DNA from: Henricia sp. BOLD:AAB3569
Lineage: Eukaryota > Echinodermata > Asteroidea > Spinulosida > Echinasteridae
DNA length: 64,000 nucleotides
Reading direction: 5' to 3'
Assembly (NCBI GenBank): GCA_037783545.1
Contig: JBBELK010000108.1
Coordinates: forward strand, 1,054,001 to 1,118,000
The notes under the pieces were generated by a model. It saw only the letters and a list, made by a program, of their open reading frames with translations. It was not told the DNA's origin and searched no databases. The stretch's first letter is position 1, and each line of letters starts with the position of its first letter. Below, piece after piece: positions 1 through 64,000 of this stretch. The position numbers and the translations under genes are program-made.

Positions 1-256
1 GAGTTTCTGTGCAATCGCAACGGAGTCGGAACGCAAGGTGTACGGCTGGCTTTTATGCACCCTATATGAAGCCCATCAGGATCATAATGTGGTTTATACT
101 TCACAAAGTGGTGCATGTCTTTTAAAGGGTGGGGGTGTTTGTTACTGTCTTGCGGCCGCAAGATCACAACTCGTGGCACTAATGGGGCTCCATAGTACCC
201 CGTTGTGCACACGCATAATGTTTTGCATAATGTTTTCGGAATAAAGTCGAAGTCGG

Positions 257-518
257 GGGGCCAATTTCATGAAGCTGTTAACCAGAAATTTTTTGCTTAT
301 AATACCAAATTTATCTGCTTTGCAAAATGAGTCAGCACTCAAAATTGCATGTCAACTTGTGCTTTAACAAGAGTAGCAGAACTCCAGTCAATAATATTGT
401 AATAAACATCACATAAAATTTCAAATGACAGTAATTTTGCTGACCCGTTTTGCAAAGCAATTAACATATGTTGTATTAAGCTCATTTTTCTGCTAAACAG
501 CTTCATGAAATTGGCCCC
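257..518. mobile_element. Palindromic MITE, GGGGCCAATTTC family, copy 1
   Basis: The element begins GGGGCCAATTTCATGAAGC and ends with the reverse complement (GCTTCATGAAATTGGCCCC). It is 262 bp with no coding capacity. A second copy at 40897-41138 has the same termini and the shared interior phrase GTCAACTTGTG. Short non-coding TIR elements like this are mobilised in trans by a transposase encoded elsewhere; which superfamily is not visible here. No clear target duplication is seen at this copy. Confidence 0.8.
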
Positions 519-667
519 AGATCTCCTTTGAATTATGTGATCTTTGACTGGTTCTCTTAAACGAGCGTATGCAAAACACTGTGCGTGCGCACAACTGTCT
601 GCAAATGTCAATATAGAAGCGATCAGATAGGTTCATTTGATCCATGCTCTGTCTCATTACTTATTAG

Positions 668-934
668 ATGGCCTGCATGACCCTCTTTGACACTATACCC
701 AGCCGTCCGAGTCAGCTGCAAGCAGCTTGGGATAAAAACAAAAACATTTACCACAGTCTCTCCAGTCAGCGTTTTGAATTTGTTCGCGTGCCACCAACAT
801 CACAGCTCTTGTATCAGAATTACCTCTCTGCGAAATATGACATCGCAGAAGTCATCATAAATGAAAAATTCACGCCTAAAGAGAAATCATCTCTTTCTTT
901 CCTGGCCGTCGAAACCTGCGTGAGGTCCCTTGCG
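668..934 (+). CDS. Candidate internal coding exon, product unknown
   Basis: An open stretch of exactly 89 codons (phase 0) lies between a good acceptor (pyrimidine-rich tract ending TTATTAG at 667) and a strong donor (GTACGTGAG at 935). Its first codon is ATG, so it could also be a first coding exon. The peptide is mixed in character: it opens MACMTLFDTIPSR, has a basic and aromatic middle (RFEFVRVPP), and ends in a Glu/Lys-rich part (NEKFTPKEK). It has no low-complexity or repeat-derived sequence. I recognise no family, signal peptide or membrane segment. The frame closes 12 bases past the donor, as expected for an exon boundary. A second open frame at 930-1220 is offset and more likely intronic chance. 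No partner exon was identified, so the gene model rests on splice signals and composition alone. Confidence 0.35.
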
Positions 935-2318
935 GTACGTGAGTAATGCCGGCTCAGGTGTAAGCCAGCTAATTTTTAGTGAATTAGCGGGCCGGGGCGA
1001 TCGTGTGGCAAACAGCGGCCCTGATGTATACATTAATCCGGCGAGAGACCTTGTCTTTGGATGGAAGCAGGCTTGTGACGCGTGGGGATCGCTCGGTGGA
1101 CAGATCCACGGGGTGCCAAGATTCCTTACCATTCTAACTAGTCATCCATCTAATACAGCTATGCCATACTCCATCAACGAAGGCTTAGAGGGATACAAAT
1201 CAGTTGTCTCATGCGTTTGAAGATGATTCATGACCGGCCATGGTGATTGAGGACGTGCTTAGATGATTGAAGACGTTTTCAAGATGATCGAAGCCGTGAT
1301 CTCGACGCTCCTTAACTGTGATTGGAATTCTGCGAATTAGACCTTCACCAAATAACATCATCGATAATCACACATTGCACATGACAGAACTCTACGGTAA
1401 TTTCCTACTGTCATATTTTGCCACACAGGATAAGAAAAGACATATGTCTAGGCTTAGACTTGGTGATCGCTACCCTTTTCAGATGTAATTATCTGGCTGC
1501 AAAGTCACAACTTCCATTGTTTTTGAGTCGTCTTCTGACGTTAAAAGCCCGCGGCGGAGCTATATCGCATACGGCGAGAGAATAGGGGAATAAGTAAAAG
1601 CTCTAATTAAACGGCGTCCGCACCAGGATTTTGTTTAATTACGACGTTCAAGCGAGAAGAGTTTCCGGACATCTAGTTATCGGAGTCAAATGATTCTATT
1701 AACGTTCCTTCACCCAAGTGCCCGCCAAATAAAAAATCGGTGGCCGTGTCTCACATAGTGCTGACCGCGTATCATGTAGCAGAAGTCCGCATAAGTGACC
1801 AGACCATTCTATGCTGTGGACCTAAAGCCTCCCATAGCTTGAACTGATGCAGTTATACAATCTTCAGATACCGGGGAATTTCAAACCACATAAGACAGGT
1901 GTAAAGTGCTCGGTATAGCCCATGCTGCGTTGATGTATACTCTGGCTTAAAATACATGTACGCTTGGGGAACACGTATGTGCTTGCATGCACAGTCATAA
2001 CGGGATTTCTAAGCCAACGTGTGAAATACTTATACCGTCGAATTTCTCCGACTTGTCACCTGAAGCAAAGCTTAAGGATTTCATTTAACTACCGAGCAGC
2101 CAGATTTTAACGGAAATCTAGCCTTGTGGAATGCGCGGTCGCTCCAGCGGGTAAAGACTGAGCGATATGTCAAAGACATCGTGGCAGATTTTGAATTTAA
2201 GCCGCTGAAATCTTCGGTAGTTGATCACTCTGCTTGGGAATCGCTAACTGGTTGCGCGTCTTCGAAAGGATAAAGGTAAGTCTTCCAGTCGATTTTGTTT
2301 TTGACAGATGTACACACG
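935..2318. other. Unassigned, possible intron
   Basis: No repeat family of this window recurs here. An open frame at 930-1220 lacks a convincing start or acceptor. If the exon at 668-934 is real, this would be its downstream intron. Confidence 0.3.
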
Positions 2319-2773
2319 TTAAAGATAGTATACATGATTGGTAAACTGTTACACATAGTGTTATCCCCCTGTGTGATTGAAGATATGCATGATTAAAACC
2401 AACCTGAGCAAAAAACAGCTCCGTACTTCGTCTAACATTTGAGAAAACAGTCAAAAAAGTTTGCAGTCATTCCGCCCTAAAACCACTTCGCCCTGAACCA
2501 TTTCGCCCTGAACCACGGCCTGTGCACGAAGTGGTTTTGGGGCGAAGTGGCATTTGGGCGATGTAGTGTTTGGACGAAGTGATTTGGGGCGAAATGGCAC
2601 TTGGGCGAAATGGTTTTGGGGCGAATTAAATTTGTCATTTCTGAAAGACTATAGCACTTTTCTATAGGAAGTTTTCTACGGTCATCATGTTTATATTGTG
2701 TAAGTTAGGCGTAAATCTGTGAACTTTTCTGATTTTCGAGATTACCAATGATGTATAGGCCTACTGCCTTTAA
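2319..2773. mobile_element. TTAA-flanked MITE with CACTTCGCCC array, copy A
   Basis: Flanked by TTAA (2319-2322 and 2770-2773). The termini read AGATAGTATACATGATTGG and, inverted, AGGCAGTAGGCC then ATCATTGG. The interior (about 2485-2630) is a degenerate array of about 10-bp words, CACTTCGCCC and its complement GGGCGAAGTG, in opposite orientations either side of GGCCTGTGCACG. TTAA target sites are characteristic of piggyBac-type transposases, so a piggyBac-mobilised non-autonomous element is inferred. Other copies: 3831-4342, 17365-17529, 20569-20652, 20988-21485 and 30350-30872. Confidence 0.8.
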
Positions 2774-3220
2774 TACTTGATTTATGTTGTAAAATCTGTC
2801 ATCATTTGTTGAGGTATAGGAAATATCATGAGATTACAGTGTGTTTGTTTATTTCATTTGTGTTCAGACAAACGGGGCGTCAAGTCGGCAAACTTTATTT
2901 TGTCCATTTGCTTCAATTTTGTTTCAATGTCAAAATAAGGTATAAACCTTGAGTGAAATTGTAGCTTATTGGGAGCATGCATGGTGGTTGCTGTGGAGAT
3001 TTATAACTTAACAGTTTATTCAGATAATGGTCATTTAGTGAACCGTATAGATTCTCTTATAATTTTTTAAAGATTAGAAGTTGCACTTGCTAAAACTGTT
3101 TCAAAATTGACTTGGAGACGACTTTACTTATAGTCTATTTGCGGTTGATGCATTTATTTGCTGTAACTATTGTTTTTACTCAGTATATTCAAAATAGGTG
3201 TAATTGTCAAATTTCAAATT

Positions 3221-3283
3221 AGCACCGGCAGCCTCGTTTATAGCACCGGCAGCCTCGTTTATAGCACCGGCAGCCTTGTGGAT
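3221..3283 (+). repeat. 21-bp tandem repeat, three units
   Basis: Three head-to-tail units starting AGCACCGGCAGCC. The first two are identical; the third diverges in its last bases. A related single unit (AGCACCGAAAGCCTCG) ends the host element near 3783. Confidence 0.85.
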
Positions 3284-3317
3284 ACTTATATGACGCACAT
3301 GTCCACCCTGCGGGGTT

Positions 3318-3585
3318 CTCCTGGCGCTGTTGCCATTATTACCGCTGCCATCAGGGAATCACTAGAACCATTTTACTTAAACTAGGTGGCTGCCTGGCCA
3401 AGGCACACAACCCTATCAGCACTTGGATTGTAGCATTCCCCTTACAGAGCACTCCTGGCACTGTTGTCATTATTACTGCTGCCATCAGGAAATCACCAGA
3501 ACCGTTTCGCTTCAACTAGGTGGCTACCTGGCCAAGGCGAACAACCTATCAGCACTTAGATTGTGTCATTTTCTTGTAACAGCTC
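3318..3585 (+). repeat. 134-bp tandem duplication
   Basis: Two units with period 134 bp, each opening CTCCTGGC(G/A)CTGTTG and including CCTGGCCAAGGC and ATCAGCACTT(G/A)GATTG. The copies differ at scattered positions. Short open frames across it are produced by the duplication and are not taken as coding. Confidence 0.8.
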
Positions 3586-3830
3586 CCTATATATCGCTTG
3601 GGTTGACGAGCCAATTGAGATTGTCTTGCCCACACACAAACACGTCGACACAAGTGAGGCTCGTACATATAACCCTTCGATCTCGAGCACGGCTGTATAC
3701 CCACTAGACCACATGTATCATGATACTGAGCCACCGTATTACGTTGCGCGTCTTTTCATTAGCAAATTTCGTTTCAAACGAAAGCACCGAAAGCCTCGTT
3801 TTCGATGACAATTTGAAACTCCTCTATTAG

Positions 3831-4342
3831 TTAAAGGTAGTATACATGATTAATATCTTGAAGAATCAGAAATGTTCACAGATTTACTCCTAACTTACAC
3901 AATATAAACATGATGACCGTAGAAAACTTCCCCTGAAATGGTTTTGTCTGAAATGCTATAGTCTTTAAGAAATGAGCAAAACAATTATTTTTCGTCTCGC
4001 GAGACGTAAATTTAATTCCCCTAAAACCATTTCGCCCTGGACCACTTCGTCCTGAACCATTTTGCCCACAAACAACTCTGTCCAAACACTACTTCGCCCA
4101 AAAGCCACTTCTCACCAAAACAATTTCTTGCACAGGCCGTGGTTCTAGGCGAAGGGGTTCAGGGCGAAGTGGTTTTGGGGCGAAATGACTGTAAACCCTT
4201 TTTTGGCTGTTTTCTCAAAAGTTAGACGATGTACGGTTTTTGCTGGTTTTTGCTCAGGTTGGTTTTTATCATGAATATCTTCAATCACACAGAGGGATAA
4301 AACTATTTGTAACGGTTTACCAATCATGTATACTATCTTTAA
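3831..4342. mobile_element. TTAA-flanked MITE with CACTTCGCCC array, copy B
   Basis: TTAA lies at both borders (3831-3834, 4339-4342), and the terminal AGGTAGTATACATGATT matches copy A. It is inverted relative to copy A: the half with ACTTACACAATATAAACATG comes first. It contains the perfect palindrome CGTCTCGCGAGACG at 3993-4006 and the array at about 4020-4190. Length 512 bp. Confidence 0.8.
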
Positions 4343-4400
4343 GTTATTGCTACCAGTTTGTGTTTGATGTGCTAAAAACGATTTGGTATTTAACAAGGTA

Positions 4401-5136
4401 AAGCCCCTTTCACACTAGACGATTTGGGATACGAATCAACACGACGTAAGAATCGCATTACATCGTATTGAAAAAGCCTAGAAATCCCTAATTACCGCGA
4501 CGGAAACGACCGAAAAGAACATGTTGCGATTCCGTTACGACACTGTTACGTTACGTTACTAGTTACGACCACTTACGATTTTGATGCGAATCTTTGCGAC
4601 ACTCATATGACACTTTGCGAATGTTTGCGATCAGATTGCGACGTTTTACGATGCATTTCGATTTCTTTGCGACTTTTTGCGATCTTTTACGATCGTATGC
4701 GATGCAATTACGATTACTTGCGATTTTTAGCGACATGGAAGCGATTCTCTGTCGCGGTTTCCTTGAAATTATGACGATCACGTGACTTAATTGCATTCGT
4801 ATCAAATCGTTAAAAAAAAATTAAAAGATCGTAAAAGTTCGTATTGAAATAGTGCTGAATGATTGGTAAAGAACCTTTACAATGGCATTAGGATTATTTA
4901 CGACCTTGTTAAGACGACTTTATTACGATATCCTACGACCGGTGCGTCGATACGACCGTTTAAGAAATGTTTAAACATTCCAAAAATTTCGTAATGATTT
5001 TGCGACCAAGACGAATCATTACGATCGTTTAAGAATGTTTACCGTAACGATTGTCTTTACGAATGCCCTTACGAATCTTACGATTCAAAATTGTTAAGGT
5101 TCGTATCCAAAATTGTCATAAGTGTGAAAGGGGCTT
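4401..5136. mobile_element. Foldback MITE, AAGCCCCTTTCACAC ends, TTACGA words
   Basis: Terminal inverted repeats begin AAGCCCCTTTCACACT and end AGTGTGAAAGGGGCTT. Inside each end is a GATACGAA / TTCGTATCC pair. The whole 736-bp interior is a loose array of TTACGATNN and TTTGCGAT words and their complements, with no period long enough to be a satellite. Frames inside (for example 4594-4785) are products of the array. Confidence 0.75.
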
Positions 5137-5852
5137 CCACATTGGGCCTATAACCTATGGCCTACTACACTAATAAGCTAAAATTGAAAGGAATTTATAT
5201 GTTGATAATGGTGTGTGTACAATTAAAACAAATGTATTGTTTCACAATGTGTTTGTTTTAAATGTCCTTCCATCTGTAATTCCCTTGGAATTTCTGCTAA
5301 AAAAACCAAAACACATTTTTTTCAAAGACTATGACATTTTGACATACTGCTCGTATTTCTGCAAATTGGATCCCTCGTGGCTATTTCCGCGACTGCATTC
5401 AGTTTCTTCGTGAATTTTTCTCGCCTTTGGCATTTTTGGTAAAAACAAAATGAATCGCGATGGAAATGCTTATTGTATGGAATTGCTATTGCAATTTCTT
5501 TAAGAAAAGATAAAAAAGAAAAAAGAAAAAAAAATATGGAAAATAACTTAACAGCTATAATCATTGTCACGTTACACTGTCAGATCTGGATTTGTTTCTA
5601 AATCTTGACTGTGAGATATTATAAATATTCATTGAAAATTAAAAGGTGCCCTGAAACCTTAAGCAGGAATAGAATGCTCTACAATATTTGAAACTAAACG
5701 TAAACGGAAGAAAAATTAAACAGCAATGTAGCTCAAAAATTATTTATATTTTCAATCAAGTCACAGCACATAAAAAAATACTGTAATTTTTGGACTATTT
5801 CTTTGTCTTTATTAGGCTTGTGTATGTATTTCAGTTCACCGGTGATCCTTGG
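5137..5852. other. Unassigned A+T-rich stretch
   Basis: Only homopurine and A-rich runs (about 5505-5540) stand out. No exon signals or repeat termini were found. Confidence 0.3.
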
Positions 5853-6320
5853 CATGTCCACACGGAGGCTGTTCCCTCGAAGGAAACTTGAAGGTTCCAA
5901 ACCCTCGAGGAAAACTCGGGGGAAACTTGGAGGCTTTGTGACCGTGTGGACGCACTCGGAGGGTTATTCCCCCGAGTTTTCTCCGACGATTTTCCCCCTA
6001 AACAAACTTGGGGGAAACTTGGGGGAAACTTGGAGGTTTCAAACCCCTTGCAATGAGACTCGAGGGAAACTCTGGGGTTTGTGCCATGTGGTCGCACTTA
6101 CCCTGGAGGGAATGCATTATACCGTGTACCCGGCATTTCCCTCGAGGGAACGAACTTTCCTCGAGGGAAATTTGGGGGGTTGTGATCGTGTGGACACAAC
6201 TCGGGGGCGGGGGTGAGGTGGGGGCGGGTTGGGGGGTTGTGAGGTGGGGGAGGCGTTTATACTCTTTTATACATTTTTATAGCCGACATTCCATCCTTCG
6301 AGAGGTTGTGACCGTCTAAA
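5853..6320. repeat. Word-array region, CCGTGTGGAC / CTCGAGGGAAAC
   Basis: Degenerate units built of GACCGTGTGGACGCACTCGG, AAACTTGGGGG and CTCGAGGGAAA recur at about 5853, 5940, 6085, 6184 and 6308. The first is inverted (TGTCCACACGG) relative to the later ones. This resembles the other foldback word-array elements, but its exact ends are not clear, so it is reported as a repeat. The 137-codon frame at 5803-6216 is a by-product. Confidence 0.55.
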
Positions 6321-6906
6321 CACAGCTCCTGTCTCCGACATTTGCAAAGTGATCCTGTTACGATATTTGAGCCATGCTCGTTTGTGTCTCTCATATCGGT
6401 TAATAAACCCGTGTCAGGCTTCGATTTGGGAAGATAATAATACTATTTTGTTTATTATGTCAGAATTGGTACCGTAATTAAGCTATGCTATTAACGTGTT
6501 ATTAACGCGAAAATTTCTTGATAGGAGTGTACAGAATCCTTATTTGAAGACCTCTGGACAGATACAATAAACATAGGTTGTATATATGGTCCAACAATTT
6601 TAATCGGCCATTTGACTGGAAAAAATAGAAGATAGAAGTGGTTCCAACTGTCCGATGCAATGAATCTGCCCAAGACCATTTAAATAAGAAAACGATAATT
6701 AAATATGAATTTACATAATTGTGCATTTTTAATGCATGTGCACACGCAATGTTTTCTTTTACAACGGTACACATGCCCTCATTTGATTAGGCGCCTGAAT
6801 GTGACATTATGGGTCCGTTTTCCATGCAGTATAAAATAGTATAACCGGCCTAAAATAAACAGTGGGCCTGCACATTTCCTTGAAAGCATAGACAAATTTC
6901 TTTTTT
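6321..6906. other. Unassigned A+T-rich stretch
   Basis: Nothing beyond short open frames on the minus strand (6491-6774) without family resemblance. Confidence 0.25.
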
Positions 6907-6950
6907 GGGAGGGGGGTGGGGGGGGGGAGGGGGGGGGGGGGGGGGGGGTG
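6907..6950 (+). repeat. G-rich tract including 20 consecutive G
   Basis: Almost pure G over 44 bases, with an uninterrupted run at 6929-6948. It could form G-quadruplexes and may be length-unstable or misassembled. Confidence 0.9.
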
Positions 6951-7056
6951 CTGTTGTAGATGAGGTACTAAGCTGACCTACAGGTTGATTCTGATCACAC
7001 ACACCCTCAATCAGCATGGGCCTAACGCCATTGGTAACATTTTTTCTAATCATGTA

Positions 7057-7305
7057 AGGCGCGAGGTCACAATTGAAACGGTCTGAATACCGGGAAACGG
7101 TACATAAACGATACACCGTTGCACGGTTTTGAGTGAGCAAGCAAACGGTGCAGCTGGTCTGGCCAAACGGTAGATAATTAGCAGTGTTCAACACACTCGT
7201 GTTCGCTGAACAAACGGTTTTCTGCCCACAGACAAACGGTTCCAAAAGGGATTAACTCGAACCGTTTACCGGTATACAGACCGTTTGTATTTTGACCTCG
7301 CGCCT
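7057..7305. mobile_element. Foldback MITE, AGGCGCGAGGTCA ends, AAACGGT words
   Basis: Terminal inverted repeats AGGCGCGAGGTCACAATT and, inverted, AGGCGCGAGGTCAAAATA, each followed by AAACGGTCTG. The 249-bp interior is about ten scattered AAACGGT / ACCGTTT words in both orientations. The subterminal GAGGTCACAATT is shared with the unrelated-looking element at 46728-47618. A TA precedes the left end. Confidence 0.75.
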
Positions 7306-7345
7306 AATCTATCTTTAAATCATAATTTTGAAAACTTGGACCTTT

Positions 7346-7503
7346 ATAGAAAAATGAAAACGTTAACCTTTCTTTATTGCCAAGGTTACTGGGTCTACAC
7401 TGAAACCAGTGAACCTTTTCCCTTGTGCTTTAGCAATGGAAGTTTTAGATTACCAGCGAATGTTTAGACCCAGTTACCATGGCAACTGGCGTCACACTTT
7501 AGT
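7346..7503 (+). mobile_element. X-box MITE, copy 1
   Basis: Inner arms GGTTACTGGGTCTA and TAGACCCAGTTACC are inverted, and the outer right end reads CACACTTTAGT. The right arm contains GTTACCATGGCAAC (7473-7486), a close match to the palindromic RFX X-box (GTNRCC-N-RGYAAC). Other copies: 18803-18945 (+), 58728-58874 (-) and a fragment at 35676-35734 (-). All share the AACCAGTGAAC and AGCGAATGTTTA phrases. Confidence 0.75.
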
Positions 7504-8677
7504 CTGTTACCGTTTGAAGCTGTGATTGTCGCTTTTAAAAAGAAATAGACCGTGTCGAAAAGCTGCCATCTTGTATGGCAACTTTTGTTGTTTAATTTTG
7601 TCAACAATGTAAACACAATGTGCAACCATGGATGTCCTCGGCCAACAAAGAAACTGCCCTACAAGATGGCAGATATCCGATACAGTCTATTGGGTGGGAG
7701 TTTTCTGCTAAGAATTACAATTATGATACAAAAGTACAGATACAGACGTACGTTTTGATGCCATCAAACGGCTGTTAACTGTCCATCTTTGCTCAATGCC
7801 AGATTCAAATTGACACATGACAAAATGAAGATAATGAAATGTCAGTGAATGTAAAATATGAACGCGTACAAGCAATAATTGCCCATTGCTGCGCGCATTT
7901 CTCCGCCAGTATGGGGCAATTTTGTTTTTATAGTAAACTCTTTCACATTTAATTATGTTTTTGTTATCACAATATTAAAGGTCGACTTGTCAGGAGATGT
8001 TATTATTGAATGCTATAGATCAGTATTCATTAACGATTCCGTCCCGTGGATCGCGCCATCTTCGTTGCACTAAACTGTCTATTTTCAACAACTGCTGTTT
8101 TATGACGTGTTTGGTATTAAATAACGTGTTATAATTAATTCTTTAGAAAGGGAATACATTTTATTATTTCTGCATCAATTTGACATTAAAAAGTACACAT
8201 CGTAACGATGTCCCAGTGTCGACGACTGATAACACAGAGAAACATCGAGCTTGGAATATACGTTTTTGCCCACCTAGAATAACCGTCGGGTGGTCCTCCG
8301 TATACGATAGAGCTCTTCGCCTTGAGCGGTATCCGAACCACAGTCTCAACAGCCACCGGATTACCTTACATTTTCGTCGATAATTTTGGGTCTCCTACTC
8401 GCTCTCGTTTCGCGCTAAAAGTGGAAATCTGCGGGCGGCTGTCGTCTGCGCTTCAATTCAGGGTGATCAGTATGGCCAAGCCGTTTGGTATAAGGCGACT
8501 CATGAACCGCCATTTGCCCATTGCACTGGGTACAGGTTGTGTAGTGAGACAATTTTCATAAAGACGCGACGCCATCTTTTTTTTCTCGTTATACTCGACA
8601 ATGTTTTAGACAAATAAATATTCCAAACGAAACCCAACTTTCAGCTGTTGTTGAAATAGCTCAGTCAGCAGGCAAGG
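7504..8677. other. Unassigned
   Basis: A mild CpG rise at 8220-8540 has overlapping short frames in both strands but no splice or start evidence. The rest is A+T-rich. Confidence 0.25.
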
Positions 8678-8964
8678 CAGTGGCGGATCTGGAGGGGGCG
8701 GGGGTTGTTGTGTTTTGGGGGTGTGGTGGAGTTGCAACCCCTCTCTTGAGCGGCGAACTAATATAGTGATAAAAGGTAGAAATTAAATGGAAAGTGCATG
8801 CCCGTGGATCGAGTGCTGAACTCAGACCAAATCCCTCTTCTGAAACCTTCAAAAGGCCCTTAAAGTGCCTTAGATTGACGGAGAAAGCACCTAAATTTCA
8901 AAATGTCCGGCACACAGTAGGAGCCACAACCCCACCCTTAACTAAAAGCCAAAACCCGCCCCTG
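8678..8964. mobile_element. hAT-like MITE, CAGTGGCGGATC start
   Basis: Begins CAGTGGCGGATCTGGAGGGG and ends CCCGCCCCTG. This CAGNGGCG...CG(C)CCCTG pattern with G-rich subtermini is typical of hAT non-autonomous elements. Flanks GGCAAGG and CAAAGG look like a decayed target duplication. No transposase remains in its 287 bp. Confidence 0.6.
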
Positions 8965-9654
8965 CAAAGGTATTTTGCGGCAGTGACAATCATCCCAAAA
9001 CTTACGGATGGTATCTGGATGGCTAAAGGTTTAAAAATATATATTTTATTATGCAGCAGCAACTTTAAAATCCAGAAATTCCATTCACGAAGCAGCGCAT
9101 TTTTGATAAAAAGAATCCAGCCGCTGTTTTTCCTCGTATAGACAGCGCCTACGGCACGCAGTCACCGCCACGGTCGCGTAGAGCGGTAAAACGGGGCACG
9201 GCCAAGGGCTAATCTTCGCCGACTTAGGCTGTTTTGGTGAATAGCTCGGGGATAATCTTCCAACATTTTTGTCGAGGAATTCTCCCGCGCTTTTTTATGT
9301 TGGACACCGTGAGATTTGATAAGAGGAATTATACGGTGGGGATTGAAAGGTGGGGGAAAATTCGCTTCTTTTCATCTGGCTTAATTTGTAAAAAATACAG
9401 GGCTAGCTTTTGTTTGTTATTTTTTGCGTACCATTGAAAAGAGGTGACGATATATTTCACTTCGATGCACCAGAAGTGCAGTGAACGTATGCCTGCATGT
9501 GTGTGGTTTATAAAAGCAATTTAATGGTAGATTTTGTACATTCTGGGTATTTCTTGATTTTGTACGATAACATCCCTGAGTAAATTTGGTACAAATTTAA
9601 CAAGAAATGTACAAGAAGAAACATATCCAATTACAATAAAATGCAATTACAATA
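8965..9654. other. Unassigned
   Basis: There is a small CpG-rich patch at 9130-9210 (GGTCGCGTAGAGCGG). No exon or element ends were recognised. Confidence 0.25.
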
Positions 9655-9957
9655 AAAATTGGCTTTGCGCCAAAGCTGTCGATCCAAAATTGGCTTTGCG
9701 CAAATTGCGCAAAAGTTGTCGAACAAAAATTAGTTTTGCGCAAAAGTTGTCGATCGAAAGTTGGCTTTGCGCAAAAGTTGTCGATCCAAAATTTGTCCTG
9801 CGTCAAAGTTGTTGACCAAAAATTGGCTTTGCGCCAAAGTTGCTCACCGAAATTGGCTTTGCGCCAAAGTTGTCGATCAAAAAGTAGCTTTGCGCCAACT
9901 TTGCTGTCCGAAGTTGTTGTTGTTGATATAAAGTTGGCTTTGTGTTAAAGTTGTGAC
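9655..9957 (+). repeat. Degenerate ~30-bp array, TTGGCTTTGCGCNAAAGTTG
   Basis: About ten imperfect units of 27-33 bp carry the core TTTGCGCCAAAGTTGTCGAT. The central TTGGC...GCCAA and TTGCGCAA motifs are self-complementary, so single units can fold. Units at the right end are more diverged. Open frames on both strands across it are array artefacts. Confidence 0.8.
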
Positions 9958-11360
9958 CGTTGCGCCCGAACTGAATGCCCTGTGTAATTTGAGCTGCTAG
10001 TTCCTATAGCACTACGTGAACGAGACACAACGTGCGAGACAGACATGGTGTTTTCTATATATCGAGACTATAACCATAAGTTTTGGGGCAAATTTCGTCT
10101 TCAAAACCATACCGCTGCTGGACAATCACAGCCAAACGGTACACATTTTAAAATCGTTGTCAGCTTGTGCCCAATTTAAAAAAATAAATATATTGCTTCA
10201 TTTTTGGCGCTTTTTATCGGCCCAAATACCCAACGTCAGACAGAATGCACCATTAAACATTGCGTACTTGCTATGTGCATTATTACACATTTTCAAACAT
10301 TAAAAAGGTATTACACAACACTGACATGTGTGACTTTTAAAGTGAATGATAGCCTATATGATGTCATATTTTTGATGCATAGAAATTGAAATTGTTTGTG
10401 TGAGTCTCGAGCCATGGTCGACCGATCACTGACCCTCTTTTATAGCCTTCAATGTACCATATTTAATTACTGTACACGTTGTTTCTCATAGATATACATT
10501 AGCAGTTTCAAACCAATGTGATAACCTCCGATGTCTGTGAATGTTATTTCATCTGGAGCAGGCCAAGTTATCTATAACTCCCAAATCCATCTGCTTGTGA
10601 AATAACAGCAAAAGTCAATGTATATGTCTTTAATTTCAATACAAGTAACAGTACTGATCATCTCACGACAACTATGAAAAGAAAGCCAGTCAATGTTTGG
10701 ACTAGATTCCAAGTATATTACTACACCAGAGAAACCTGTTCAATGAAATCATAATTTGGAACCGCGATTTGGTTTTTGGTACATTCAATCCATGTTCGAA
10801 TACCTGCAGTAATTTATCCAATCGAGGAGCGTAAAATGTAATTTTCACCACATTTTCCCGCGGTGTGATATATATAGCCGGAATAATCTTTTCTGCTGTC
10901 AATTTGATCTAGACAGTTGTCTGATATAATATTAGCGAACAACCATCAATGGAGATTTTTTATTAATGTTTGTCACTTCTCATCAATTCACGCCCCGTTT
11001 ACCACGCCACATATTGCCCCGCGCCGCTCGGGGACAAATAACGGTAAAGCAGCGCGCCAAAAAAGTCTTGTTTAGAAGAACTGCAATGAGGACATTATCT
11101 CCGTCTTGGGAAAAATATGAGTTGGACCTACGATTTGGCATATATTTTCCCAGCAGAAATAACAAGAAAAGAAGAAAGGATTAGCCTTAACCACTGATGT
11201 TTTCACATTTTTGGACCTCGATGAAGACATTTTTTCCCCGATGATGTCGACATTTATTCGATTATGAAGACATTTCCTCAATTGTACTATACAGCGAAAC
11301 TGTCTTTTACAGTGCACACTTTTTAAAGAAAATGATCACAGTTTAACAACAAATCTAAGC
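9958..11360. other. Unassigned
   Basis: No repeat of this window and no gene signal was seen in this 1.4 kb. It includes a CpG-richer pocket at 10985-11060. Confidence 0.25.
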
Positions 11361-11583
11361 GGGTGGTCGGGTTAGCGTAGTCATTTGCCCGCTTTTCAAC
11401 TCTGGCGTGTAGGGTTCGATTCACGTCCCGGGTTCGATTTGGTGCAAGTATATGGTCCCTATATACTTGTCCGCGTGAGTTTCCCTCAGGAGATTTCTCT
11501 GATGGTCTTCCTCCCACTGATGGTCTTCACTCCCAACTGCATCTCCTTCTGTTTTCTTCGTCATCACACGTTGACAATACAGT
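11361..11583 (+). mobile_element. tRNA-derived SINE, copy 1
   Basis: The head has a box A-like GTTAGCGTAGTCATTTGCCC and a box B GGGTTCGATTC. The body runs GTCCGCGTGAGTTTCCCTC, AGGAGATTTCT, CCTCCCACT, AACTGCATCTC. The same head and body occur at 15169-15350, and the head alone at 54996-55076 (minus). A second GGGTTCGATT directly follows the first box B, suggesting a small internal duplication. Confidence 0.7.
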
Positions 11584-12256
11584 GAGGTTAAAGCTAATTC
11601 CGTATGTAGTTGGCAAGGGCCTAAGTTGCCGAAGATTTAACAACCACCGATTTATACGCTATTAGGGCCTATTTTCATGCTATTCTCGCCGCCATTTTTC
11701 ACAACTTACATTGGTTTCTTTTGTTTTATTCAAAAGGCTATTGGTATAACCAACCATGCAACCAAACCCAGGGTCTGTTTTCAAATTGACCCACGTATAC
11801 AATATGACCACAGTACAAATTTCGCAAAATAAAGCATTTGAACGCAGCTATATGTTCAATGTACAAGGCACACGCGGCTCATCGCACTTTCGGTTGCAAC
11901 CACTTGGTTTATTTATTCAAAAGGCGTCAAATCAAACTTCAGCCGTTTTAATTCTGGATTGCCGCGCTTTACATATACAAAATACTTGTATCCTGATTCT
12001 CGAGCTGTCAGTGCTGTGGTAAATCCGCTGTTATAAGAAGCGAAAATAATTACTGTATCTGACGCGCCACATCCTCTGGCGAGGACTACTTGATGTGAAG
12101 CGGATGATTACACCTGATGTAATGCGTGGGTGATTATGCTCGTTATCTCAGACGAGGTTGGTTCAATTATCTCATTATAATGGCTCCATCTGTTTTACCT
12201 TTCATCCATTGTCTCTTATTTCATTGTTTTCTTATTATAGAGGAAGGGAATGTATA
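11584..12256. other. Unassigned
   Basis: The 88-codon frame at 11756-12022 has no recognisable domain or splice context. Nothing else was noted. Confidence 0.25.
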
Positions 12257-12448
12257 TATAGTTCCGACCTGTCAATCAAGTTGAACCCAGAGGTCATAGT
12301 GCATTTGTTCATAAACCAAGATACGTGCTTGTAAGCGGTGCTCGGCCGTACAGTTTGCATGCGGCAATCCGAGTGAATTTTGTTTATTTCAATGTCGGGC
12401 GATTCGCTGTTTAAAATTGTATGAATAGGCCTATATGACATACCTGTA

Positions 12449-12768
12449 CAGGCCCGTAACCAGCGAGTTTTGCGGGGGGATCGAATAGTGCCGTCAGGCA
12501 CTAGTTTTGAAACAGTAAAATGCCGGCTATACATAACATTGCATACATAACGAAGAATGCATGGATAAGTAGATGACCCCTTTTCAGATATGATCACTGT
12601 GTGATATACAACAACATAAATGATAATACAATATAAACAACTGGCTATATTGTGCGACAAAAAATTGAATTATTCGAATTATTGAATTTTTATTTTGTAG
12701 AGCGGAACTCCCTGTTCCGCGGGGGGGATCGTCCGATCCATCAGACCCACCCCCTGGTTACGGGCCTG
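12449..12768. mobile_element. MITE with CAGGCCCGTAACCAG ends and 5-bp duplication
   Basis: Perfect 15-bp terminal inverted repeats, CAGGCCCGTAACCAG and CTGGTTACGGGCCTG, are followed by G-rich subtermini. It is flanked on both sides by CTGTA (12444-12448 and 12769-12773), a 5-bp target duplication. It interrupts the Tc1-like relic, so it is the younger insertion. Non-coding. Confidence 0.8.
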
Positions 12769-12852
12769 CTGTATTATACTGATCCTTTAGTCAGTGTGTG
12801 CGAACATGTGCTTTCCTCATTATTTCGTGCGTTATGTTTCGCCATCTTTGCG

Positions 12853-13014
12853 ATGGCTTGTGAGGCAGGATTAATTGGGCAATCTCGGTTAACGAAAGGT
12901 GAGAGAGAACGAGCTTTGGGTATGTGCATGCTGGCAGGAACATCGCACAGCGAGGTTGCGAGAACATTTAATGTGATATTATCGATGCATTCCAAACCCG
13001 TTTTGCGTTTTTAA
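12853..13014 (+). pseudogene. Tc1-like transposase, N-terminal helix-turn-helix fragment
   Basis: From the ATG at 12853 the frame encodes 53 residues. Residues about 12-41 (SRLTKGERERALGMCML, then AGTSHSEVARTFNV) resemble the first helix-turn-helix of Tc1/IS630-type transposases, which binds the terminal inverted repeat. Full-length proteins of this group are about 340 residues with a DD34E catalytic triad. Here homology stops after about residue 41, the remaining 12 residues are unrelated, and a stop follows. It is therefore a truncated relic with no catalytic domain. The same ATG region (GCGATGGCTTGTGAG) survives in the deleted copy at 59825-59839, where the frame is lost at once. The identification rests on motif memory, not on a search. 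Confidence 0.6.
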
Positions 13015-13300
13015 AGTGTGTGTTTTGCACCTCAATAAATTAGATTGTGTGCATTCCTACAGTCCTATAACACCTGCATACCCTTTGACTCCCACATAGA
13101 ATTTTCCGCTTGTAAACAAACCATGACGCCGTTATGTTTCAGTTCTATTCTGTGCGAGTGGCTGCAGAAGCCATCAGGAAAAGCAAATTGGAGATTTTAG
13201 AAAAGCTCAGAAAGCGTTTTCGGGGAGCAAACAATAGGCGGGAGTTTCACATGCCATACTTTCGGATTGTCGCAACTCGCAACAGGTCGTAACCACTTCC

Positions 13301-13368
13301 AACGACTTCTAACTCGTAACGACTTCCAACTCGTAACGACTTCCAACTCGTAACGACTTCCAACTCCA
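13301..13368 (+). repeat. 17-bp tandem repeat, four units
   Basis: Four units of AACGACTTCCAACTCGT (the first with one substitution, the last with a changed end) lie inside a wider patch of CAACTCG and GGTCGTAAC words (13265-13385). Confidence 0.85.
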
Positions 13369-13439
13369 TCGCAACAGGTCGCAGTAAATTGCCGCCAAAA
13401 TTGTGTATCTGTGCGAGTCCATTTAGGCCGTTGCCCAAT

Positions 13440-14090
13440 GCCCATTATGCAACCCTTTTTTCACGATTTAACACGATTTACCACGAATTCTTCACGATTT
13501 GGAAATGTTGTGAATGTTGGGAAAATCATTTTTTTGCGATTTATTGCGACTTCTGACTTCTTAAGATATTGGAGTTATACACTATGAATTATCGATTTTT
13601 ATTAACAACACGTGACGTTTTGAGCGGGTCTGCTAAAGTCGTGACAAGAAACAAGTCGTGAGTAATCGTGAGGATTTAGTAAAAGGCGTGAGGATTTCGC
13701 GGAATGTCCGTGAGGATTCCGCGAGAAGTCGTGAGTACTTCGCGAGAAGTCGCAAAGGCCACGATTTTCACAACACCGTGCGGCCTTCGAATTTCCACGA
13801 ATTTCAGCAGTACGGCCCTGATAATGGCAAAATGGTGTATCTTCTATTGTTCTCTATTCAAGATACACCAGTTTGCCATATCACGGCCGAGTAGGCCCTA
13901 TACATCGTGCGACTTCACTCACAACTACTCACGATATCTCACAACATCGGAATCTAAAACAACTGACCGAAATCAACCAAGTTTTCACAAATTACCACGA
14001 CTTCTCACGATTAACCCTTGCAGACCATGCGACTTTTCATGTCGTGAACGAAATGTTCATCGTGCGAAATTCTTAGGTGTCGTATTTAAA
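13440..14090. repeat. CACGATTT / TCGTGAG word array with central hairpin
   Basis: CACGATTT and CACGAATT words lie on the left. AATCGTGAG, CGTGAGGATT and GTCGTGAG words lie in the middle, and CTCACGAT words on the right, so orientations alternate as in a foldback. At 13813-13889 an inverted repeat pairs CGGCC, ATGGCAAA and TGGTGTATCTT with its downstream complement. No defined TIR ends were found. The 134-codon frame at 13704-14108 is explained by the array. Confidence 0.6.
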
Positions 14091-14401
14091 CATTTTCATA
14101 ATGCGTAAGCTGTAACCTTTAGATTTATCTAATAAAAATACAAATTTCTATAAACAATATATCGGACGAAAACTAACTTATAGTCTATGCCTTTTCTAAT
14201 GGAAAATTCGTTTGATGGACAAAGTGCCTCTTCTCCATTTCTGGATCGATCTTCCAAATGGCTTTGGAGGTAACAAAATACTTTATACATTACGGCAAAA
14301 CAATACAGTTCTGGCTAAAATGTAAATGTCTCCAGCCTGCTATTCGAGTAACGCGATACCCAAGGTAGTGTGCACACAGGTCGGTTCAGTGACCTTCTTA
14401 A

Positions 14402-15030
14402 AGGGACACACCGGTTTACATTATGTAGCGATCTAGCATCCTTGACAATAATTGTTCGATGGTCGTTGTGAAAAGAAGAAAAAAAATCAAAACGTCACGT
14501 AATTAACAAGAAATGTTTTAAATTAACAAAAGAGACAAATGTTGGGCTATATACGCTTTACCAGCCGTCGCGATGTATTATGTATCATGTGTTTGTAAAT
14601 AAAGGTGGCGTTCGATATGGGTCGACACGTGTTTAACCTCGTTTCCTTGTTTTTACTGACTCATCACACCTTGCATGATCCCTCAGGTCAGCGCTGACTC
14701 GAGGAAGCACCTCGAACGCAAATTGTTGGTATCTTTAGCGCCCTTAATAGGCCTATGATGTTCGGCCTTTTCTTCGGATATTATTCATCGCCGCGAAGCG
14801 AAGACGCGAAAATCTGAGAGATTCTCTCGTCCATATCAACACCAAGAAACTCTTCTTATGAATCTGGTTTGAATAAATCACATGACCTTGATTTTAAAAA
14901 AAAATGCTAAAAAACAGCCAAATTGGTGGTTTCGTTTCAGGTTCTCTTCAGTCTATTTCGGAAAGACTTTCAGAATCATGTGTGCGTCTATTTCAAGCCC
15001 AAAATAGCCCAACAAAGCCGGTATGTCTCT
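14402..15030 (+). mobile_element. TTAA-flanked MITE, AGGGACACACCGG ends, copy 1
   Basis: TTAA at 14398-14401 and 15031-15034 flank termini AGGGACACACCGGTTTAC and, inverted, AGAGACATACCGGCTTTG. A 770-bp copy lies inverted at 33170-33939, also between TTAAs. It shares long stretches such as GGTGGCGTTCGATATGG, the TTGCATGATCCCTCAGG block and GCACCTCGAACGC. The TTAA site suggests a piggyBac-type mobiliser (inference). Confidence 0.85.
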
Positions 15031-15168
15031 TTAAAGCGACCCGAGAGCAAGTCTAGTTCAGTACACGTTTTGAATGGCCCTAAAAGTGAGATTAATTATT
15101 ATACATAACACTGTTTGGTGCAGAGATGTTACACGTATACACGCATGGGGGAAATATGGATAGTGGGG

Positions 15169-15350
15169 AGGGCGGTCGGGTTGGGGTAGGGGTTCTTTCC
15201 CTGCCTTTCACCTCTGGCGTCCCGGGTTCGAGTCTGGGGCGTATAATGTGGATTGAGTTTGGAGTCCCTGCTTGACCGCGTGGGTATTCCCTAGGATATT
15301 TCCCTGTTTTTTTTCCTCCCACTTCTAAAACTGCATCTCAGCTTGAGTTG
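15169..15350 (+). mobile_element. tRNA-derived SINE, copy 2
   Basis: The head is AGGGCGGTCGGGTTGGGG with box B GGGTTCGAGTC. The body is GACCGCGTGGGTATTCCC, AGGATATTTCC, CCTCCCACTT, AACTGCATCTC. It matches the copy at 11361-11583 throughout. Confidence 0.75.
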
Positions 15351-15377
15351 ATAATAGAGTAAGAGGTCGAACCAAAC

Positions 15378-16018
15378 AAGCCCGACGCGCTTTCCGACAC
15401 GTCATCCGATACGCTTCCCGACACAAATGACCCCAGTTGTGTCGGGAAGCAGGGGTGTGTCGGGGCAGTGGGTTCAAGATTTAGACGCACTCCACGACAC
15501 AAACACGACATATATAGATGGTGTGGGTGTGTGTGTCGTGGGGTTTCCGACACTTTTGAACCCGTTTAAAAATCGTACGACGCAACCACGTCACCGACAA
15601 AGGCAGCTACGCGCGTTATCACAACTACATCAATTTTGATGGCAGATGACAAAAACGCGCACAGACTCTCGGGTGTGTGGTTATGACGTCAGTTGTGTCG
15701 TACTCTTGGCGTGCTTTTTGTCGCCCACGATACAATGTACGCTTGCGACACACGAGAGTGTGAATCGACCTCCAATCGCGGACGTCCCTTTGTTCCTCTT
15801 TTGTTTGGACATAGTCTATTTTTCCTTACTCTCGTTGGTTTTGTACAGGAGCGAATCGAGGACGTTCGCTTGCCAATCTTTGTTAGACCTCCCTAAAACG
15901 TCCACGATTGTTTGGGAGAACAAGCGCACGAGACAGATGGTCCACGATGTGTCGGCGCGTGTCGTGGACCATCTATGTCGTATTTGTGTCGCAAGCGTGT
16001 CGTGGGCGTGTCGGGCTT
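15378..16018. mobile_element. Foldback element, AAGCCCGAC ends, CACGACAC words
   Basis: Begins AAGCCCGACGCGC and ends GCGTGTCGGGCTT. The interior is filled with CCGACAC, CACGACACAAA and their complements, with left-to-right reversal of orientation. A 12-bp-arm hairpin (GATGGTCCACGA) sits at 15936-15973. A large 124-codon frame inside (15646-16020) is not coding in my reading because it runs through the array. Confidence 0.65.
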
Positions 16019-17364
16019 AGTGGGCTCGGCCCCTTAATGTAAGGCTAATACCGAACAGTTGACGGCATAAAGGGCCCTATTGCCGAAGATGCCATACAAT
16101 TTACAGTTTCGACCTGTCTGAGATTCCTGACCAAATAGTATTTTTTTTCTTCAAATTCCAACCGTCAGTAATTTTATTTTTGTATATATGCAAATTTAAA
16201 GTGCGCCATAAAAAAGTACACGTTTTAAACGTGTACACGTTAAGTGTACACGTTAAAACTACACGTTAAAAAAAAACGCTGCAAAATGCTGCCTTCAAGG
16301 GGTCCAAATATAGGCATTTTGTCATAAATATCATTGCTTTGCTCAATCGCTCAAAATGACCCTTTCCGTACTTTTTGAGACTTTATTGTCAGCCCTTAGG
16401 GATTGGTTGCTACTTTATTAAGTCTAATTTTTTTTCTCTCAAAATACTAGGCTATTATCGCCCATATTCACACACTTCCTTACTCAATAAAAGAACAGTT
16501 CATCGTTTCCCTTTTGGGAACTTGGGAATTTAAAAGGAAGAGCCTGTAGGTTCTTTCAATTCGGAGGTTTTTAGCAGGAAGTTTTTGGAAACGCCGCTGG
16601 TTGTAGGTCCCTGTTCTCGCCAAATCTTTTCCCGCCAAATCTTCTAGTTTAATAAGCGCACCATTAGCGCGCGTCAGCTCGTCCGAAGCACTCGGGGCGC
16701 AATCTAAAATTAATTATGCACAATAATATAACGTGAGATGTGTGTCGTGCAAGCGTCCTGTGTTTTCAAGAATAGTAAACGTATATTCACAAACGATGTG
16801 CGACCGATTTAGAAGAAATATGTTATTTTCTCAAATAACATGGCCGTGTTATCAGACGACGATGCTCGTTCGTCCAGACTCTCAGTAAACCTTTTTAGTC
16901 TATGCATCAAAGTATGAATTTGACCCGTTTAGCTCATGTATAGGACCTTGTTTCTTGAGTATATTTCCTCTTTAATGCCTTTCTGAAGACACCACATTAC
17001 TGAAACCGTGTCAAAATTATCTGGCTATACGTCTTGAATACGAGTCTATGGGAAGTGAGCAAGTCGATACGTATAACGTCTAACATTGACTTGTCTGCTG
17101 CCACCAAACGTCTCATAGGGTACCTTGCATGGATAACGTCAAGACTGAACACGCCGTAAAAGTACATTGTATATTATATCAATCTGTGGTGACCTGACCC
17201 ACACCCTCTCGAGCCCGAGCGCCAAACTGCAAAACATGACAGCATACATGAAGCCCACGCAAACAGATTTTACAAGTACCAATATGTTACAAAACAGCGC
17301 TGTATGTACATGTGCTAGTACCTAGGAATTTAAGCAACCTGGCAATTGCAAGTGTTCGTCTCTT
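16019..17364. other. Unassigned, with a small ACGTGTACACGT cluster
   Basis: At 16213-16275, overlapping GTACACGTTAAA words form a short palindromic cluster. The only other motif is an isolated E2F-like site (listed separately). No exon evidence. Confidence 0.3.
16628..16639 (+). promoter_or_regulatory. E2F-type site TTTCCCGCCAAA
   Basis: A full match to the E2F consensus half-site, in a CpG-containing pocket followed by AGCGCGCGTCAG (16657-16676). No gene start is evident next to it, so function is uncertain. Confidence 0.35.
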
Positions 17365-17529
17365 TTAAAGTTAGAATACATCATTGGTAATCTCGAAAAT
17401 CAGAAATTTTCACAGATTTACACATAACTTACACAATATAAACTTCCCCTGAAATAGTTTTGTCTAAAGTGCTATCGTTTTTGAGAAATTCGTCTTAGCA
17501 TAAGACGAAAATTCACTTCGCCCCAAGAA
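17365..17529 (+). mobile_element. CACTTCGCCC MITE, truncated copy E
   Basis: The left TTAA and terminal AGTTAGAATACATCATTGG are present, followed by TTACACAATATAAAC and the hairpin CGTCTTAGCATAAGACG. The copy stops after one CACTTCGCCCC word. Confidence 0.75.
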
Positions 17530-17822
17530 GGCACCAATCTTTTTGACATACTCATCAGTGGGCTATTTGCTTTATATGTGATTTTATTTACAGATTTCTT
17601 TGAAAAATTGTGTTTTAAAAAGTGACATAAAATTTTAAACTACCGCCATGTAGCAGGGTGCTTGTCATTAACTGTCAGTTTTCCCGTTATTCATGAAACG
17701 TCTTGTGTGTTGGGTTTCACCAACATATTTCATTCTGGAATGGTTGTTATGTGTCCTACGCGTAACGCTTGTTGCATCAACTGAAGGGTGTCCCACGCGT
17801 AACACTAATTTATCTGATTTGT

Positions 17823-18243
17823 CACTTTGATATCCAGTTATTGAAACAAACAACGGCAGTGCTTGAAAGTACTTCACAAAAGGTGTGGTGTACGCTGGTT
17901 CGAACTCTGTGGAGATATGGTTATTTTAGGGCACTTGAAATTTAGAAACTCATGGTTGGCAGATATTTCGTATTTATTATGAAACGCCCCACATACTATG
18001 TTCTTTCGTTTCGTTGGTCCAGATAACCCCACTTTGATATCCAGTTATTGGAACAAACAACGGCAATGCCTGAAAGTACTTATAACATTGCCACTGCTCA
18101 AAAGGTGTGCTGTACACTGATTCAAAATCTGCAGAGATATGGTTATTTTAGGTCACTTGAAATTTTGAAACTCATGGTTGGCAGATACATGTATTTCGTA
18201 TTACATACTATATGATCTTTCGATTCGTTGGTCCAGATAACCC
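17823..18243 (+). repeat. Tandem duplication, ~210-bp units
   Basis: Two units begin ACTTTGATATCCAGTTATTG (17823 and 18030) and end GGTCCAGATAACCCCAC. Units are 207 and 214 bp with scattered differences and a small insertion in unit 2. Non-coding. Confidence 0.85.
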
Positions 18244-18802
18244 CACGATTCTATTATATATAAAAAAAAACACAAACAAAACAAACAAACGAGGAAGAAA
18301 ATCTTAACCTTACCACCCGGTCTAAAAAAACCCCATTCCTTTGAAACCAGATATGCGTCTTCATTATCCCGGCCGTGATGGTCGTTAAGACCAGACGAGA
18401 AGGAAGTGGACGAGTGGAGGAAAAAAATGAAGAAAAAAAAGGTGGGGGAGGCGGCGATGGGTAAAAGAACCACCGTGTGCCATCCACATCCTCCCCGGTT
18501 CGCCTTAGGGCTGGAGACGGTGGCTCATCGGCACGATTCCCAGAGTTTTAATCAATTCAACCAGTAAAATGCCGCCAGGAGATCCCTTTTCTTCGTTTCC
18601 AAAGCTTAACCCTCGCCCGTGTGCTCAGTTGAGTCCTGTGCCAGAAATACACCCTTTCTAACGACGACTGCGCGGGGCCGCCATGTTTCAATTTTTTTCT
18701 TCAAAATACATTACTTTCTTTTTATTCCATCACAAAGTTCTATGCTTGGTATACTATCAGTCCGCACAAAAAAATGACACTGAAGTTAAGCCTTAATAGA
18801 GT
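18244..18802. other. Unassigned
   Basis: An A-rich run (18262-18293) and a GC pocket around 18480-18690 lie here. There is no supporting gene signal. Confidence 0.25.
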
Positions 18803-18945
18803 ACTAAAGTGGAAACGTCACCCTTTGTGTGTTGGGTCTACACTAAAACCAGTGAACTGTTTCCCTTGGCTTTAACTATGGACGTTTCAGATTACCAGCG
18901 AATGTTTAGGCCCAATTACCATGGCAACTGAAGTCACACTTTAGT
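18803..18945 (+). mobile_element. X-box MITE, copy 2
   Basis: Ends ACTAAAGTG and CACACTTTAGT are inverted. Interior phrases TTGGGTCTACACT and AACCAGTGAAC are as in copy 1. The X-box is ATTACCATGGCAAC (18915-18928), one base off the palindromic ideal. Confidence 0.75.
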
Positions 18946-19540
18946 AGTCTGTTATCACTTGATTATGATAATCAGGCAAAATACTGCAGGTTTTCTTTGT
19001 ACCTCATTAAATTGTGAAAAGTTGGTGCATTTAAAATCCGCAGCATCCGCAAAAACATTATTTTAGCATGATGTTCAACAGTAAAGCATAGGGTGCGGTT
19101 CTAACAATGGTCTCATAATGTGTATTATGAGACCATATTTCAAATTCGATTTTTTGTTGTGTCCAGATACTGCACTCTTCCATTGTAGGCAGAGTACACG
19201 AAAACAAGTTCAGCACAGGGTAATTTCAGACCGGTAAAGGTCCCCATCCTATATCTTGAGAATGGATGTGACCCCCGTTTGCGCTGTTAACCCAAGCCAG
19301 TGATTGCGATCGGATTCAACTCTATGGCGAGAACTTCGCTTTGCAGGAGCACGCTTCGTTATTGATGTGACGAGGTTGCTTTAAAGGTCCACTTGTTTGG
19401 TAATTACCCTCCACAAAAATTCTGAATTATCTTTAAGCTTACTTGTTATCAAGATGGTAATGGTAGTAAGCATCCTGTGAAATTATTTCGTTCCCCCATT
19501 CACGAGAAAAGTGACAAAATTGTGTAAATTTCCAAAGATC
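18946..19540. other. Unassigned
   Basis: A 13-bp inverted pair, ATGGTCTCATAAT with ATTATGAGACCAT (19107-19136), forms a small hairpin. A partial copy of the dispersed ~260-bp repeat begins near the right edge. Confidence 0.3.
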
Positions 19541-19638
19541 GCCTACATTCATGCATAAAAACCGTATTTGGATTTTTCAGGTTTTCCTTCAGTATTACCT
19601 ATGCTATGCGGCTGGAATTTCTACAAGGTAGTTTTCTC
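19541..19638 (+). repeat. Dispersed ~260-bp repeat, partial
   Basis: ATGCATAAAAACCGTATTTG, GGATTTTTCAGGTTTTCC, GGCTGGAATTTCTACAA matches the right half of the family seen best at 24583-24841 and 61394-61690. Confidence 0.6.
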
Positions 19639-19642
19639 GACC

Positions 19643-20395
19643 TACACTCTAAAAAAAATCTGGTTAAATTTCACCAGAGTCTGGTTGAAATTTCACCAGA
19701 TTCCTGGTCCGTATACCACCCACTCTTTCCTGGTTAATTTCACCAGGATTTCCTGGTGAATGTACGTCAACCAAAATCCTGGTAAAAAATACCAGGACAC
19801 ATTGGTGAAATTTCCTGGTTATTTTCTACGACATTCCTGGTTAAAGTTATCATGATTCCCTGGTGAATTTGTTGAGGCCCTCTCACGATCCACTTCCGGC
19901 AATGGCACCAGACTCCTGAGAACCCTGGCGTTTAGACTAGTTGCGAATTTACCATATGCATAGGCTACTATCGCTTCGTCCGTTCCGCAAACAGAGACGC
20001 TAATTGCGTGAACCAGACGTTCTTTGCTGCAGGATATGTCTCAAGATTCAACCTAGGACTCAAGAGTCGCTTCTAGGGAATCAGAACTTACCCAAAAAGA
20101 GCCTTCCAAGAACCCCTCGAATAGTGCTTTCGGCCTGGGGGTAATCACAACTAAGCAGCGTAACAGCCATGGTTAGCACGCCGTAGAAACAGGACTTTCT
20201 ACGTCCCCTACGCGCATGCGTAATTATGCAGATTTATTTCACCAGATTTATGTTGAAGTAATTTACCTAAAACCAGGATGATAATACACATGGTTTGATC
20301 ACAACCAGTATCATGTTGATATGTTTGGTGATAACCAGTATAATGTTAATCTATGGTTCACCAGGAAATTTTCACCAGAGATTTTTTAGAGTGTA
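19643..20395. mobile_element. Foldback MITE, TACACTCTAAAAAA ends, CCTGGT words
   Basis: TACACTCTAAAAAAAATCTGG at the left pairs with ATTTTTTAGAGTGTA at the right. The outer ~150 bp of each side are arrays of CCTGGTNAAATTTCACCAG-type words, inverted between the two sides. The centre (about 19880-20220) is GC-richer and lacks the word. 753 bp, no transposase. The terminal octamer is shared with 23746-24005. Confidence 0.8.
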
Positions 20396-20568
20396 TGCTT
20401 TCAATTACCAGTGGAAATCATGCCGTTTTCAACGGCATGAAAAAGGGGCCCAAATTTGACTACTTTAATTTATGGTTGGTAAACAATTCTTTCGGTTACA
20501 GTCACCTAACTAACTTTGACACACGTTTTAATGGTTAATTACACGTTTTTAGTTTTTATGTTAAAAAA

Positions 20569-20652
20569 AATAAAATTATTTTTCGTCTCAGCATGAGACG
20601 AAAATTCACTTCGCCCCAAAACCATTTCGCCCTGCACCACTTAGCCCTGAAG
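20569..20652 (+). mobile_element. CACTTCGCCC MITE, internal fragment
   Basis: Contains the hairpin CGTCTCAGCATGAGACG (20584-20600) followed by AAAATTCACTTCGCCCC and two further array words. Both ends are missing. Confidence 0.65.
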
Positions 20653-20987
20653 AAAAACGAATGGGAGTTAAAACTGTTTGCCACAATTCCAGCTTGAATT
20701 GTATGTTTTTCCTTTAATTTTCACATAAACACCGCCCTTTAATGGAAAGAACATTTAAAAGGTAAAAAAGGGCAGCTTCCCTTTGAAAATGCCTTGGTCC
20801 TACTTTTAATCTATGTACACAGTACAAATTAAAACTGTCAAAAGCGAACAAAGAACACAAAAAAAAACCCCACATCTACAAAAATATCCACAATTACGTT
20901 TACCATAATTATTACGCCAAAGCAACCGTATACATCTTTCAGTACAGTGAGTGACAATCGTTATTGACAAGTCTTGCAGCCAGTGAA
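20653..20987. other. Unassigned
   Basis: A+T-rich; nothing recognised. Confidence 0.25.
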
Positions 20988-21485
20988 CATTATTGGTATC
21001 TCGAGGAATCGGAAATGTTCACAGATTTACACATAACTTACACAATATAAACACGATGACGGTAGAAAACTTCCCCTCAAATGGTTTTGTCTGAAGTGCT
21101 ATAGTCTTTGAGAAATTAGCAAAACAATTATTGTTCGTCTCGCGAGACGTAAATTCATTTTGACACAAAACCACCTCGCCCTGGACCACTTCGCCCTGAA
21201 GCACTTCACCCAAAGGTAATTTCGCCCCCAAACCACTTCGTCCAAACACTACCTCGCCCAAATGCCACTTCGCCCCAAAACAACTTCGTGCACAGGCCGT
21301 GGTTCGGGGCGAAGTGGTTTTGGGGCGAAGTGACTGTAAACAATTTTTTTGACTGTTTCCTTAAACGTTAGACAATACGGAGCTGATTTTTGCTCAGGTT
21401 GGTTTTAATCATGTATACCTTGAATCACACATGGGGATAAAACTATTCGTAACGGTTTACCAATCATGTTGTATACTACCTTTAA
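20988..21485 (+). mobile_element. CACTTCGCCC MITE, copy C
   Basis: Same orientation as copy B. The left border is eroded (starts ATTATTGGTATCTCGAGG); the right border is intact with TTAA at 21482-21485. It holds the palindrome CGTCTCGCGAGACG and about twelve array words between 21170 and 21340. Confidence 0.75.
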
Positions 21486-22721
21486 AAACTGTCTTACAAT
21501 GGATTCAAACCAAAATTTACTCGTGGTTTTTAAAATCAAATGAACAACGTCGGAAATTTATTTAATTAAGTTCACACCTCAACGATTTTCCCGCGTAATT
21601 TCATCAGCATGCAAATGAGGGCGCTCTGAGCACCTTGATCCGTTAACAGAAACCCTTGGGCGTTTTATTTATAGCGCGTTTATCCTGTTAGTGTCAAGAG
21701 GCTATTTTGTTCTCTTCGTTAACTTGTCACCATTCAGCCCCCTCCGCGGGAGGGTCGTGCACTTTGACGGCTAAAACGATGCATCTTGTTTGTGCACGGT
21801 CTTGGACTGCCGGACAAATAGCCGTTGAAGGAAACGGCAGCGATCGATTCTGCCAAGGAGAGTACTTGATTTACGCCCAGTAATTGTTTTATCTAAGGAG
21901 AGCAAAGACAGTTAGGATGCAGTAGTCCTTACTCGTATACCTGCTGAGCAATTTGCATCTACTTGCAAAAATGGTGGCAGCCCTACAAATTACGAAGAAT
22001 GCGAAGTACGAAGCACGAAGAAATTCATTGAACCGCGACAATAAAGTTACTTAGATTGTTTAAGGGTGTGCAAACATAATGAGCTTGGTGCAAGGATTTT
22101 GCCCTTTTTAAATGTTGTGCAACCCAGGAGCTCTAGCCGAAGCATACTGTGGGAAGCAGTGTGGCACAGCGCCTCACTTGTTGAATTCGAATCACCATCA
22201 CATCACTTGCGTCTTCAGGGTGAAGGAATACACACCCACACAAGATTGTCTCTTGTTCGGACTACGGTGGTTTGGCCGCAAAGAAATCAATACATAACAG
22301 CCGCAGCAGCGGTACAGCAGTGTAGTCCGTCTCGGCGTTTTTTGCTGTTCGTCCGCGAACTCCCCATTGATAATGCGCCACTTTCGCGTGGACCGTGATT
22401 CTTTGAAGAACGCCTGCACAGCGCTAATGGCGTGCTCTCAGGCGCGCAGCCATGCTTGAAACTGGCTAAGCCTTCCCTGCCAGCAGAAAATTCATTCCTC
22501 GCGTCTTTTTTGACAGACACGGACGTATAGGATTCGGAGCTGTCCAGGGAACTGTAGTCCTTAAGATCGTCCCCGAGCTGTGATTGCCCGGTGTGTATAT
22601 GACATTTTGGTTTGTTGGTTTCTTGGAAGAGAGAAAAGGGGAAAGTTTGTAACTGACGTCAATAGAGGGCGCGCTCGATTTTCTCCAGCTCTGCAGCGGA
22701 TTCAATTTCTGCGCTGGAGGC
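21486..22721. other. CpG-richer unassigned region
   Basis: From about 21700 the sequence becomes GC- and CpG-richer than its surroundings and stays so to 23020, as promoter-proximal DNA often does. There is a TGACGTCA at 22652-22659. No first exon can be fixed, but see 22722-23021. Confidence 0.35.
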
Positions 22722-23021
22722 TTGCAGCAGAACACCGCCGAACCTAAAACCACGCCGTGCCGGGGATATACATCGCCAATCCTGGCCGTAGAGACGGGGA
22801 TAAGCCTCGATTCTGACAGGTGTTACTGTGGCCAATTTCTCTCTCTACCTAGTCTCTTTTCCCGTAGACTCGGAAGTGGAATAACGGTCTTTCGTGCCCC
22901 TGCGGATTTGGATCTCTCATGTTTGGACAACTCGATACTTTTGGCGCGCGCTGGTAATATCTTCAGTCGGAGTGCGGACAATACGTGCATCTGCAATTCT
23001 GCCCTGAGAACAGCGCTATTT
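22722..23021 (+). CDS. Possible first coding exon ending at a strong donor
   Basis: An open frame from the ATG at 22722 runs 100 codons to a consensus donor (GTAAGTATT at 23022), at the downstream edge of the CpG-rich pocket. That geometry fits a first coding exon. The peptide (starts MQQNTAEPKTTPCRG; contains DLDLSCLDNSILLARAG) has no recognised domain, is Ser/Arg/Leu-rich, and shows no clear signal peptide. The start context is weak and the minus strand has overlapping frames of similar length, which lowers confidence. If transcribed, it could equally be a non-coding leader exon. Confidence 0.22.
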
Positions 23022-23745
23022 GTAAGTATTCAAAGGTTACTGACATACTAAATTTGAATCTTTGTCTTGCGACGAAAAATACTCCCAAACAGAATGAACT
23101 AAACTGTTTTGATTTTAAAGGTGTTCATCATCGTAACATCATATCGTATTTTACCAATATTTCAGTATTTTTTAAAGGATTCGATAAGATTATCGTCTAA
23201 AAATTAAATTGCGATAAGCAATAATATCGTAATATTGCCCAATATTATCACCTTGTTAAAGAATCCGAGTCGGACGTCAACCTTTCGTAAAATGCACATT
23301 TTTAGTCGATATTTTCTCGTTGATAAATTAATTTAATTTATTTATTTATTCACCACATCCAACAGCGGAAGGACCGCCAATTACAGGAATGGGATCAATT
23401 AACATAGATATTCGAATAACTATCAACTTCTAAGTTGAATTATAAATTGTTCTTATCAATATGTCTTTCAAAATCTACTGACCTCATTCAATTTTGAATT
23501 TGTTATTGATTTTTTGTTCTCCAAGTTTTAATTTTTGCAATCGGCCCCAAACACAGACAATATACGTTTATAATCATAGTTTGGTTTTTACTAATACCTT
23601 GCGATTTTATTCTAGAAAATGGATTTCGTTCTAACCTCGCAAACATATAAAATAACTCCCCAAAATACTATCCATGAAAAGAAAACAGAAAATTTGTAAT
23701 CTCCAATTTGAATGTGGAAGCAAAAGAGATGGTGTAACTACTTCA

Positions 23746-24005
23746 TACACTCTCAGAAATAATGGTTCAAATCTGCACCCTAATGGGTGCTTATCTTTGA
23801 TACAATAGCAGCACCCCTGTAGGAGCAAGTGTGCACCATGTGAACACGATTTGAACCTTGAAAGGAGCGAGTCTGCACTTTAGGGGTGCACACATGTTCA
23901 CATGGTACAAATTTGCTCCCATAGGGGTGCAAATATCCTCCTATAGGGGTGCTGCTATTGTATCAAGATAAGCACCCCAGTTGCACCCTAATTTCTTAGT
24001 GTGTA
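23746..24005. mobile_element. Foldback MITE, TACACTCTCAGAAAT ends, GGGGTGC words
   Basis: TACACTCTCAGAAATAATGG at the left pairs with ATTTCTTAGTGTGTA at the right. The inside consists of AGGGGTGC, TGCACCCTAAT and GTTCACATGG words in both orientations; TACAATAGCAGCACCCC and its complement frame the inner part. 260 bp. It interrupts unit 1 of the tandem duplication. Confidence 0.8.
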
Positions 24006-24582
24006 GGTGGTTTTTGACAATATCCTTGAAATTGCAGAATGGTAATGAGAAAAAATGTGACACATGCTGTTATATTAAAATCTCATTACCCATGATGTAC
24101 GTTTGGGTCAAGCACCTTTAATTTAACATAATGTCCAAGCGTTGTCACTTGCCGAACCATTGGAAGTGTTGACTCATCACTTTATTTTCACTCGTGACCT
24201 TATGTGTTTCACTGGTGACCTCGTGACCTTATTAGTCTTCTTAGGTTATTCACAAATGTCCAAACAATGTCTTTCCCTCTTCAACATCTGTGGATTATGC
24301 GCATGTGTTCTATTTTAGCAACATGTCAATGTATTGACTGTGATTGTTTTGAACAATGCATGTAATTAGTATTGTTGCATATATCGATGGCAGACAACCT
24401 CGACCAAAATAACAAAGCCGAAACAATGTATATGTCCTTGCACGTTGTGAAATCATACTGGCACGTGGAAACACCGCACACAGTCGGGACAAATGAGTAA
24501 CATTAGGCCAGACAGGCATTCTTTAGCCCCAGTACATCATTTGTAGTAATTACCCAATATTTTGCTTCACGAGTTGAAAAGA

Positions 24583-24841
24583 AAACCGACTAAAAGTGTT
24601 GATATAGCAATGGTAACGAACACCACACATTTCCCCGTGTAAAATGGTACATTTGTGGGAGAAATTACCAACTAGTTTGCAAAACGATTTTTTCATTTAC
24701 CATTCATTGAATACAAAAAACATGCATGGATTTTTAAGGTTTTCTGAAGTATTACTGCATCTATTTGGCTGGAATTCGTAAAACATTATTCTTTATTCTT
24801 TAGTTGTAATATTATTGTTGTTTCTGGAATTTGTAAAACTG
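24583..24841 (+). repeat. Dispersed ~260-bp repeat, full copy
   Basis: Order of shared blocks: CCGACTAAAAGTGTTGATA, GGTAACGAACACCACA, GTAAAATGGTAC, GGGAGAAATT, CATGCATGGATTTTTAAGG, TTTTCTGAAGTATTACTGC, GGCTGGAATT, ACATTATTCTTTA. Further copies are at 32622-32880 (+), 61394-61690 (+), 29075-29240 (-), 37905-37985 (-) and fragments at 19541 and 49378-49640. No TIRs, tRNA head or poly-A tail were seen, so the class is unknown. Confidence 0.75.
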
Positions 24842-25177
24842 GATGTTCATTAGGGGCGTAGGCTACCCCCTTCCGCCTCCCGCCCTCCAACCCCCACTCC
24901 CCCACCCCCGCACCCCTCCCCCGCCAGCAGTATAGAGGAGTTCCGTCTTGCAAGAAAACAATGTTCAGCCCCACTGGTGTTCAATCGTGTCATTTGTCTC
25001 TGTATAATGATAAATGTGGAATTCGATTGTTAATTTCCCACGTTGTTTGACAGCATCAAAACAAATAGTCTCGTACTGTATGCTTGTGGACAAGTTTATC
25101 TGTGAAGCCATCAATTCAGTGAAATATTAACGGTAGCTCCTTCACACATGTATATGCCACCTGCATGCGGATGTATC

Positions 25178-25978
25178 TTTAATTTTTGCAATCGGCCCCA
25201 CGCACAGACAATATATGTTTATAATCATAGTTTGGATTTTACTAATACCTTGCGATTTTATTATTACTTTTTAAACAAAGCGCGCAGCATACCCGCTATT
25301 CCATGCTACCTGTCGAAAGCGTTAAAAGGAGCGTGTTAAGATTTTTTTTAGAAAATGGATTTCGTTCTAACCTAGCAAACATGTAAAATAACTCCCCAAA
25401 ATACTATCCATGAACAGAAAACAGAAAATTTGTAATCTACAATTTAAATAGGTGGTTTTTGACAATATCCTTGAATTTTCAAAATGGTAATGTGACAAAA
25501 TATTACACATGATGTGATATTAAAATCTCAACAACCATGATGTACGTTGGGGTCAAGCACCATTAATTTAACATAATGTCCAAGCGTTGTCACTTACCGA
25601 ATCATTGGAAGTGTTGACTCATCACTTTATTTTCATTAGGGGCGTAGGCTACCCCCTCCCGCCTCCTGCCCCTCCCCCTCCTGCCTCCCGCCCCTCCCCG
25701 CCACCCCCGCCTCCCCTCCCCCGCCAGCAGTAGAGGAGTTCCGTCTTGTAAGAAAACAATGTTCAACCCCACTGGTGTTCAATCGTGTCATTTGTCTCTG
25801 TATAATGATAAATGTGGAATTCGATTGTTAATTTCCCACGTTGTTTGACAGCACCAAAACAAATGGTTTCGTACTATAATGCTTGTGGACAAGTTTATCT
25901 GTGAAGCCATCGATTCAGTGAAATATTAACGGTAGCTCCTTCACACATGTACAGGCCACCTGCATGCGCATGTATCTG
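25178..25978 (+). repeat. Tandem segmental duplication, unit 2 (801 bp)
   Basis: Begins TTTAATTTTTGCAATCGGCC and ends GCATGCGCATGTATC. It lacks the 659 bp present in unit 1: the breakpoint reads TTTTCATTAGGGG, keeping a single TTCA. It carries its own extra ~84 bp at about 25262-25345, between GCGATTTTAT and AGAAAATGG. Confidence 0.85.
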
Positions 25979-26299
25979 TTTTCGTTCTTGATCTTTGGTT
26001 TTCCCTTATATACGGTACCGGTATATGGTTTTGTTTTCATTAGGGGGTTAAATCCGTCGTATTTTTGCACCTTCGTTACTTGATTGTGCAAAGATTGATA
26101 TTATAATAACTGTAACTATAGAGGCGCCGAGGCATGAAATGGGCCACATAACTTTTGGGACAACCTCAGTTATACTCCTTTCGAGAGGATGGGGCACAGG
26201 ATGCCTTTTTTCTTAGTCGTTTGCAATTATTTGTTAAAGATTGATTGGACCTTTTAGCTTGAATAGTCATAAATGTATTGTATGTAATTGCATTCTGTC
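25979..26299. other. Unassigned
   Basis: No features recognised between the duplication and the next MITE. Confidence 0.25.
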
Positions 26300-26517
26300 T
26301 ATTCTTGGGTTTCACTTGGCTTGACAACTGTTGCTATCCGCCATTACTGTGTCCATACTATGGCACGCCAAAGCGAAAAATAATTAAACACTGATAAATT
26401 AATGTTGACGCATACTTTCGCAAATGTTGCGCAAGTTTTTAAAACTGTTGATTCTTGTTTTTTTCAGGGTTGATGGCGGATAGCAACCGTTGTCAAGCCA
26501 AGTGAAACCCAAGAATA
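26300..26517. mobile_element. TA-flanked MITE, TTCTTGGGTTTCACTTGGC ends, copy 1
   Basis: TIRs of about 43 bp run from TTCTTGGGTTTCACTTGGCT to GCGGATAGCAACCGTTGTC and on to CCCAAGAA, each with an outer TA. TA duplication is typical of Tc1/mariner-type insertion. The larger relative at 39301-39715 shares both ends plus TTTGGCGTGCCATAGTATGG. Confidence 0.85.
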
Positions 26518-26965
26518 GGCCAGACCTTCGGCACACGTGTCACGTTTTCGCATCCATAACCAGAAGCACCTTATTTTATTTCAAAGCAACCATTCCCGGA
26601 GATTGGTAAAAACTATGACAGTGGTTCGTGTTTATAAAAAAACTAGTATTTGCTTTTACTACAATATTATAGCATTTACTTGCGTTTTTATGAATAAAAA
26701 CTAAGTACACGGAAAGCATTTGCTCAACATTAAAAGCGTTCAGGATTACAGTTTTGGAAGGATAAGGTGAATGCCCTGAAAAGGGATTGTCCTGAATCTA
26801 AATACAAACATTTGTAGCGATTTTAGAAACGACATGTGGGGAATAGATAACCAATCATATTTCTTGTGAATTTAGGGGGTGTATGCCAGTCGCGCACACA
26901 AGTATTAAGCATTTATACAATTTCTACAAGTAAATGCTGAACAGTAAAAGAACATTTTTGTGCAT
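26518..26965. other. Unassigned
   Basis: A run of AGCATTTNCTTG-like words (GCATTTACTTGCG, GCATTTGCTCAAC) recurs from here to 27500, on both sides of the next MITE. This may be a decayed simple array. Confidence 0.3.
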
Positions 26966-27414
26966 GGGTAATTCCTAAAATTAGGGGTCCAAAATCTTTA
27001 AAATGTTTTAAAGATTTTGAAGTGTGTTTACTGATTAAAAGTGTTTTTCCAGTAGAAAATATTTATTTTTATTTCCATAAATGCCACTTAAATTTAACGT
27101 TTGTGTGTGGATAAGGCACCAAGGTTAATGCAAACTCATTCTACAGCTAATTTTCATTGGCGTAGGTAACCAGGGACACCAAATTCCTATTCAATATAAC
27201 GGAACAAATTATGAGCCTTATGGTCTTTCGCTTTTTAAATATTTGTCAGTAATCACAGAACAAAATATTCAAGAAATTGGTGCTGTACCCTGTAATCACA
27301 GGCCACAGTCTATTACTGAGAATCTGTGATCATGAGTGACGATTTTTGAAGCTCAGAGTGTCGTACATAAGTGGGACACCAAACGTTTTGGACCCCTAAT
27401 TTTGGGAATTACCC
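26966..27414. mobile_element. MITE, GGGTAATTCC...AATTAGGGGTCC ends
   Basis: TIR: GGGTAATTCCTAAAATTAGG continuing GGTCCAAAA at the left, and its near-perfect complement TTTTGGACCCCTAATTTTGG then GAATTACCC at the right. Related in the AATTAGGGGTCC core to the three elements at 27687, 27936 and 34499 but with a different outer end. 449 bp, non-coding. Confidence 0.8.
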
Positions 27415-27686
27415 TCGTATAAATCGAAGCATTTGCTTATTCTAAATGCTTATACTTCGAAGTAAATGCTTTACTTGAACTTCCTAGCATTTGCTAGTAT
27501 GTTTATAAATACAACCCAATGTCACACACATGTTTCTGGCTTTGTATTATTGTTTTAAACACCTGCACAGCAGATCGCACTGGTTTATTGGTTCTCGTAC
27601 AATGTTGCGGGAAATATATCAACAGGTAAAGGTTCTTTGTGATTCGTTTATATGCCAAAGGAATCGTTCTTTGAAGTTCGGTATAT

Positions 27687-27931
27687 GGGTCTTTCTATAA
27701 ATTAGGGGTCCAAAAGTGTGACATTTAGTGTCCCCTGTTACACCTGATATGTGTTATTTTTCGTACAAAAATCACTAAAATGGCTTTTAAACCATTTTGT
27801 ATGAATTGTACTTTATGTACTCACTCTTTGAGATGGAAAGTATTTAAAGAATGTGTCCTGAATTTACAAAAACAAGACGTATAATGTAACGGGGGACACC
27901 AACATTGGACCCCCAATTTATAGAAAGACCC
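27687..27931 (+). mobile_element. AATTAGGGGTCC MITE, copy 1, ATAT duplication
   Basis: TIR GGGTCTTTCTATAAATTAGG and its complement at the right. Flanked by ATAT at 27683-27686 and 27932-27935. The interior matches 34499-34742 in inverted orientation (TGTTATTTTTCGTA, AAGTATTTAAAGAATG). Confidence 0.85.
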
Positions 27932-27935
27932 ATAT

Positions 27936-28183
27936 GGATATTTCCATAAATTAGGGGTCCATTTCTTTGTGTCCCCTGTTACGTCTGACATCTTGTTTTT
28001 TGGTAAACTTATCACACATTTTTAAAATGCCTTCTATCTCCAAGAGTGAATACATAAAGTACAATTCATAAAATGATGGTTTGGAGGAAATTGTAATGAT
28101 TATTGTATATGGCAAATAGCACATGTCGGGTGGACGGAGACACTGAAAAGTCACTTTTGGACCCCTAATTATATGGAAAGATC
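27936..28183 (+). mobile_element. AATTAGGGGTCC MITE, copy 2, adjacent to copy 1
   Basis: TIR GGATATTTCCATAAATTAGG and its near-complement, flanked by ATAT at 27932-27935 and 28184-28187. The left ATAT is the same tetramer that bounds copy 1, so the two elements sit head to tail with one shared target site. The interior is related but diverged (CATAAAGTACAATTCATA). Confidence 0.85.
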
Positions 28184-28290
28184 ATATTAAAAAATCATAA
28201 ATACCCAAATACCCGTAGGATAGTCAAACAGGTTGTCGCTTCGTAAGACACATGTCGTAATTGAGAACAGTTTTTACAGAAAAATTTCAT

Positions 28291-28420
28291 AATTGTCATC
28301 GAAAACGAGGGTCTCGGTGCTTTTTGTGATAACATTTCCAATGAAAAGAGAGCATGCTGGACGTAATGGTTAACAGCATCTTAAACGAGGTTGACAGTGC
28401 TAATTTAAAATTTGTCAATT
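28291..28420 (-). mobile_element. AATTGTCA-ended element, deleted copy
   Basis: Reverse complement of both ends of the 612-bp element at 3202-3813: AATTGTCATCGAAAACGAGG at the left and TTTAAAATTTGTCAATT at the right. Only 130 bp remain. Confidence 0.7.
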
Positions 28421-28448
28421 ATAGCAAACTCTTTCACATTCGATCATA

Positions 28449-28771
28449 GACCCTTTTACTAATAAATTCAAATTTTATGCACGCATATATGCACACATAT
28501 TTTCGACAGTTATCTCAAAAATTCCACCCTAGACGCCCGTATAACCTCAAAACAGATATACAGTAGGTTGAATCTGTATCTGAACTCTATATTACCAGTT
28601 GTCATTTTGTGTCAAAAACACAAATTCACCGCGTTTTACGAGTTTGAAACGGCCAAAGGCGTTACTCGCCATATAAACATGTGTACGTAAAATCGACTCA
28701 ATTCACTTCCGCCTACCACGTCCGTTATGCACATGCGTGCATAACATTTGAATTTATTAGTGAAAGGGTTC
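28449..28771. mobile_element. TA-flanked MITE, GACCCTTTTACTAATAAATTC ends
   Basis: TIRs of about 45 bp begin GACCCTTTTACTAATAAATT and end AATTTATTAGTGAAAGGGTTC, with a TA just outside each end. The interior (AATCTGTATCTGAACTC, TATATTACCAG, GCGTTTTACGAG) is related to both arms of the inverted repeat at 35985-36570. Confidence 0.8.
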
Positions 28772-29074
28772 TAATGTATAGCAGGGAAATTACCGTACGA
28801 CTTTGAGGACTTGTCACGTGGTATTCAAATTATCTCTGGGCTCATCTCGGCCCGATCCGTCAATAGTCATACGCCCTCGCTTCCGCATTGGCGTCTAGTC
28901 ACTTATACAAACTCCTTATCATGCACTCTCTGCTTCGAGGACTGACCGCGTGACTCAGTGACACGATTTTAGCGCCAAAATGACGTCAAACTTCAAATTG
29001 TCGCTGTTTGACTGGTAATTAAAGCTACGGTATGGTAAAATGGCTTAGACATTTTTACATGCCTCGATTTAAAG

Positions 29075-29240
29075 ATAGATTACATTATTGGAAAACTTTT
29101 AAAAACATGAACAACAGCATCAAATAACTAAAGAATAATGTTGATAAACTGCTTTGTAGAAATTTCAGCTACATAGGGGCAGGAATACTTCAGAAAACAT
29201 GAACAATCCATGCATGGTTTTTATGTTAATGAATGATCGG
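29075..29240 (-). repeat. Dispersed ~260-bp repeat, partial
   Basis: Reverse complement of the right half of the family at 24583-24841 (TAAAGAATAATGTTGATA, GTAGAAATTTCAGC, CAGAAAA, CCATGCATGG, TTTTTATG). Confidence 0.7.
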
Positions 29241-29256
29241 GGGAGTATACAAACTG

Positions 29257-29327
29257 TGCCTTATAGCTCAGCTGGGAGAGCCTCTGCCTAGTGAGTCGGA
29301 GGTTAGGGTTCGAATCCTGATAAGGCC
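29257..29327 (+). tRNA. tRNA-like sequence, probably a SINE head or tRNA pseudogene
   Basis: A 71-base cloverleaf candidate. The acceptor arms TGCCTTA and TAAGGCC pair at six of seven positions. T8 and A9 follow, then D arm GCTC/GAGC around AGCTGGGA, an anticodon-arm stem CCTCTG/CGGAGG, and a T arm with the canonical GTTCGAAT (box B). The anticodon loop would be ten bases (CCTAGTGAGT) and the T stem has a mismatch, so this is unlikely to be a working tRNA and I assign no amino acid. A tRNA-derived SINE head is the better reading. The adjoining CCCTTACGATTTTTCTCTC could be its body. Confidence 0.45.
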
Positions 29328-29381
29328 CTTACGATTTTTCTCTCACCCCAAGTTTACTTAGTAATTGGATCATGACATTCT

Positions 29382-29525
29382 GTGGTCAAAGTTGAATCAT
29401 TAAGAAATTCGAGGAACGTCCCTTTGCTTTTCTTAATCTATGTAACTGAACTGCCAAATTTTATGCTGAACAGCTTTATAAAATTAAAGTTTAGTGTGAA
29501 TCCATCCTCAGATAAAAACATCTGT
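29382..29525 (+). pseudogene. Non-LTR reverse transcriptase scrap
   Basis: The frame contains PLLFLIYVTELPNFMLNSF, resembling the GPLLFLIYINDLP segment that precedes the catalytic FADD box in CR1/Jockey-type reverse transcriptases. In intact proteins this lies in the palm of the polymerase that copies element RNA into DNA at the target. Here the catalytic aspartate box is not present: KLKFSVNPSS occupies its place. Upstream sequence lacks the VPQGS motif (SRNV instead), and the frame ends soon after at 29615. It is a dead fragment of under 60 residues. It lies 55 bases after the tRNA-like element; I cannot tell whether they inserted together. Identification is by motif memory. Confidence 0.42.
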
Positions 29526-30349
29526 ATGCCACCCATGTGCACCCAATGTTGTTTTTGTAATGCGTGCATATATACTGCTGCAGCAAGCCCACGGGCCTTA
29601 TCTATACGAACATGAGAGGTCTCCTTGAATGTACATGAGTCTCACCTCTTACCAAAGACACCCTAGCGGGGAAGAAACACTTACACCTCCTTAAAGTACC
29701 TCGAGATGTCGTGATTAAAACCGCGGCCGAGCCAAAACCACTAGGTCATGAGTTGCAACGTTGGGTCATACACTGTAATGGTTCCCCGCACATTATTAAA
29801 TGTGCGGGAAATTAGTGTATTGTTAACTTCAATTTTGTCTCAAAAATGTCATGTTCAATTATGTGTTTGTTCTGTGATGTCACAACTTGTCTAAACCATT
29901 TCAATCGTTTGCCACCTTTCGTTCATAAAAGATAAGTCGTTTTCTTTGTCAGCAGTTGCCGAACGCACAATATATTTCGACAGTTTCGAAATTTTTGACA
30001 ATTTCGTCATTTTGCAATAAATTTCACATGTATTACACTTGATTTTGCCACTTGATTTAAGTATATACATGTATCTTTTCACAAGATTGTTTATGAGATT
30101 TTCACTTGTTCATATTTTTCTTTCTACTCAAAAGAGCGTTTAAGTAGTGCATTTATTTAACATGCATAAATTGTTGCCGTCTATTGTACTTATAGACACA
30201 TAATATAACTACTGTGTTTCTACCACTGATGATTTCATATAAAAACATTGGGTTAATTGTTTTACTTCGTTTTGGACCTAAAGCGTTGCATGGGACTTGG
30301 ATATTTGTTATTTGGCGCGCGAGAAAAAAAGGTGTTTCTGTGCCGTCGT
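29526..30349. other. Unassigned
   Basis: One clean short hairpin, CCCGCACATT / AATGTGCGGG (29786-29809). Otherwise nothing was noted. Confidence 0.3.
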
Positions 30350-30872
30350 TTAAAGATAGTATACATGATTGTTCAACTGTTACAAATAGTTTTATCCCCG
30401 TGTGTGATTGAAGATATGCATGATTAAAACCAACCTGAGCAAAAACCAGCTCCGTACTTCGTCTAACTTTTGAGAAAACAGTCAAAAAAGGGTTTGCAGT
30501 CATTTCGCCCCAAAACCACTTCGCCCTGAACCTTTTCGCCCTGACCACGGCCTGTGCACGAAGTGGTTTTGGGGCAAAGTAGCATTTGGGCGATGTAGTG
30601 TTTGGACGAAGTGATTTGGGGCGGAATGGCACTCGAGCGAAGTGGTTTGGGGGCGAAATTGCACTTGGGCGAAGTGGTTTTGGGGCGAATTGAATTTGTC
30701 TCATGAGACGAAAAATAATTGTTTTACTCATTTCTCAAAGACTATAGCACTTCAGACAAAACCATTTCAGGGGAAGTTTTCTACGGTCATCATGTTTATA
30801 TTGTGTCAGTTAGGCGTAAATCTGTGAACATTTCTGATTTTCGAGATATCATATCATGTATACTGCCTTTAA
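30350..30872 (+). mobile_element. TTAA-flanked MITE with CACTTCGCCC array, copy D
   Basis: TTAA at 30350-30353 and 30869-30872, same orientation as copy A. The array lies at about 30500-30690 and the hairpin GTCTCATGAGAC at 30698-30709. The longest open frame of the window (192 codons, 30153-30731, minus) is this array read as Pro/Arg/Lys/Phe repeats and is not a gene. Confidence 0.8.
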
Positions 30873-32019
30873 AGCTCCTCTCGAATTTTGCACAATCTTT
30901 CAATCTAAATGTATCAAGGCTATGCACGAAATGTGTGACATTCACTTCAGTTGTCATGACTGAAAGACTCTTCGATGGACCGAACAGACTGGGACAAAAT
31001 CAAAGCCAATTTTGTCCGCTTCCTTGCGCCGTAAAAAGACCTTGGACTTCGTTGATGGGAGACGCTCAAATCGGTGCTTTCACGTTTGACAAAAATAGAC
31101 CGTTAAAGATTTTGGGACGGGACCTTGTGCGTTGGAATACGGGGGCAATGACGCAATCAATGACGTCACACAAGAACACACGGCCTGTCAAAATACGATC
31201 CTTTTGCCAGACTTGCCATCAGCATAATTGAAATTCTATCGTCAATTATAACTACTGAGTCGTGGCGCAAATTGCGCGTGTGTGTACTGACAGAAAAATG
31301 ATATATTTGCCGAATTCCATCTTCGGAAATTCTCACGAGGCCTTGGGAAAGAATAACAAGTGTATATAGAGCTCGGGGGAAATCTGTCTCATTTTACCAG
31401 TTATTAGATCAAGTTAGATGCACGGTAAAAGGGGAAATGGCATTTTTTTAAGTTCCCGCCTCAATTTGCTTGTTGTAACTAGAGCTCAGGCGACAGCAGG
31501 TTGCTACAAGCGCGCGCGCGGGAAAGTCATTTTTTTCCATGCATGCGGTGGAACACGTACTACTCATTCTGTAAGAACGGGGTTCTTTTGTGTAAGGCTA
31601 AGATATATAGGCTCATCTTTCCATCAACTGATGGGGGACTTCAGGGGTGTCGTGTTGGTGATGGGAGACGAAACGGAGTATATGGCATCAGTATCATTGA
31701 CACCGCGCTCCTACCTCTCGTGTATAGGGAGAAATAAACAAATTAAAGGGTGGGGTGGGTGCAATCCCGTATAGAGGAACCCGATTAAAGCCTTTTTAGC
31801 CAAGATATTTGAAGTTTTCATTCTAAATCCCGTTTTAATTAAATATTAATTCATATCGCGTGTCATTTGGGTGTAATGATTATGCCGACAAAGATGATCT
31901 ATTTTGTCTTAAAGGTATATAAACAAATATATTGTTGGATTAAGATGAAAAAATATAGACTTGGCCAAAAATGCGAAACATATAGTTTGCTTCATTAAAT
32001 GTTTGAGTAGTTGCGTATA
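30873..32019. other. Unassigned
   Basis: Two overlapping frames (31418-31774 and 31501-31737, plus) lack splice context and family resemblance. GCGCGCGCGC at 31511-31520 is a short CG run. Confidence 0.25.
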
Positions 32020-32527
32020 CATCCTCTTAAAACAGTTCCCCTTTAACGCACTCCCCGATCGTGCGTACCGAGGCCCTGTTGAAACCGGCCCCATTTCGCT
32101 GGGGAACAAGCGACAGAAATATTGTCGCCTCTGCTCTCAGGGACCAATCAGGACGCTTGGCAGTGCATTGCAGGCATTCAAATGTAACGCGCGCAGATTG
32201 TAAGCACCGTGCATGCATGTGATACGTACATGTATACTCGGTAATGCTGGCCGTTGTCCGCGTCGGCGATTTAAAGCATACTGGGGAATCCGTTCCATTA
32301 CATTCGTCAGCATGCATCCCTGTTATTAATTTGAAAAACTGCGGAGTAAATTAAGATCGTCGTTTGAAATGTTGGTAGGAATGGGACAGTCATAGAGAAC
32401 AGAACCTAATATAATTTCTGGAAAGTATATAAATCGTTTCTTTTCGGCATAACATGACCGAATTGATTAAATTACTTCAAAATGACTCGGGCGTGTGTTG
32501 GCTCAACACAACAGCCGGCTTACTTCA
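32020..32527 (+). repeat. 0.5-kb interspersed repeat, uninterrupted copy
   Basis: Aligns from CATCCTCTT to CTTACTTC with 40774-41516. Shared blocks include TTTAACGCACTCC, GAGGCCCTGTTGAAA, CGCTTGGCAGT, TTCCGTTCCATTAC, TGAAAAACTGCG and TTCTTTTC(G/A)GCATAACATG. It is empty at the position where the other copy carries the GGGGCCAATTTC MITE. No TIR or coding frame, so its nature is unknown. Confidence 0.8.
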
Positions 32528-32621
32528 CAGATTTACGCGGATTTCCTCAGGGTATTGTTACGTCGTATATCACTCATCACTCACCTCTCTCTCATCCGAT
32601 GTACATCATAAGTTGACAATA

Positions 32622-32880
32622 AAATCCCGACTAAAAGTGTTGATAGCAATAGTAACAAACACCACATTATTTTTTTCCCTTGTAAAATGGTATAGCTTTG
32701 TTGGAGAAATTTCCAACTGAAAGTTGACAATCAACATAAAAACCATACATGGATTTTTAAAGGTTTTCTGAAGTATATACTGCAACTATGTGCTTGAAAA
32801 AGCAGTTTATCAAAACTGTTATGTAATGCTGTTGTCCCTGAAAACGTTTCATCTGCAAAATGATATACTGGGCTTTTAAG
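32622..32880 (+). repeat. Dispersed ~260-bp repeat, full copy
   Basis: Same block order as 24583-24841, from CCCGACTAAAAGTGTTGATA to GTTTCATCTGCAAAATG. Confidence 0.75.
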
Positions 32881-33169
32881 CCTGGTTAATACCTCACGCG
32901 AAAGCGAACGCGAGCGCAAATTTGACGCGAAGTTTCCGTGCCGCGATTTCGCCGAAAATTGAACTAATTTCTGGGTGCAGTATATAGACAAATTTTTAAG
33001 TTGTTAAATAACGCCCACTGTGATTGTTTTCCCGTGGTAAGTTGTGGAAATGAAAAAAAAATGCGATCAAGCATATTTTCAAATTTTTACTGCTAATTAG
33101 ATATTTGTCGATTGCCAACCCATTTGCACCCTTTGTTAACACAAAATGTTAACCTAATACATGTATTAA

Positions 33170-33939
33170 AGGGACACACTGGCTTTGTTTGGTTATTTTG
33201 GGCTCGAAATAGACCCTTACATTATTCTGAAGCGCTTTCCATAGTAAATTAGATATATCCCGAAAAGACGCCGTAAATGTTGGCCGTTTTTGAGCATTCT
33301 TAAAAAAAAAATCAAGGTCCGTGACTTTTCGGAACCGATAAGTCACGTGGTCTTGTGCGTTAGTTGTATTTCCAGCCGTAGAAACCAGCGCGGTTGTTTT
33401 CTCTTCTTGTTGGAAAATAATGTCATACGAACACTATGTACATACCGTATTTTCCAATTTGTACACAAATCTGCCAACATATTTCATAAGGGTTTCTGGG
33501 TGTTGATATGGACGATAGAATATCTCAGATTCTCGTGTCTCCGCTTTGCGTTCGCGGCGATAAATAATACCAGAAGGAAAAAAGCATAGGCCTATTGAGG
33601 GTGCTAAAGACACCAAAACGTTGCGTTCGAGTTGCTTCCTCGAGTCAGCGCTTACCTCAGGGATCATGCAAGGTGTGATGAGTCAGGGAAAACAAGGAAT
33701 CGAGGTTAAACACGTGTCGATCCATATCGAACGCCACCTTTATTTACAAACACATGATACATAATACATTGCGACGGCTAGTAAAGCGTATGGCCCAACA
33801 TTTGTCTCTTTTGTTAATTTTAAACATTTCTAGTTAATTACGTAATATTTTGGTAATATTTTTTCACAACGACCATCGAAAAATTATTGTAAAGGATGCT
33901 AGATTGCTACATTATGTAACCAGTAAGCCGGTGCTCCTT
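33170..33939 (-). mobile_element. TTAA-flanked MITE, AGGGACACACCGG ends, copy 2
   Basis: TTAA at 33166-33169 and 33940-33943. AGGGACACACTGGCTTTG at the left and, inverted, AAGGAGCACCGGCTTAC at the right. It is the inverted homologue of 14402-15030, about 140 bp longer because of extra sequence around 33330-33480. Short frames inside are not conserved between the two copies. Confidence 0.85.
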
Positions 33940-34498
33940 TTAAACGCAAGTGCACATCATACACAGACTGACGTGTGTCCTATTTACTGGCGTAACGCGC
34001 TTGAACTCGCATTTCCACCGGACACGTCCGGTTGATTTGCCCCGGAAATACGGGCCCCATTCGTGTGCCCACACGCTTGTGAAATTTGAAGTGATGAAAT
34101 TATACAGATATTTGATACTCACAACCTTCCAATCCGTGGAAGGAGTGAAAAGAATAGAGTAAAAAAGAAAGGAAATCCATTTTGTAAATGGATGCATTCT
34201 GTATTAACGCTCGTCCGTGTATAGACCGGAAACATGGGGAGTCTTTCTAAACATCGAGGACGTGCAAAATATAGAGCAGTTGCACACTAATTTCATTAGT
34301 ACACACTTGGATGGTTGTCGCAATTAGCCTATTACGTGTACACTTTGCGCTATGGCTGGCACCCCGACTTCATCACATTCAAATGGAGGTGCAGTTTAGA
34401 AAGTCACATACTACGCTGTTGTTGCTACGTGGTGTACGTCATTGCCTAAACAGTCTGGTTGCTTTATGCCATACGGTGAACACGGTGAACACGGTATT

Positions 34499-34742
34499 GG
34501 GTCTTCTATAAATTAGGGGTCCAGTGTTGGTGTCCCCCGTTACATTTTACATCTTGTTTTTGTAAATTCAGGACCCATTCTTTAAATACTTTCCATCTCA
34601 AAGAGTGAGTACATAACGTACAATTCATACAAAATGGTTTAAAAGCCATTTTAATTATTTTTTTACGAAAAATAACACATATCAGGTGTAACGGGGGACA
34701 CTAAATGTCACACTTTTGGACCCCTAATTTATTGAAAGACCC
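34499..34742 (-). mobile_element. AATTAGGGGTCC MITE, copy 3, TATT duplication
   Basis: TIR GGGTCTTCTATAAATTAGGG and its near-complement, flanked by TATT at 34495-34498 and 34743-34746. It is a close inverted relative of 27687-27931, sharing most of the interior. Confidence 0.85.
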
Positions 34743-34746
34743 TATT

Positions 34747-35675
34747 GATTCTGTGCTTCACTCCTGCCGCGTGCACCACATAGCAACAAACATTTAGTCT
34801 GGTCAAGTGGATACTAAGTGTGCATGTGAAAGGAAGTACATCAGTACACCAAACGCTATTCATTTGAAACGTGCTTATGTAAAAGGCTATTAAATTGTTT
34901 CCGATGTAACGATACGGACCTCAACTCTAGAAGACAGATTGCATGATTATTACGTTAATATACCACGAACGTCGATGATCGTGGTCCTAAATAAATACAT
35001 TAGCATATCTCCGCGTAAACTCGTCACAAATAATTTTAAATACCACTGTAAATGTTTAAATTTCTTTTCTGATGTAGATTCTTAAAAAAATCTAAGTGTT
35101 AAAATAATACAAAACATGCCATGTTGGTGTTATATACTTGCATGCGGAATACTTACATTTGCCAGGTCGGAAGTAGAATTGAGAAAGAAAATTCAGGTGT
35201 TTGTAGCAATCACAAAAATGATACATTTAATGCAATTTCACTGTTTTTTTCTTCTTCAGATTTACATACATTCCTAAAGGCCTAATTCATACTATCCATG
35301 GTACAAATTAAACACTTTCCACAGAAACATAACTTCATTATACGAATGAAATATGTCAAGTTTTAGTGCCTCTGGTAGTTTCCGAATTATCTTGTAAGAA
35401 AAAAAAAGGAGTATATTATTAAGGGCTAAAGAAAAAGAACCACTGGGGGCCAAACTATTGTTTGTTTAAAGCAGAATGTTTTTACACTAGGTTTTAGCAG
35501 TAATGTAAAAGCTATCATATTCCAGAATAAGCATTAGGTTTCCACTATGACACTCGGTATATTAAATTGCTGTCTAATGTTACTTCCACGAAATGGAAAT
35601 TTTGAAGTAATTCAGTCTTGATTCCGAATTTACTGTAATCTGGCTCAACAAGCACACAAAGCTTGAGAAAAGACT
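34747..35675. other. Unassigned A+T-rich stretch
   Basis: No open frame of note, no repeat shared with the rest of the window. Confidence 0.25.
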
Positions 35676-35734
35676 ACTAAAGTGTGACGTTGTTGCCAGG
35701 GTATGTGGGTTTGAACATTCGCTGAAACATTCAT
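35676..35734 (-). mobile_element. X-box MITE, fragment
   Basis: ACTAAAGTGTGACG, GTTGCCAGGGTATG and GAACATTCGCTG correspond to the reverse complement of the right end of copy 1. The X-box is decayed (GTTGCCAGGGTATG). Confidence 0.55.
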
Positions 35735-35984
35735 TTGTAACTATTTTATCTAATTATTTTATCTAAATTTGGGTTGTGTCTTAACGTACCTGAATTTCTA
35801 TTTTACATTTTGTATGTGGACTGTATATTTTTAATTGTTTAATGCCTAATATATTTCTTTTGGTTTTTAGCAACAATACCCTGTGAAATTTATAAATAAA
35901 CGAACTGTTAATGTCGTAATCAGGAATTAAAATTGTATGAGACCGACTGACCATGCCAAATTTCGAGCGATATGATCTGGTGAA

Positions 35985-36570
35985 ATATTGCCTTTACGGA
36001 TCCCCCACAGTTCCCTGCGCGCAGTCAGCGTACAGTGCATGATGGTACACCATTCTAGTACACCGCAGGAACGCTAAGTTTGATCGTGTATACAAACGAA
36101 TGATATTTCGCAGGGGAGTGGAGCTCCCGGCCGCTTCAATCTCGTAAAACGTGGCGAATGTTACCTGGTAATATAGTGCTCAGATACGGATTCAACATAC
36201 TGTATATTATCTGTTTTGAGATTATATCGGCGTCTAAAAATGAAATACTGGCTTGATTGCCCAAAACTCGTGCACACGCTAGGCCGCAGTGAGGCGCCGT
36301 GCGCCAGTTGCGAGTGCGTGAGAGTCTGGTTGGTACAATCGTCGCAGTGTGCACGCTAATCGTATCTGAGCTCTATATTACCAGGTAACATTTGTGTCAA
36401 AACCACAAAATTAATTCGTCACGTTTTACGAAACATTCGTTTGTACACGATCAAACTTAGAGCTCCAGTGCGGTGTACTAGAATTCCGTTCCATCATGCA
36501 CAGCGTGTTGACGGCGCGCAGGGAATTGTGGGGGAACCGTAAATGCACGTATTGTTCCCCAACTTAATTG
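35985..36570. repeat. Large inverted repeat, ~200-bp arms
   Basis: The left arm (about 35985-36210) and right arm (about 36350-36570) are imperfect inverted copies, sharing ACGATCAAACTTAG, GCGGTGTACTAGAA, GCGCGCAGGGAA, TATATTACCAGGTAACATT and CACGTTTTACGA. The ~140-bp spacer is GC-rich (GCCGCAGTGAGGCGCCGTGC). Both arms resemble the interior of the MITE at 28449-28771. Confidence 0.75.
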
Positions 36571-36779
36571 TACGCATTAATTATATTTATACGTGGTGAA
36601 CTCTCCGCTAGAAAAGCGACCCTTATCAATTCTCACTAAATAGATGCAAGAACGATCGTGTCACGAACTCCTTCTCACTTCATAGTTCGACAATTCGACC
36701 TATATAATTCCACAATAATGTTGAACAAGAAAAGCATAATGCGGTGACACTTTCACGGCCAGTCGTGCATGTAACAAAT

Positions 36780-37075
36780 TGATTCGGTTGCATTCCGTTT
36801 TACGAGATCGCACGTGCTCATCGTGCGCGTTGCGCATTCAACGGGCTTAATTAGTGACGTCACTGTATATTATGTCCTTGACTGCAGATGTCGCCTACTA
36901 TGCGCCTTGAGCAAACAACAATTGCAATTTTCGTCTGAAATCGGAGGAGGGAAAAAAAGAGTAGAATCGTCCCGCATCGTGGCCTTGGTGTTGGAGAAGA
37001 AACGGGACTGTGGCGAGTATACGCTCTGTCGCTTCATACGGAATATAAGCCGAATAATCCGAAGCTTGCAAATTG
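36780..37075 (+). promoter_or_regulatory. Candidate CRE promoter with leader exon
   Basis: A CpG-containing stretch carries a perfect CRE (TGACGTCA, 36855-36862) in TTAGTGACGTCACTG, followed about 210 bp later by a strong splice donor (TTG then GTGAGTAATT at 37076). The intervening sequence could be a first exon. An in-frame ATG at 36814 gives 87 codons to the donor, but the peptide is Cys/Arg/Ile-rich and unlike a conserved protein, so an untranslated leader is as likely. CREB/ATF proteins bind this octamer. No acceptor partner was identified downstream. Confidence 0.3.
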
Positions 37076-38011
37076 GTGAGTAATTCTCTGTATGTATGTA
37101 TGCGAAGCGTGAATAGGATTTGGCTTTTAGCTGTAATATTAGCTGGTAGTGTTATCTGCCAGAATTTTCGCTTGGTGGTTAAAACGGGATTTTTTTTTCA
37201 GAAATCTGATTTGTGCCTTTCTATCGAGCATAGGTACGAGTTATGGCCTACGGATATGTACACCGTATTTATATAACTTATTGCCGAAATTCTTAGCACC
37301 AAGAAAGGTTCAAATAGCACGAATCCCCTTTTCCCCGTGAAGCAGACATTTTTATCTAGTTTTTATTTTATACCTGCGTGAATGATTAAGTATTTTACTC
37401 GATTTATTTTGCTCGACGGCACCGAAAGCTGACATTAATAATGACTAAACTCATAGACACTGTTAAATAATGAAATACAAAATATTAGGACCCACATGAC
37501 AATAATGTATGACGCGAAATAACTACAGAACTGCACTGTGTGGCAACGGTCGTATATATAGCATGCTGCGTGTATGCTTTTCACATTCCACTTGTGTTTT
37601 GTAACAAGAAACACACGTGTCGTCGTACAATCAATTAAATAGATGCACCCGGAAACATTTTACCTGTCTTGCGGTTCCTATCAATTGGGTCGGGTGTTAT
37701 TAGCAAAGTAATATCGGTCAAACATCGATTTCTGCCTCATCACCGTGTCATAATTGGGTTCTGGACAAAAGAAAAGATGTTTTGGCGTGAGGCGATGAAG
37801 AGACGGCAGCCGCAAGTCCCGTAATGGAGAGCGAAGTTTGGCACGAGGCAACGATCTATATTTTAAAGGTCGTGTATCATTTTCAAGATTTTTTTAACGG
37901 ATTCCTGCATGGAATAAGGGCATAATATATCTAAAGAAGAATGCTGGTAAACTAGCCTGTAGAAATTCCAGCTACCTATATGCAGTGTTGTATATAGTCG
38001 AGTCACCAATA
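37076..38011. other. Unassigned, with one repeat fragment
   Basis: 37905-37985 is a minus-strand fragment of the dispersed ~260-bp repeat (AAGAATGCTGGTAAACT, GTAGAAATTCCAGC). The remainder shows no signal. Confidence 0.35.
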
Positions 38012-38280
38012 TCGAGTCCGAGTCCGAGTCTCGAGTCATTAACCTCGAGTCCGAGTCTCGAGTCTCGAGTCTCGAGTCATTATAGCCTCCAGTCCGAGTC
38101 CGAGTCACGAGTCAATTGCCTCGAGTCCGAGTCTCGAGTCATTAGCCTCGAGTCCGAGTCTCGAGTCTCGAGTCATTATAGCCTCCAGTCCGAGTCCGAG
38201 TCACGAGTCAATTGCCTCGAGTCCGAGTCTCGAGTCATTAGCCTCGAGTCCGAGTCCGAGTCACGAGTCACTTGCCTCCT
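38012..38280 (+). repeat. GAGTCC/GAGTCTC satellite with ~100-bp higher order
   Basis: CGAGTC hexamer variants (GAGTCCGAGTC, TCTCGAGTC, CACGAGTC) build two larger units of about 96-102 bp, each containing ATTATAGCCTCCAGTCC and GAGTCAATTGCC (38043-38144 and 38145-38240). The plus-strand frame across it reads as Ser/Glu/Leu/Arg repeats (SPSLES, SESESRV) and is not taken as a gene. Confidence 0.85.
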
Positions 38281-38308
38281 GGGGGGGGGGGGGGGGGGGG
38301 GGGGGGGG
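38281..38308 (+). repeat. Homopolymer of 28 G
   Basis: It directly abuts the GAGTCC satellite. True length is doubtful in any sequencing technology. Confidence 0.9.
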
Positions 38309-38339
38309 TTGATCGTGTGTAAATTATCCTGTCTACGCT

Positions 38340-38515
38340 AAATATATATTGTAAGTCTAATTAATTGTTTTGATCCTAATACTTGTTGTTTATTTTATGT
38401 TAATCTGTTTTGTGTAACGTGACAGTTTGTAGATCATGTGCAATTCAGCCTATTGGGCTGCAATAATGATCATAATAAAACACTCTAATAATAATAATAA
38501 TAAAAAAAATACAAA
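38340..38515 (+). mobile_element. Non-LTR (CR1/Jockey-like) 3' tail
   Basis: The sequence GTGCAATTCAGCC, TATTGGGCTGCAATAATG followed by AATAAAACACTC and (TAA)n looks like the short stem (CAGCC/GGCTG) and microsatellite tail ending many CR1/Jockey-class elements. No reverse transcriptase frame precedes it, so this would be a 5'-truncated insertion. Confidence 0.5.
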
Positions 38516-39226
38516 AATATATATATATATAAAATGAACACGTATATGTCAAAAATATATACAGGGATTTAACTTTCGTTTATAAAGCAAACACGTCTTA
38601 AAAACGAGGGGAAATGTATTGTGTTCATAGCACCGCGAATTCTGTGAGAGAAATGATGTGAAACTGTAGTTATTAAAATGCACTGTAGTTATTAACATGA
38701 GGTCAAGTACACGTACGTCGTTTCTATCAATACACTCAATATCAGGGAGCCTTTTGTTATACAGAATGAAATGAAGAATATAACAGAATAATGATTCCCC
38801 CTTCCTATCGTATATCGTTTTGTGAATTTCCTTCTGATGTGCGGGAAAACACGAATCACATTGTCACTCGACAAATACGTTGAAGGTCTCTCGAATCTTC
38901 CACATCAAAGCATTTTCCTGAACCCTTTTAAAAGCGTCCATCTAAGCTACTTATTTTTTGACCTATCATAAATTAAGAGATGTTTTTTGCTGTATTTTTT
39001 ATTTATTTATGTTTTGTAGAGAACCCGTCGGTTAGGCTATAAGCCGAAGCGGTGATTGCTGTGAATCGGCAGTAAGTGGAATAATAGCTAAAAATATATA
39101 ATCTCTTGTTTTGCGCTATTGGGAAAAAGGATAAATTGTCTGAGCGAACTGAGAATGAAAATAGACCTAAAGTGTAATGACGCCATGCTTTGTTTGCGTG
39201 TGTGCTTTCCTGTGGAAGTTCGATGG
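38516..39226. other. Unassigned
   Basis: A short (AT)n at 38518-38531; otherwise nothing. Confidence 0.3.
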
Positions 39227-39300
39227 AACCTTGTAGACCCTTTTTACAGGCGGCCAAAACGGGGGCAGTCACATCGCTATGGCCGTCGGTGCAAGGGGTG

Positions 39301-39715
39301 TATTCTTGGGTTTTACTTTCTTGACAACCGGTTGTCAAGAAAATCAGTGTTGAATTATTTCCGCTTTGGCGTGCCATAGTATGGACAGAGGAATGGCGGA
39401 TATGATAGTTGTGACATCACGCGTATGGCACGCCAAAGCGGAAATAATTCAACACCCATAATTTTGCCATCAACCCTGAAAAACAAGTCTCAACATTTTT
39501 AAAAACTTGCCGACAAAAGCACGGTATGCCAGTTTTAAACAGTCTATCAACATTTAAAAGTCATGCCAACAATTTTTGCTTACGCAACATTTGCGAAAAT
39601 ATGCGTCAACATTTAATTATCAGTGTTTAATTATATTTCGCTTTGGCGTGCCATAGTATGGACACGGTAATGGCAGATAGCAACCGGTTGTCATGCCAAG
39701 TGAAACTCAAGAATA
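39301..39715. mobile_element. TA-flanked MITE, TTCTTGGGTTT ends, copy 2 with inner hairpin
   Basis: TATTCTTGGGTTTTACTT at the left, AGTGAAACTCAAGAATA at the right. An internal 32-bp inverted repeat (GTGTTGAATTATTTCCGCTT..., 39346-39377 with 39424-39455) is absent from the shorter copy at 26300-26517. Just upstream (39232-39303) is a diverged GACCC...GTGCAAGGGG mini-element related to 49193-49254. Confidence 0.8.
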
Positions 39716-40773
39716 GTAAGCTGCACACATCAACGAAATGTGACGCCATTTTGTCTCTATACGTCCATAACTGTTTGTAATTTTTTCGCGCGAAGTGAAC
39801 GGTCCGCAAAAATATTGTCCTTGTGCGTAAAATAAATTATGTACACGAATGTGACTGAAGAGCATTTTTAAAAAATCTTATGGGTTATTTGGAAGCTTCT
39901 GTGCCACGATCTTGAACGGAAAAAAGTAATCTGCATCTTCCATTAAAATGTAATATAGGTACACAGAAAGCGATCTTGCTTAAACCACGGGCCTTTTAAT
40001 ACTCAGTATTAGGTCGCCCATACAGACACCCAACGTTTTGGAGAATTTGCATTTGATAATGCAACTAATTTATGCCATTAAAAAGAATGATAACGTCACT
40101 TACCAGCCCTCTTATCTGTACTTTGTGTCATATGCAATAATTTGAGCTCTAGAACAAGTTATTATGGCATATTGATGCCGTAAGTGATTGTATCTGGCAA
40201 ATCAGTAACAAGCGTGCGTGCCATTTACATGTATTTCCATCAGACATCTAATTTCACGTGTTGCTTTATTTAGCTGGGTACAAAGCACTGTATATTGGCC
40301 CAGTATAATGCCATGTCTCGCTAGCAGTGATTTCTGCAGGCTCGATATCATGTTGTGCTATGCTCAAGCCGTCGCATGGCCTACTAATATCAGCCACATG
40401 CAGGTCGCAGGAAACCTGATACAAAATGACGTCACATTTTGTATATACTTTGCACATTTCTGTGGGAGTCACAATCAATTTAAGTCAGACTGAATGAAAA
40501 AAGCTAATTTTCAAAACATAAAGAACCACTAACAAAAAGGGGAAAAGACCGCAAACTTGCCTCTTATAATTTTTTATTTTTTTACCACGCTTCTATAGAT
40601 TTAATAAAATCGAATTCCGGATCTGATTTGAAGGAAACGTTTGGATGGAATTCAGCCTATAATTCTCAAGTGATTTCGAATGCCGTGTCAAACTAACTGG
40701 AAAAACACATATTTAATTTTGTTTTTTAAATTTTGTTTTTTTTGCCAAAATTTGTACTGGGTCTGGGTTTTCG
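39716..40773. other. Unassigned
   Basis: A lone TGACGTCA lies near 40428-40435. Overlapping short frames at 40218-40493 show no family signal. Confidence 0.25.
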
Positions 40774-41516
40774 CATCCTCTTGCAAGAGTGCCTCTTTAA
40801 CGCACTCCTCTACTCGTGCGTCCGGCCCGAGGCCCTGTTGAAATCCGTCGCTGTGGAAGCAGCGACAAAAATCTTGTCGCCGCTCTGGGCCAATCAGGGG
40901 CCAATTTCATAAAGCTGTTTAGCCAAAAAATTTGCTTAATCAAAAAGTTGTTTGCTTTATAAAAATGAGTTAATAGTCAAAATTGTACGTCAACTTGTGT
41001 TTTAGCAAGAATAGCAGATATTCTTGTGAAAAACACAAGTTGACGGGCAATTTCGACTATTGACTCATTTTTTTATAAAGCAAACAAAATTTGGATTAAG
41101 CTAATTGTTCTGCTTAATTGCTTTATGAAATTGGCCCCAGGGCGCTTGGCAGTACATTGTGGGCATTCAAATTTCACTGTACGTGCACAGGTTATAAACA
41201 CAGTGCAGTGTGTAATGTAGCAGTAGCGCTGAAATGTGTGCGCTAGCTCGGTGCGCTCTGTGAGCGGTTGCTATTTAGAGCATACAGGGGTATTCCGTTC
41301 CATTACGTTCGTCATTCTGCATCCCTCTTATTAATATGAAAAACTGCGAAGTAGGATAAAAACGTTGCAGGAAGGGATAGTCATAAAGAACAAAAACTTA
41401 GTCCAATTTCGGGAAGTTTGAAAAATTATTTCTTTTCAGCATAACATGGCAATTTTTTTTAAAATTACATCAAAATGACTCATGTGCGTTTGGTAAACGC
41501 AACAGTCCCCTAACTT
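40774..41516 (+). repeat. 0.5-kb interspersed repeat, copy interrupted by a MITE
   Basis: Homologous to 32020-32527 on both sides of the MITE at 40897-41138. Flank alignment: CCAATCA before and GGGCGCTTGGCAGT after the element, against CCAATCAGGACGCTTGGC in the uninterrupted copy. Confidence 0.85.
40897..41138. mobile_element. Palindromic MITE, GGGGCCAATTTC family, copy 2
   Basis: GGGGCCAATTTCATAAAGC and its complement GCTTTATGAAATTGGCCCC (one base apart). The inner AAACACAAGTTGACG and CGTCAACTTGTG also pair, so the whole 242 bp is nearly palindromic. The empty homologue at 32150 limits any target duplication to at most about 3 bp (AGG). Confidence 0.85.
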
Positions 41517-41553
41517 CGAAGAAATTGTAACGACGCTTAGCAGAGTAGAAATA

Positions 41554-41836
41554 CCATGGGTTTTCGCGACCAGGACCAGAAACGTGTTTCTGACGTAAAT
41601 CGCTGGTTTAAGAAATGACAAGTTTTGGTCAATGACCAATAAAAGTTGTTCATTGGTTAAGTCCAGGGTCCTTTTTTTTTAGGAAGTGGATTTAGGAACA
41701 ATAAAATCAAATTTTTCCTATCTTTAAAAACATGAGTTAAGAATGTTTATTTAGGAATGTTTCTAAGTGGGCTTTATGAAATAGGACCCAGGTCAACTAC
41801 ACGGACATGTTTCTGGTCACCGTCGCGAAAACATGG
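41554..41836. mobile_element. Foldback element with TTTTCGCGACC ends and a nested MITE
   Basis: Outer arms CCATGGGTTTTCGCGACC and GTCGCGAAAACATGG are inverted, with ACCAGAAAC / GTTTCTGGT inside them. The element at 53513-53676 shares the TTTTCGCGACCATAAC-type end. Nested inside is a 124-bp MITE (41666-41789) with GGGTCC / GGACCC ends. Confidence 0.6.
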
Positions 41837-42884
41837 CCTCGCTTAAAATTCCATTTGTGATGTTTAGACGCTTGGTGGCAGCAGACGCCATTGCCTACTG
41901 GTACCCGATGTACCATGAGCTGTTGCGGCATGCATTCGGCTGAGAACCACTGAACCTGTCTAGAGACCGCCTAGGGTTGAACCACACGATATAGTCTGAC
42001 TTGAAAGTGATCTTTCCAAAGTGATTGGTCTATCATTTGTTCTGCACACGTCACTTGCTCTGTGCTGCATTCAATAAACCTCTATTCTGGACATGAAAAA
42101 CAGTTTTACTCTAATGAATGTCTCGATGAACATTCCTACGCACAATACAAACAGCCGTACAAAGCCATCTCGATCATTCAAGCAAACAAAACTAAATTGT
42201 GTTTGAGGATGGTCACTGTATAAAGCCAGATTACACCATCGGTTAAAAAAAAGGCGAAAGATAGTCTATAAGACAAGGATAAGCACTTAATTGAGTTTCA
42301 GTGCTGTATTGTCCGTCATGGAGAAAATACGAGCAAAGGAGAAGTACACGACTCTTATACACTGCGTGTAGACCGATCCAGATTTTGTATCTCCTGGGAT
42401 TTGTTAAAACAGCACACGGTGTAGGCCTGTCGATGTAAAATCAACAGCTTATATTAAAAGACAATCTCTCCAATCGTTGGGAAAGTGCAGATTAAAATGA
42501 CTTGACCTCTTTCCGATTTGTAAAATGACTAGCGGGAATAATTATGGTAATCGCATTAGTAGTGCTCCTGCTTATTTGTGCCGGGCGCTATCGCAAGCGA
42601 AAACCTGGTAGTGCAATTTATGAAAGTGGTATCAGCTACGGGGGAGCCTTCGCGGCGACGTAATGTGGAGGAAGGACTGGTGCACTCTCTATAATGTCTA
42701 ATCCAGAATATCTCATTCCAATCACGCAACAATCTTTCACATTTCGAAATTATTCGAGAAAGAATTTGCTTTTGTGGGATAAAATAACGTCTGGCGAAGA
42801 TTTTCTTTATAATGTAATATTTTACTTATTCCTTGGGGTAATTCAATGTAAACTAGAGGTATGACGTTTGTTGTTACAAACGCC
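41837..42884. other. Unassigned
   Basis: No repeats shared with the window. A tiny frame at 42319 (MEKIRAKEKY...) is too short to support. Confidence 0.25.
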
Positions 42885-42962
42885 AGGTGATCGGGTTAAA
42901 TGAACATTTTGTGATGAATTTCAGACGTTGTTATCACCTATGGAATGGCAAAAATGGAAGTT

Positions 42963-43085
42963 CAGCAGCCGATTTCACGAAACTTTACGCAATTGCGCAA
43001 GTCCACTTACGCCATTACTTGCGCAATAGCTTATGGCGTAAGTGGACTTGCGCAATTGCGTAAAGTTTCGTGAAATCGGCTGCTG
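42963..43085. mobile_element. Perfect 53-bp-arm hairpin element
   Basis: Arms 42963-43015 and 43033-43085 are exact reverse complements (begin CAGCAGCCGATTTCACGAAA), with a 17-base loop. The lack of any mismatch in 53 pairs indicates very recent insertion or ongoing arm homogenisation. Non-coding. Confidence 0.85.
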
Positions 43086-43198
43086 TATACACTAATCCGG
43101 TAACTAATATCTCCTCCCTGCATATCCGCCATAGCTGGGGGTTGATAGCTTGCACCGTTTTGAGATATGAATTGTTGAAATAATAACCTTTGAAATCT

Positions 43199-44430
43199 TG
43201 TAATGTGACACCTGTGACGACATCATGACGTCACAATTTTGTGCACAAATTGTTGAACAATATGTTGAACATCAAGTTCTTAAATGTGGCGAAGGAATCA
43301 TACCAATATCTGTTGTAGTTTTCAAGATACAGCATTTTAAAACATCTCAGCTCCAAATTTGCGTAATTTGACGTACATTACGTAACCACCGTCCATGTAA
43401 TGACGTCACCAATGGTATAGTCAAAAGGTCCACATGTGTGAAAACATTTCGTTCCGTAGAACTATGGTCAAATTCCCTACCACTTTGGCTCTATTTGCAT
43501 TCAAAGTGCTAAACAAGTGTACATTTTCGAACAACTTCCGGTTTGGACCGGAAGTAGGCGTCACACAGGGGTCATGACATCGTATGATTTGTTCAGTTCA
43601 TTTAGACTTATCATGTTGTGAAAGAATTGTTCAAGTATCTATTACGGTTCTTGAGATATGAATTTTGGAAATAATAACCTTTGAATTTTTGTAATTTGAC
43701 ACCTGATGACGTCATGATTACGTCACACTTGATGCCATCGTGATACTATACATTCTGGTGAAAGTCTGCCGTAGGGCCTATGTCTGTATCTAATTTACTA
43801 ACGATTCAGCTTGGTTTGATAGGCATTGTTGCTGGTAAGTGTAAAAACTGAGATTCTCAGTTTCGTTGAACTTTGACCTCCAATTGACCCCAGAAGGAAG
43901 GGTCAGATGAAAATGCCCACACAAAGAAAATTGTAGCACAGAATGTCATCTGTAAACCTGCCAAATACGAAGATCCTGGGTCACGTGGTTTTCAAGACGG
44001 AAGTATTTTAAAATATGCACATTTTGTTTTTTTGGGGGGTGTAATTTGATACTTGATGACGTCACGATGACGTCACGCTTGATGCCATCATAATATTATA
44101 CACGCTGGTGAAAGTCTGCCATAGGACCTATGCCTGTACTTAGTTACTTAAAGATTCAGCTTGGTTTGATGGGCATTGTTGCTCAATAAGTGCAAAAATT
44201 GCGATTTTCGTTTTCGTTGAACTTTGACCTCAGATTGACCCCAGAAGGAAGGGTCAGATGAAAATGCCCACACGAAGAAAATCGTAGGCCATGATCTTAT
44301 CTATAAGCCTGTCAAATACGAAAATCATGGGTCACGTGGTTTTCCAGACGGAAGCATTTTAAAACATGCATATTTTGGTCATTTTTGGGTTGTAATTTGA
44401 TACCTAATGACGTCACAATGACGTCACCCT
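43199..44430 (+). repeat. ~345-bp tandem array carrying seven CRE octamers
   Basis: Units starting GTAATTTGA(C/T)AC recur at 43691, 44041 and 44391 (spacing 350), with a more diverged start at 43199. Shared blocks: GGGTCACGTGGTTTT-type, GACCCCAGAAGGAAGGGTC, AGATTCAGCTTGGTTTGATG. TGACGTCA occurs at 43226, 43401, 43707, 44057, 44068, 44408 and 44419. Confidence 0.8.
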
Positions 44431-44600
44431 TGTATGCACATCTTCACATTGGGGTTGATGTTCCTACAAAGTTTCAAGTTGATAGCTTGAACCGTTTTGA
44501 AGAAAAGCTCTGGAAACGTTTGAGTGGAAAAAGAAAAAGAAAAAAAAAAAAGAAATCGTACGAGAGTAATAGGTGATCGGGCTGTTGGCCCGATCACCTA

Positions 44601-46274
44601 ATTAATAAACGTGCATAAAACAGTAATTTGTCGAGTAATACAAGACGGAAGATGATTGAAGTTTACAAAACAATGTGCAATTTCGAAACAGGCTTTTCGT
44701 TAAAGGAGCGCCCAGATCACATTGTTTAGCTCCCCATTTTTCCAAGGGTGTTGAGATTTTGATATCATATCGAGTGTCATATACCATTCTGAAATTGTGT
44801 ACTCTCAATCTGTCTGTTTTCAAGAATATCGTAAAAAAATCCCATGTTTTGTAAACTATAATATAATCTGGTTTATAGGCCTATACATAAAGCTGCAGTG
44901 CAGTGATTACACCAACCTTTTTGTTTCCATATCCAAATTGGAGATTTGCAAATTTCATGTTTTCTTCCCGTGGATAGTATTTTGGGGAGGTATTTTATAT
45001 GAATGATTTTATATGATTGAAATAAATGTTCTGGAAATATCTTAACAACTTCTTTAATAAATGTGTTAACAAAGAAAAGCATCATTGCATTGAAATAAGA
45101 CGCCAGTATTTGGAACCTGCTGTTGACATGTAATTCTTTTGCATTTGTCGACGACTGTTTGCGACAAACAAACAGTCCCGTTTGATTATGGTATTTACAG
45201 CTTCTCTAAATAGCTCTCTCTGTAATGATGTTTTCACCAAATTGCTTCTATAACTGACACATTGAATCCATTATTCCGTGAAACCATTATAGAACTAATA
45301 CAGCAAGCGGGTAAACTTGCACAACACCACCAAAACAACCTAAAGTGGTTCAAAAACAATTGCACTATACAGAAAGCAAGAATTTGCTATTTTTGTGTAA
45401 GTTCCAGTTTTGACCTAAATCTTCTCTGTAATGGAGAGATTTTGGGTAAACCCTTGCAATTTTATATGCCACCTGTTACGAAGATTCAATCCTGACATTT
45501 CCAACGGATCTAAATAGGATTCTGTTGCCGGGTTTACGTCATTGCGAGCAAAACCTCACTGCACTTTTATATCAGTTTTAAAATAGAAGGTAGAAATAAG
45601 TATATAGAGTGTGTATTATATTTTGTTGCTGACTGACTGACATCACTGATCTATATACGGTGGACTGTGCACAACAACAGTTGGCTATGCGAGAATTGAT
45701 GACTATGCGCAGTCTCAGCAAGGCATTGTGACAATCCTTTTAAAGTAAGATGGCGGATGGTTCCTTCACTTAGAGTTGCTCAACCAGTCCATTTTATATA
45801 GGTCAGTGACTCGTAGGCCTATCCGTTTCTAGAAGATAATTGTCAACCCTGAGGCCTGTTTCAACTTGCAATTTCAAGACCACTTTTGGAACGAAAATGC
45901 CTCCCAAAGTAGTCTGGCTCCATTCCAATCACTAGGTTGCTTTTTACGGAACTAATTCAGGGGACAACATTAGGCCTAAACATGACCTCTTCTGTCACTC
46001 TCCCGAATACAACAATCGCTGAATCAATCTACGCAGAACGCGTCCGCGCGTGTTACTTAATTTACCGGACAAAAGGATGCGTTATTTTCTACACAGCAAC
46101 TGCTAGCGTACCTTTTACAGTTTTTACTGGTCACTGATTCATTCACCGAGCATGGCTGCCTTCCTCGTGGGGTCGAGCGGCTCGCCAGCCCCCGGGAAAT
46201 GAAATAAAAGCACGGCGAGACATAGAGAGGAAATGAAGGTCGTAATGAGGGGAAGTGGAAAGGATGCGCCTTAC
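44601..46274. other. Unassigned, longest blank stretch
   Basis: A YY1-like AAGATGGCGG at 45747-45756 near CpG DNA is the only motif noted. Frames at 44797-45085 and 45262-45495 lack support. Confidence 0.25.
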
Positions 46275-46438
46275 CTTCCCCATTCGTCAGGTGACTCAAA
46301 AGGTCATTACGTGTACTTTCAGCCAAATTGCTGTCTGTGTAGGCCATTTGGCAACTAGCACCGTGTCGAGGCGCGTTTTTAGTCGCAATAAAATCGGCGA
46401 ATCCGTCCATTTTTGGGGAGAATATTTAAACGTATGAT
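46275..46438 (-). CDS. Candidate minus-strand exon with start codon, product unknown
   Basis: Read on the minus strand, an acceptor (CTCCATTGCAG) precedes 28 bases of leader, an ATG in good context (CCAAAAATGG, codon at 46410-46408), and an open frame of 45 codons plus one base to a consensus donor (GAAG then GTAAGG, 46274). The peptide starts MDGFADFIATKNAPRHG and ends near LLSHLTNGEG. It is hydrophilic, with no signal peptide or membrane segment, and I do not recognise it. It lies in a CpG-richer pocket with a TATA-like ATATTTAAA just upstream of the ATG. The frame stays open beyond the donor to 46057, so the splice model is inferred. No partner exon was found in the window. Confidence 0.35.
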
Positions 46439-46727
46439 CTGCAATGGAGACCGATTTCATTGATAAAAGTGTGATATTCGATGGCAGAGAGTAACGTCCC
46501 GCCCAGGTCGCGTTCACTGCTTTGACAACGGTTCACGCTATACTTGTATGGCGACGACGGATATGTCCATTCATTTTACACAGAAGCCACAAGGGAAATA
46601 TTTTCCGTGCATTTTTCTGTTACAACGATTACAAAATAACAGGAAGGACAGTGTATCGCTATGAGAGAAGGTATTAGCAAACCAGTAAAAGTAATTATTC
46701 TCCATACTTTTTAATATTTTCTTCTTG

Positions 46728-47618
46728 TGAGGTCACAATTCTCTGTGTGTTACGTGTTAGTGTTAGTTTAACAGATTTGTTAACACGGCATTAATCTCGA
46801 CCTCTAATTGAATGTACAGGTTAACACCATGTTAACAGATCCGTTAACACAGTGTTAACACCATGTTAATTATCTACACTACACAGGGCGAAGTCACAAT
46901 TCTGTGTTACGTGTTAGTGTTAGTGTAACAGATCTGTTAACTTAATCAGAATTTTGACCTCGATGTTAACATGGTGTTTGGGACGTGTTATATTACATCT
47001 CATGTTAGTTCAACAGCTCCTGTTACAGATCGTGTTAGGGTAACAGATCTGTTAACAGATCTTTAAGTTAATCTGAACGAAGTGCACGGGTGGTGTTAAT
47101 TGTGATTATTTTAGAACTTTTGTAATTCTCAATAAATTGAGGTTCAGTTTTCAGCACAACTTATAAATGTGTTTGGTCTTGCATTAAGACATTTTTGGCT
47201 CCGTGAAGATTCTGCAAATTTCAATCACTTAGTGGTTAAGCTCGTGTAACACGGATCGGAGGTAACAGTTCTATGTTAGTGTAAGTGTTGAAAGTCGTGC
47301 AGAACCCTACCGCCTTGACATTTCCCAAGACGTCGGGTCAACATATCTGTTGACAGATATGTTACACTAATACTAACACAATTTCCCAAGACGCCGAGTT
47401 AACAGATCTGTTACCAGATCTGTTACACTAACACTAACACGGAGAATTGCGACCTAAATCGTATCTGCGGTTCTGCGCACGACTTTCAACACTAACACCA
47501 ACTCGTCCTGTTAACACGGTGTTTGTTCTGAGGTCACAATTCCAATTAAGATAACAGATCTGTTACAGATCTGTTAACACTAACAGTAACACGTAACACA
47601 CACATAATTGTGACCTCA
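46728..47618. mobile_element. Foldback element, TGAGGTCACAATT ends, GTTAACAC words
   Basis: TGAGGTCACAATT at 46728 and AATTGTGACCTCA ending at 47618, each followed inward by TGTGTGTTACGTGTTA(G/C). The interior is packed with GTTAACAC, TTAGTGTTAG and ACAGATCTGTTA words in both orientations, and further internal copies of the terminus (AAGTCACAATTCTG near 46891; GAGGTCACAATTCC near 47531). 891 bp, non-coding. Shares the terminal GAGGTCACAATT with 7057-7305. Confidence 0.85.
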
Positions 47619-48014
47619 TCCACTGTATACGCAAACATAATAGAAGTAAAACGTGAGCGTGAACCAGTGACCATAGCAACGGTCCAGTGACGTCCCGACA
47701 AAAATGGCTTTTTGAAGTTGGAATTTCATAAAGAATTCCCCATGCAATTTCTGAATAATGCATGTATTTATAATAATCCACAAACAGTTAAGACATGTCT
47801 TAGTATCAAAACAATGAAGAGACATATTCATGAAGAAACAACGTTCAATTGTGTTTCCTAAATTTGTTCCACAAAATGCAAACTGCTGATGGAGAAGGTA
47901 CCAGACCAGTGTCCCGACCCTCCATGCAAAGACGAACCTCGGAACACATAAATAGTCTGGTACCTTTCCAATCCCGTGTGAATAAGGTTCCTAGATACAA
48001 ACATCGAATACTGT
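47619..48014. other. Unassigned, with a GGTACCAGAC hairpin
   Basis: AGGTACCAGACCAG (about 47897) pairs with GTCTGGTACCT (about 47957). This may be part of a decayed foldback adjoining the next element. Confidence 0.3.
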
Positions 48015-48270
48015 ATATACACTGGATGAAGCAACGACGTCTAAAATTTAAGCCACCGTCCGCCATAGTACCCCACTAAATACAATGCCTTGCCTAGACT
48101 GGTCATACTGTCTTCACTAGTCTACATCATGGTCTACATGTGTTAAGTGGAATGCAAGCGATCGCACTGACCGGGGAGCAGTCTAGGCCAAGCATTGTTC
48201 GTGGGGTACAATGGCGGCCGGCTCATGGCTTCAATTATCGTGATATTGCATACTTCATCCAGTGTATATA
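48015..48270. mobile_element. Foldback MITE, TATATACACTGGATGAAG ends
   Basis: Left TATATACACTGGATGAAG and right CTTCATCCAGTGTATATA are exact complements. Inner blocks CCATAGTACCCCAC / GTGGGGTACAATGG and CCTAGACTGG / CAGTCTAGG also pair. Confidence 0.75.
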
Positions 48271-48332
48271 TGTATCGATGGACACAAACCATGCATATAG
48301 GCACTCTCGCAATAAGCACGATACATGAATAA

Positions 48333-48560
48333 TGTTAGTCTTTGTGAAAGACTGTCTTACGTTGCTTCGTTTGTGTACCGCGCGGTCGACATTGCACCGT
48401 GTGGACAGGGTACTAGTTTATGCGCTATCTGGGTTCTGTCTGTAAGACAGTCTTTGGAATCGTTCCACCTGTCACGTGAGACCAGGGACTTTGACCTGAA
48501 CATACATATTCAAACGAAGGTCATTTTGGAATCGCCCAATCGCAAAGATGATATCATTGC
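48333..48560 (+). repeat. GTCTTTGTGAAAGAC repeat, copy 1
   Basis: Shares GTCTTTGTGAAAGACTGTCT, GTGTGGACAGGG, ACTAGTTTATGCGC and CAGTCTTTGGAATCGTT-type blocks with the inverted copy at 52560-52755. Frames across both copies give similar peptides (CGQGTSL, SLESFH), explained by shared DNA; coding is unproven. Confidence 0.7.
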
Positions 48561-49044
48561 TCATGAATAATGATGTAAGACTGGTGACATGATAACGGAT
48601 ATATGGACGTACGAAAGCGCACTGTACCATGTGTACGCCCCACGGTACCGATGTGTTCCCCAAGTCGGCAGCGTAAAACGTTCGTCGTTGGACTTTTTTA
48701 GGTTTGCTTCTAAAGATTTCTGAGTATAAATAATGACCGCCAGAAGCAGGGGCTAATCAAAATTAGGAGAGACGAAGGACAGATCTTCGAAGGACATTTT
48801 ACAAAAATAAAAAAAATTCGAACCGTGTCCGGAAACTGGGCCATGCAGCAACGATAAATGTTTTCCTTCCTCTGTTGATTTAACGAGTAAGAATTTACAA
48901 GTCGGACATCACTATTCCTTGACAAAATGACTAAATTACCAATGTTGGCCGTCACTATAGGTGCAGATCTGATAGAAAAACAAATTTGGCAGGAAGAAAT
49001 GACGATTATATTTTAATTTGGACAAAACTTAGTAAGTCATATGT

Positions 49045-49295
49045 AAGTAGATTCAGTTTACTTGTAAATTCTTTCCTTTTTCACATAAAATAATACCATT
49101 GGTAAAGGGTTGAGAAGTTGATCATAATTGTTTCTTTAAAAACAAAATGACTCGGCTAGCATTGTAATGTGCAGATTTGATGGGAAAAAATGGACCCCTT
49201 GCACAGCGGCCATGACAGAAGGCAGTCACCTGGTCACATTGCGTGCAAGGGGTCTATATCAAGTGGCAAAAATTCAAGATTTTGGGAAAAAACAC
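49045..49295 (+). repeat. Repeat shared with 51815-51935, carrying a mini-MITE
   Basis: GAAGTTGATCATAATTGTTT, AGCATTGTAATGTGC, AGTGGCAAAAATTCAAGATT align with 51822-51922. This copy carries the 62-bp element at 49193-49254. Confidence 0.65.
49193..49254. mobile_element. 62-bp palindromic mini-element, GACCCCTTGCAC ends
   Basis: GACCCCTTGCAC at the left, GTGCAAGGGGTC at the right, with GGCAGTCAC...GTCACATTG between. Diverged relatives lie at 39232-39303, 53276-53403 and 59960-60005 (GGCAGTCACATTGTCA-like and GTGCAAGGGGCC-like blocks). Confidence 0.6.
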
Positions 49296-49296
49296 A

Positions 49297-49622
49297 TTTG
49301 TTCAGCCTGTCTCATATGTTTTGCACACAAGGTCTGAATTAAGCCATGATCACCTTCTCAATTCTTTCGGGTACTGGTACCTTATTATGAGAAATTGCCA
49401 ACTATTTTGTTGTTGACAATTTGCAAATAAATTATTTACCATTTATTCAACACAAAAACCATGCATTTGTTCAGCCTGTCTCGCATGTTTTGCACACAAG
49501 GTCTGAAGCCATGATCCGGTACCTTCGTGCGAGAAATTGCCAGATACATGTAGTTTTTTTTGTTTTGTTGACAATTTGCAAATGAATTATTTACCATTTA
49601 TTCAACACAAAAACCATGCATG
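49297..49622 (+). repeat. Tandem duplication, ~165-bp units
   Basis: Units begin TTTGTTCAGCCTGTCTC at 49297 and 49466 (169 bp apart) and end AACACAAAAACCATGCAT. They share GTTTTGCACACAAGGTCTGA and GAGAAATTGCCA. Parts overlap the dispersed ~260-bp repeat family. Confidence 0.85.
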
Positions 49623-50077
49623 TATTTTAAAGGGTTTTGAATTATGGCCGAGTGAAATTTTAAAAGGCATACTTTAGTTCTGTAATGCGTTTGGTACCAT
49701 TTTTGAAAGTTTACCAATCATGTCTTTAAACCTAAGGAATGAAAGCAATGATTGAAAGATAGGGCATAAACATTTTCTTGTGATAAGCAGATTGTTTTAC
49801 TATAGTACTAATAATTAGTACAAATCTTATAAGTGACGTTATTAATACAGCTTGCTGTGTTGCTATATCAATGCAGGCACGTTTATGAATTTACTTGTCT
49901 TTCCAAAAAAATAATTGTCCCAAGCACTAATGACTATACATGTAAAGAATAAACAAAAACTTGGAGGTCAGAGTTCAATTGTTATGTAGCATTTATTTCG
50001 TGTAGTTGGAGGCATGCTTCCCAGTGGACTCAAACTGTCAAATTTTGTTCACATGTACGCTATTCTATACAGGAGCA

Positions 50078-50202
50078 GGGGTTGATATCACAAAGAATTG
50101 TGACGTGTCGCAAAAGTAGCCAAATCCATCGGAACTCGCTGAACCCGTTGCGAGATGTGATGGATTTGGTATACTTGTGACACGTCGCAAGTCTTTGACC
50201 CC
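50078..50202. mobile_element. Small foldback, GGGGTTGATATCACAAAG arm
   Basis: The left arm (CACAAAGAATTGTGACGTGT, CCAAATCCATC) and right arm (GATGGATTTGG, ACACGTCGCAAGTCTTTG, ACCCC) pair imperfectly around GAACTCGCTGAACCC. 125 bp. Confidence 0.65.
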
Positions 50203-51689
50203 ATGGCCCAAATTCATTCTGCTCTTTAAGTTTAAGCAGGAATATACATGTACCTTTATAGCTCAGAAAAATGAACTTTCAAAATCCACTAGCTAATCTC
50301 ATGACATCAGTAAGCCAAGCATGCATCACCACGAAATTGGGCACTTTTACAGTGGAGCTTTCATAAGGGCACAAAATGTGTCTATTCCCTCCTTGGACAG
50401 TTTGCTCAAAATGTCAACATGTAGGTTCATTCATGATTATTAAAGAACTGTCCTAGTTACATGTACATCTGCATGGAAGTTGTACCTTTCAATTAGGCCT
50501 CCATGTTATGTGAATACACCATCATGGAGTGTACATGTACTTACATGTAGCTGATTACATGCTCAAAAAAGAATTTGTCAAGAAAGGCTTCAATACAGTC
50601 TAATTAATTCTGATTAAAGACTACTGTTTTGTGTGTGGCTGTCCGTTGCAATTGACATAAGTCACAAAGTCGTGCAGCTAGCTGCAAGACATTTGAAATA
50701 AAAAGTCTTGTGTAGCTTTAATTTTCCATCATTCATCAAATATGGAAACCCCAGACACGAAGCAGCAACAGGACATTTTACATTAAAAGAAGACCAAAGT
50801 GTGGAGACAAAGGATTGCACACTCTTCTGTTGGGAGAAGCCGCAATTAGTCAGGAAGTATACGGACTGATGAGAATCCCGTGTAGATGGAGGTCAATCTT
50901 ATTCCTCATTTTCTGAAGAAAAAAGCAAAAGAATCGCATACAATAGTAAATCTTGAGAATTTGGTTAAGAATCTGTCTAAAACAGCGTTTAATTGTAATT
51001 ACTAAATTCATTTTCCCCCGTGGCACAAGGACACAGCATTTTCCACAGGTCTGGTCTGTACTACACTGTTTTAAGCAGACCTGTACGAGTTGTTCATGCA
51101 TAAAGCTGAACTGAACACTTGTGTAGGCAAAAGTGCCCTGTTTTAACATGATTTTTGTAATATCAGCATGAAAAGCGTGTTATAAGGTGGATCTTGTATT
51201 AATAATTATGTGATTATTGTCACTGTTCCCCTGTACAGAGACTGCAAAAGGAAATACCAGTAAATGCTCAACATGGGTTTGTGCCTGGGGTTTGTGTGTG
51301 CCATCATGGGTGGATTGACTGTTATCTTGTGGCATTGGAATTTTTTTTTAAAAAAAAATTTTAAATTACAACAAATTTTACCTTGCAGAAATACTTTGCC
51401 GACAGAGATTCCATCTTCTGTACCGTACTTTATTGAAACTCTGCTAATTTGTGGGTCTGAGGAGAAAAAAGAGAAACGAAAGTGAAAGAAATGGTTAGAA
51501 TGCAATGGAGCATGACATAATTAAAGTGTTTTCAAGCAAACACTTCAAATATTTTCATTGCTAAAACGTGTTTCCTGCAGACCAAATTTACCCGGTTTGT
51601 CCTCCAGATTGGAAGTGTGAACAAATAGAGCCCATGCTATGATGCTTTCTTGCTAGCAGCTATGTGCGTTTCCCCACATGGCTATATTT
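50203..51689. other. Unassigned
   Basis: A minus frame at 50850-51149 and a plus frame at 51264-51485 (hydrophobic start MLNMGLCLGFVCAIMGG) have no splice or homology support. Confidence 0.25.
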
Positions 51690-51775
51690 CCCCCCCCACC
51701 TTGTGCCCCCCCCCCCTCCCCCCCCCCCCCCCCACCTTGTCCCCCCACCCCGCACCCTCCCCCAGCCCCCCATCT
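51690..51775 (+). repeat. C-rich tract
   Basis: Runs of up to 17 C, interrupted by ACCTTGT twice. Strand-asymmetric; a possible i-motif/G-quadruplex former and assembly risk. Confidence 0.9.
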
Positions 51776-51814
51776 GGAGGACAAACTCAGGAGGGTCGTC
51801 ACCGTGACAAGATA

Positions 51815-51935
51815 TTTGGGAAGTTGATCATAATTGTTTTCTTTAAAATGAATCATCTAGCATTGGAATGTGCATATTTAATGGGAAATTAACAACATTT
51901 CGAGTGGCAAAATTTAAGATTTTGCGAGAAATCAC
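51815..51935 (+). repeat. Repeat shared with 49045-49295, without the mini-element
   Basis: AAGTTGATCATAATTGTTTT, TCTAGCATTGGAATGTGC, GAGTGGCAAAATTTAAGATT. The following ~90 bp (CCTGTCTCATGTTTTGC, CGCAAGGTCTGAAG) continue the match to 49300-49360. Confidence 0.65.
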
Positions 51936-52019
51936 TTAGAAATTTACAAACCTGTCTCATGTTTTGCAAGCAGTATGCACGCAAGGTCTGAAGACGTGAT
52001 AAACTTCCCGATTCTTTCC

Positions 52020-52559
52020 GAAATCATTTAGCATTTCCACAATAAAATTACGATTTCTTAACAGAATTTCACGTTTTGGTGATATTATGCCGTAATAACT
52101 TAAGACAAATGTAGTGCAGGCATTTCAGTAAAATTTTACCACGATGCGAGTGAATCTGCATATCATGTAGCATGTGTAGTGTGTCAACTGTCATGTGTGT
52201 AGGCCCCTATGCAAACATCATACATGTCGTTCGTTATATGCGGATATTTTGTAAACACCATCAATTCATTTTACAGCATTCCTACCTTTCTTCAGATCTT
52301 GCACCTACGCCGCTGATCGAGAAGTACCTGCATCCTTTGCTAAACTGTCTGTATTTTGATATAATCCTCGTCGCTTCTGTTAAAAAAGCGGTGACGATCC
52401 GCCATCATAAGTCCTCAGAATCACCACGCACACTTTTGTATATCGTTACATGTATCGTGTGTAAAGTCTTGCATACACTACAACTACTTCGAGGTACAGG
52501 GTACACGACCTTCACACTCCGTATATTCGGAAACAGGTTATGCTAATCATTACGTCACG
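52020..52559. other. Unassigned
   Basis: The 124-codon frame at 52172-52546 shows no recognisable domain. Confidence 0.25.
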
Positions 52560-52755
52560 TAGGAATGTGCTCGCGATTTCGCGAGCAAACCACGTGACAC
52601 GTGAAAGGATTCCAAAGACGGTCTTACGAACAACACCCATAAACTAGTTCCCTGTCCACACAGTACGATATCGACCGCACGTACGGCGCATAAACTAGTT
52701 CCCTGTCCACACGAACCAAGCAACGTTAGACCGTCTTTCACAAAGACTAGAATAA
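52560..52755 (-). repeat. GTCTTTGTGAAAGAC repeat, copy 2
   Basis: Inverted homologue of 48333-48560. It contains CATAAACTAGTTCCCTGTCC twice, 51 bp apart (52638 and 52689), where copy 1 keeps one. A GCTCGCGATTTCGCGAGC hairpin lies at 52569-52586. Confidence 0.7.
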
Positions 52756-52944
52756 TGTATACAGGCGACGTGGATTCTTTTTCAGTTATATAATTAAATC
52801 CCGTTAGATCAATACTTCAAGTCCCAAACGAGCTCGGACCTGTTATTCCACAACACATTTTACCAGCTTCTTTTACCCAGATCAAAGCGCATTGCTGTCA
52901 GGGGGAAAATATTGTTTGTGTAAGATGTTTTGGTGATGCAGTCC

Positions 52945-52958
52945 GTTGCCATGGCAAC
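52945..52958. promoter_or_regulatory. Perfect palindromic RFX X-box
   Basis: GTTGCCATGGCAAC matches both half-sites of the X-box recognised by RFX winged-helix factors, which drive ciliary and other genes in animals. Unlike the other X-boxes in the window it is not inside the X-box MITE. A TATA box lies about 60 bp downstream. Confidence 0.5.
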
Positions 52959-53016
52959 ATCTCCCGGGTCTTCTTTATTCCCTTTTTATTCACTTTTCTT
53001 CATTTACTTTCGTCTG

Positions 53017-53023
53017 TATAAAA
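53017..53023 (+). promoter_or_regulatory. TATA box candidate
   Basis: TATAAAA in TCTGTATAAAAGCGG, 28 bases before the ATG at 53045 and 59 bases after the X-box. A start of transcription near 53045-53050 would be expected. That places the first ATG almost at the cap, so the downstream frame may not be the coding start. Confidence 0.35.
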
Positions 53024-53044
53024 GCGGTTTGACTCGAGGGAGTC

Positions 53045-53191
53045 ATGCCTCGTCCATTAGCACAGCGAGACAGCAAATTGTGCCAAGTCGAGGGGAAAGA
53101 TCCCAAACAGGCCAAGCGAAACCTGGGGCGCTCCCGGGGCATAGACTCCCAGGGTTGTGTTTATTTTTGTGGTCGGTTCGGTATGATATAA
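53045..53191 (+). CDS. Small open frame (48 codons) below the X-box/TATA
   Basis: ATG at 53045, stop at 53189-53191. The peptide begins MPRPLAQRDSKLC, is basic in its first 35 residues (lysine/arginine-rich, KDPKQAKRNLGRSRG), and has no hydrophobic segment or known domain. It is GC-richer than its surroundings. An overlapping frame (52930-53358) in another phase is longer but runs through the promoter motifs and is less plausible. This may be only transcribed leader sequence; coding is speculative. Confidence 0.15.
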   Translation: MPRPLAQRDSKLCQVEGKDPKQAKRNLGRSRGIDSQGCVYFCGRFGMI

Positions 53192-53512
53192 GTGACTTGT
53201 CCAGCAAACGACAGTTTGTGGGCTCGCTGGTTTGGTTGTGTGAAGAACATTGTACATCAGCCATTCATAATGGCGTATATAGGGGCAGTCACATTGTCAT
53301 CGTGTGTCATGCACGGGTAGGCACTTTGTGGATCTATTGCCATATATCATTTATATGAAAACCTGGCCCCTGTCAAGGCCGCCGGTGCAAGGGGCCTATA
53401 CACAAACCACAAGCTTCTGTTCTTTGCTCGTCATTCACACTGCGAACATAGGGGTGTGTACATCACTGATATCTGTTCCTGTTAGACATGTGGGACCAAC
53501 ATCAGTAACTAT
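53192..53512. other. Unassigned, with mini-element remnants
   Basis: ATAGGGGCAGTCACATTGTC (53279) and GGTGCAAGGGGCCTATA (53384) resemble the GACCCCTTGCAC mini-element, split apart by other sequence. Confidence 0.35.
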
Positions 53513-53676
53513 GGGGGCCTCTTTTCGCGACCATAACAAGAAACACGTTTTAGGCGTATTTACTAGCTCAGCCAATAAACGGCTTCGGTAATTGCCAACG
53601 ACCATGGCTGGCTATTGATTTATTCCGTAGCTACATCAGAAACATGATTCGGGTTATGGTCGCGAAAAGGGCCCCC
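53513..53676. mobile_element. MITE, GGGGGCC...TTTTCGCGACCATAAC ends
   Basis: GGGGGCCTCTTTTCGCGACC at the left, GGTCGCGAAAAGGGCCCCC at the right, with CATAAC/GTTATG inside. 164 bp. Its terminal core is shared with 41554-41836. Confidence 0.75.
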
Positions 53677-53819
53677 TGAGTGGTCAACTGAGAATTAGTA
53701 CATGTATTACTGTGGAGGGAATTGACCCAATAAAGACCAATTATACCAAGCCAAGCTTTTAATAACTTGATTTACATGAGACGTACGATGTTGTTAATTT
53801 TATGGCATCTTTGGCAACT

Positions 53820-54270
53820 AAGTTTGGAAAGTCAAGTTTGACTGACGATTTCTCTCTTGTTACTAAATCATTGAATTTGGTATCATTGGAAATCCATGTT
53901 ATTCCTCTTTACAGTGATGTGTCATTTGTTATGATTAATCAATTGGGGGATGTGCAGTATAGCGGAAGTCAGGGGTTGGTGGAAAGTGAAATGTCCGAAA
54001 ATTCACTGCTATTGTCATGCAGTGCATTCCCCTTTTGCTTGGAGGATGGGAATGTGTCAATGCACTTTTTGACAATAGCAGTGAATTTTCGGACATTTCA
54101 CTTTCCACCCACCCCTGTATTCCGCTATACTGCACATCCCCAATTGATTAATCATAACAAATGACACATCACTGTAAAGAGGAATAACCGGGCTTTCCAA
54201 TGATACCAAATTCAAGGGAAATGATTAAGTAACGAGAGAAATCGTCAGTCAAACTTGACTTTCCGAACTT
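53820..54270. repeat. 451-bp foldback with ~210-bp near-perfect arms
   Basis: The left arm starts AAGTTTGGAAAGTCAAGTTT and the right arm ends AAACTTGACTTTCCGAACTT. Long blocks pair (GACTGACGATTTCTCTC, GGTATCATTGGAAA, GTGATGTGTCATTTGTTATG, GTGAAATGTCCGAAAATTCA). A short, imperfect centre (about 54020-54075) forms the loop. Open frames on both strands (53802-54164; 53935-54135) are mirror images and not independent genes. Confidence 0.85.
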
Positions 54271-54452
54271 TTTTTGAGGAGTTTATAAGATATTACCTTT
54301 AACGTTACTTTATCATCAACTTGATGAAGTGAGAGGAAAACACCCAGAGAAATCAGTCTGCTGGACGACAACCCACACGGTCAAACAGGGACTACAAACC
54401 CAATCCACGTCTTGTCTCAATCTGTAAGACATCCTTCCAACACTTGAGTTTG

Positions 54453-54900
54453 GAGCAGTTGTGTGGACGTCAAGCATTACTGCAACCCAGGCTTATAGTA
54501 TTGAGTGAGTTCAAAAGAGGGCGCTTCGTATAATTGATTATCCAACTGCATTATCTTATAATGTCCTTCTAGAAAATAGATTGTCGATTAGACGCACCAT
54601 GTTAGCAACTCGTTTTGCCAAATCGTTGTTTACTTCTCCCAGACATCGCAAATTCTTTCCCCAAACACGAAAATTTACATCAGGTCGTAGTCTCAGGAAT
54701 GGCAATCAAATTGATATCCCTCGAGCAAGAACTCAGAGGTTCAGTCAGTCCCCCATATCCTACTTTGTGCAATTACTTAATAATTATTTTCTTAACTCTC
54801 AAGTTTTTTCCTTATCTGGTCGGTCTCTGTCTTGTAATGTCAAATCACAATGCTCATCTTTTACTGTGTGTTATTGTGCTCTAATTTGTTTTTCAGTTTA
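54453..54900 (+). pseudogene. Non-LTR retrotransposon, C-terminal region of reverse transcriptase ORF
   Basis: The frame from 54453 gives LEFGAVVW, then IE, a TGA stop (54508-54510), and VQKRALRIID, followed in frame by LATRFAKSLF, PRHRKFFP and SPISYFVQLLNN. This succession (LEY-VW, RVQKRALRII, and RR/RF and FP motifs, ending in S-PYF--LLN) is the region after the polymerase palm in CR1/Jockey-class proteins, just before their C-terminus. The in-frame stop falls where the family usually has arginine (CGA to TGA). The polymerase and endonuclease domains are absent, so this is a 5'-truncated dead copy. The 3' UTR continues to about 54993. Confidence 0.65.
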
Positions 54901-54993
54901 ATTTTAATGTGTGATTTTTTTCTATTTTGTAAACCAAATGTTTTTAGTCCTTGACTTTTTATTTGGTCAAATTTTAAATAAACCGATAAATGA
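54901..54993 (+). mobile_element. 3' UTR and tail of the non-LTR remnant
   Basis: A T-rich trailer ends AATTTTAAATAAACCGATAA, a degenerate A-rich tail. It is immediately followed by a SINE head in the opposite orientation. Confidence 0.5.
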
Positions 54994-54995
54994 AT

Positions 54996-55076
54996 ACGCC
55001 CCTGAATCGAACCCGGGACGCCAGAGGTGAAAGGCGGGGAAAGAACCATGCATTACGTCAACTCGACCTTCCCGTT
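54996..55076 (-). mobile_element. tRNA-derived SINE, head only, copy 3
   Basis: On the minus strand: GGTCGAGTTGACGTAATGC, CACCTCTGGCGTCCCGGG, GTTCGATTC, GGGGCGTA. This corresponds to the head of 15169-15350 and stops just after box B, where the LINE tail begins. Confidence 0.65.
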
Positions 55077-55704
55077 TGTAAGATAATTTCCACTGTGTGC
55101 ACTTACCAATAACTCAAAACACATACGGTGGATGGCCCCCAGCTATACGATTGTATGAGAAAGGATTCCCTAATAACAGATTTGGTCTATACTAATGAGG
55201 TGGTTGTTTCGTTGGGAAAACCTTTTGACAACGTGCGCACATGTCCGTTGAGATATGCTCGAGAGGCACTTACGCCACCAATTTTATTACAATACAAAAT
55301 TACACCTTATTGAAGCGAGGGTACCGCCAGCTGCTTTCTCACTCGTGTAATTTCCCTTCAATTCCAACTCATGTCCTTCGAGATGCAGTAGTGCAATTTC
55401 CATCACCCACTCAAGATTTTCCTACTAATCTTTATCATACTTATAGAAATCAGTAGATTCTCCCCTGGACTGTTATGTAAATATAGGTTCAATAGTCGGA
55501 TACACTAAGCTTATTAGTAACTTGACTAGCCCGAATGCCTGTGGCAGCTCACATCTTATATGTGACGGCCAGAGCGGTAGACCTTCCCCAGCGGCCGGAC
55601 GCCCAATGCAATTACAACACGCCCAGAAGGCTGCTGCCATTTTAGAAACGGAATTGGAGGAACGATATTTCTAGAACTTGCAGAATGATCGTCGCCTCTT
55701 TGCA
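55077..55704. other. Unassigned
   Basis: Two plus frames (55128-55313, 55241-55456) in different phases, neither recognisable. GACGGCCAGAGCGG (55564-55577) lies in a small GC pocket. Confidence 0.25.
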
Positions 55705-55727
55705 GGGTTAGGGTTAGGGTTAGGGTT
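55705..55727 (+). repeat. Short interstitial telomere-type repeat
   Basis: Almost four units of GGGTTA, followed by tandem TATGTTCCTC units. TTAGGG is the telomere repeat of deuterostomes and many other animals. The run is too short to mark a chromosome fusion by itself. Confidence 0.75.
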
Positions 55728-56516
55728 CCTATATGTTCCTCTATGTTCCTCTATGTGTATAGGTACCCTGACTTTGGAAATCTCTGTCCTGGGGGAGAGG
55801 AAAATATCTCTCAAAGTATGTAGCAAATTCGCCACAAAAAAAATACCGGCTATAGAGGCATTCGGGCTATAACTTGACCATTACCCTTAATTGATTAAAC
55901 TTGATCATAAGATTTTGAAAAAAAACAGTCTGCAGGTTTGGTGGAATGACAAATCTTACGCGCTAACCACTGGACTATTATCTCCATTACTTTTTAATTA
56001 CATTACCTTGCCCATAGATGCACGGGCAACGAAATAACAGTATCTCCTTGTGTCTACAAAATCATGGGAATCCTCCATTTTACGGACTTAGTTCTCATAT
56101 ATCAGGGTAGTACTGGCGTCCTGGCTGCCAGGAAATTCCTGTAAAATTACAGGTTTATTTTTTACAGTGATGACTTGATCTTTCATCGCGGCAAGAGATT
56201 TTACTGTTTGACGTTTCAAAAATATATTTCTGCAGCATAGAAAATTTACCTTTTTATGCACACCTTACTGTACTATTTTCTTGCCAATCTATTATGTGGC
56301 ATTATGAATTTCCAGCAATAAATTAAATCGACAGCGCAATACCAACTGGAAATTGGCGGACTGCAGAAATCATAATCACGGAGCTTATTTGCGGCGCTCG
56401 GGTCTCGGAAAGGTTTGCATCATCACAACCAAGCTCAAACCGCGCAATTATCCACGTCATCCCTCAACGAGGGCAATGCGCTGCTGTCCCGCTGTCCCCG
56501 ATACTCATCCTGACAA
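55728..56516. other. Unassigned
   Basis: A+T-rich until about 56345, then increasingly GC-rich towards the E2F dyad. Confidence 0.25.
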
Positions 56517-56542
56517 TTTGGCGGGAAATATTTCCCGCCAAA
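56517..56542. promoter_or_regulatory. Perfect 26-bp dyad of two E2F sites
   Basis: Two inverted TTTGGCGGGAAA half-sites separated by TA form an exact palindrome. TTTSGCGC/GCGGGAAA sites bind E2F/DP heterodimers controlling S-phase genes. The site lies in a GC/CpG-richer pocket (about 56350-56760), and 150 bp downstream is a splice donor (GTGAGTGG at 56692), consistent with a promoter plus leader exon on the plus strand. Confidence 0.5.
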
Positions 56543-56691
56543 ACGCATCTCCATCTTACAGAAGAGATCAAGAGAAACGAGTGTTCATCGACACGCGCGC
56601 AAAGCTATCTCGTATGTTATGGTCCAAGTTGTTGTTGCGTGCAGCCGAGATCATTTCAATCACGCGCGAATTTGATTCATTCCCGCAAGGG
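56543..56691 (+). other. Possible leader exon of an E2F-type promoter
   Basis: This is the stretch between the E2F dyad and the donor CAAGG / GTGAGTGG. An open frame (from the ATG at 56353) crosses it but starts upstream of the promoter motif, so it is not considered coding. No acceptor downstream was assigned. Confidence 0.22.
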
Positions 56692-57551
56692 GTGAGTGGC
56701 CAGTCAGATGTTGTCAAGATTTCTCTGGCAAAGTTTTGGGCTGTGTGTATGTGATATAAACACTGGAGAACCTTCTAATCACTGGTAGGGGTCGTACTGA
56801 GATTTCCCCACAGACGGGATCCACGACAATGCAACGGGACGCGGCGAGGACGGGAATTAGGCACAGCCTTTGACAAGTGGAGCTCAAATCTCAACGGTTG
56901 TACGCGCGGGCAACCGAACACCACTCAAGGGAGTTGAAGGGACTTGGGACAAAAAAAAATGTCTTGTATACTTTCAAAATGACAGTTCTTCTCTTTTCAA
57001 GACCGTCGGTAAATATTCGTGAAATTGGATTTTGGTGAGATTCGGAAATTGCTGTGAGCTGATTTTGTTGAAGATACGATGCAGCAATTGCGTGTCGAAT
57101 AGCTAACTAGATTAATGGACTTGTTGAAGGGAGTCTGGCAAAAGAGTGACGTGTTTTTCGAAAATAAAAAAATAGACGAAACTTGGCTTTCGACGTTTTG
57201 TCACGATTGCGATAATAAAATTCGCTAATTAATTGATTGCAAAGTCTTATAACGTCGAAATAAAATATCAATTCAACTAAACCATGCACGTTTCATTGTG
57301 CACTACCATTGTATTTTTCAAAATTCCACTCTTGAAACAAAACCCAAAACATACAAAATACAAAACATTACCGTATAATGTAGTTTTCCCGTGTTCATAT
57401 ATATGCGTGTTATATACTAAGACAATGTAAAAGAATAAATAATAAAATGGCAATTCCGTTCTTACAAAATACAAAAAGAAGAAACTTTAAGATTTCCACG
57501 TGTATGTGTGTTTAAAGTAATGTATTAGCCAGTCACCCGCGAGTGCTTATA
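56692..57551. other. Unassigned
   Basis: Turns A+T-rich after about 56960. No repeat shared with the window; it would be the first intron if the promoter reading holds. Confidence 0.25.
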
Positions 57552-58620
57552 AACACCTCAACAAAAATAAGTTCCCCCTATAATTGCTTATATCTCCCAA
57601 AGTAAATTTCGGAACTACACGAAACTTGGTGTGAATGATTATTGCAATGCGTGGAACGTGCATTTCAAGTGGTGGGTCCATACCTTATGTTATGCATGAA
57701 TGAGCAGCATTTAAAGGTGAAATAGACACTTTTCAAAAATTGCAAAGTGCAGTCAACAAATTATTTCGAATTCTTTTAACACATGACAAGTACAGTTTTG
57801 GTCCTCAGTATCTTGTGTAACCACCGTGATTTTGTAACACCTGATGACATCGATCACGCGTATTGTGTTGATGAGACGGGTGATCCTCCGCTGCGGAAGG
57901 GTAATCCACTCCTGCAGCATCTGGGGCAAGTCCTGGAGTGTTGTTTGATCATCAGTTCTCCGATCAAATATCCGCTTCAGTTGATCCCACAAATGTTCTA
58001 CGGGATTGAGATCTTGGGAGTTTGCTGGCCATATCATCCGGTCAATAACTTCAATCTCTAAAAGCTCATTGACCACTCTTGCCCTGTGTGGACGTGCATT
58101 GTCATAAAGTGGTCGTCTGCAGGGGTAGTAACGTTTGGTCGACCAGTTCTTGGCAAGTCTGCGACAGCTCCAATCAATTCGAATTTTGAACGCAATTTTC
58201 TTATTGCATTTGGACTGACTCCCATCATACGGGCTACTTGTTTTACGGGTGTAAGTGTCTCTAGCAGGCCTATGCCAATGGCCCCGTCTTGAATGGACAT
58301 GCGTGACATTTTCTAAAGTTAAACTGCTTAGTGCAGTCACGGTGCACGAACACCACGAGATACTGAGAACCAAAATTGTACTTTTCATGTGTGAAGAGAA
58401 TTAGGGAATTGTTGACTGCATTTTGCAATTTTTGAAAAGTGTCAGTTTCACCTTTAAATGCTGCTCATTCATGCATAACATTATGTATGGACCCATCACT
58501 TGAAATGCACGTTCCATGCATTGCACTAAACATTCACACCAAGTTTCATGTAATTCCGAAATTTACTTTGGGAGATATAAGCAATCATTTAGAGGGGAAC
58601 TTACTTTTTGTTGAGGTGTT
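57552..58620 (-). mobile_element. Complete, internally deleted Tc1-like (DD34E) element
   Basis: 1,069 bp between TA dinucleotides at 57550-57551 and 58621-58622. TIRs of about 260 bp (57552-57812 and 58359-58620) start AACACCTCAACAAAAA and pair throughout (for example AACGTGCATTTCAAGTG, GCATGAATGAGCAGC, TTGCAAA(G/A)TGCAGTCAACAA). Intact Tc1-type elements are usually 1.3-1.7 kb. The missing part is the middle of the transposase gene (see 57822-58309). Both ends look intact, so it could still be mobilised in trans. Confidence 0.9.
57822..58309 (-). pseudogene. Tc1-like transposase with internal deletion and frame change
   Basis: The ATG at 58309-58307 opens a frame encoding the N-terminal DNA-binding part: LTPVKQVARMMGVSPNAIRK is a helix-turn-helix, followed by RTGRPNVTT (the GRPR-like AT-hook linker). 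Around 58115-58125 the sequence jumps, in another frame, to the end of the catalytic domain: DNARPHRARVV, then WPANSQDLNPVEHLWD. Between the Asp of DNARPH and the Glu of VEHLW are exactly 34 residues, the DD34E spacing of Tc1 transposases. The first catalytic Asp and roughly 150 residues between the linker and DNARPH are missing. The two parts are out of frame, so no active enzyme is made. The C-terminal frame runs into the left TIR. Confidence 0.85.
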
Positions 58621-58727
58621 TACAATGATAAACTATAATTATTGGTGGGGTTTGCTTGTGCATAGGAGCAGAATTTATTAGATTTGCATATTTTAGCGTA
58701 AAAAGTTGTTCCACATCTGTATATGTA

Positions 58728-58874
58728 TAAAGTCAGTTGCCATGGTAACTGGGTCTAAACATTCCCTGGTGTTCTGAAACGTCCATTGCTAAAGCACAAG
58801 GAAACGTTCACTGGTTTGAGTGTAGAGACCCAGTAACATTGGCAAGACACAAAGGTTGACGTTTTCACTTTAGT
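58728..58874 (-). mobile_element. X-box MITE, copy 3
   Basis: Reverse complement of 7346-7503: GTTGCCATGGTAAC (X-box, 58736-58749), GGGTCTAAACATTC, TCCATTGCTAAAGCACAAGG, GTTCACTGGTTTGAGTG, CACTTTAGT. Confidence 0.75.
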
Positions 58875-59450
58875 TGTCTATTGCTAACAAAAATATAACT
58901 CAAATGATGTTTTTCAAAGATTTCGAAAAATATATGCTTTTCGGCCTCAGTCTTTTCTTCGTGTTTTCTACATAATAAGACATATCTGACTAATAATAGA
59001 ATAAGGTATACATTCATTAGATATCCCTTATTATTAAGAATTAAAAATAATTTAAGGCTGAAAAAAAGTAAATTTTGAGAACATTTCGTTTGATTCTTAT
59101 TCATTGTCAGCGGTGTAGTTTAGCATCCCACTGCTTGAGATGTGTGAATATTTTTGTTGTGATGATGTACATGATGAATGGATTTATTTCCGGCGCCCGT
59201 GCTACTGCTCTGAGCATTTTTACACGAGAACACAATTCAGCGTGTCTCACTTCACACTTCGGCCGCAGTGTCGGCGACTTCCACCGTGACCCGTTTCTCC
59301 CGCTAACCCGCCCTAATGGCGTGTAAGTCGGAATAAATTAGTACGATTAAAGATGTATTCTTCTGAAGATTTGGCAATTTTGTACATAAGCTGATGGATG
59401 ATATAAAATATGGTCCCAGAGTAGAATAGGATGATCAACACAAGTATATA
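58875..59450. other. Unassigned
   Basis: A+T-rich then, at 59180-59340, a CpG-richer patch with a frame (59075-59326) lacking splice support. Confidence 0.25.
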
Positions 59451-59894
59451 ATGCATAGTTCCGACCTGTCAATCGAGCCGAACCCGCCGACCAATCACAA
59501 CAGAGCTAGCAGACGGCGCCCACATAGGTCAAAGTGATGCAATCATCACAACAATCACTTTATTTTCTGCCCATACAGTTTGTATGTTGTATGCGCCAGT
59601 GACCGGGTGAATTTTGGTTTTAATGTCGGGCGATTCGCTGTTCAAAGGTAGGAAAGCGCATTTTTATGAATATATGTCATCCCTAAATTACTAGCCCTAC
59701 GCTCAGTGTGTGCTACGGTACCTGTCGACCCTAAAACATAAATACATTTGAGTTTTCTCCAATGAATCTGTGCTTTCCATGCCGAGTCCCGTTGCTTTGT
59801 ACGAGTGTGTCGCCATTTTTTTGCGATGGCTTGTGAGCACATAGCAACAATATCTAAGGGGCGGCGTTAAGTGGGCAATCTCGGAACTATGCAT
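59451..59894 (+). mobile_element. Compact element of the TAGTTCCGACCTGTC Tc1-like family
   Basis: Exact TIR TGCATAGTTCCGA (59452) and TCGGAACTATGCA (59881-59893). The interior matches 12257-12900 in order (GACCTGTCAATC, CAGTTTGTATG, AATGTCGGGCGATTCGCTG, TTTGCGATGGCTTGTGAG, GGGCAATCTCGG). It goes straight from the transposase start codon region to the right end, i.e. the transposase body is deleted. Confidence 0.8.
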
Positions 59895-60665
59895 TGCACC
59901 AGAAGCCATGACAGGTGTAACAATAGATGCACAAAATGCCTATTCATGCATGACGCACGGTGACAATGTGACTGCCCCCGTCATTGCCGCCAGTGCAAAT
60001 GGTCAATTCCTTCAAAATGTCTTGTTTGGCTATAGTATGATGTAGGCGTATATAAGAATATCACAAAGTAGACGAAACCAGTTTGTGGTGAAACGTTACT
60101 TTGTTTTTTAGAAAATTAGCATTTGGCAAAAGCGCTGTGGCCTATTTTCACGAAACCTGTGTCAAAATGTCTGCAGGACTGCAGCAGATATGTCAGGAAA
60201 ATTTGGCACGCTAGAGATTGAGCATTGCGACCATATAAACGGACATGTACAAGGAGAGGGTTAAGGCCCCGCCCCCTACGCACTAATTGGCCCGCTCTTA
60301 AGCTTAATTAGTCTGATCTAAAACTACTATTCAGTTGTTTTTTTTCCATTGTGCACAGATGGTAACGTTTCAACATAAAATGGTTTCATTTTCGCTCCCG
60401 TCGTCGTATTGCTACGGTATTGGCAAAAAGGTAAAACAGGGGGATCGTAGCCACGCTTCCACCTGCAATTTTCGCGCCGCTCTTAAGTTAATTAGTCTGA
60501 TCTAAAATTACTCTTAAGTTATATTTCCGGAATCTACACGCTCCAAGCTACAAAATGAGACCGGTTTCATCTTTGTTCTCAACATTTTGATTAAATGTGA
60601 AATTGGCCTGATTTGGCATGGCTTCAACGAGCCTCGGTCTGATCTAGCGTAACTTAACACCGGCT
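59895..60665. other. Unassigned, with a direct repeat pair
   Basis: TTAATTAGTCTGATCTAAAA occurs at about 60304 and 60491 with related CGCTCTTAAG leaders, about 187 bp apart. This suggests a decayed tandem duplication. A mini-element remnant (GTGACTGCCCCCGTC) lies near 59968. Confidence 0.4.
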
Positions 60666-60842
60666 ATTCGCCACTTGCACGATTCCGCCATATTGGCAAA
60701 ACAGCGAGGTTTTCCTTGCATGAACAATGACTCCCTCGCGTCATTACCATGTCGGTTGCTGTGACGTTGACTTTCGTCCATTGTAAAATATGACGTATGT
60801 CAGGAGAGCCTCGTTTTGAGCGCAACCATGCAAGTGGCGAAT
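60666..60842. mobile_element. Small foldback, ATTCGCCACTTGCA ends
   Basis: ATTCGCCACTTGCA at the left pairs with TGCAAGTGGCGAAT at the right, with a weaker AGCGAGG / GCCTCGT inner pair. 177 bp, non-coding. Confidence 0.6.
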
Positions 60843-61393
60843 TCCGTGATCAGGATCGCTGGTACCATAATTTAAGACAATCGGTGACTTTGTTCCCGAC
60901 ATTTTGATTAAACCCTATCCAGCTCCCCAGTCTAAGGTACGAGCTGATTTATACACGTTGGTTTCTATCATACATCCTCAATCACATTTTCTAATCCCGT
61001 GATCTATCTTTAATGCTATCTTCGAAGCTGGCTTATCTTTCAGCAAATTCCCAAAGTAGGCCCGAGGTTTTTGTCCTCAGTGCCATTTCACCGATTTTTG
61101 AATGGACTGAAGCTCCACCATCTGCTTGTACCGAAGAATGGAATGCGGATGTTATCCCATCTCGCTCCGGTCTTAGGTTACCCAAGTCTGGTTTCGTGTC
61201 GGTATCCGGAGAAATTAATCAATACACCCTTTTTCAGACACCACGTCTAGGCTCAGTAATTTCAACGAAGTGATAGAGTGTCAAGACGCTACTAGAACCG
61301 TTAATATGTTAATAACGGCGTTATCTTCACGCTTCACGTGCTATTAAAGCCCCATCATTTGCAGTGACCCAAAATGTTACTGCACGAGTTTAC
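60843..61393. other. Unassigned
   Basis: An 86-codon frame (61013-61273, begins MLSSKLAYLSANSQSR) sits in slightly GC-richer DNA but has no splice site or recognised motif. Confidence 0.25.
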
Positions 61394-61690
61394 AAGAAAG
61401 ACCCGACAAAATGGTAACAAACGCCACATGATTTCCCCTCGTGTAAAATGGTACCTTATATAGTGGGAGAAATTGCCAGATGAAGGTGCCTTTAAAAAAA
61501 AAATGGTTTGCAAATTATTGTTTACCATTCATCTAACACAAAAACCAGATATAACTTTTTAAGGCTTTCTGAAGCATTGCTGGATCTATGTGGCTGAAAT
61601 TTCTACAAAAGACAGTATTATATCAACATTATTCTTTAGTTCCTAAAATTCGTAAAAAGGTTTCATCTGCAAATTGTAAAATGACCTTCA
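61394..61690 (+). repeat. Dispersed ~260-bp repeat, full copy
   Basis: Block order as in 24583-24841: GGTAACAAACGCCACATG, GTAAAATGGTACC, GGGAGAAATTGCCA, GGCTTTCTGAAGCATTGC, GTGGCTGAAATTTCTACAAA, ACATTATTCTTTAGTT, GTTTCATCTGCAAATTG. Confidence 0.75.
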
Positions 61691-61722
61691 AGGATGTGTA
61701 TCATAAAAACCAATGTGTTTAA

Positions 61723-61855
61723 AGACAGAGGCTCGTCAGCAATGCGCGCGTGCCAAATTCGTGCCACGAAATACGCAGCTCCATACCTTTGCTATGGAGC
61801 TGCGTATTTCGTGGCACGAATATGGCGCGCGCGCATTGCTGACAAGCCTGTGCCT
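61723..61855. mobile_element. TTAA-flanked hairpin element, AGACAGAGGCT end
   Basis: TTAA at 61719-61722 and 61856-61859. The ~62-bp arms pair almost fully (CGTCAGCAATGCGCGCG, ATTCGTGCCACGAAATACGC, AGCTCCATA) around a loop of about 8 bases. 133 bp. The AGGCACAGGCT-like end after TTAA recalls the two longer TTAA families. Confidence 0.8.
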
Positions 61856-61859
61856 TTAA

Positions 61860-63186
61860 GTTAGCTAAGTTTCTCATCTGCGTTGTGAGAAAACAGTGGA
61901 AACCTATGTAAATGCTTCCAAGAAATTGTGCCAAGCTGCTGTCCTATTTAGGCTGGTCCTAGTTTCTTACACATGCGGCTTAGCACAATTTCTTGAAGGC
62001 ATGCTGTATGGACACAGTTTTTCATTGTTTTGATGAGGTACTGAGCTGACTTACAAGTTGGTTTTTTGGTAATGTTTAACACATCCTAATAATCACACGT
62101 GGAGATAACGCCGTTTCTATAATAAGGGTGCTTATGGATTACCACTGGGCCTTTTCGCGCGTAAATATGACGCGCGTCGCTTTCAGAAAAAGCGGTGTGG
62201 AAGGAATTATGGAGTGAAATGACGCACTGAAAATAAAACTGTACATGTAATTAAATATACATGTGGCCTATGTCGCCATTATAGTTGTCAACATTCATTA
62301 ATAGGGAGTTCTAGATTGTCACGTCGCAGTCCACACAATAGACGTGACAACCTGAAACTCCCTAACGGTTTACGGCAAACCTAATGTCTTCCTGCAGCGC
62401 CGAAGGCACGTTTGGGGAGTATTGGAGTATTGGAAATGAAATCCCGCGAGACGAAATGTCAGTTCTCGGTTTATTCTCATGATTTCCCCTCAAAATGTCA
62501 ACGACCAAAAATAGCTTTTCGGAAACATTGTTTGCGATCCCTTTAGATGTACAGTAATTTTAGCACGTGTAATTTCATTTTCAGCGCGAATGTGCAATTT
62601 CATTCCCGTTTTTTTTGTGTCCACCTCAACGCGTTATTTCTCACATGATCGGTGGGAATTGATGGAGATAAAAATCCGTACTCAGGATTTGAAATCGTCA
62701 AAATCCAAAACTTATAAATTACTATATGAAACACCTTTTGTGTGTGTCTGAGTGCAGAGATGATAGCCAGAACGATCGTAGTGTGCTAACATTACTGGGC
62801 TGGCGAGCAAAGGATGTCCACAGATTGCAGGATCAGGAGGATGTGATGGATTGTCGACTGGCACACGTCCACAGTCGAGCTCTCCAAGCTTGAAAAATAG
62901 GGTTAAGGGTGGGTGGTTAGCTTTAGGTCAAATTTGTGTTATTGGTGGAAAAAGTTGTTTGCATTTTGAAAAATAAATATGATATTTTGGAACAGTTTTC
63001 TTGACTATACGAAAACGAAGGAATGTCCACAGTCGGTGTATGAAACGTAAACCTGCAGTGTGAGTTAACAGTGCGTGATGAACTGACATTTTCAACAAAA
63101 CTTATCAATGCCTGGTATAGTGTTGAACAAATTTCGTGTTGAACAAGTTTGCTTGGGATTATAGTCTTTGGCAAAACAGTTGACGT
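61860..63186. other. Unassigned, with one short hairpin
   Basis: TAGGGAGTT / AACTCCCTA and GTCACGTC / GACGTGAC pair at 62302-62364 (a 63-bp foldback). GATGAGGTACTGAGCTGAC (62033) resembles 6959-6977. The rest is blank. Confidence 0.4.
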
Positions 63187-63470
63187 ACTTAGTTAGTTAA
63201 AGGAGTTGTTCAAATATTTATTTTTAGAAAATGGATTTTGTTCTTACCTAACAATCATATGAAATGCCTGCCCAAAGTACTGTCAATTGAGAGAAAACAG
63301 GAAATTTGCAATCTCCAATTTGGATATGGAAGTAAAAATATTTTGTAATGGCACTGTTTTACATAACCGGATAAATGTTTCCAATACATCGGTGGTGTTT
63401 TTGACGATATCCTGGAAGATGTACGGATTGAGAGCAAGAATTTTTCAGAATAGTAAATATCAAAATCTCA
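63187..63470 (+). repeat. Diverged third copy of the tandem-duplicated block
   Basis: AGAAAATGGATTTTGTTCTT, AGAAAACAGGAAATTTGCAA, TCTCCAATTTGG, GGTGGTGTTTTTGACGATAT align with 23615-23740 and 24006-24090. The position of the 23746 MITE is unoccupied here. Confidence 0.7.
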
Positions 63471-63646
63471 TCACCCATAAGGTAGGGAGGTGGGGGTTCA
63501 AAAGGCGATCTGGCTGTGGTCCTATTATGCCTTGATTATGCCTAGTGTGCATAGATCATCAACAAAGTATGCATACATGTACTACAAAATCTAGTTTTCT
63601 TATTTAAATGACGCGACAATAGTGACTGTGTGATTCCCCGTCCGAT

Positions 63647-63929
63647 CTACCGAACATGCAAGAATGACTCGCCCGCTCCATTCTCTATGTATTTGTACTG
63701 CACCTCACTGTATTCATCCCCGTGACACTCTTGAACCGCCCCGGATATTTGGCCGAGAATAATATCTTCACAGTACACGACCGATGATTTTTCATGCTCG
63801 CTTTGCTTTGTGCCTCCGGGGAAAAACGCCGTCAGTTCTCCCCTATAGACCTTGCTCGAACGCCCGCTCGCACTTCACTTTCCGCGCCGTTGAAAATATC
63901 AGTGTCCGTTTTCCCTCCGGCTTACTCAT
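63647..63929 (-). CDS. Candidate first coding exon with a one-base frame disruption
   Basis: In a CpG-rich pocket at the window edge, the minus strand has an ATG (63929-63927) opening MSKPEGKRTLIFSTARKVKC and running 28 codons to a TAG at 63845-63843. From just before that stop, the frame one base over is open for 66 codons (RGELTAFFPGGTKQSEHEKS, then VVYCEDIILGQISGAV, ENGAGESFLHVR) to a TAG at 63647. Composition and acidic/aromatic balance look like real protein in both parts, so a single extra base near the GGGG at 63838-63841 (sequencing error, or a true pseudogene) is the simplest reading. A GTAGAT at the end could be a donor. A CACGTG box lies about 20 bp upstream of the ATG. I do not recognise the family. 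Confidence 0.38.
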
Positions 63930-63946
63930 TTCTGTTTTAGGGCATT

Positions 63947-63954
63947 CACGTGAC
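63947..63954. promoter_or_regulatory. CACGTG E-box upstream of the edge coding frame
   Basis: TTCACGTGACGG carries the palindromic CACGTG bound by USF/MYC-type bHLH factors. It is suitably placed for the minus-strand ATG at 63929 if transcription starts nearby. Confidence 0.3.
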
Positions 63955-64000
63955 GGAAGCGCCTTGTATCAAACCCGCATACTTAAAGGAAATGATAATA

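Follow-up and report, generated by a model that had tools for sequence, protein, structure and literature searches.

The elements with short terminal inverted repeats (TIRs) in a 64,000-nucleotide stretch of Henricia sp. DNA (the window) are likely to be DNA transposons carrying subterminal arrays of family-specific words for element-encoded proteins, with helical phasing of the words in some families. Similar arrays flank intact transposase genes in the same genome, so proteins encoded by the transposons themselves probably dock at the words.

Word arrays and target sites in the window

The features that we distinguished are as follows (positions in the window; strand where one was assigned).

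2319..2773, + strand: family A (CACTTCGCCC), copy A1; TTAA ends; central array of 3 forward then 7 reverse words
3831..4342, - strand: family A, copy A2, in the opposite orientation; TTAA at both ends
30350..30872, + strand: family A, copy A3
20988..21485, - strand: family A, copy A4; truncated at its left end
17365..17525, + strand: family A fragment
about 20600..20660, + strand: family A fragment
4401..5136: family B (TTACGAT); TIR AAGCCCCTTTCACACT
4566..4744, + strand: lattice of 17 CGA words in family B; period 10.33 bp
5851..6327: family X (GAGGGAAA); end TGGCATGTCCACACGG
7057..7305: family C (AAACGGT); TWA target duplications in genome copies
about 13440..14100: array N (TCACGATT words)
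15358..16037: family D (CACGACAC/CGACACA); TTAA-like ends
15758..15928: multicopy repeat lying within D but unrelated to it; no word array
19645..20393: family E (CCTGGT/ACCAG); CACTCT TIR; TA target duplication; words at both ends
23748..24003: family F (GGGGTGC); CACTCT TIR; TA target duplication
46728..47618: family G (GTTAACAC and AACAGATC); TIR TGAGGTCACAATT

The arrays described in the initial annotation are real. The count of the best 8-bp word exceeded all 40 shuffles in 12/12 stretches, one of which is an ordinary minisatellite; with 7-bp words, one A copy merely tied with the shuffle maximum. The window has 31 occurrences of CACTTCGCCC with up to one mismatch, against a shuffle mean of 1.87; 0/100 shuffles reach that count. 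Word enrichment is unspecific, and minisatellites at 9654 and 38019 score equally high. The TIRs that had been reported are present. Two arrays, those of GAGGGAAA and TCACGATT (X and N), had been overlooked. When 319 windows of 400 bp were scanned blind, 27 lay above the shuffle maximum by at least 2, 18 of them at the loci already listed and 9 elsewhere. The family A copy at 20988 is truncated, and there are fragments of the family at 17365-17525 and about 20600-20660.

The proposal of one private word per terminal family was borne out: exact words number 58 in their own elements, 1 in those of other families and 28 in the remaining 56.8 kb, so the words are largely private. Words had also been said to occur in both orientations. 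Mixed orientation was observed, and most arrays are either mixed or chiefly of one orientation; a single switch of orientation in a central array is limited to A, where it was found in 4/4 window copies and 8/8 genome loci (one being a window copy). A left/right switch was significant in none of the stretches tested (Fisher p 0.077 to 1).

"Foldback class" was the wrong frame for these elements, and a single class is ruled out by their differing target sites. At least three kinds were found: TTAA (CACTTCGCCC, probably CACGACAC), TWA of the PIF/Harbinger type (AAACGGT, probably TTACGAT) and TA with CACTCT ends (CCTGGT, GGGGTGC). TTAA borders the left end of A at 8/8 loci and both ends at 6/8 (one locus being a window copy). 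Among 30 C copies examined, 14 had both exact ends and 11 of these an identical TAA or TTA duplication. The B duplications are identical in 4/9 copies, with TWA on both sides in 5/9 and TAA/TCC at the window copy. TA stands on both sides of E (3/3 copies) and F (5/5), and the left ends of all of these begin with CACTC (one window copy in each set). A common terminus for C and G is a weak link: GAGGTCACAATT occurs in the window copy of C and in G, but the majority of the 30 C copies read GAGGTCAAAATA. In the 740.7-Mb genome the window families have multiple copies. E shares a portion of its middle (about 19961-20230) with other repeats, and this portion is found again at other sites in the genome. 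We take the window elements to bear a general likeness to teleost and sea-urchin MITEs.

Spacing of the words and variation among copies

In B, 17 words lie on a 10.3-bp lattice with a deviation of at most 0.53 bp, and spacer identity is at chance level. The block at 4566-4744 was picked after inspection, with a scan serving as the correction, and the lattice was also examined in a consensus of 19 copies. Word orientation in B is 12+/1- and then 9+/4-. C keeps eight exact 7-mers among random, irregular spacers, and its word flanks are at chance-level identity. For C, one periodicity test pointed to about 9.8 bp (p 0.0017), and the 3-mer spectrum showed nothing. By the latter measure A, C, E and X have no helical phasing, and a 10.2-bp signal is also shown by a 31-bp minisatellite. 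A, X, E, F, G and N show raised identity of the word flanks. A captured satellite as the source of the B and C interiors was ruled out by words recurring without similar spacers.

C is 249 bp long in 23/30 copies and F 256 bp in 35/40 scored matches, both samples being the best-scoring copies, a choice that favours equal length. A copies differ by gains or losses of whole units (15, 16 and 32 bp). These changes, together with a 20-bp tandem unit in the right arm of a transposase-bearing element (H423, below), agree with the suggestion that word amplification is an active process. The expected expansion with age failed to appear among 19 B copies, in which word number drops with divergence (Spearman -0.41, p 0.084), as do words per kilobase (Spearman -0.46, p 0.047). 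The commonest change at B word sites is CG to CA or TG, and the same trend would arise if CpG words were simply lost through mutation.

One ORF of B was profile-scanned and had no Pfam match. A scan of 64 B end matches for an autonomous partner yielded two pairs about 2 kb apart that were examined, and neither is autonomous: one is made up of an A-like insert and two pieces of B, the other of B and about 1.2 kb of other DNA, with no clear transposase ORF by eye in either (L090, L091). The search, made with B ends, thus yielded no autonomous partner for a window family. Eleven loci match only 175-717 of the B query and look like segmental duplications, as they sit in longer regions that are alike among themselves. 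The end pattern of B matched eight loci in IMG/VR and that of C one; all are without word arrays and were judged to be chance.

Arrays beside transposase genes

Word arrays also belong to elements that bear a transposase gene. H423 (loci L078, L088 and L089) encodes a 423-aa ORF with a DDE_Tnp_4 domain (E 6e-31) and has the TIR TGGCACAGTCACACGGCCA, of which there are 29 pairs in the genome. Its target, read by eye, is TAA/TAA in 2/3 copies and TAA/TTA in the third, so that it combines a DDE_Tnp_4 transposase with a TWA target, as in PIF/Harbinger. A short motif is repeated inside the ends on both sides of the gene: the best word occurs 22 times to the left of the ORF and 17 times to the right, where shuffles reach at most 9 on either side, and it is in excess within the ORF as well (12 versus 8). 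The period of the arrays is similar to the approximately 10.3 bp of B; in the 3-mer spectrum of the left arm the strongest period is 9.9 and the second 10.3. Besides the one transposase ORF, an ORF of at least 120 aa was seen inside the left array. No short derivatives with the exact H423 TIR were found in our scan.

In the second family, H455 (L079 and L086), a different, CG-rich word, CGGCGGAT, is enriched upstream of the ORF (9 versus 6 and 10 versus 8), and an 800-bp test downstream gave no word enrichment. Over 312 residues the transposases of H423 and H455 share 54% identity; before residues 92 and 71 they cannot be aligned. The initial annotation had held that ordinary MITEs, derived from a transposase gene, do not look like this; here an intact PIF/Harbinger-type element has arrays flanking its gene, and a sister family has them on at least one side. 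One H455 end agrees with the B end at 14/18 bases (equalled by 1 in 100,000 shuffles), and the X end TGGCATGTCCACACGG agrees with the H423 end at 12/19 (reached by 78 of 100,000), the anchoring being hand-chosen in both comparisons.

Arrays of CG words were present at 3/10 transposase loci (two families). The HTH_Tnp_4 domain is absent from all 3 of these and present in the 7 others (Fisher 0.008 by locus, 0.028 by family), in a comparison of ten hand-chosen loci from related families in which L087 was counted as array-less despite an AT-rich excess (11 versus 9). The predicted structure of the H423 transposase, made with 9/10 transposases aligned, has a mean pLDDT of 66, with residues 1-50 below 50; no DNA-binding domain was identified in it. 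A sequence search of the PDB returned no relatives of this protein.

Origin and putative function of the words

Some hairpin character is real, in that all seven representatives tested (A3, B, C, D, E, F and G) outfold every shuffle (z -4.5 to -17.1); this much of the foldback description holds, the class itself does not. The same folding, and the single orientation switch in A, are what would be expected if template switching at hairpin ends had amplified words across terminal families, the common mechanism originally put forward. We consider this most improbable, and it was set aside on a control of 17 hairpin elements in the window, in which words were enriched in 1/34 halves versus 9/22 halves of word elements, by a half-element test that misses four A copies and F. 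The best hairpin (53820-54270, z -37.7) is without a word array, most arrays are mixed or mainly of one orientation, and in B and C the words recur but the spacers do not, although copying would have duplicated the two together. That the arrays are neutral, being tandem repeats grown inside MITEs by slippage or unequal exchange, is unlikely. The unit-length differences among A copies, the raised flank identity in six of the arrays and the decay of inserted copies as neutral DNA all fit such growth, and internal repeats occur in MITEs such as the Xenopus T2-MITE (Xstir; PMC6004289) and bivalve pearl/DTC84 (PMC5139131), as described in parts of these reports. Against it, the spacers between recurring words of B and C are not alike, neighbouring B units are no closer to each other than distant ones (0.33 versus 0.38) on a lattice of non-integer period, and words lie in both orientations and beside transposase genes.

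We likewise give little credence to the idea that periodic words shape chromatin or bend DNA, by nucleosome positioning or curvature, with no sequence-specific reader. The 10.3-bp period in B and H423 would suit it, and the CGA words of B alternate with T-rich columns, a sequence preference of nucleosome-favouring DNA. For mPing, part of one report suggests that internal sequence may work via nucleosome occupancy (PMC9921582). Bending, however, needs no private word for each family, the helical period is absent from A, C, E and X, and the exact 7-mers of C stand among irregular spacers. It is also highly improbable that the words are targets of an anti-silencing protein rather than of the transposition machinery, as with the VANC proteins that bind family-specific tandem motifs of Arabidopsis VANDAL elements (PMC5735166, PMC10398659; excerpts). 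The formal pattern is the same, a short, dense motif private to each family that diverges quickly between related elements, and the CG to CA or TG changes at B words are those expected in methylated DNA. In the excerpted accounts, however, VANC motifs have one orientation, lie in noncoding regions and belong to far larger elements; the arrays here are mostly in both orientations, and H423 has one transposase ORF and one ORF of at least 120 aa in its left array.

The word arrays would be a variation on known subterminal recognition motifs. Excerpts of the respective reports describe proteins that bind such motifs in Ac (PMC3260210), CACTA (PMC2613891), Harbinger3_DR (PMC9710019) and Galileo (PMC3688188). 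A TWA target, DDE_Tnp_4 (in H423 and H455) and a short motif near the ends are shared with PIF/Harbinger elements, where the motif of Harbinger3_DR is bound by a Myb-like protein; the sites are few in the portion of that work consulted (PMC9710019), unlike the tens of helically phased words here. The soybean CACTA element Tgmt* has many copies of a short family-specific motif near its ends, in both orientations, and divergent binding proteins are believed to read it (PMC2613891, in part). Compared by ends and target only, E and F resemble CACTA in their CACT-type ends and 2-bp TA duplications, which fit its 2-3 bp; they start with CACTC rather than CACTA, and TA targets are used by other superfamilies as well. 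Galileo/Foldback has multiple sites for the transposase domain in repetitive ends, which its authors suggest give specificity, but the TIRs in the section of the paper seen are long and repetitive (PMC3688188), and ours are short with words in mixed orientations.

The Ac/Ds hexamer AAACGG (PMC3260210, excerpt) lies inside the C word AAACGGT, and both orientations occur. C has an unrelated TIR and a 3-bp TWA duplication, unlike the 8 bp of hAT/Ac, and the resemblance may be due to chance. A shares TTAA targets, ends starting with AG and an internal repeat array with T2-MITE/Kolobok, but its ends (AGATA, AGGTA or AGGCA) depart from the terminal AGGRR given in the part of the source available (PMC6004289), and A was therefore not filed as a T2-MITE. 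In the bacterial element IS1535 (IS607 family), motifs close to the end are helically phased, so that they share one face of the DNA, and a transposase filament nucleates on them. That system, in the excerpt, involves a serine transposase and four 9-bp motifs (PMC6188088), unlike the 17 to 40 words of these eukaryotic DDE elements; it is the sole precedent that we found for helically phased transposase sites, and others may be in print.

Under the reading that we favour, of subterminal sites for element-encoded proteins, the words inside the short TIRs are predicted binding sites, and candidate readers are the DNA-binding part of the transposase or a second protein comparable to the Myb-like one of PIF/Harbinger. 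The bound protein would help to find and pair the element ends. The window elements would be non-autonomous, consisting of ends and words with no recognised gene, and may have originated from transposase-bearing elements. Words would multiply by small in-register duplications, as seen in A and in the right arm of H423; in B and C they were apparently gained singly, without spacers, which would fit selection that favours sites when elements transpose. The words of B and H423 occur about once per helical turn and would present one DNA face, as cooperative protein assembly needs. A more specific version, which we put forward tentatively and regard as somewhat doubtful, is that one PIF/Harbinger-type clade (DDE_Tnp_4 without HTH_Tnp_4) has its ends recognised through long arrays on one DNA face, with 17 to 40 private words at about one per helical turn, that nucleate a transposase filament. 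Transposases that are 54% identical would then read different words, and the recognition code would diversify fast, with the short word-filled elements as its non-autonomous users.

These are apparently intact and recently mobile transposons in which a word adjoins the gene of its probable reader, and another word is found in a sister family whose protein is half identical. The system opens tests of how transposase specificity changes and of selection on site number and helical phase, and of why small elements of unrelated superfamilies fill with private words.

Word arrays and target sites in the window

The initial annotation described word elements scattered through the window, each with a private short motif (word). 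The assembly containing the window comprises 740.7 Mb in 2104 contigs and is evidently eukaryotic. Word arrays at the loci named there proved real, with details needing correction: CACTTCGCCC-like words occurred 31 times in the window against a shuffle mean of 1.87, the best-word count (k=8) exceeded all 40 shuffles in 12 of 12 stretches tested (1 of them a minisatellite), and a blind scan gave 27 outlier windows among 319, 18 of them at the named loci. The families and arrays are as follows.

Family A: copies at 2319, 3831, 20988 and 30350
Family B: 4401-5136
Array X: 5851-6327, absent from the initial annotation
Family C: 7057-7305
Array N: about 13440-14100, absent from the initial annotation
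Family D: 15358-16037
Family E: 19645-20393
Family F: 23748-24003
Family G: 46728-47618

The privacy of the words largely held, with 58 exact copies in their own elements and 1 in other elements; a further 28 lay in the other 56.8 kb of the window.

The word elements of the window belong to several kinds of transposon. In family A, TTAA marked the left end at all eight loci and both ends at six, including the window copy. Among 30 fetched copies of family C, 14 had both exact ends found, and 11 of these carried identical TAA or TTA duplications. Of the 9 family B copies in which both ends were located, 4 had identical flanking triplets and 5 had TWA on each side. TA was present on both sides in 3/3 copies of family E and 5/5 of family F, window copies included. 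The ends of family D look TTAA-like in the two copies compared, one of them in the window. A first look at the genome, with the best 40 candidates scored per family, returned 5212 candidates for A, 242 for B, 642 for C, 182 for E, 247 for F, 1291 for G and 177 for X; family D gave 1261, mostly from a nested repeat.

Eleven loci elsewhere in the genome (L036-L039 and L041-L047) resemble one another over long stretches surrounding a B piece, and some also contain A; they likely represent a segmentally duplicated region. Within the window, 14-bp inverted ends (ACGTGACGTTTTGA) at 13610-14500 are flanked on both sides by ATTAACAA; they may belong to a further element, with an 8-bp duplication, that overlaps the TCACGATT array. 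A lone terminus like that of family A (3 mismatches) lies at 29069-29089, and a tRNA-Thr (AGT) gene or tRNA-derived repeat at 29256-29329. We also noted a CGAGTCCGAGTC array at 38019-38308, followed directly by 28 G and with no TIR seen, and a 351-bp unit duplicated in tandem at 43690-44442.

Hairpins, duplication and the helical lattice of family B

The initial annotation had placed at least seven loci in a single foldback class and inferred a common mechanism of word amplification, such as template switching during repair of hairpin ends. To remove inverted-repeat doubling, 17 hairpin-like window elements were halved, and a half passed the word test if 0 of 60 shuffles reached the observed count. 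Only 1 of 34 hairpin halves passed, compared with 9 of 22 halves in 11 word elements, spread over six (B, C, D, E, G and X); no half of the four A copies or of F passed against the 60 shuffles. Seven word elements, when folded, beat every shuffle (z -4.5 to -17.1). The strongest hairpin (53820-54270; 451 bp, almost perfect, z -37.7), which served as a control, had no word array. Since target sites differ and hairpin halves rarely pass, a single class with a single hairpin mechanism is unsupported. The only word-enriched hairpin half (CGCAATT) is the left half of a 123-bp perfect inverted repeat at 42963-43085. A Tc1/mariner-type remnant with long inverted ends (57547-58625), whose minus-strand ORF (57753-58400) matches DDE_3 (E 3e-8), showed no word enrichment in the half-element test.

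Sequence next to the words was also compared. Flank identity was 0.36-0.54 in six arrays (A, E, F, G, N and X) versus about 0.26, a level that duplicated units or palindromic words would produce, and the larger within-array gaps of the four window A copies (15, 16 and 32 bp) are whole units. Flank identity in family C was at chance (0.273 versus 0.251, a value reached in 12% of null draws), yet 8 of its words are exact. Families B (0.31) and D (0.29) were intermediate.

In family B, 17 CGA words at 4566-4744 follow one another at 10- or 11-bp steps with a single 21-bp gap, and none of the 17 departs by more than 0.53 bp from a line of period 10.33. This regularity was matched by 1.6% of random gap orders (21-bp gap split in two). 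The block was picked after inspection, and the correction was a 3-mer scan across the whole window, which gave P=15.4 at the block and at most 8.0 outside B. A majority sequence built from 19 copies retained 17 words over 165 bp at period 10.29 with 0 missing; its spacer columns matched at 0.335 versus 0.353 expected, and adjacent units were no more similar than other pairs (0.33 versus 0.38). Duplication with even decay afterwards would not produce this lattice, and still less so because CpG sites decay faster in B copies (word CpG columns 0.903, the rest 0.945); this column decay also suggests an absence of selection on individual copies once inserted.

Helical phasing is not general among word arrays. 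The 3-mer spectrum showed a strong helical band in B (z 11.4) and in the left (9.5) and right (28.3) arms of H423, a transposase-bearing element elsewhere in the genome. The band was weaker in the right arm of H455, the sister family of H423 (5.5), and in F (5.8), N (6.4) and G (6.9), and it was not prominent in A3 (1.2), C (-0.2), E (2.3), X (2.5) or D (3.3). Values of z were 2.2 to 2.6 in three control stretches and 9.3 in a 31-bp minisatellite. The minisatellite at 9654-9898 has a 31-bp unit with a TTTGCGCAAA core, each unit spanning about three helical turns.

Arrays beside transposase genes

The PIF/Harbinger transposase domain had at least 151 genome matches, from the best 150 of 606 candidates scored, and ten transposase loci chosen from different groups were compared for arrays. 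H423 at L078 is about 2.1 kb long with the TIR TGGCACAGTCACACGGCCA and a 423-aa ORF (DDE_Tnp_4). Its copies at L088 and L089 were 96-100% identical to it per 100-column bin within the element, except for one 80% bin in L089; flanks were TAA/TAA in two of the three copies and TAA/TTA in the third. Arrays of TCCGTA/TCCGCA/TACGTA words lie on each side of the ORF, with best-word counts within 800 bp of 22 and 17 (shuffle maximum 9 each); the word was also above shuffles within the ORF stretch (12 versus 8). Word positions had periods of 10.35 (p 0.0025) and 10.30 (p 0.0005, the floor of the test). The right arm is partly a 20-bp tandem unit, making growth by duplication visible there. A genome scan for the exact TIR pattern found 29 inverted pairs and 1 single site and no short derivative. 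The closest pair lies about 1.97 kb apart, so the family moves with its arrays. Downstream of H423, L078:5601-6000 holds a GGCGAAAT word cluster (10 versus a shuffle maximum of 6) resembling a family A copy.

The H455 transposase (L079 and L086) is 54% identical to that of H423 across 312 residues; the first 92 residues of one protein and the first 71 of the other could not be aligned. Its word, CGGCGGAT, differs from that of H423 and was enriched upstream of the ORF at both loci (9 versus 6; 10 versus 8), with no enrichment within 800 bp downstream. One H455 end, AGCCCCCTTCCCACAT, shares 14 of 18 bases with the B end. No CG-word array was found at the other seven of the ten loci, one of which (L087) had an AT-rich excess (11 versus 9). 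HTH_Tnp_4 was present at all seven and absent from the three array-bearing loci. A PIF/Harbinger-type transposase at L083:811-2226 has an N-terminal THAP match (E 2.5e-5) and no word array.

Putative recognition arrays

Several known systems offer precedents. Ac transposase is reported to bind AAACGG hexamers cooperatively (PMC3260210), and CACTA subterminal motifs are described as family specific, with divergent binding proteins presumed to read them (PMC2613891). Reports also place binding sites for the Galileo THAP domain within repetitive ends (PMC3688188), describe a 9-bp subterminal motif bound by the Myb-like protein of Harbinger3_DR (PMC9710019), and have IS1535 transposase nucleating filaments on helically phased motifs (PMC6188088). 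Read in light of these precedents, the words are probably recognition arrays for element-encoded proteins. The loci examined included no autonomous partner of a window family. Phasing in some families would allow cooperative assembly on one face of the DNA. That transposon ends carry private words is already known; here the words are unusually dense and, in B and H423, helically regular.
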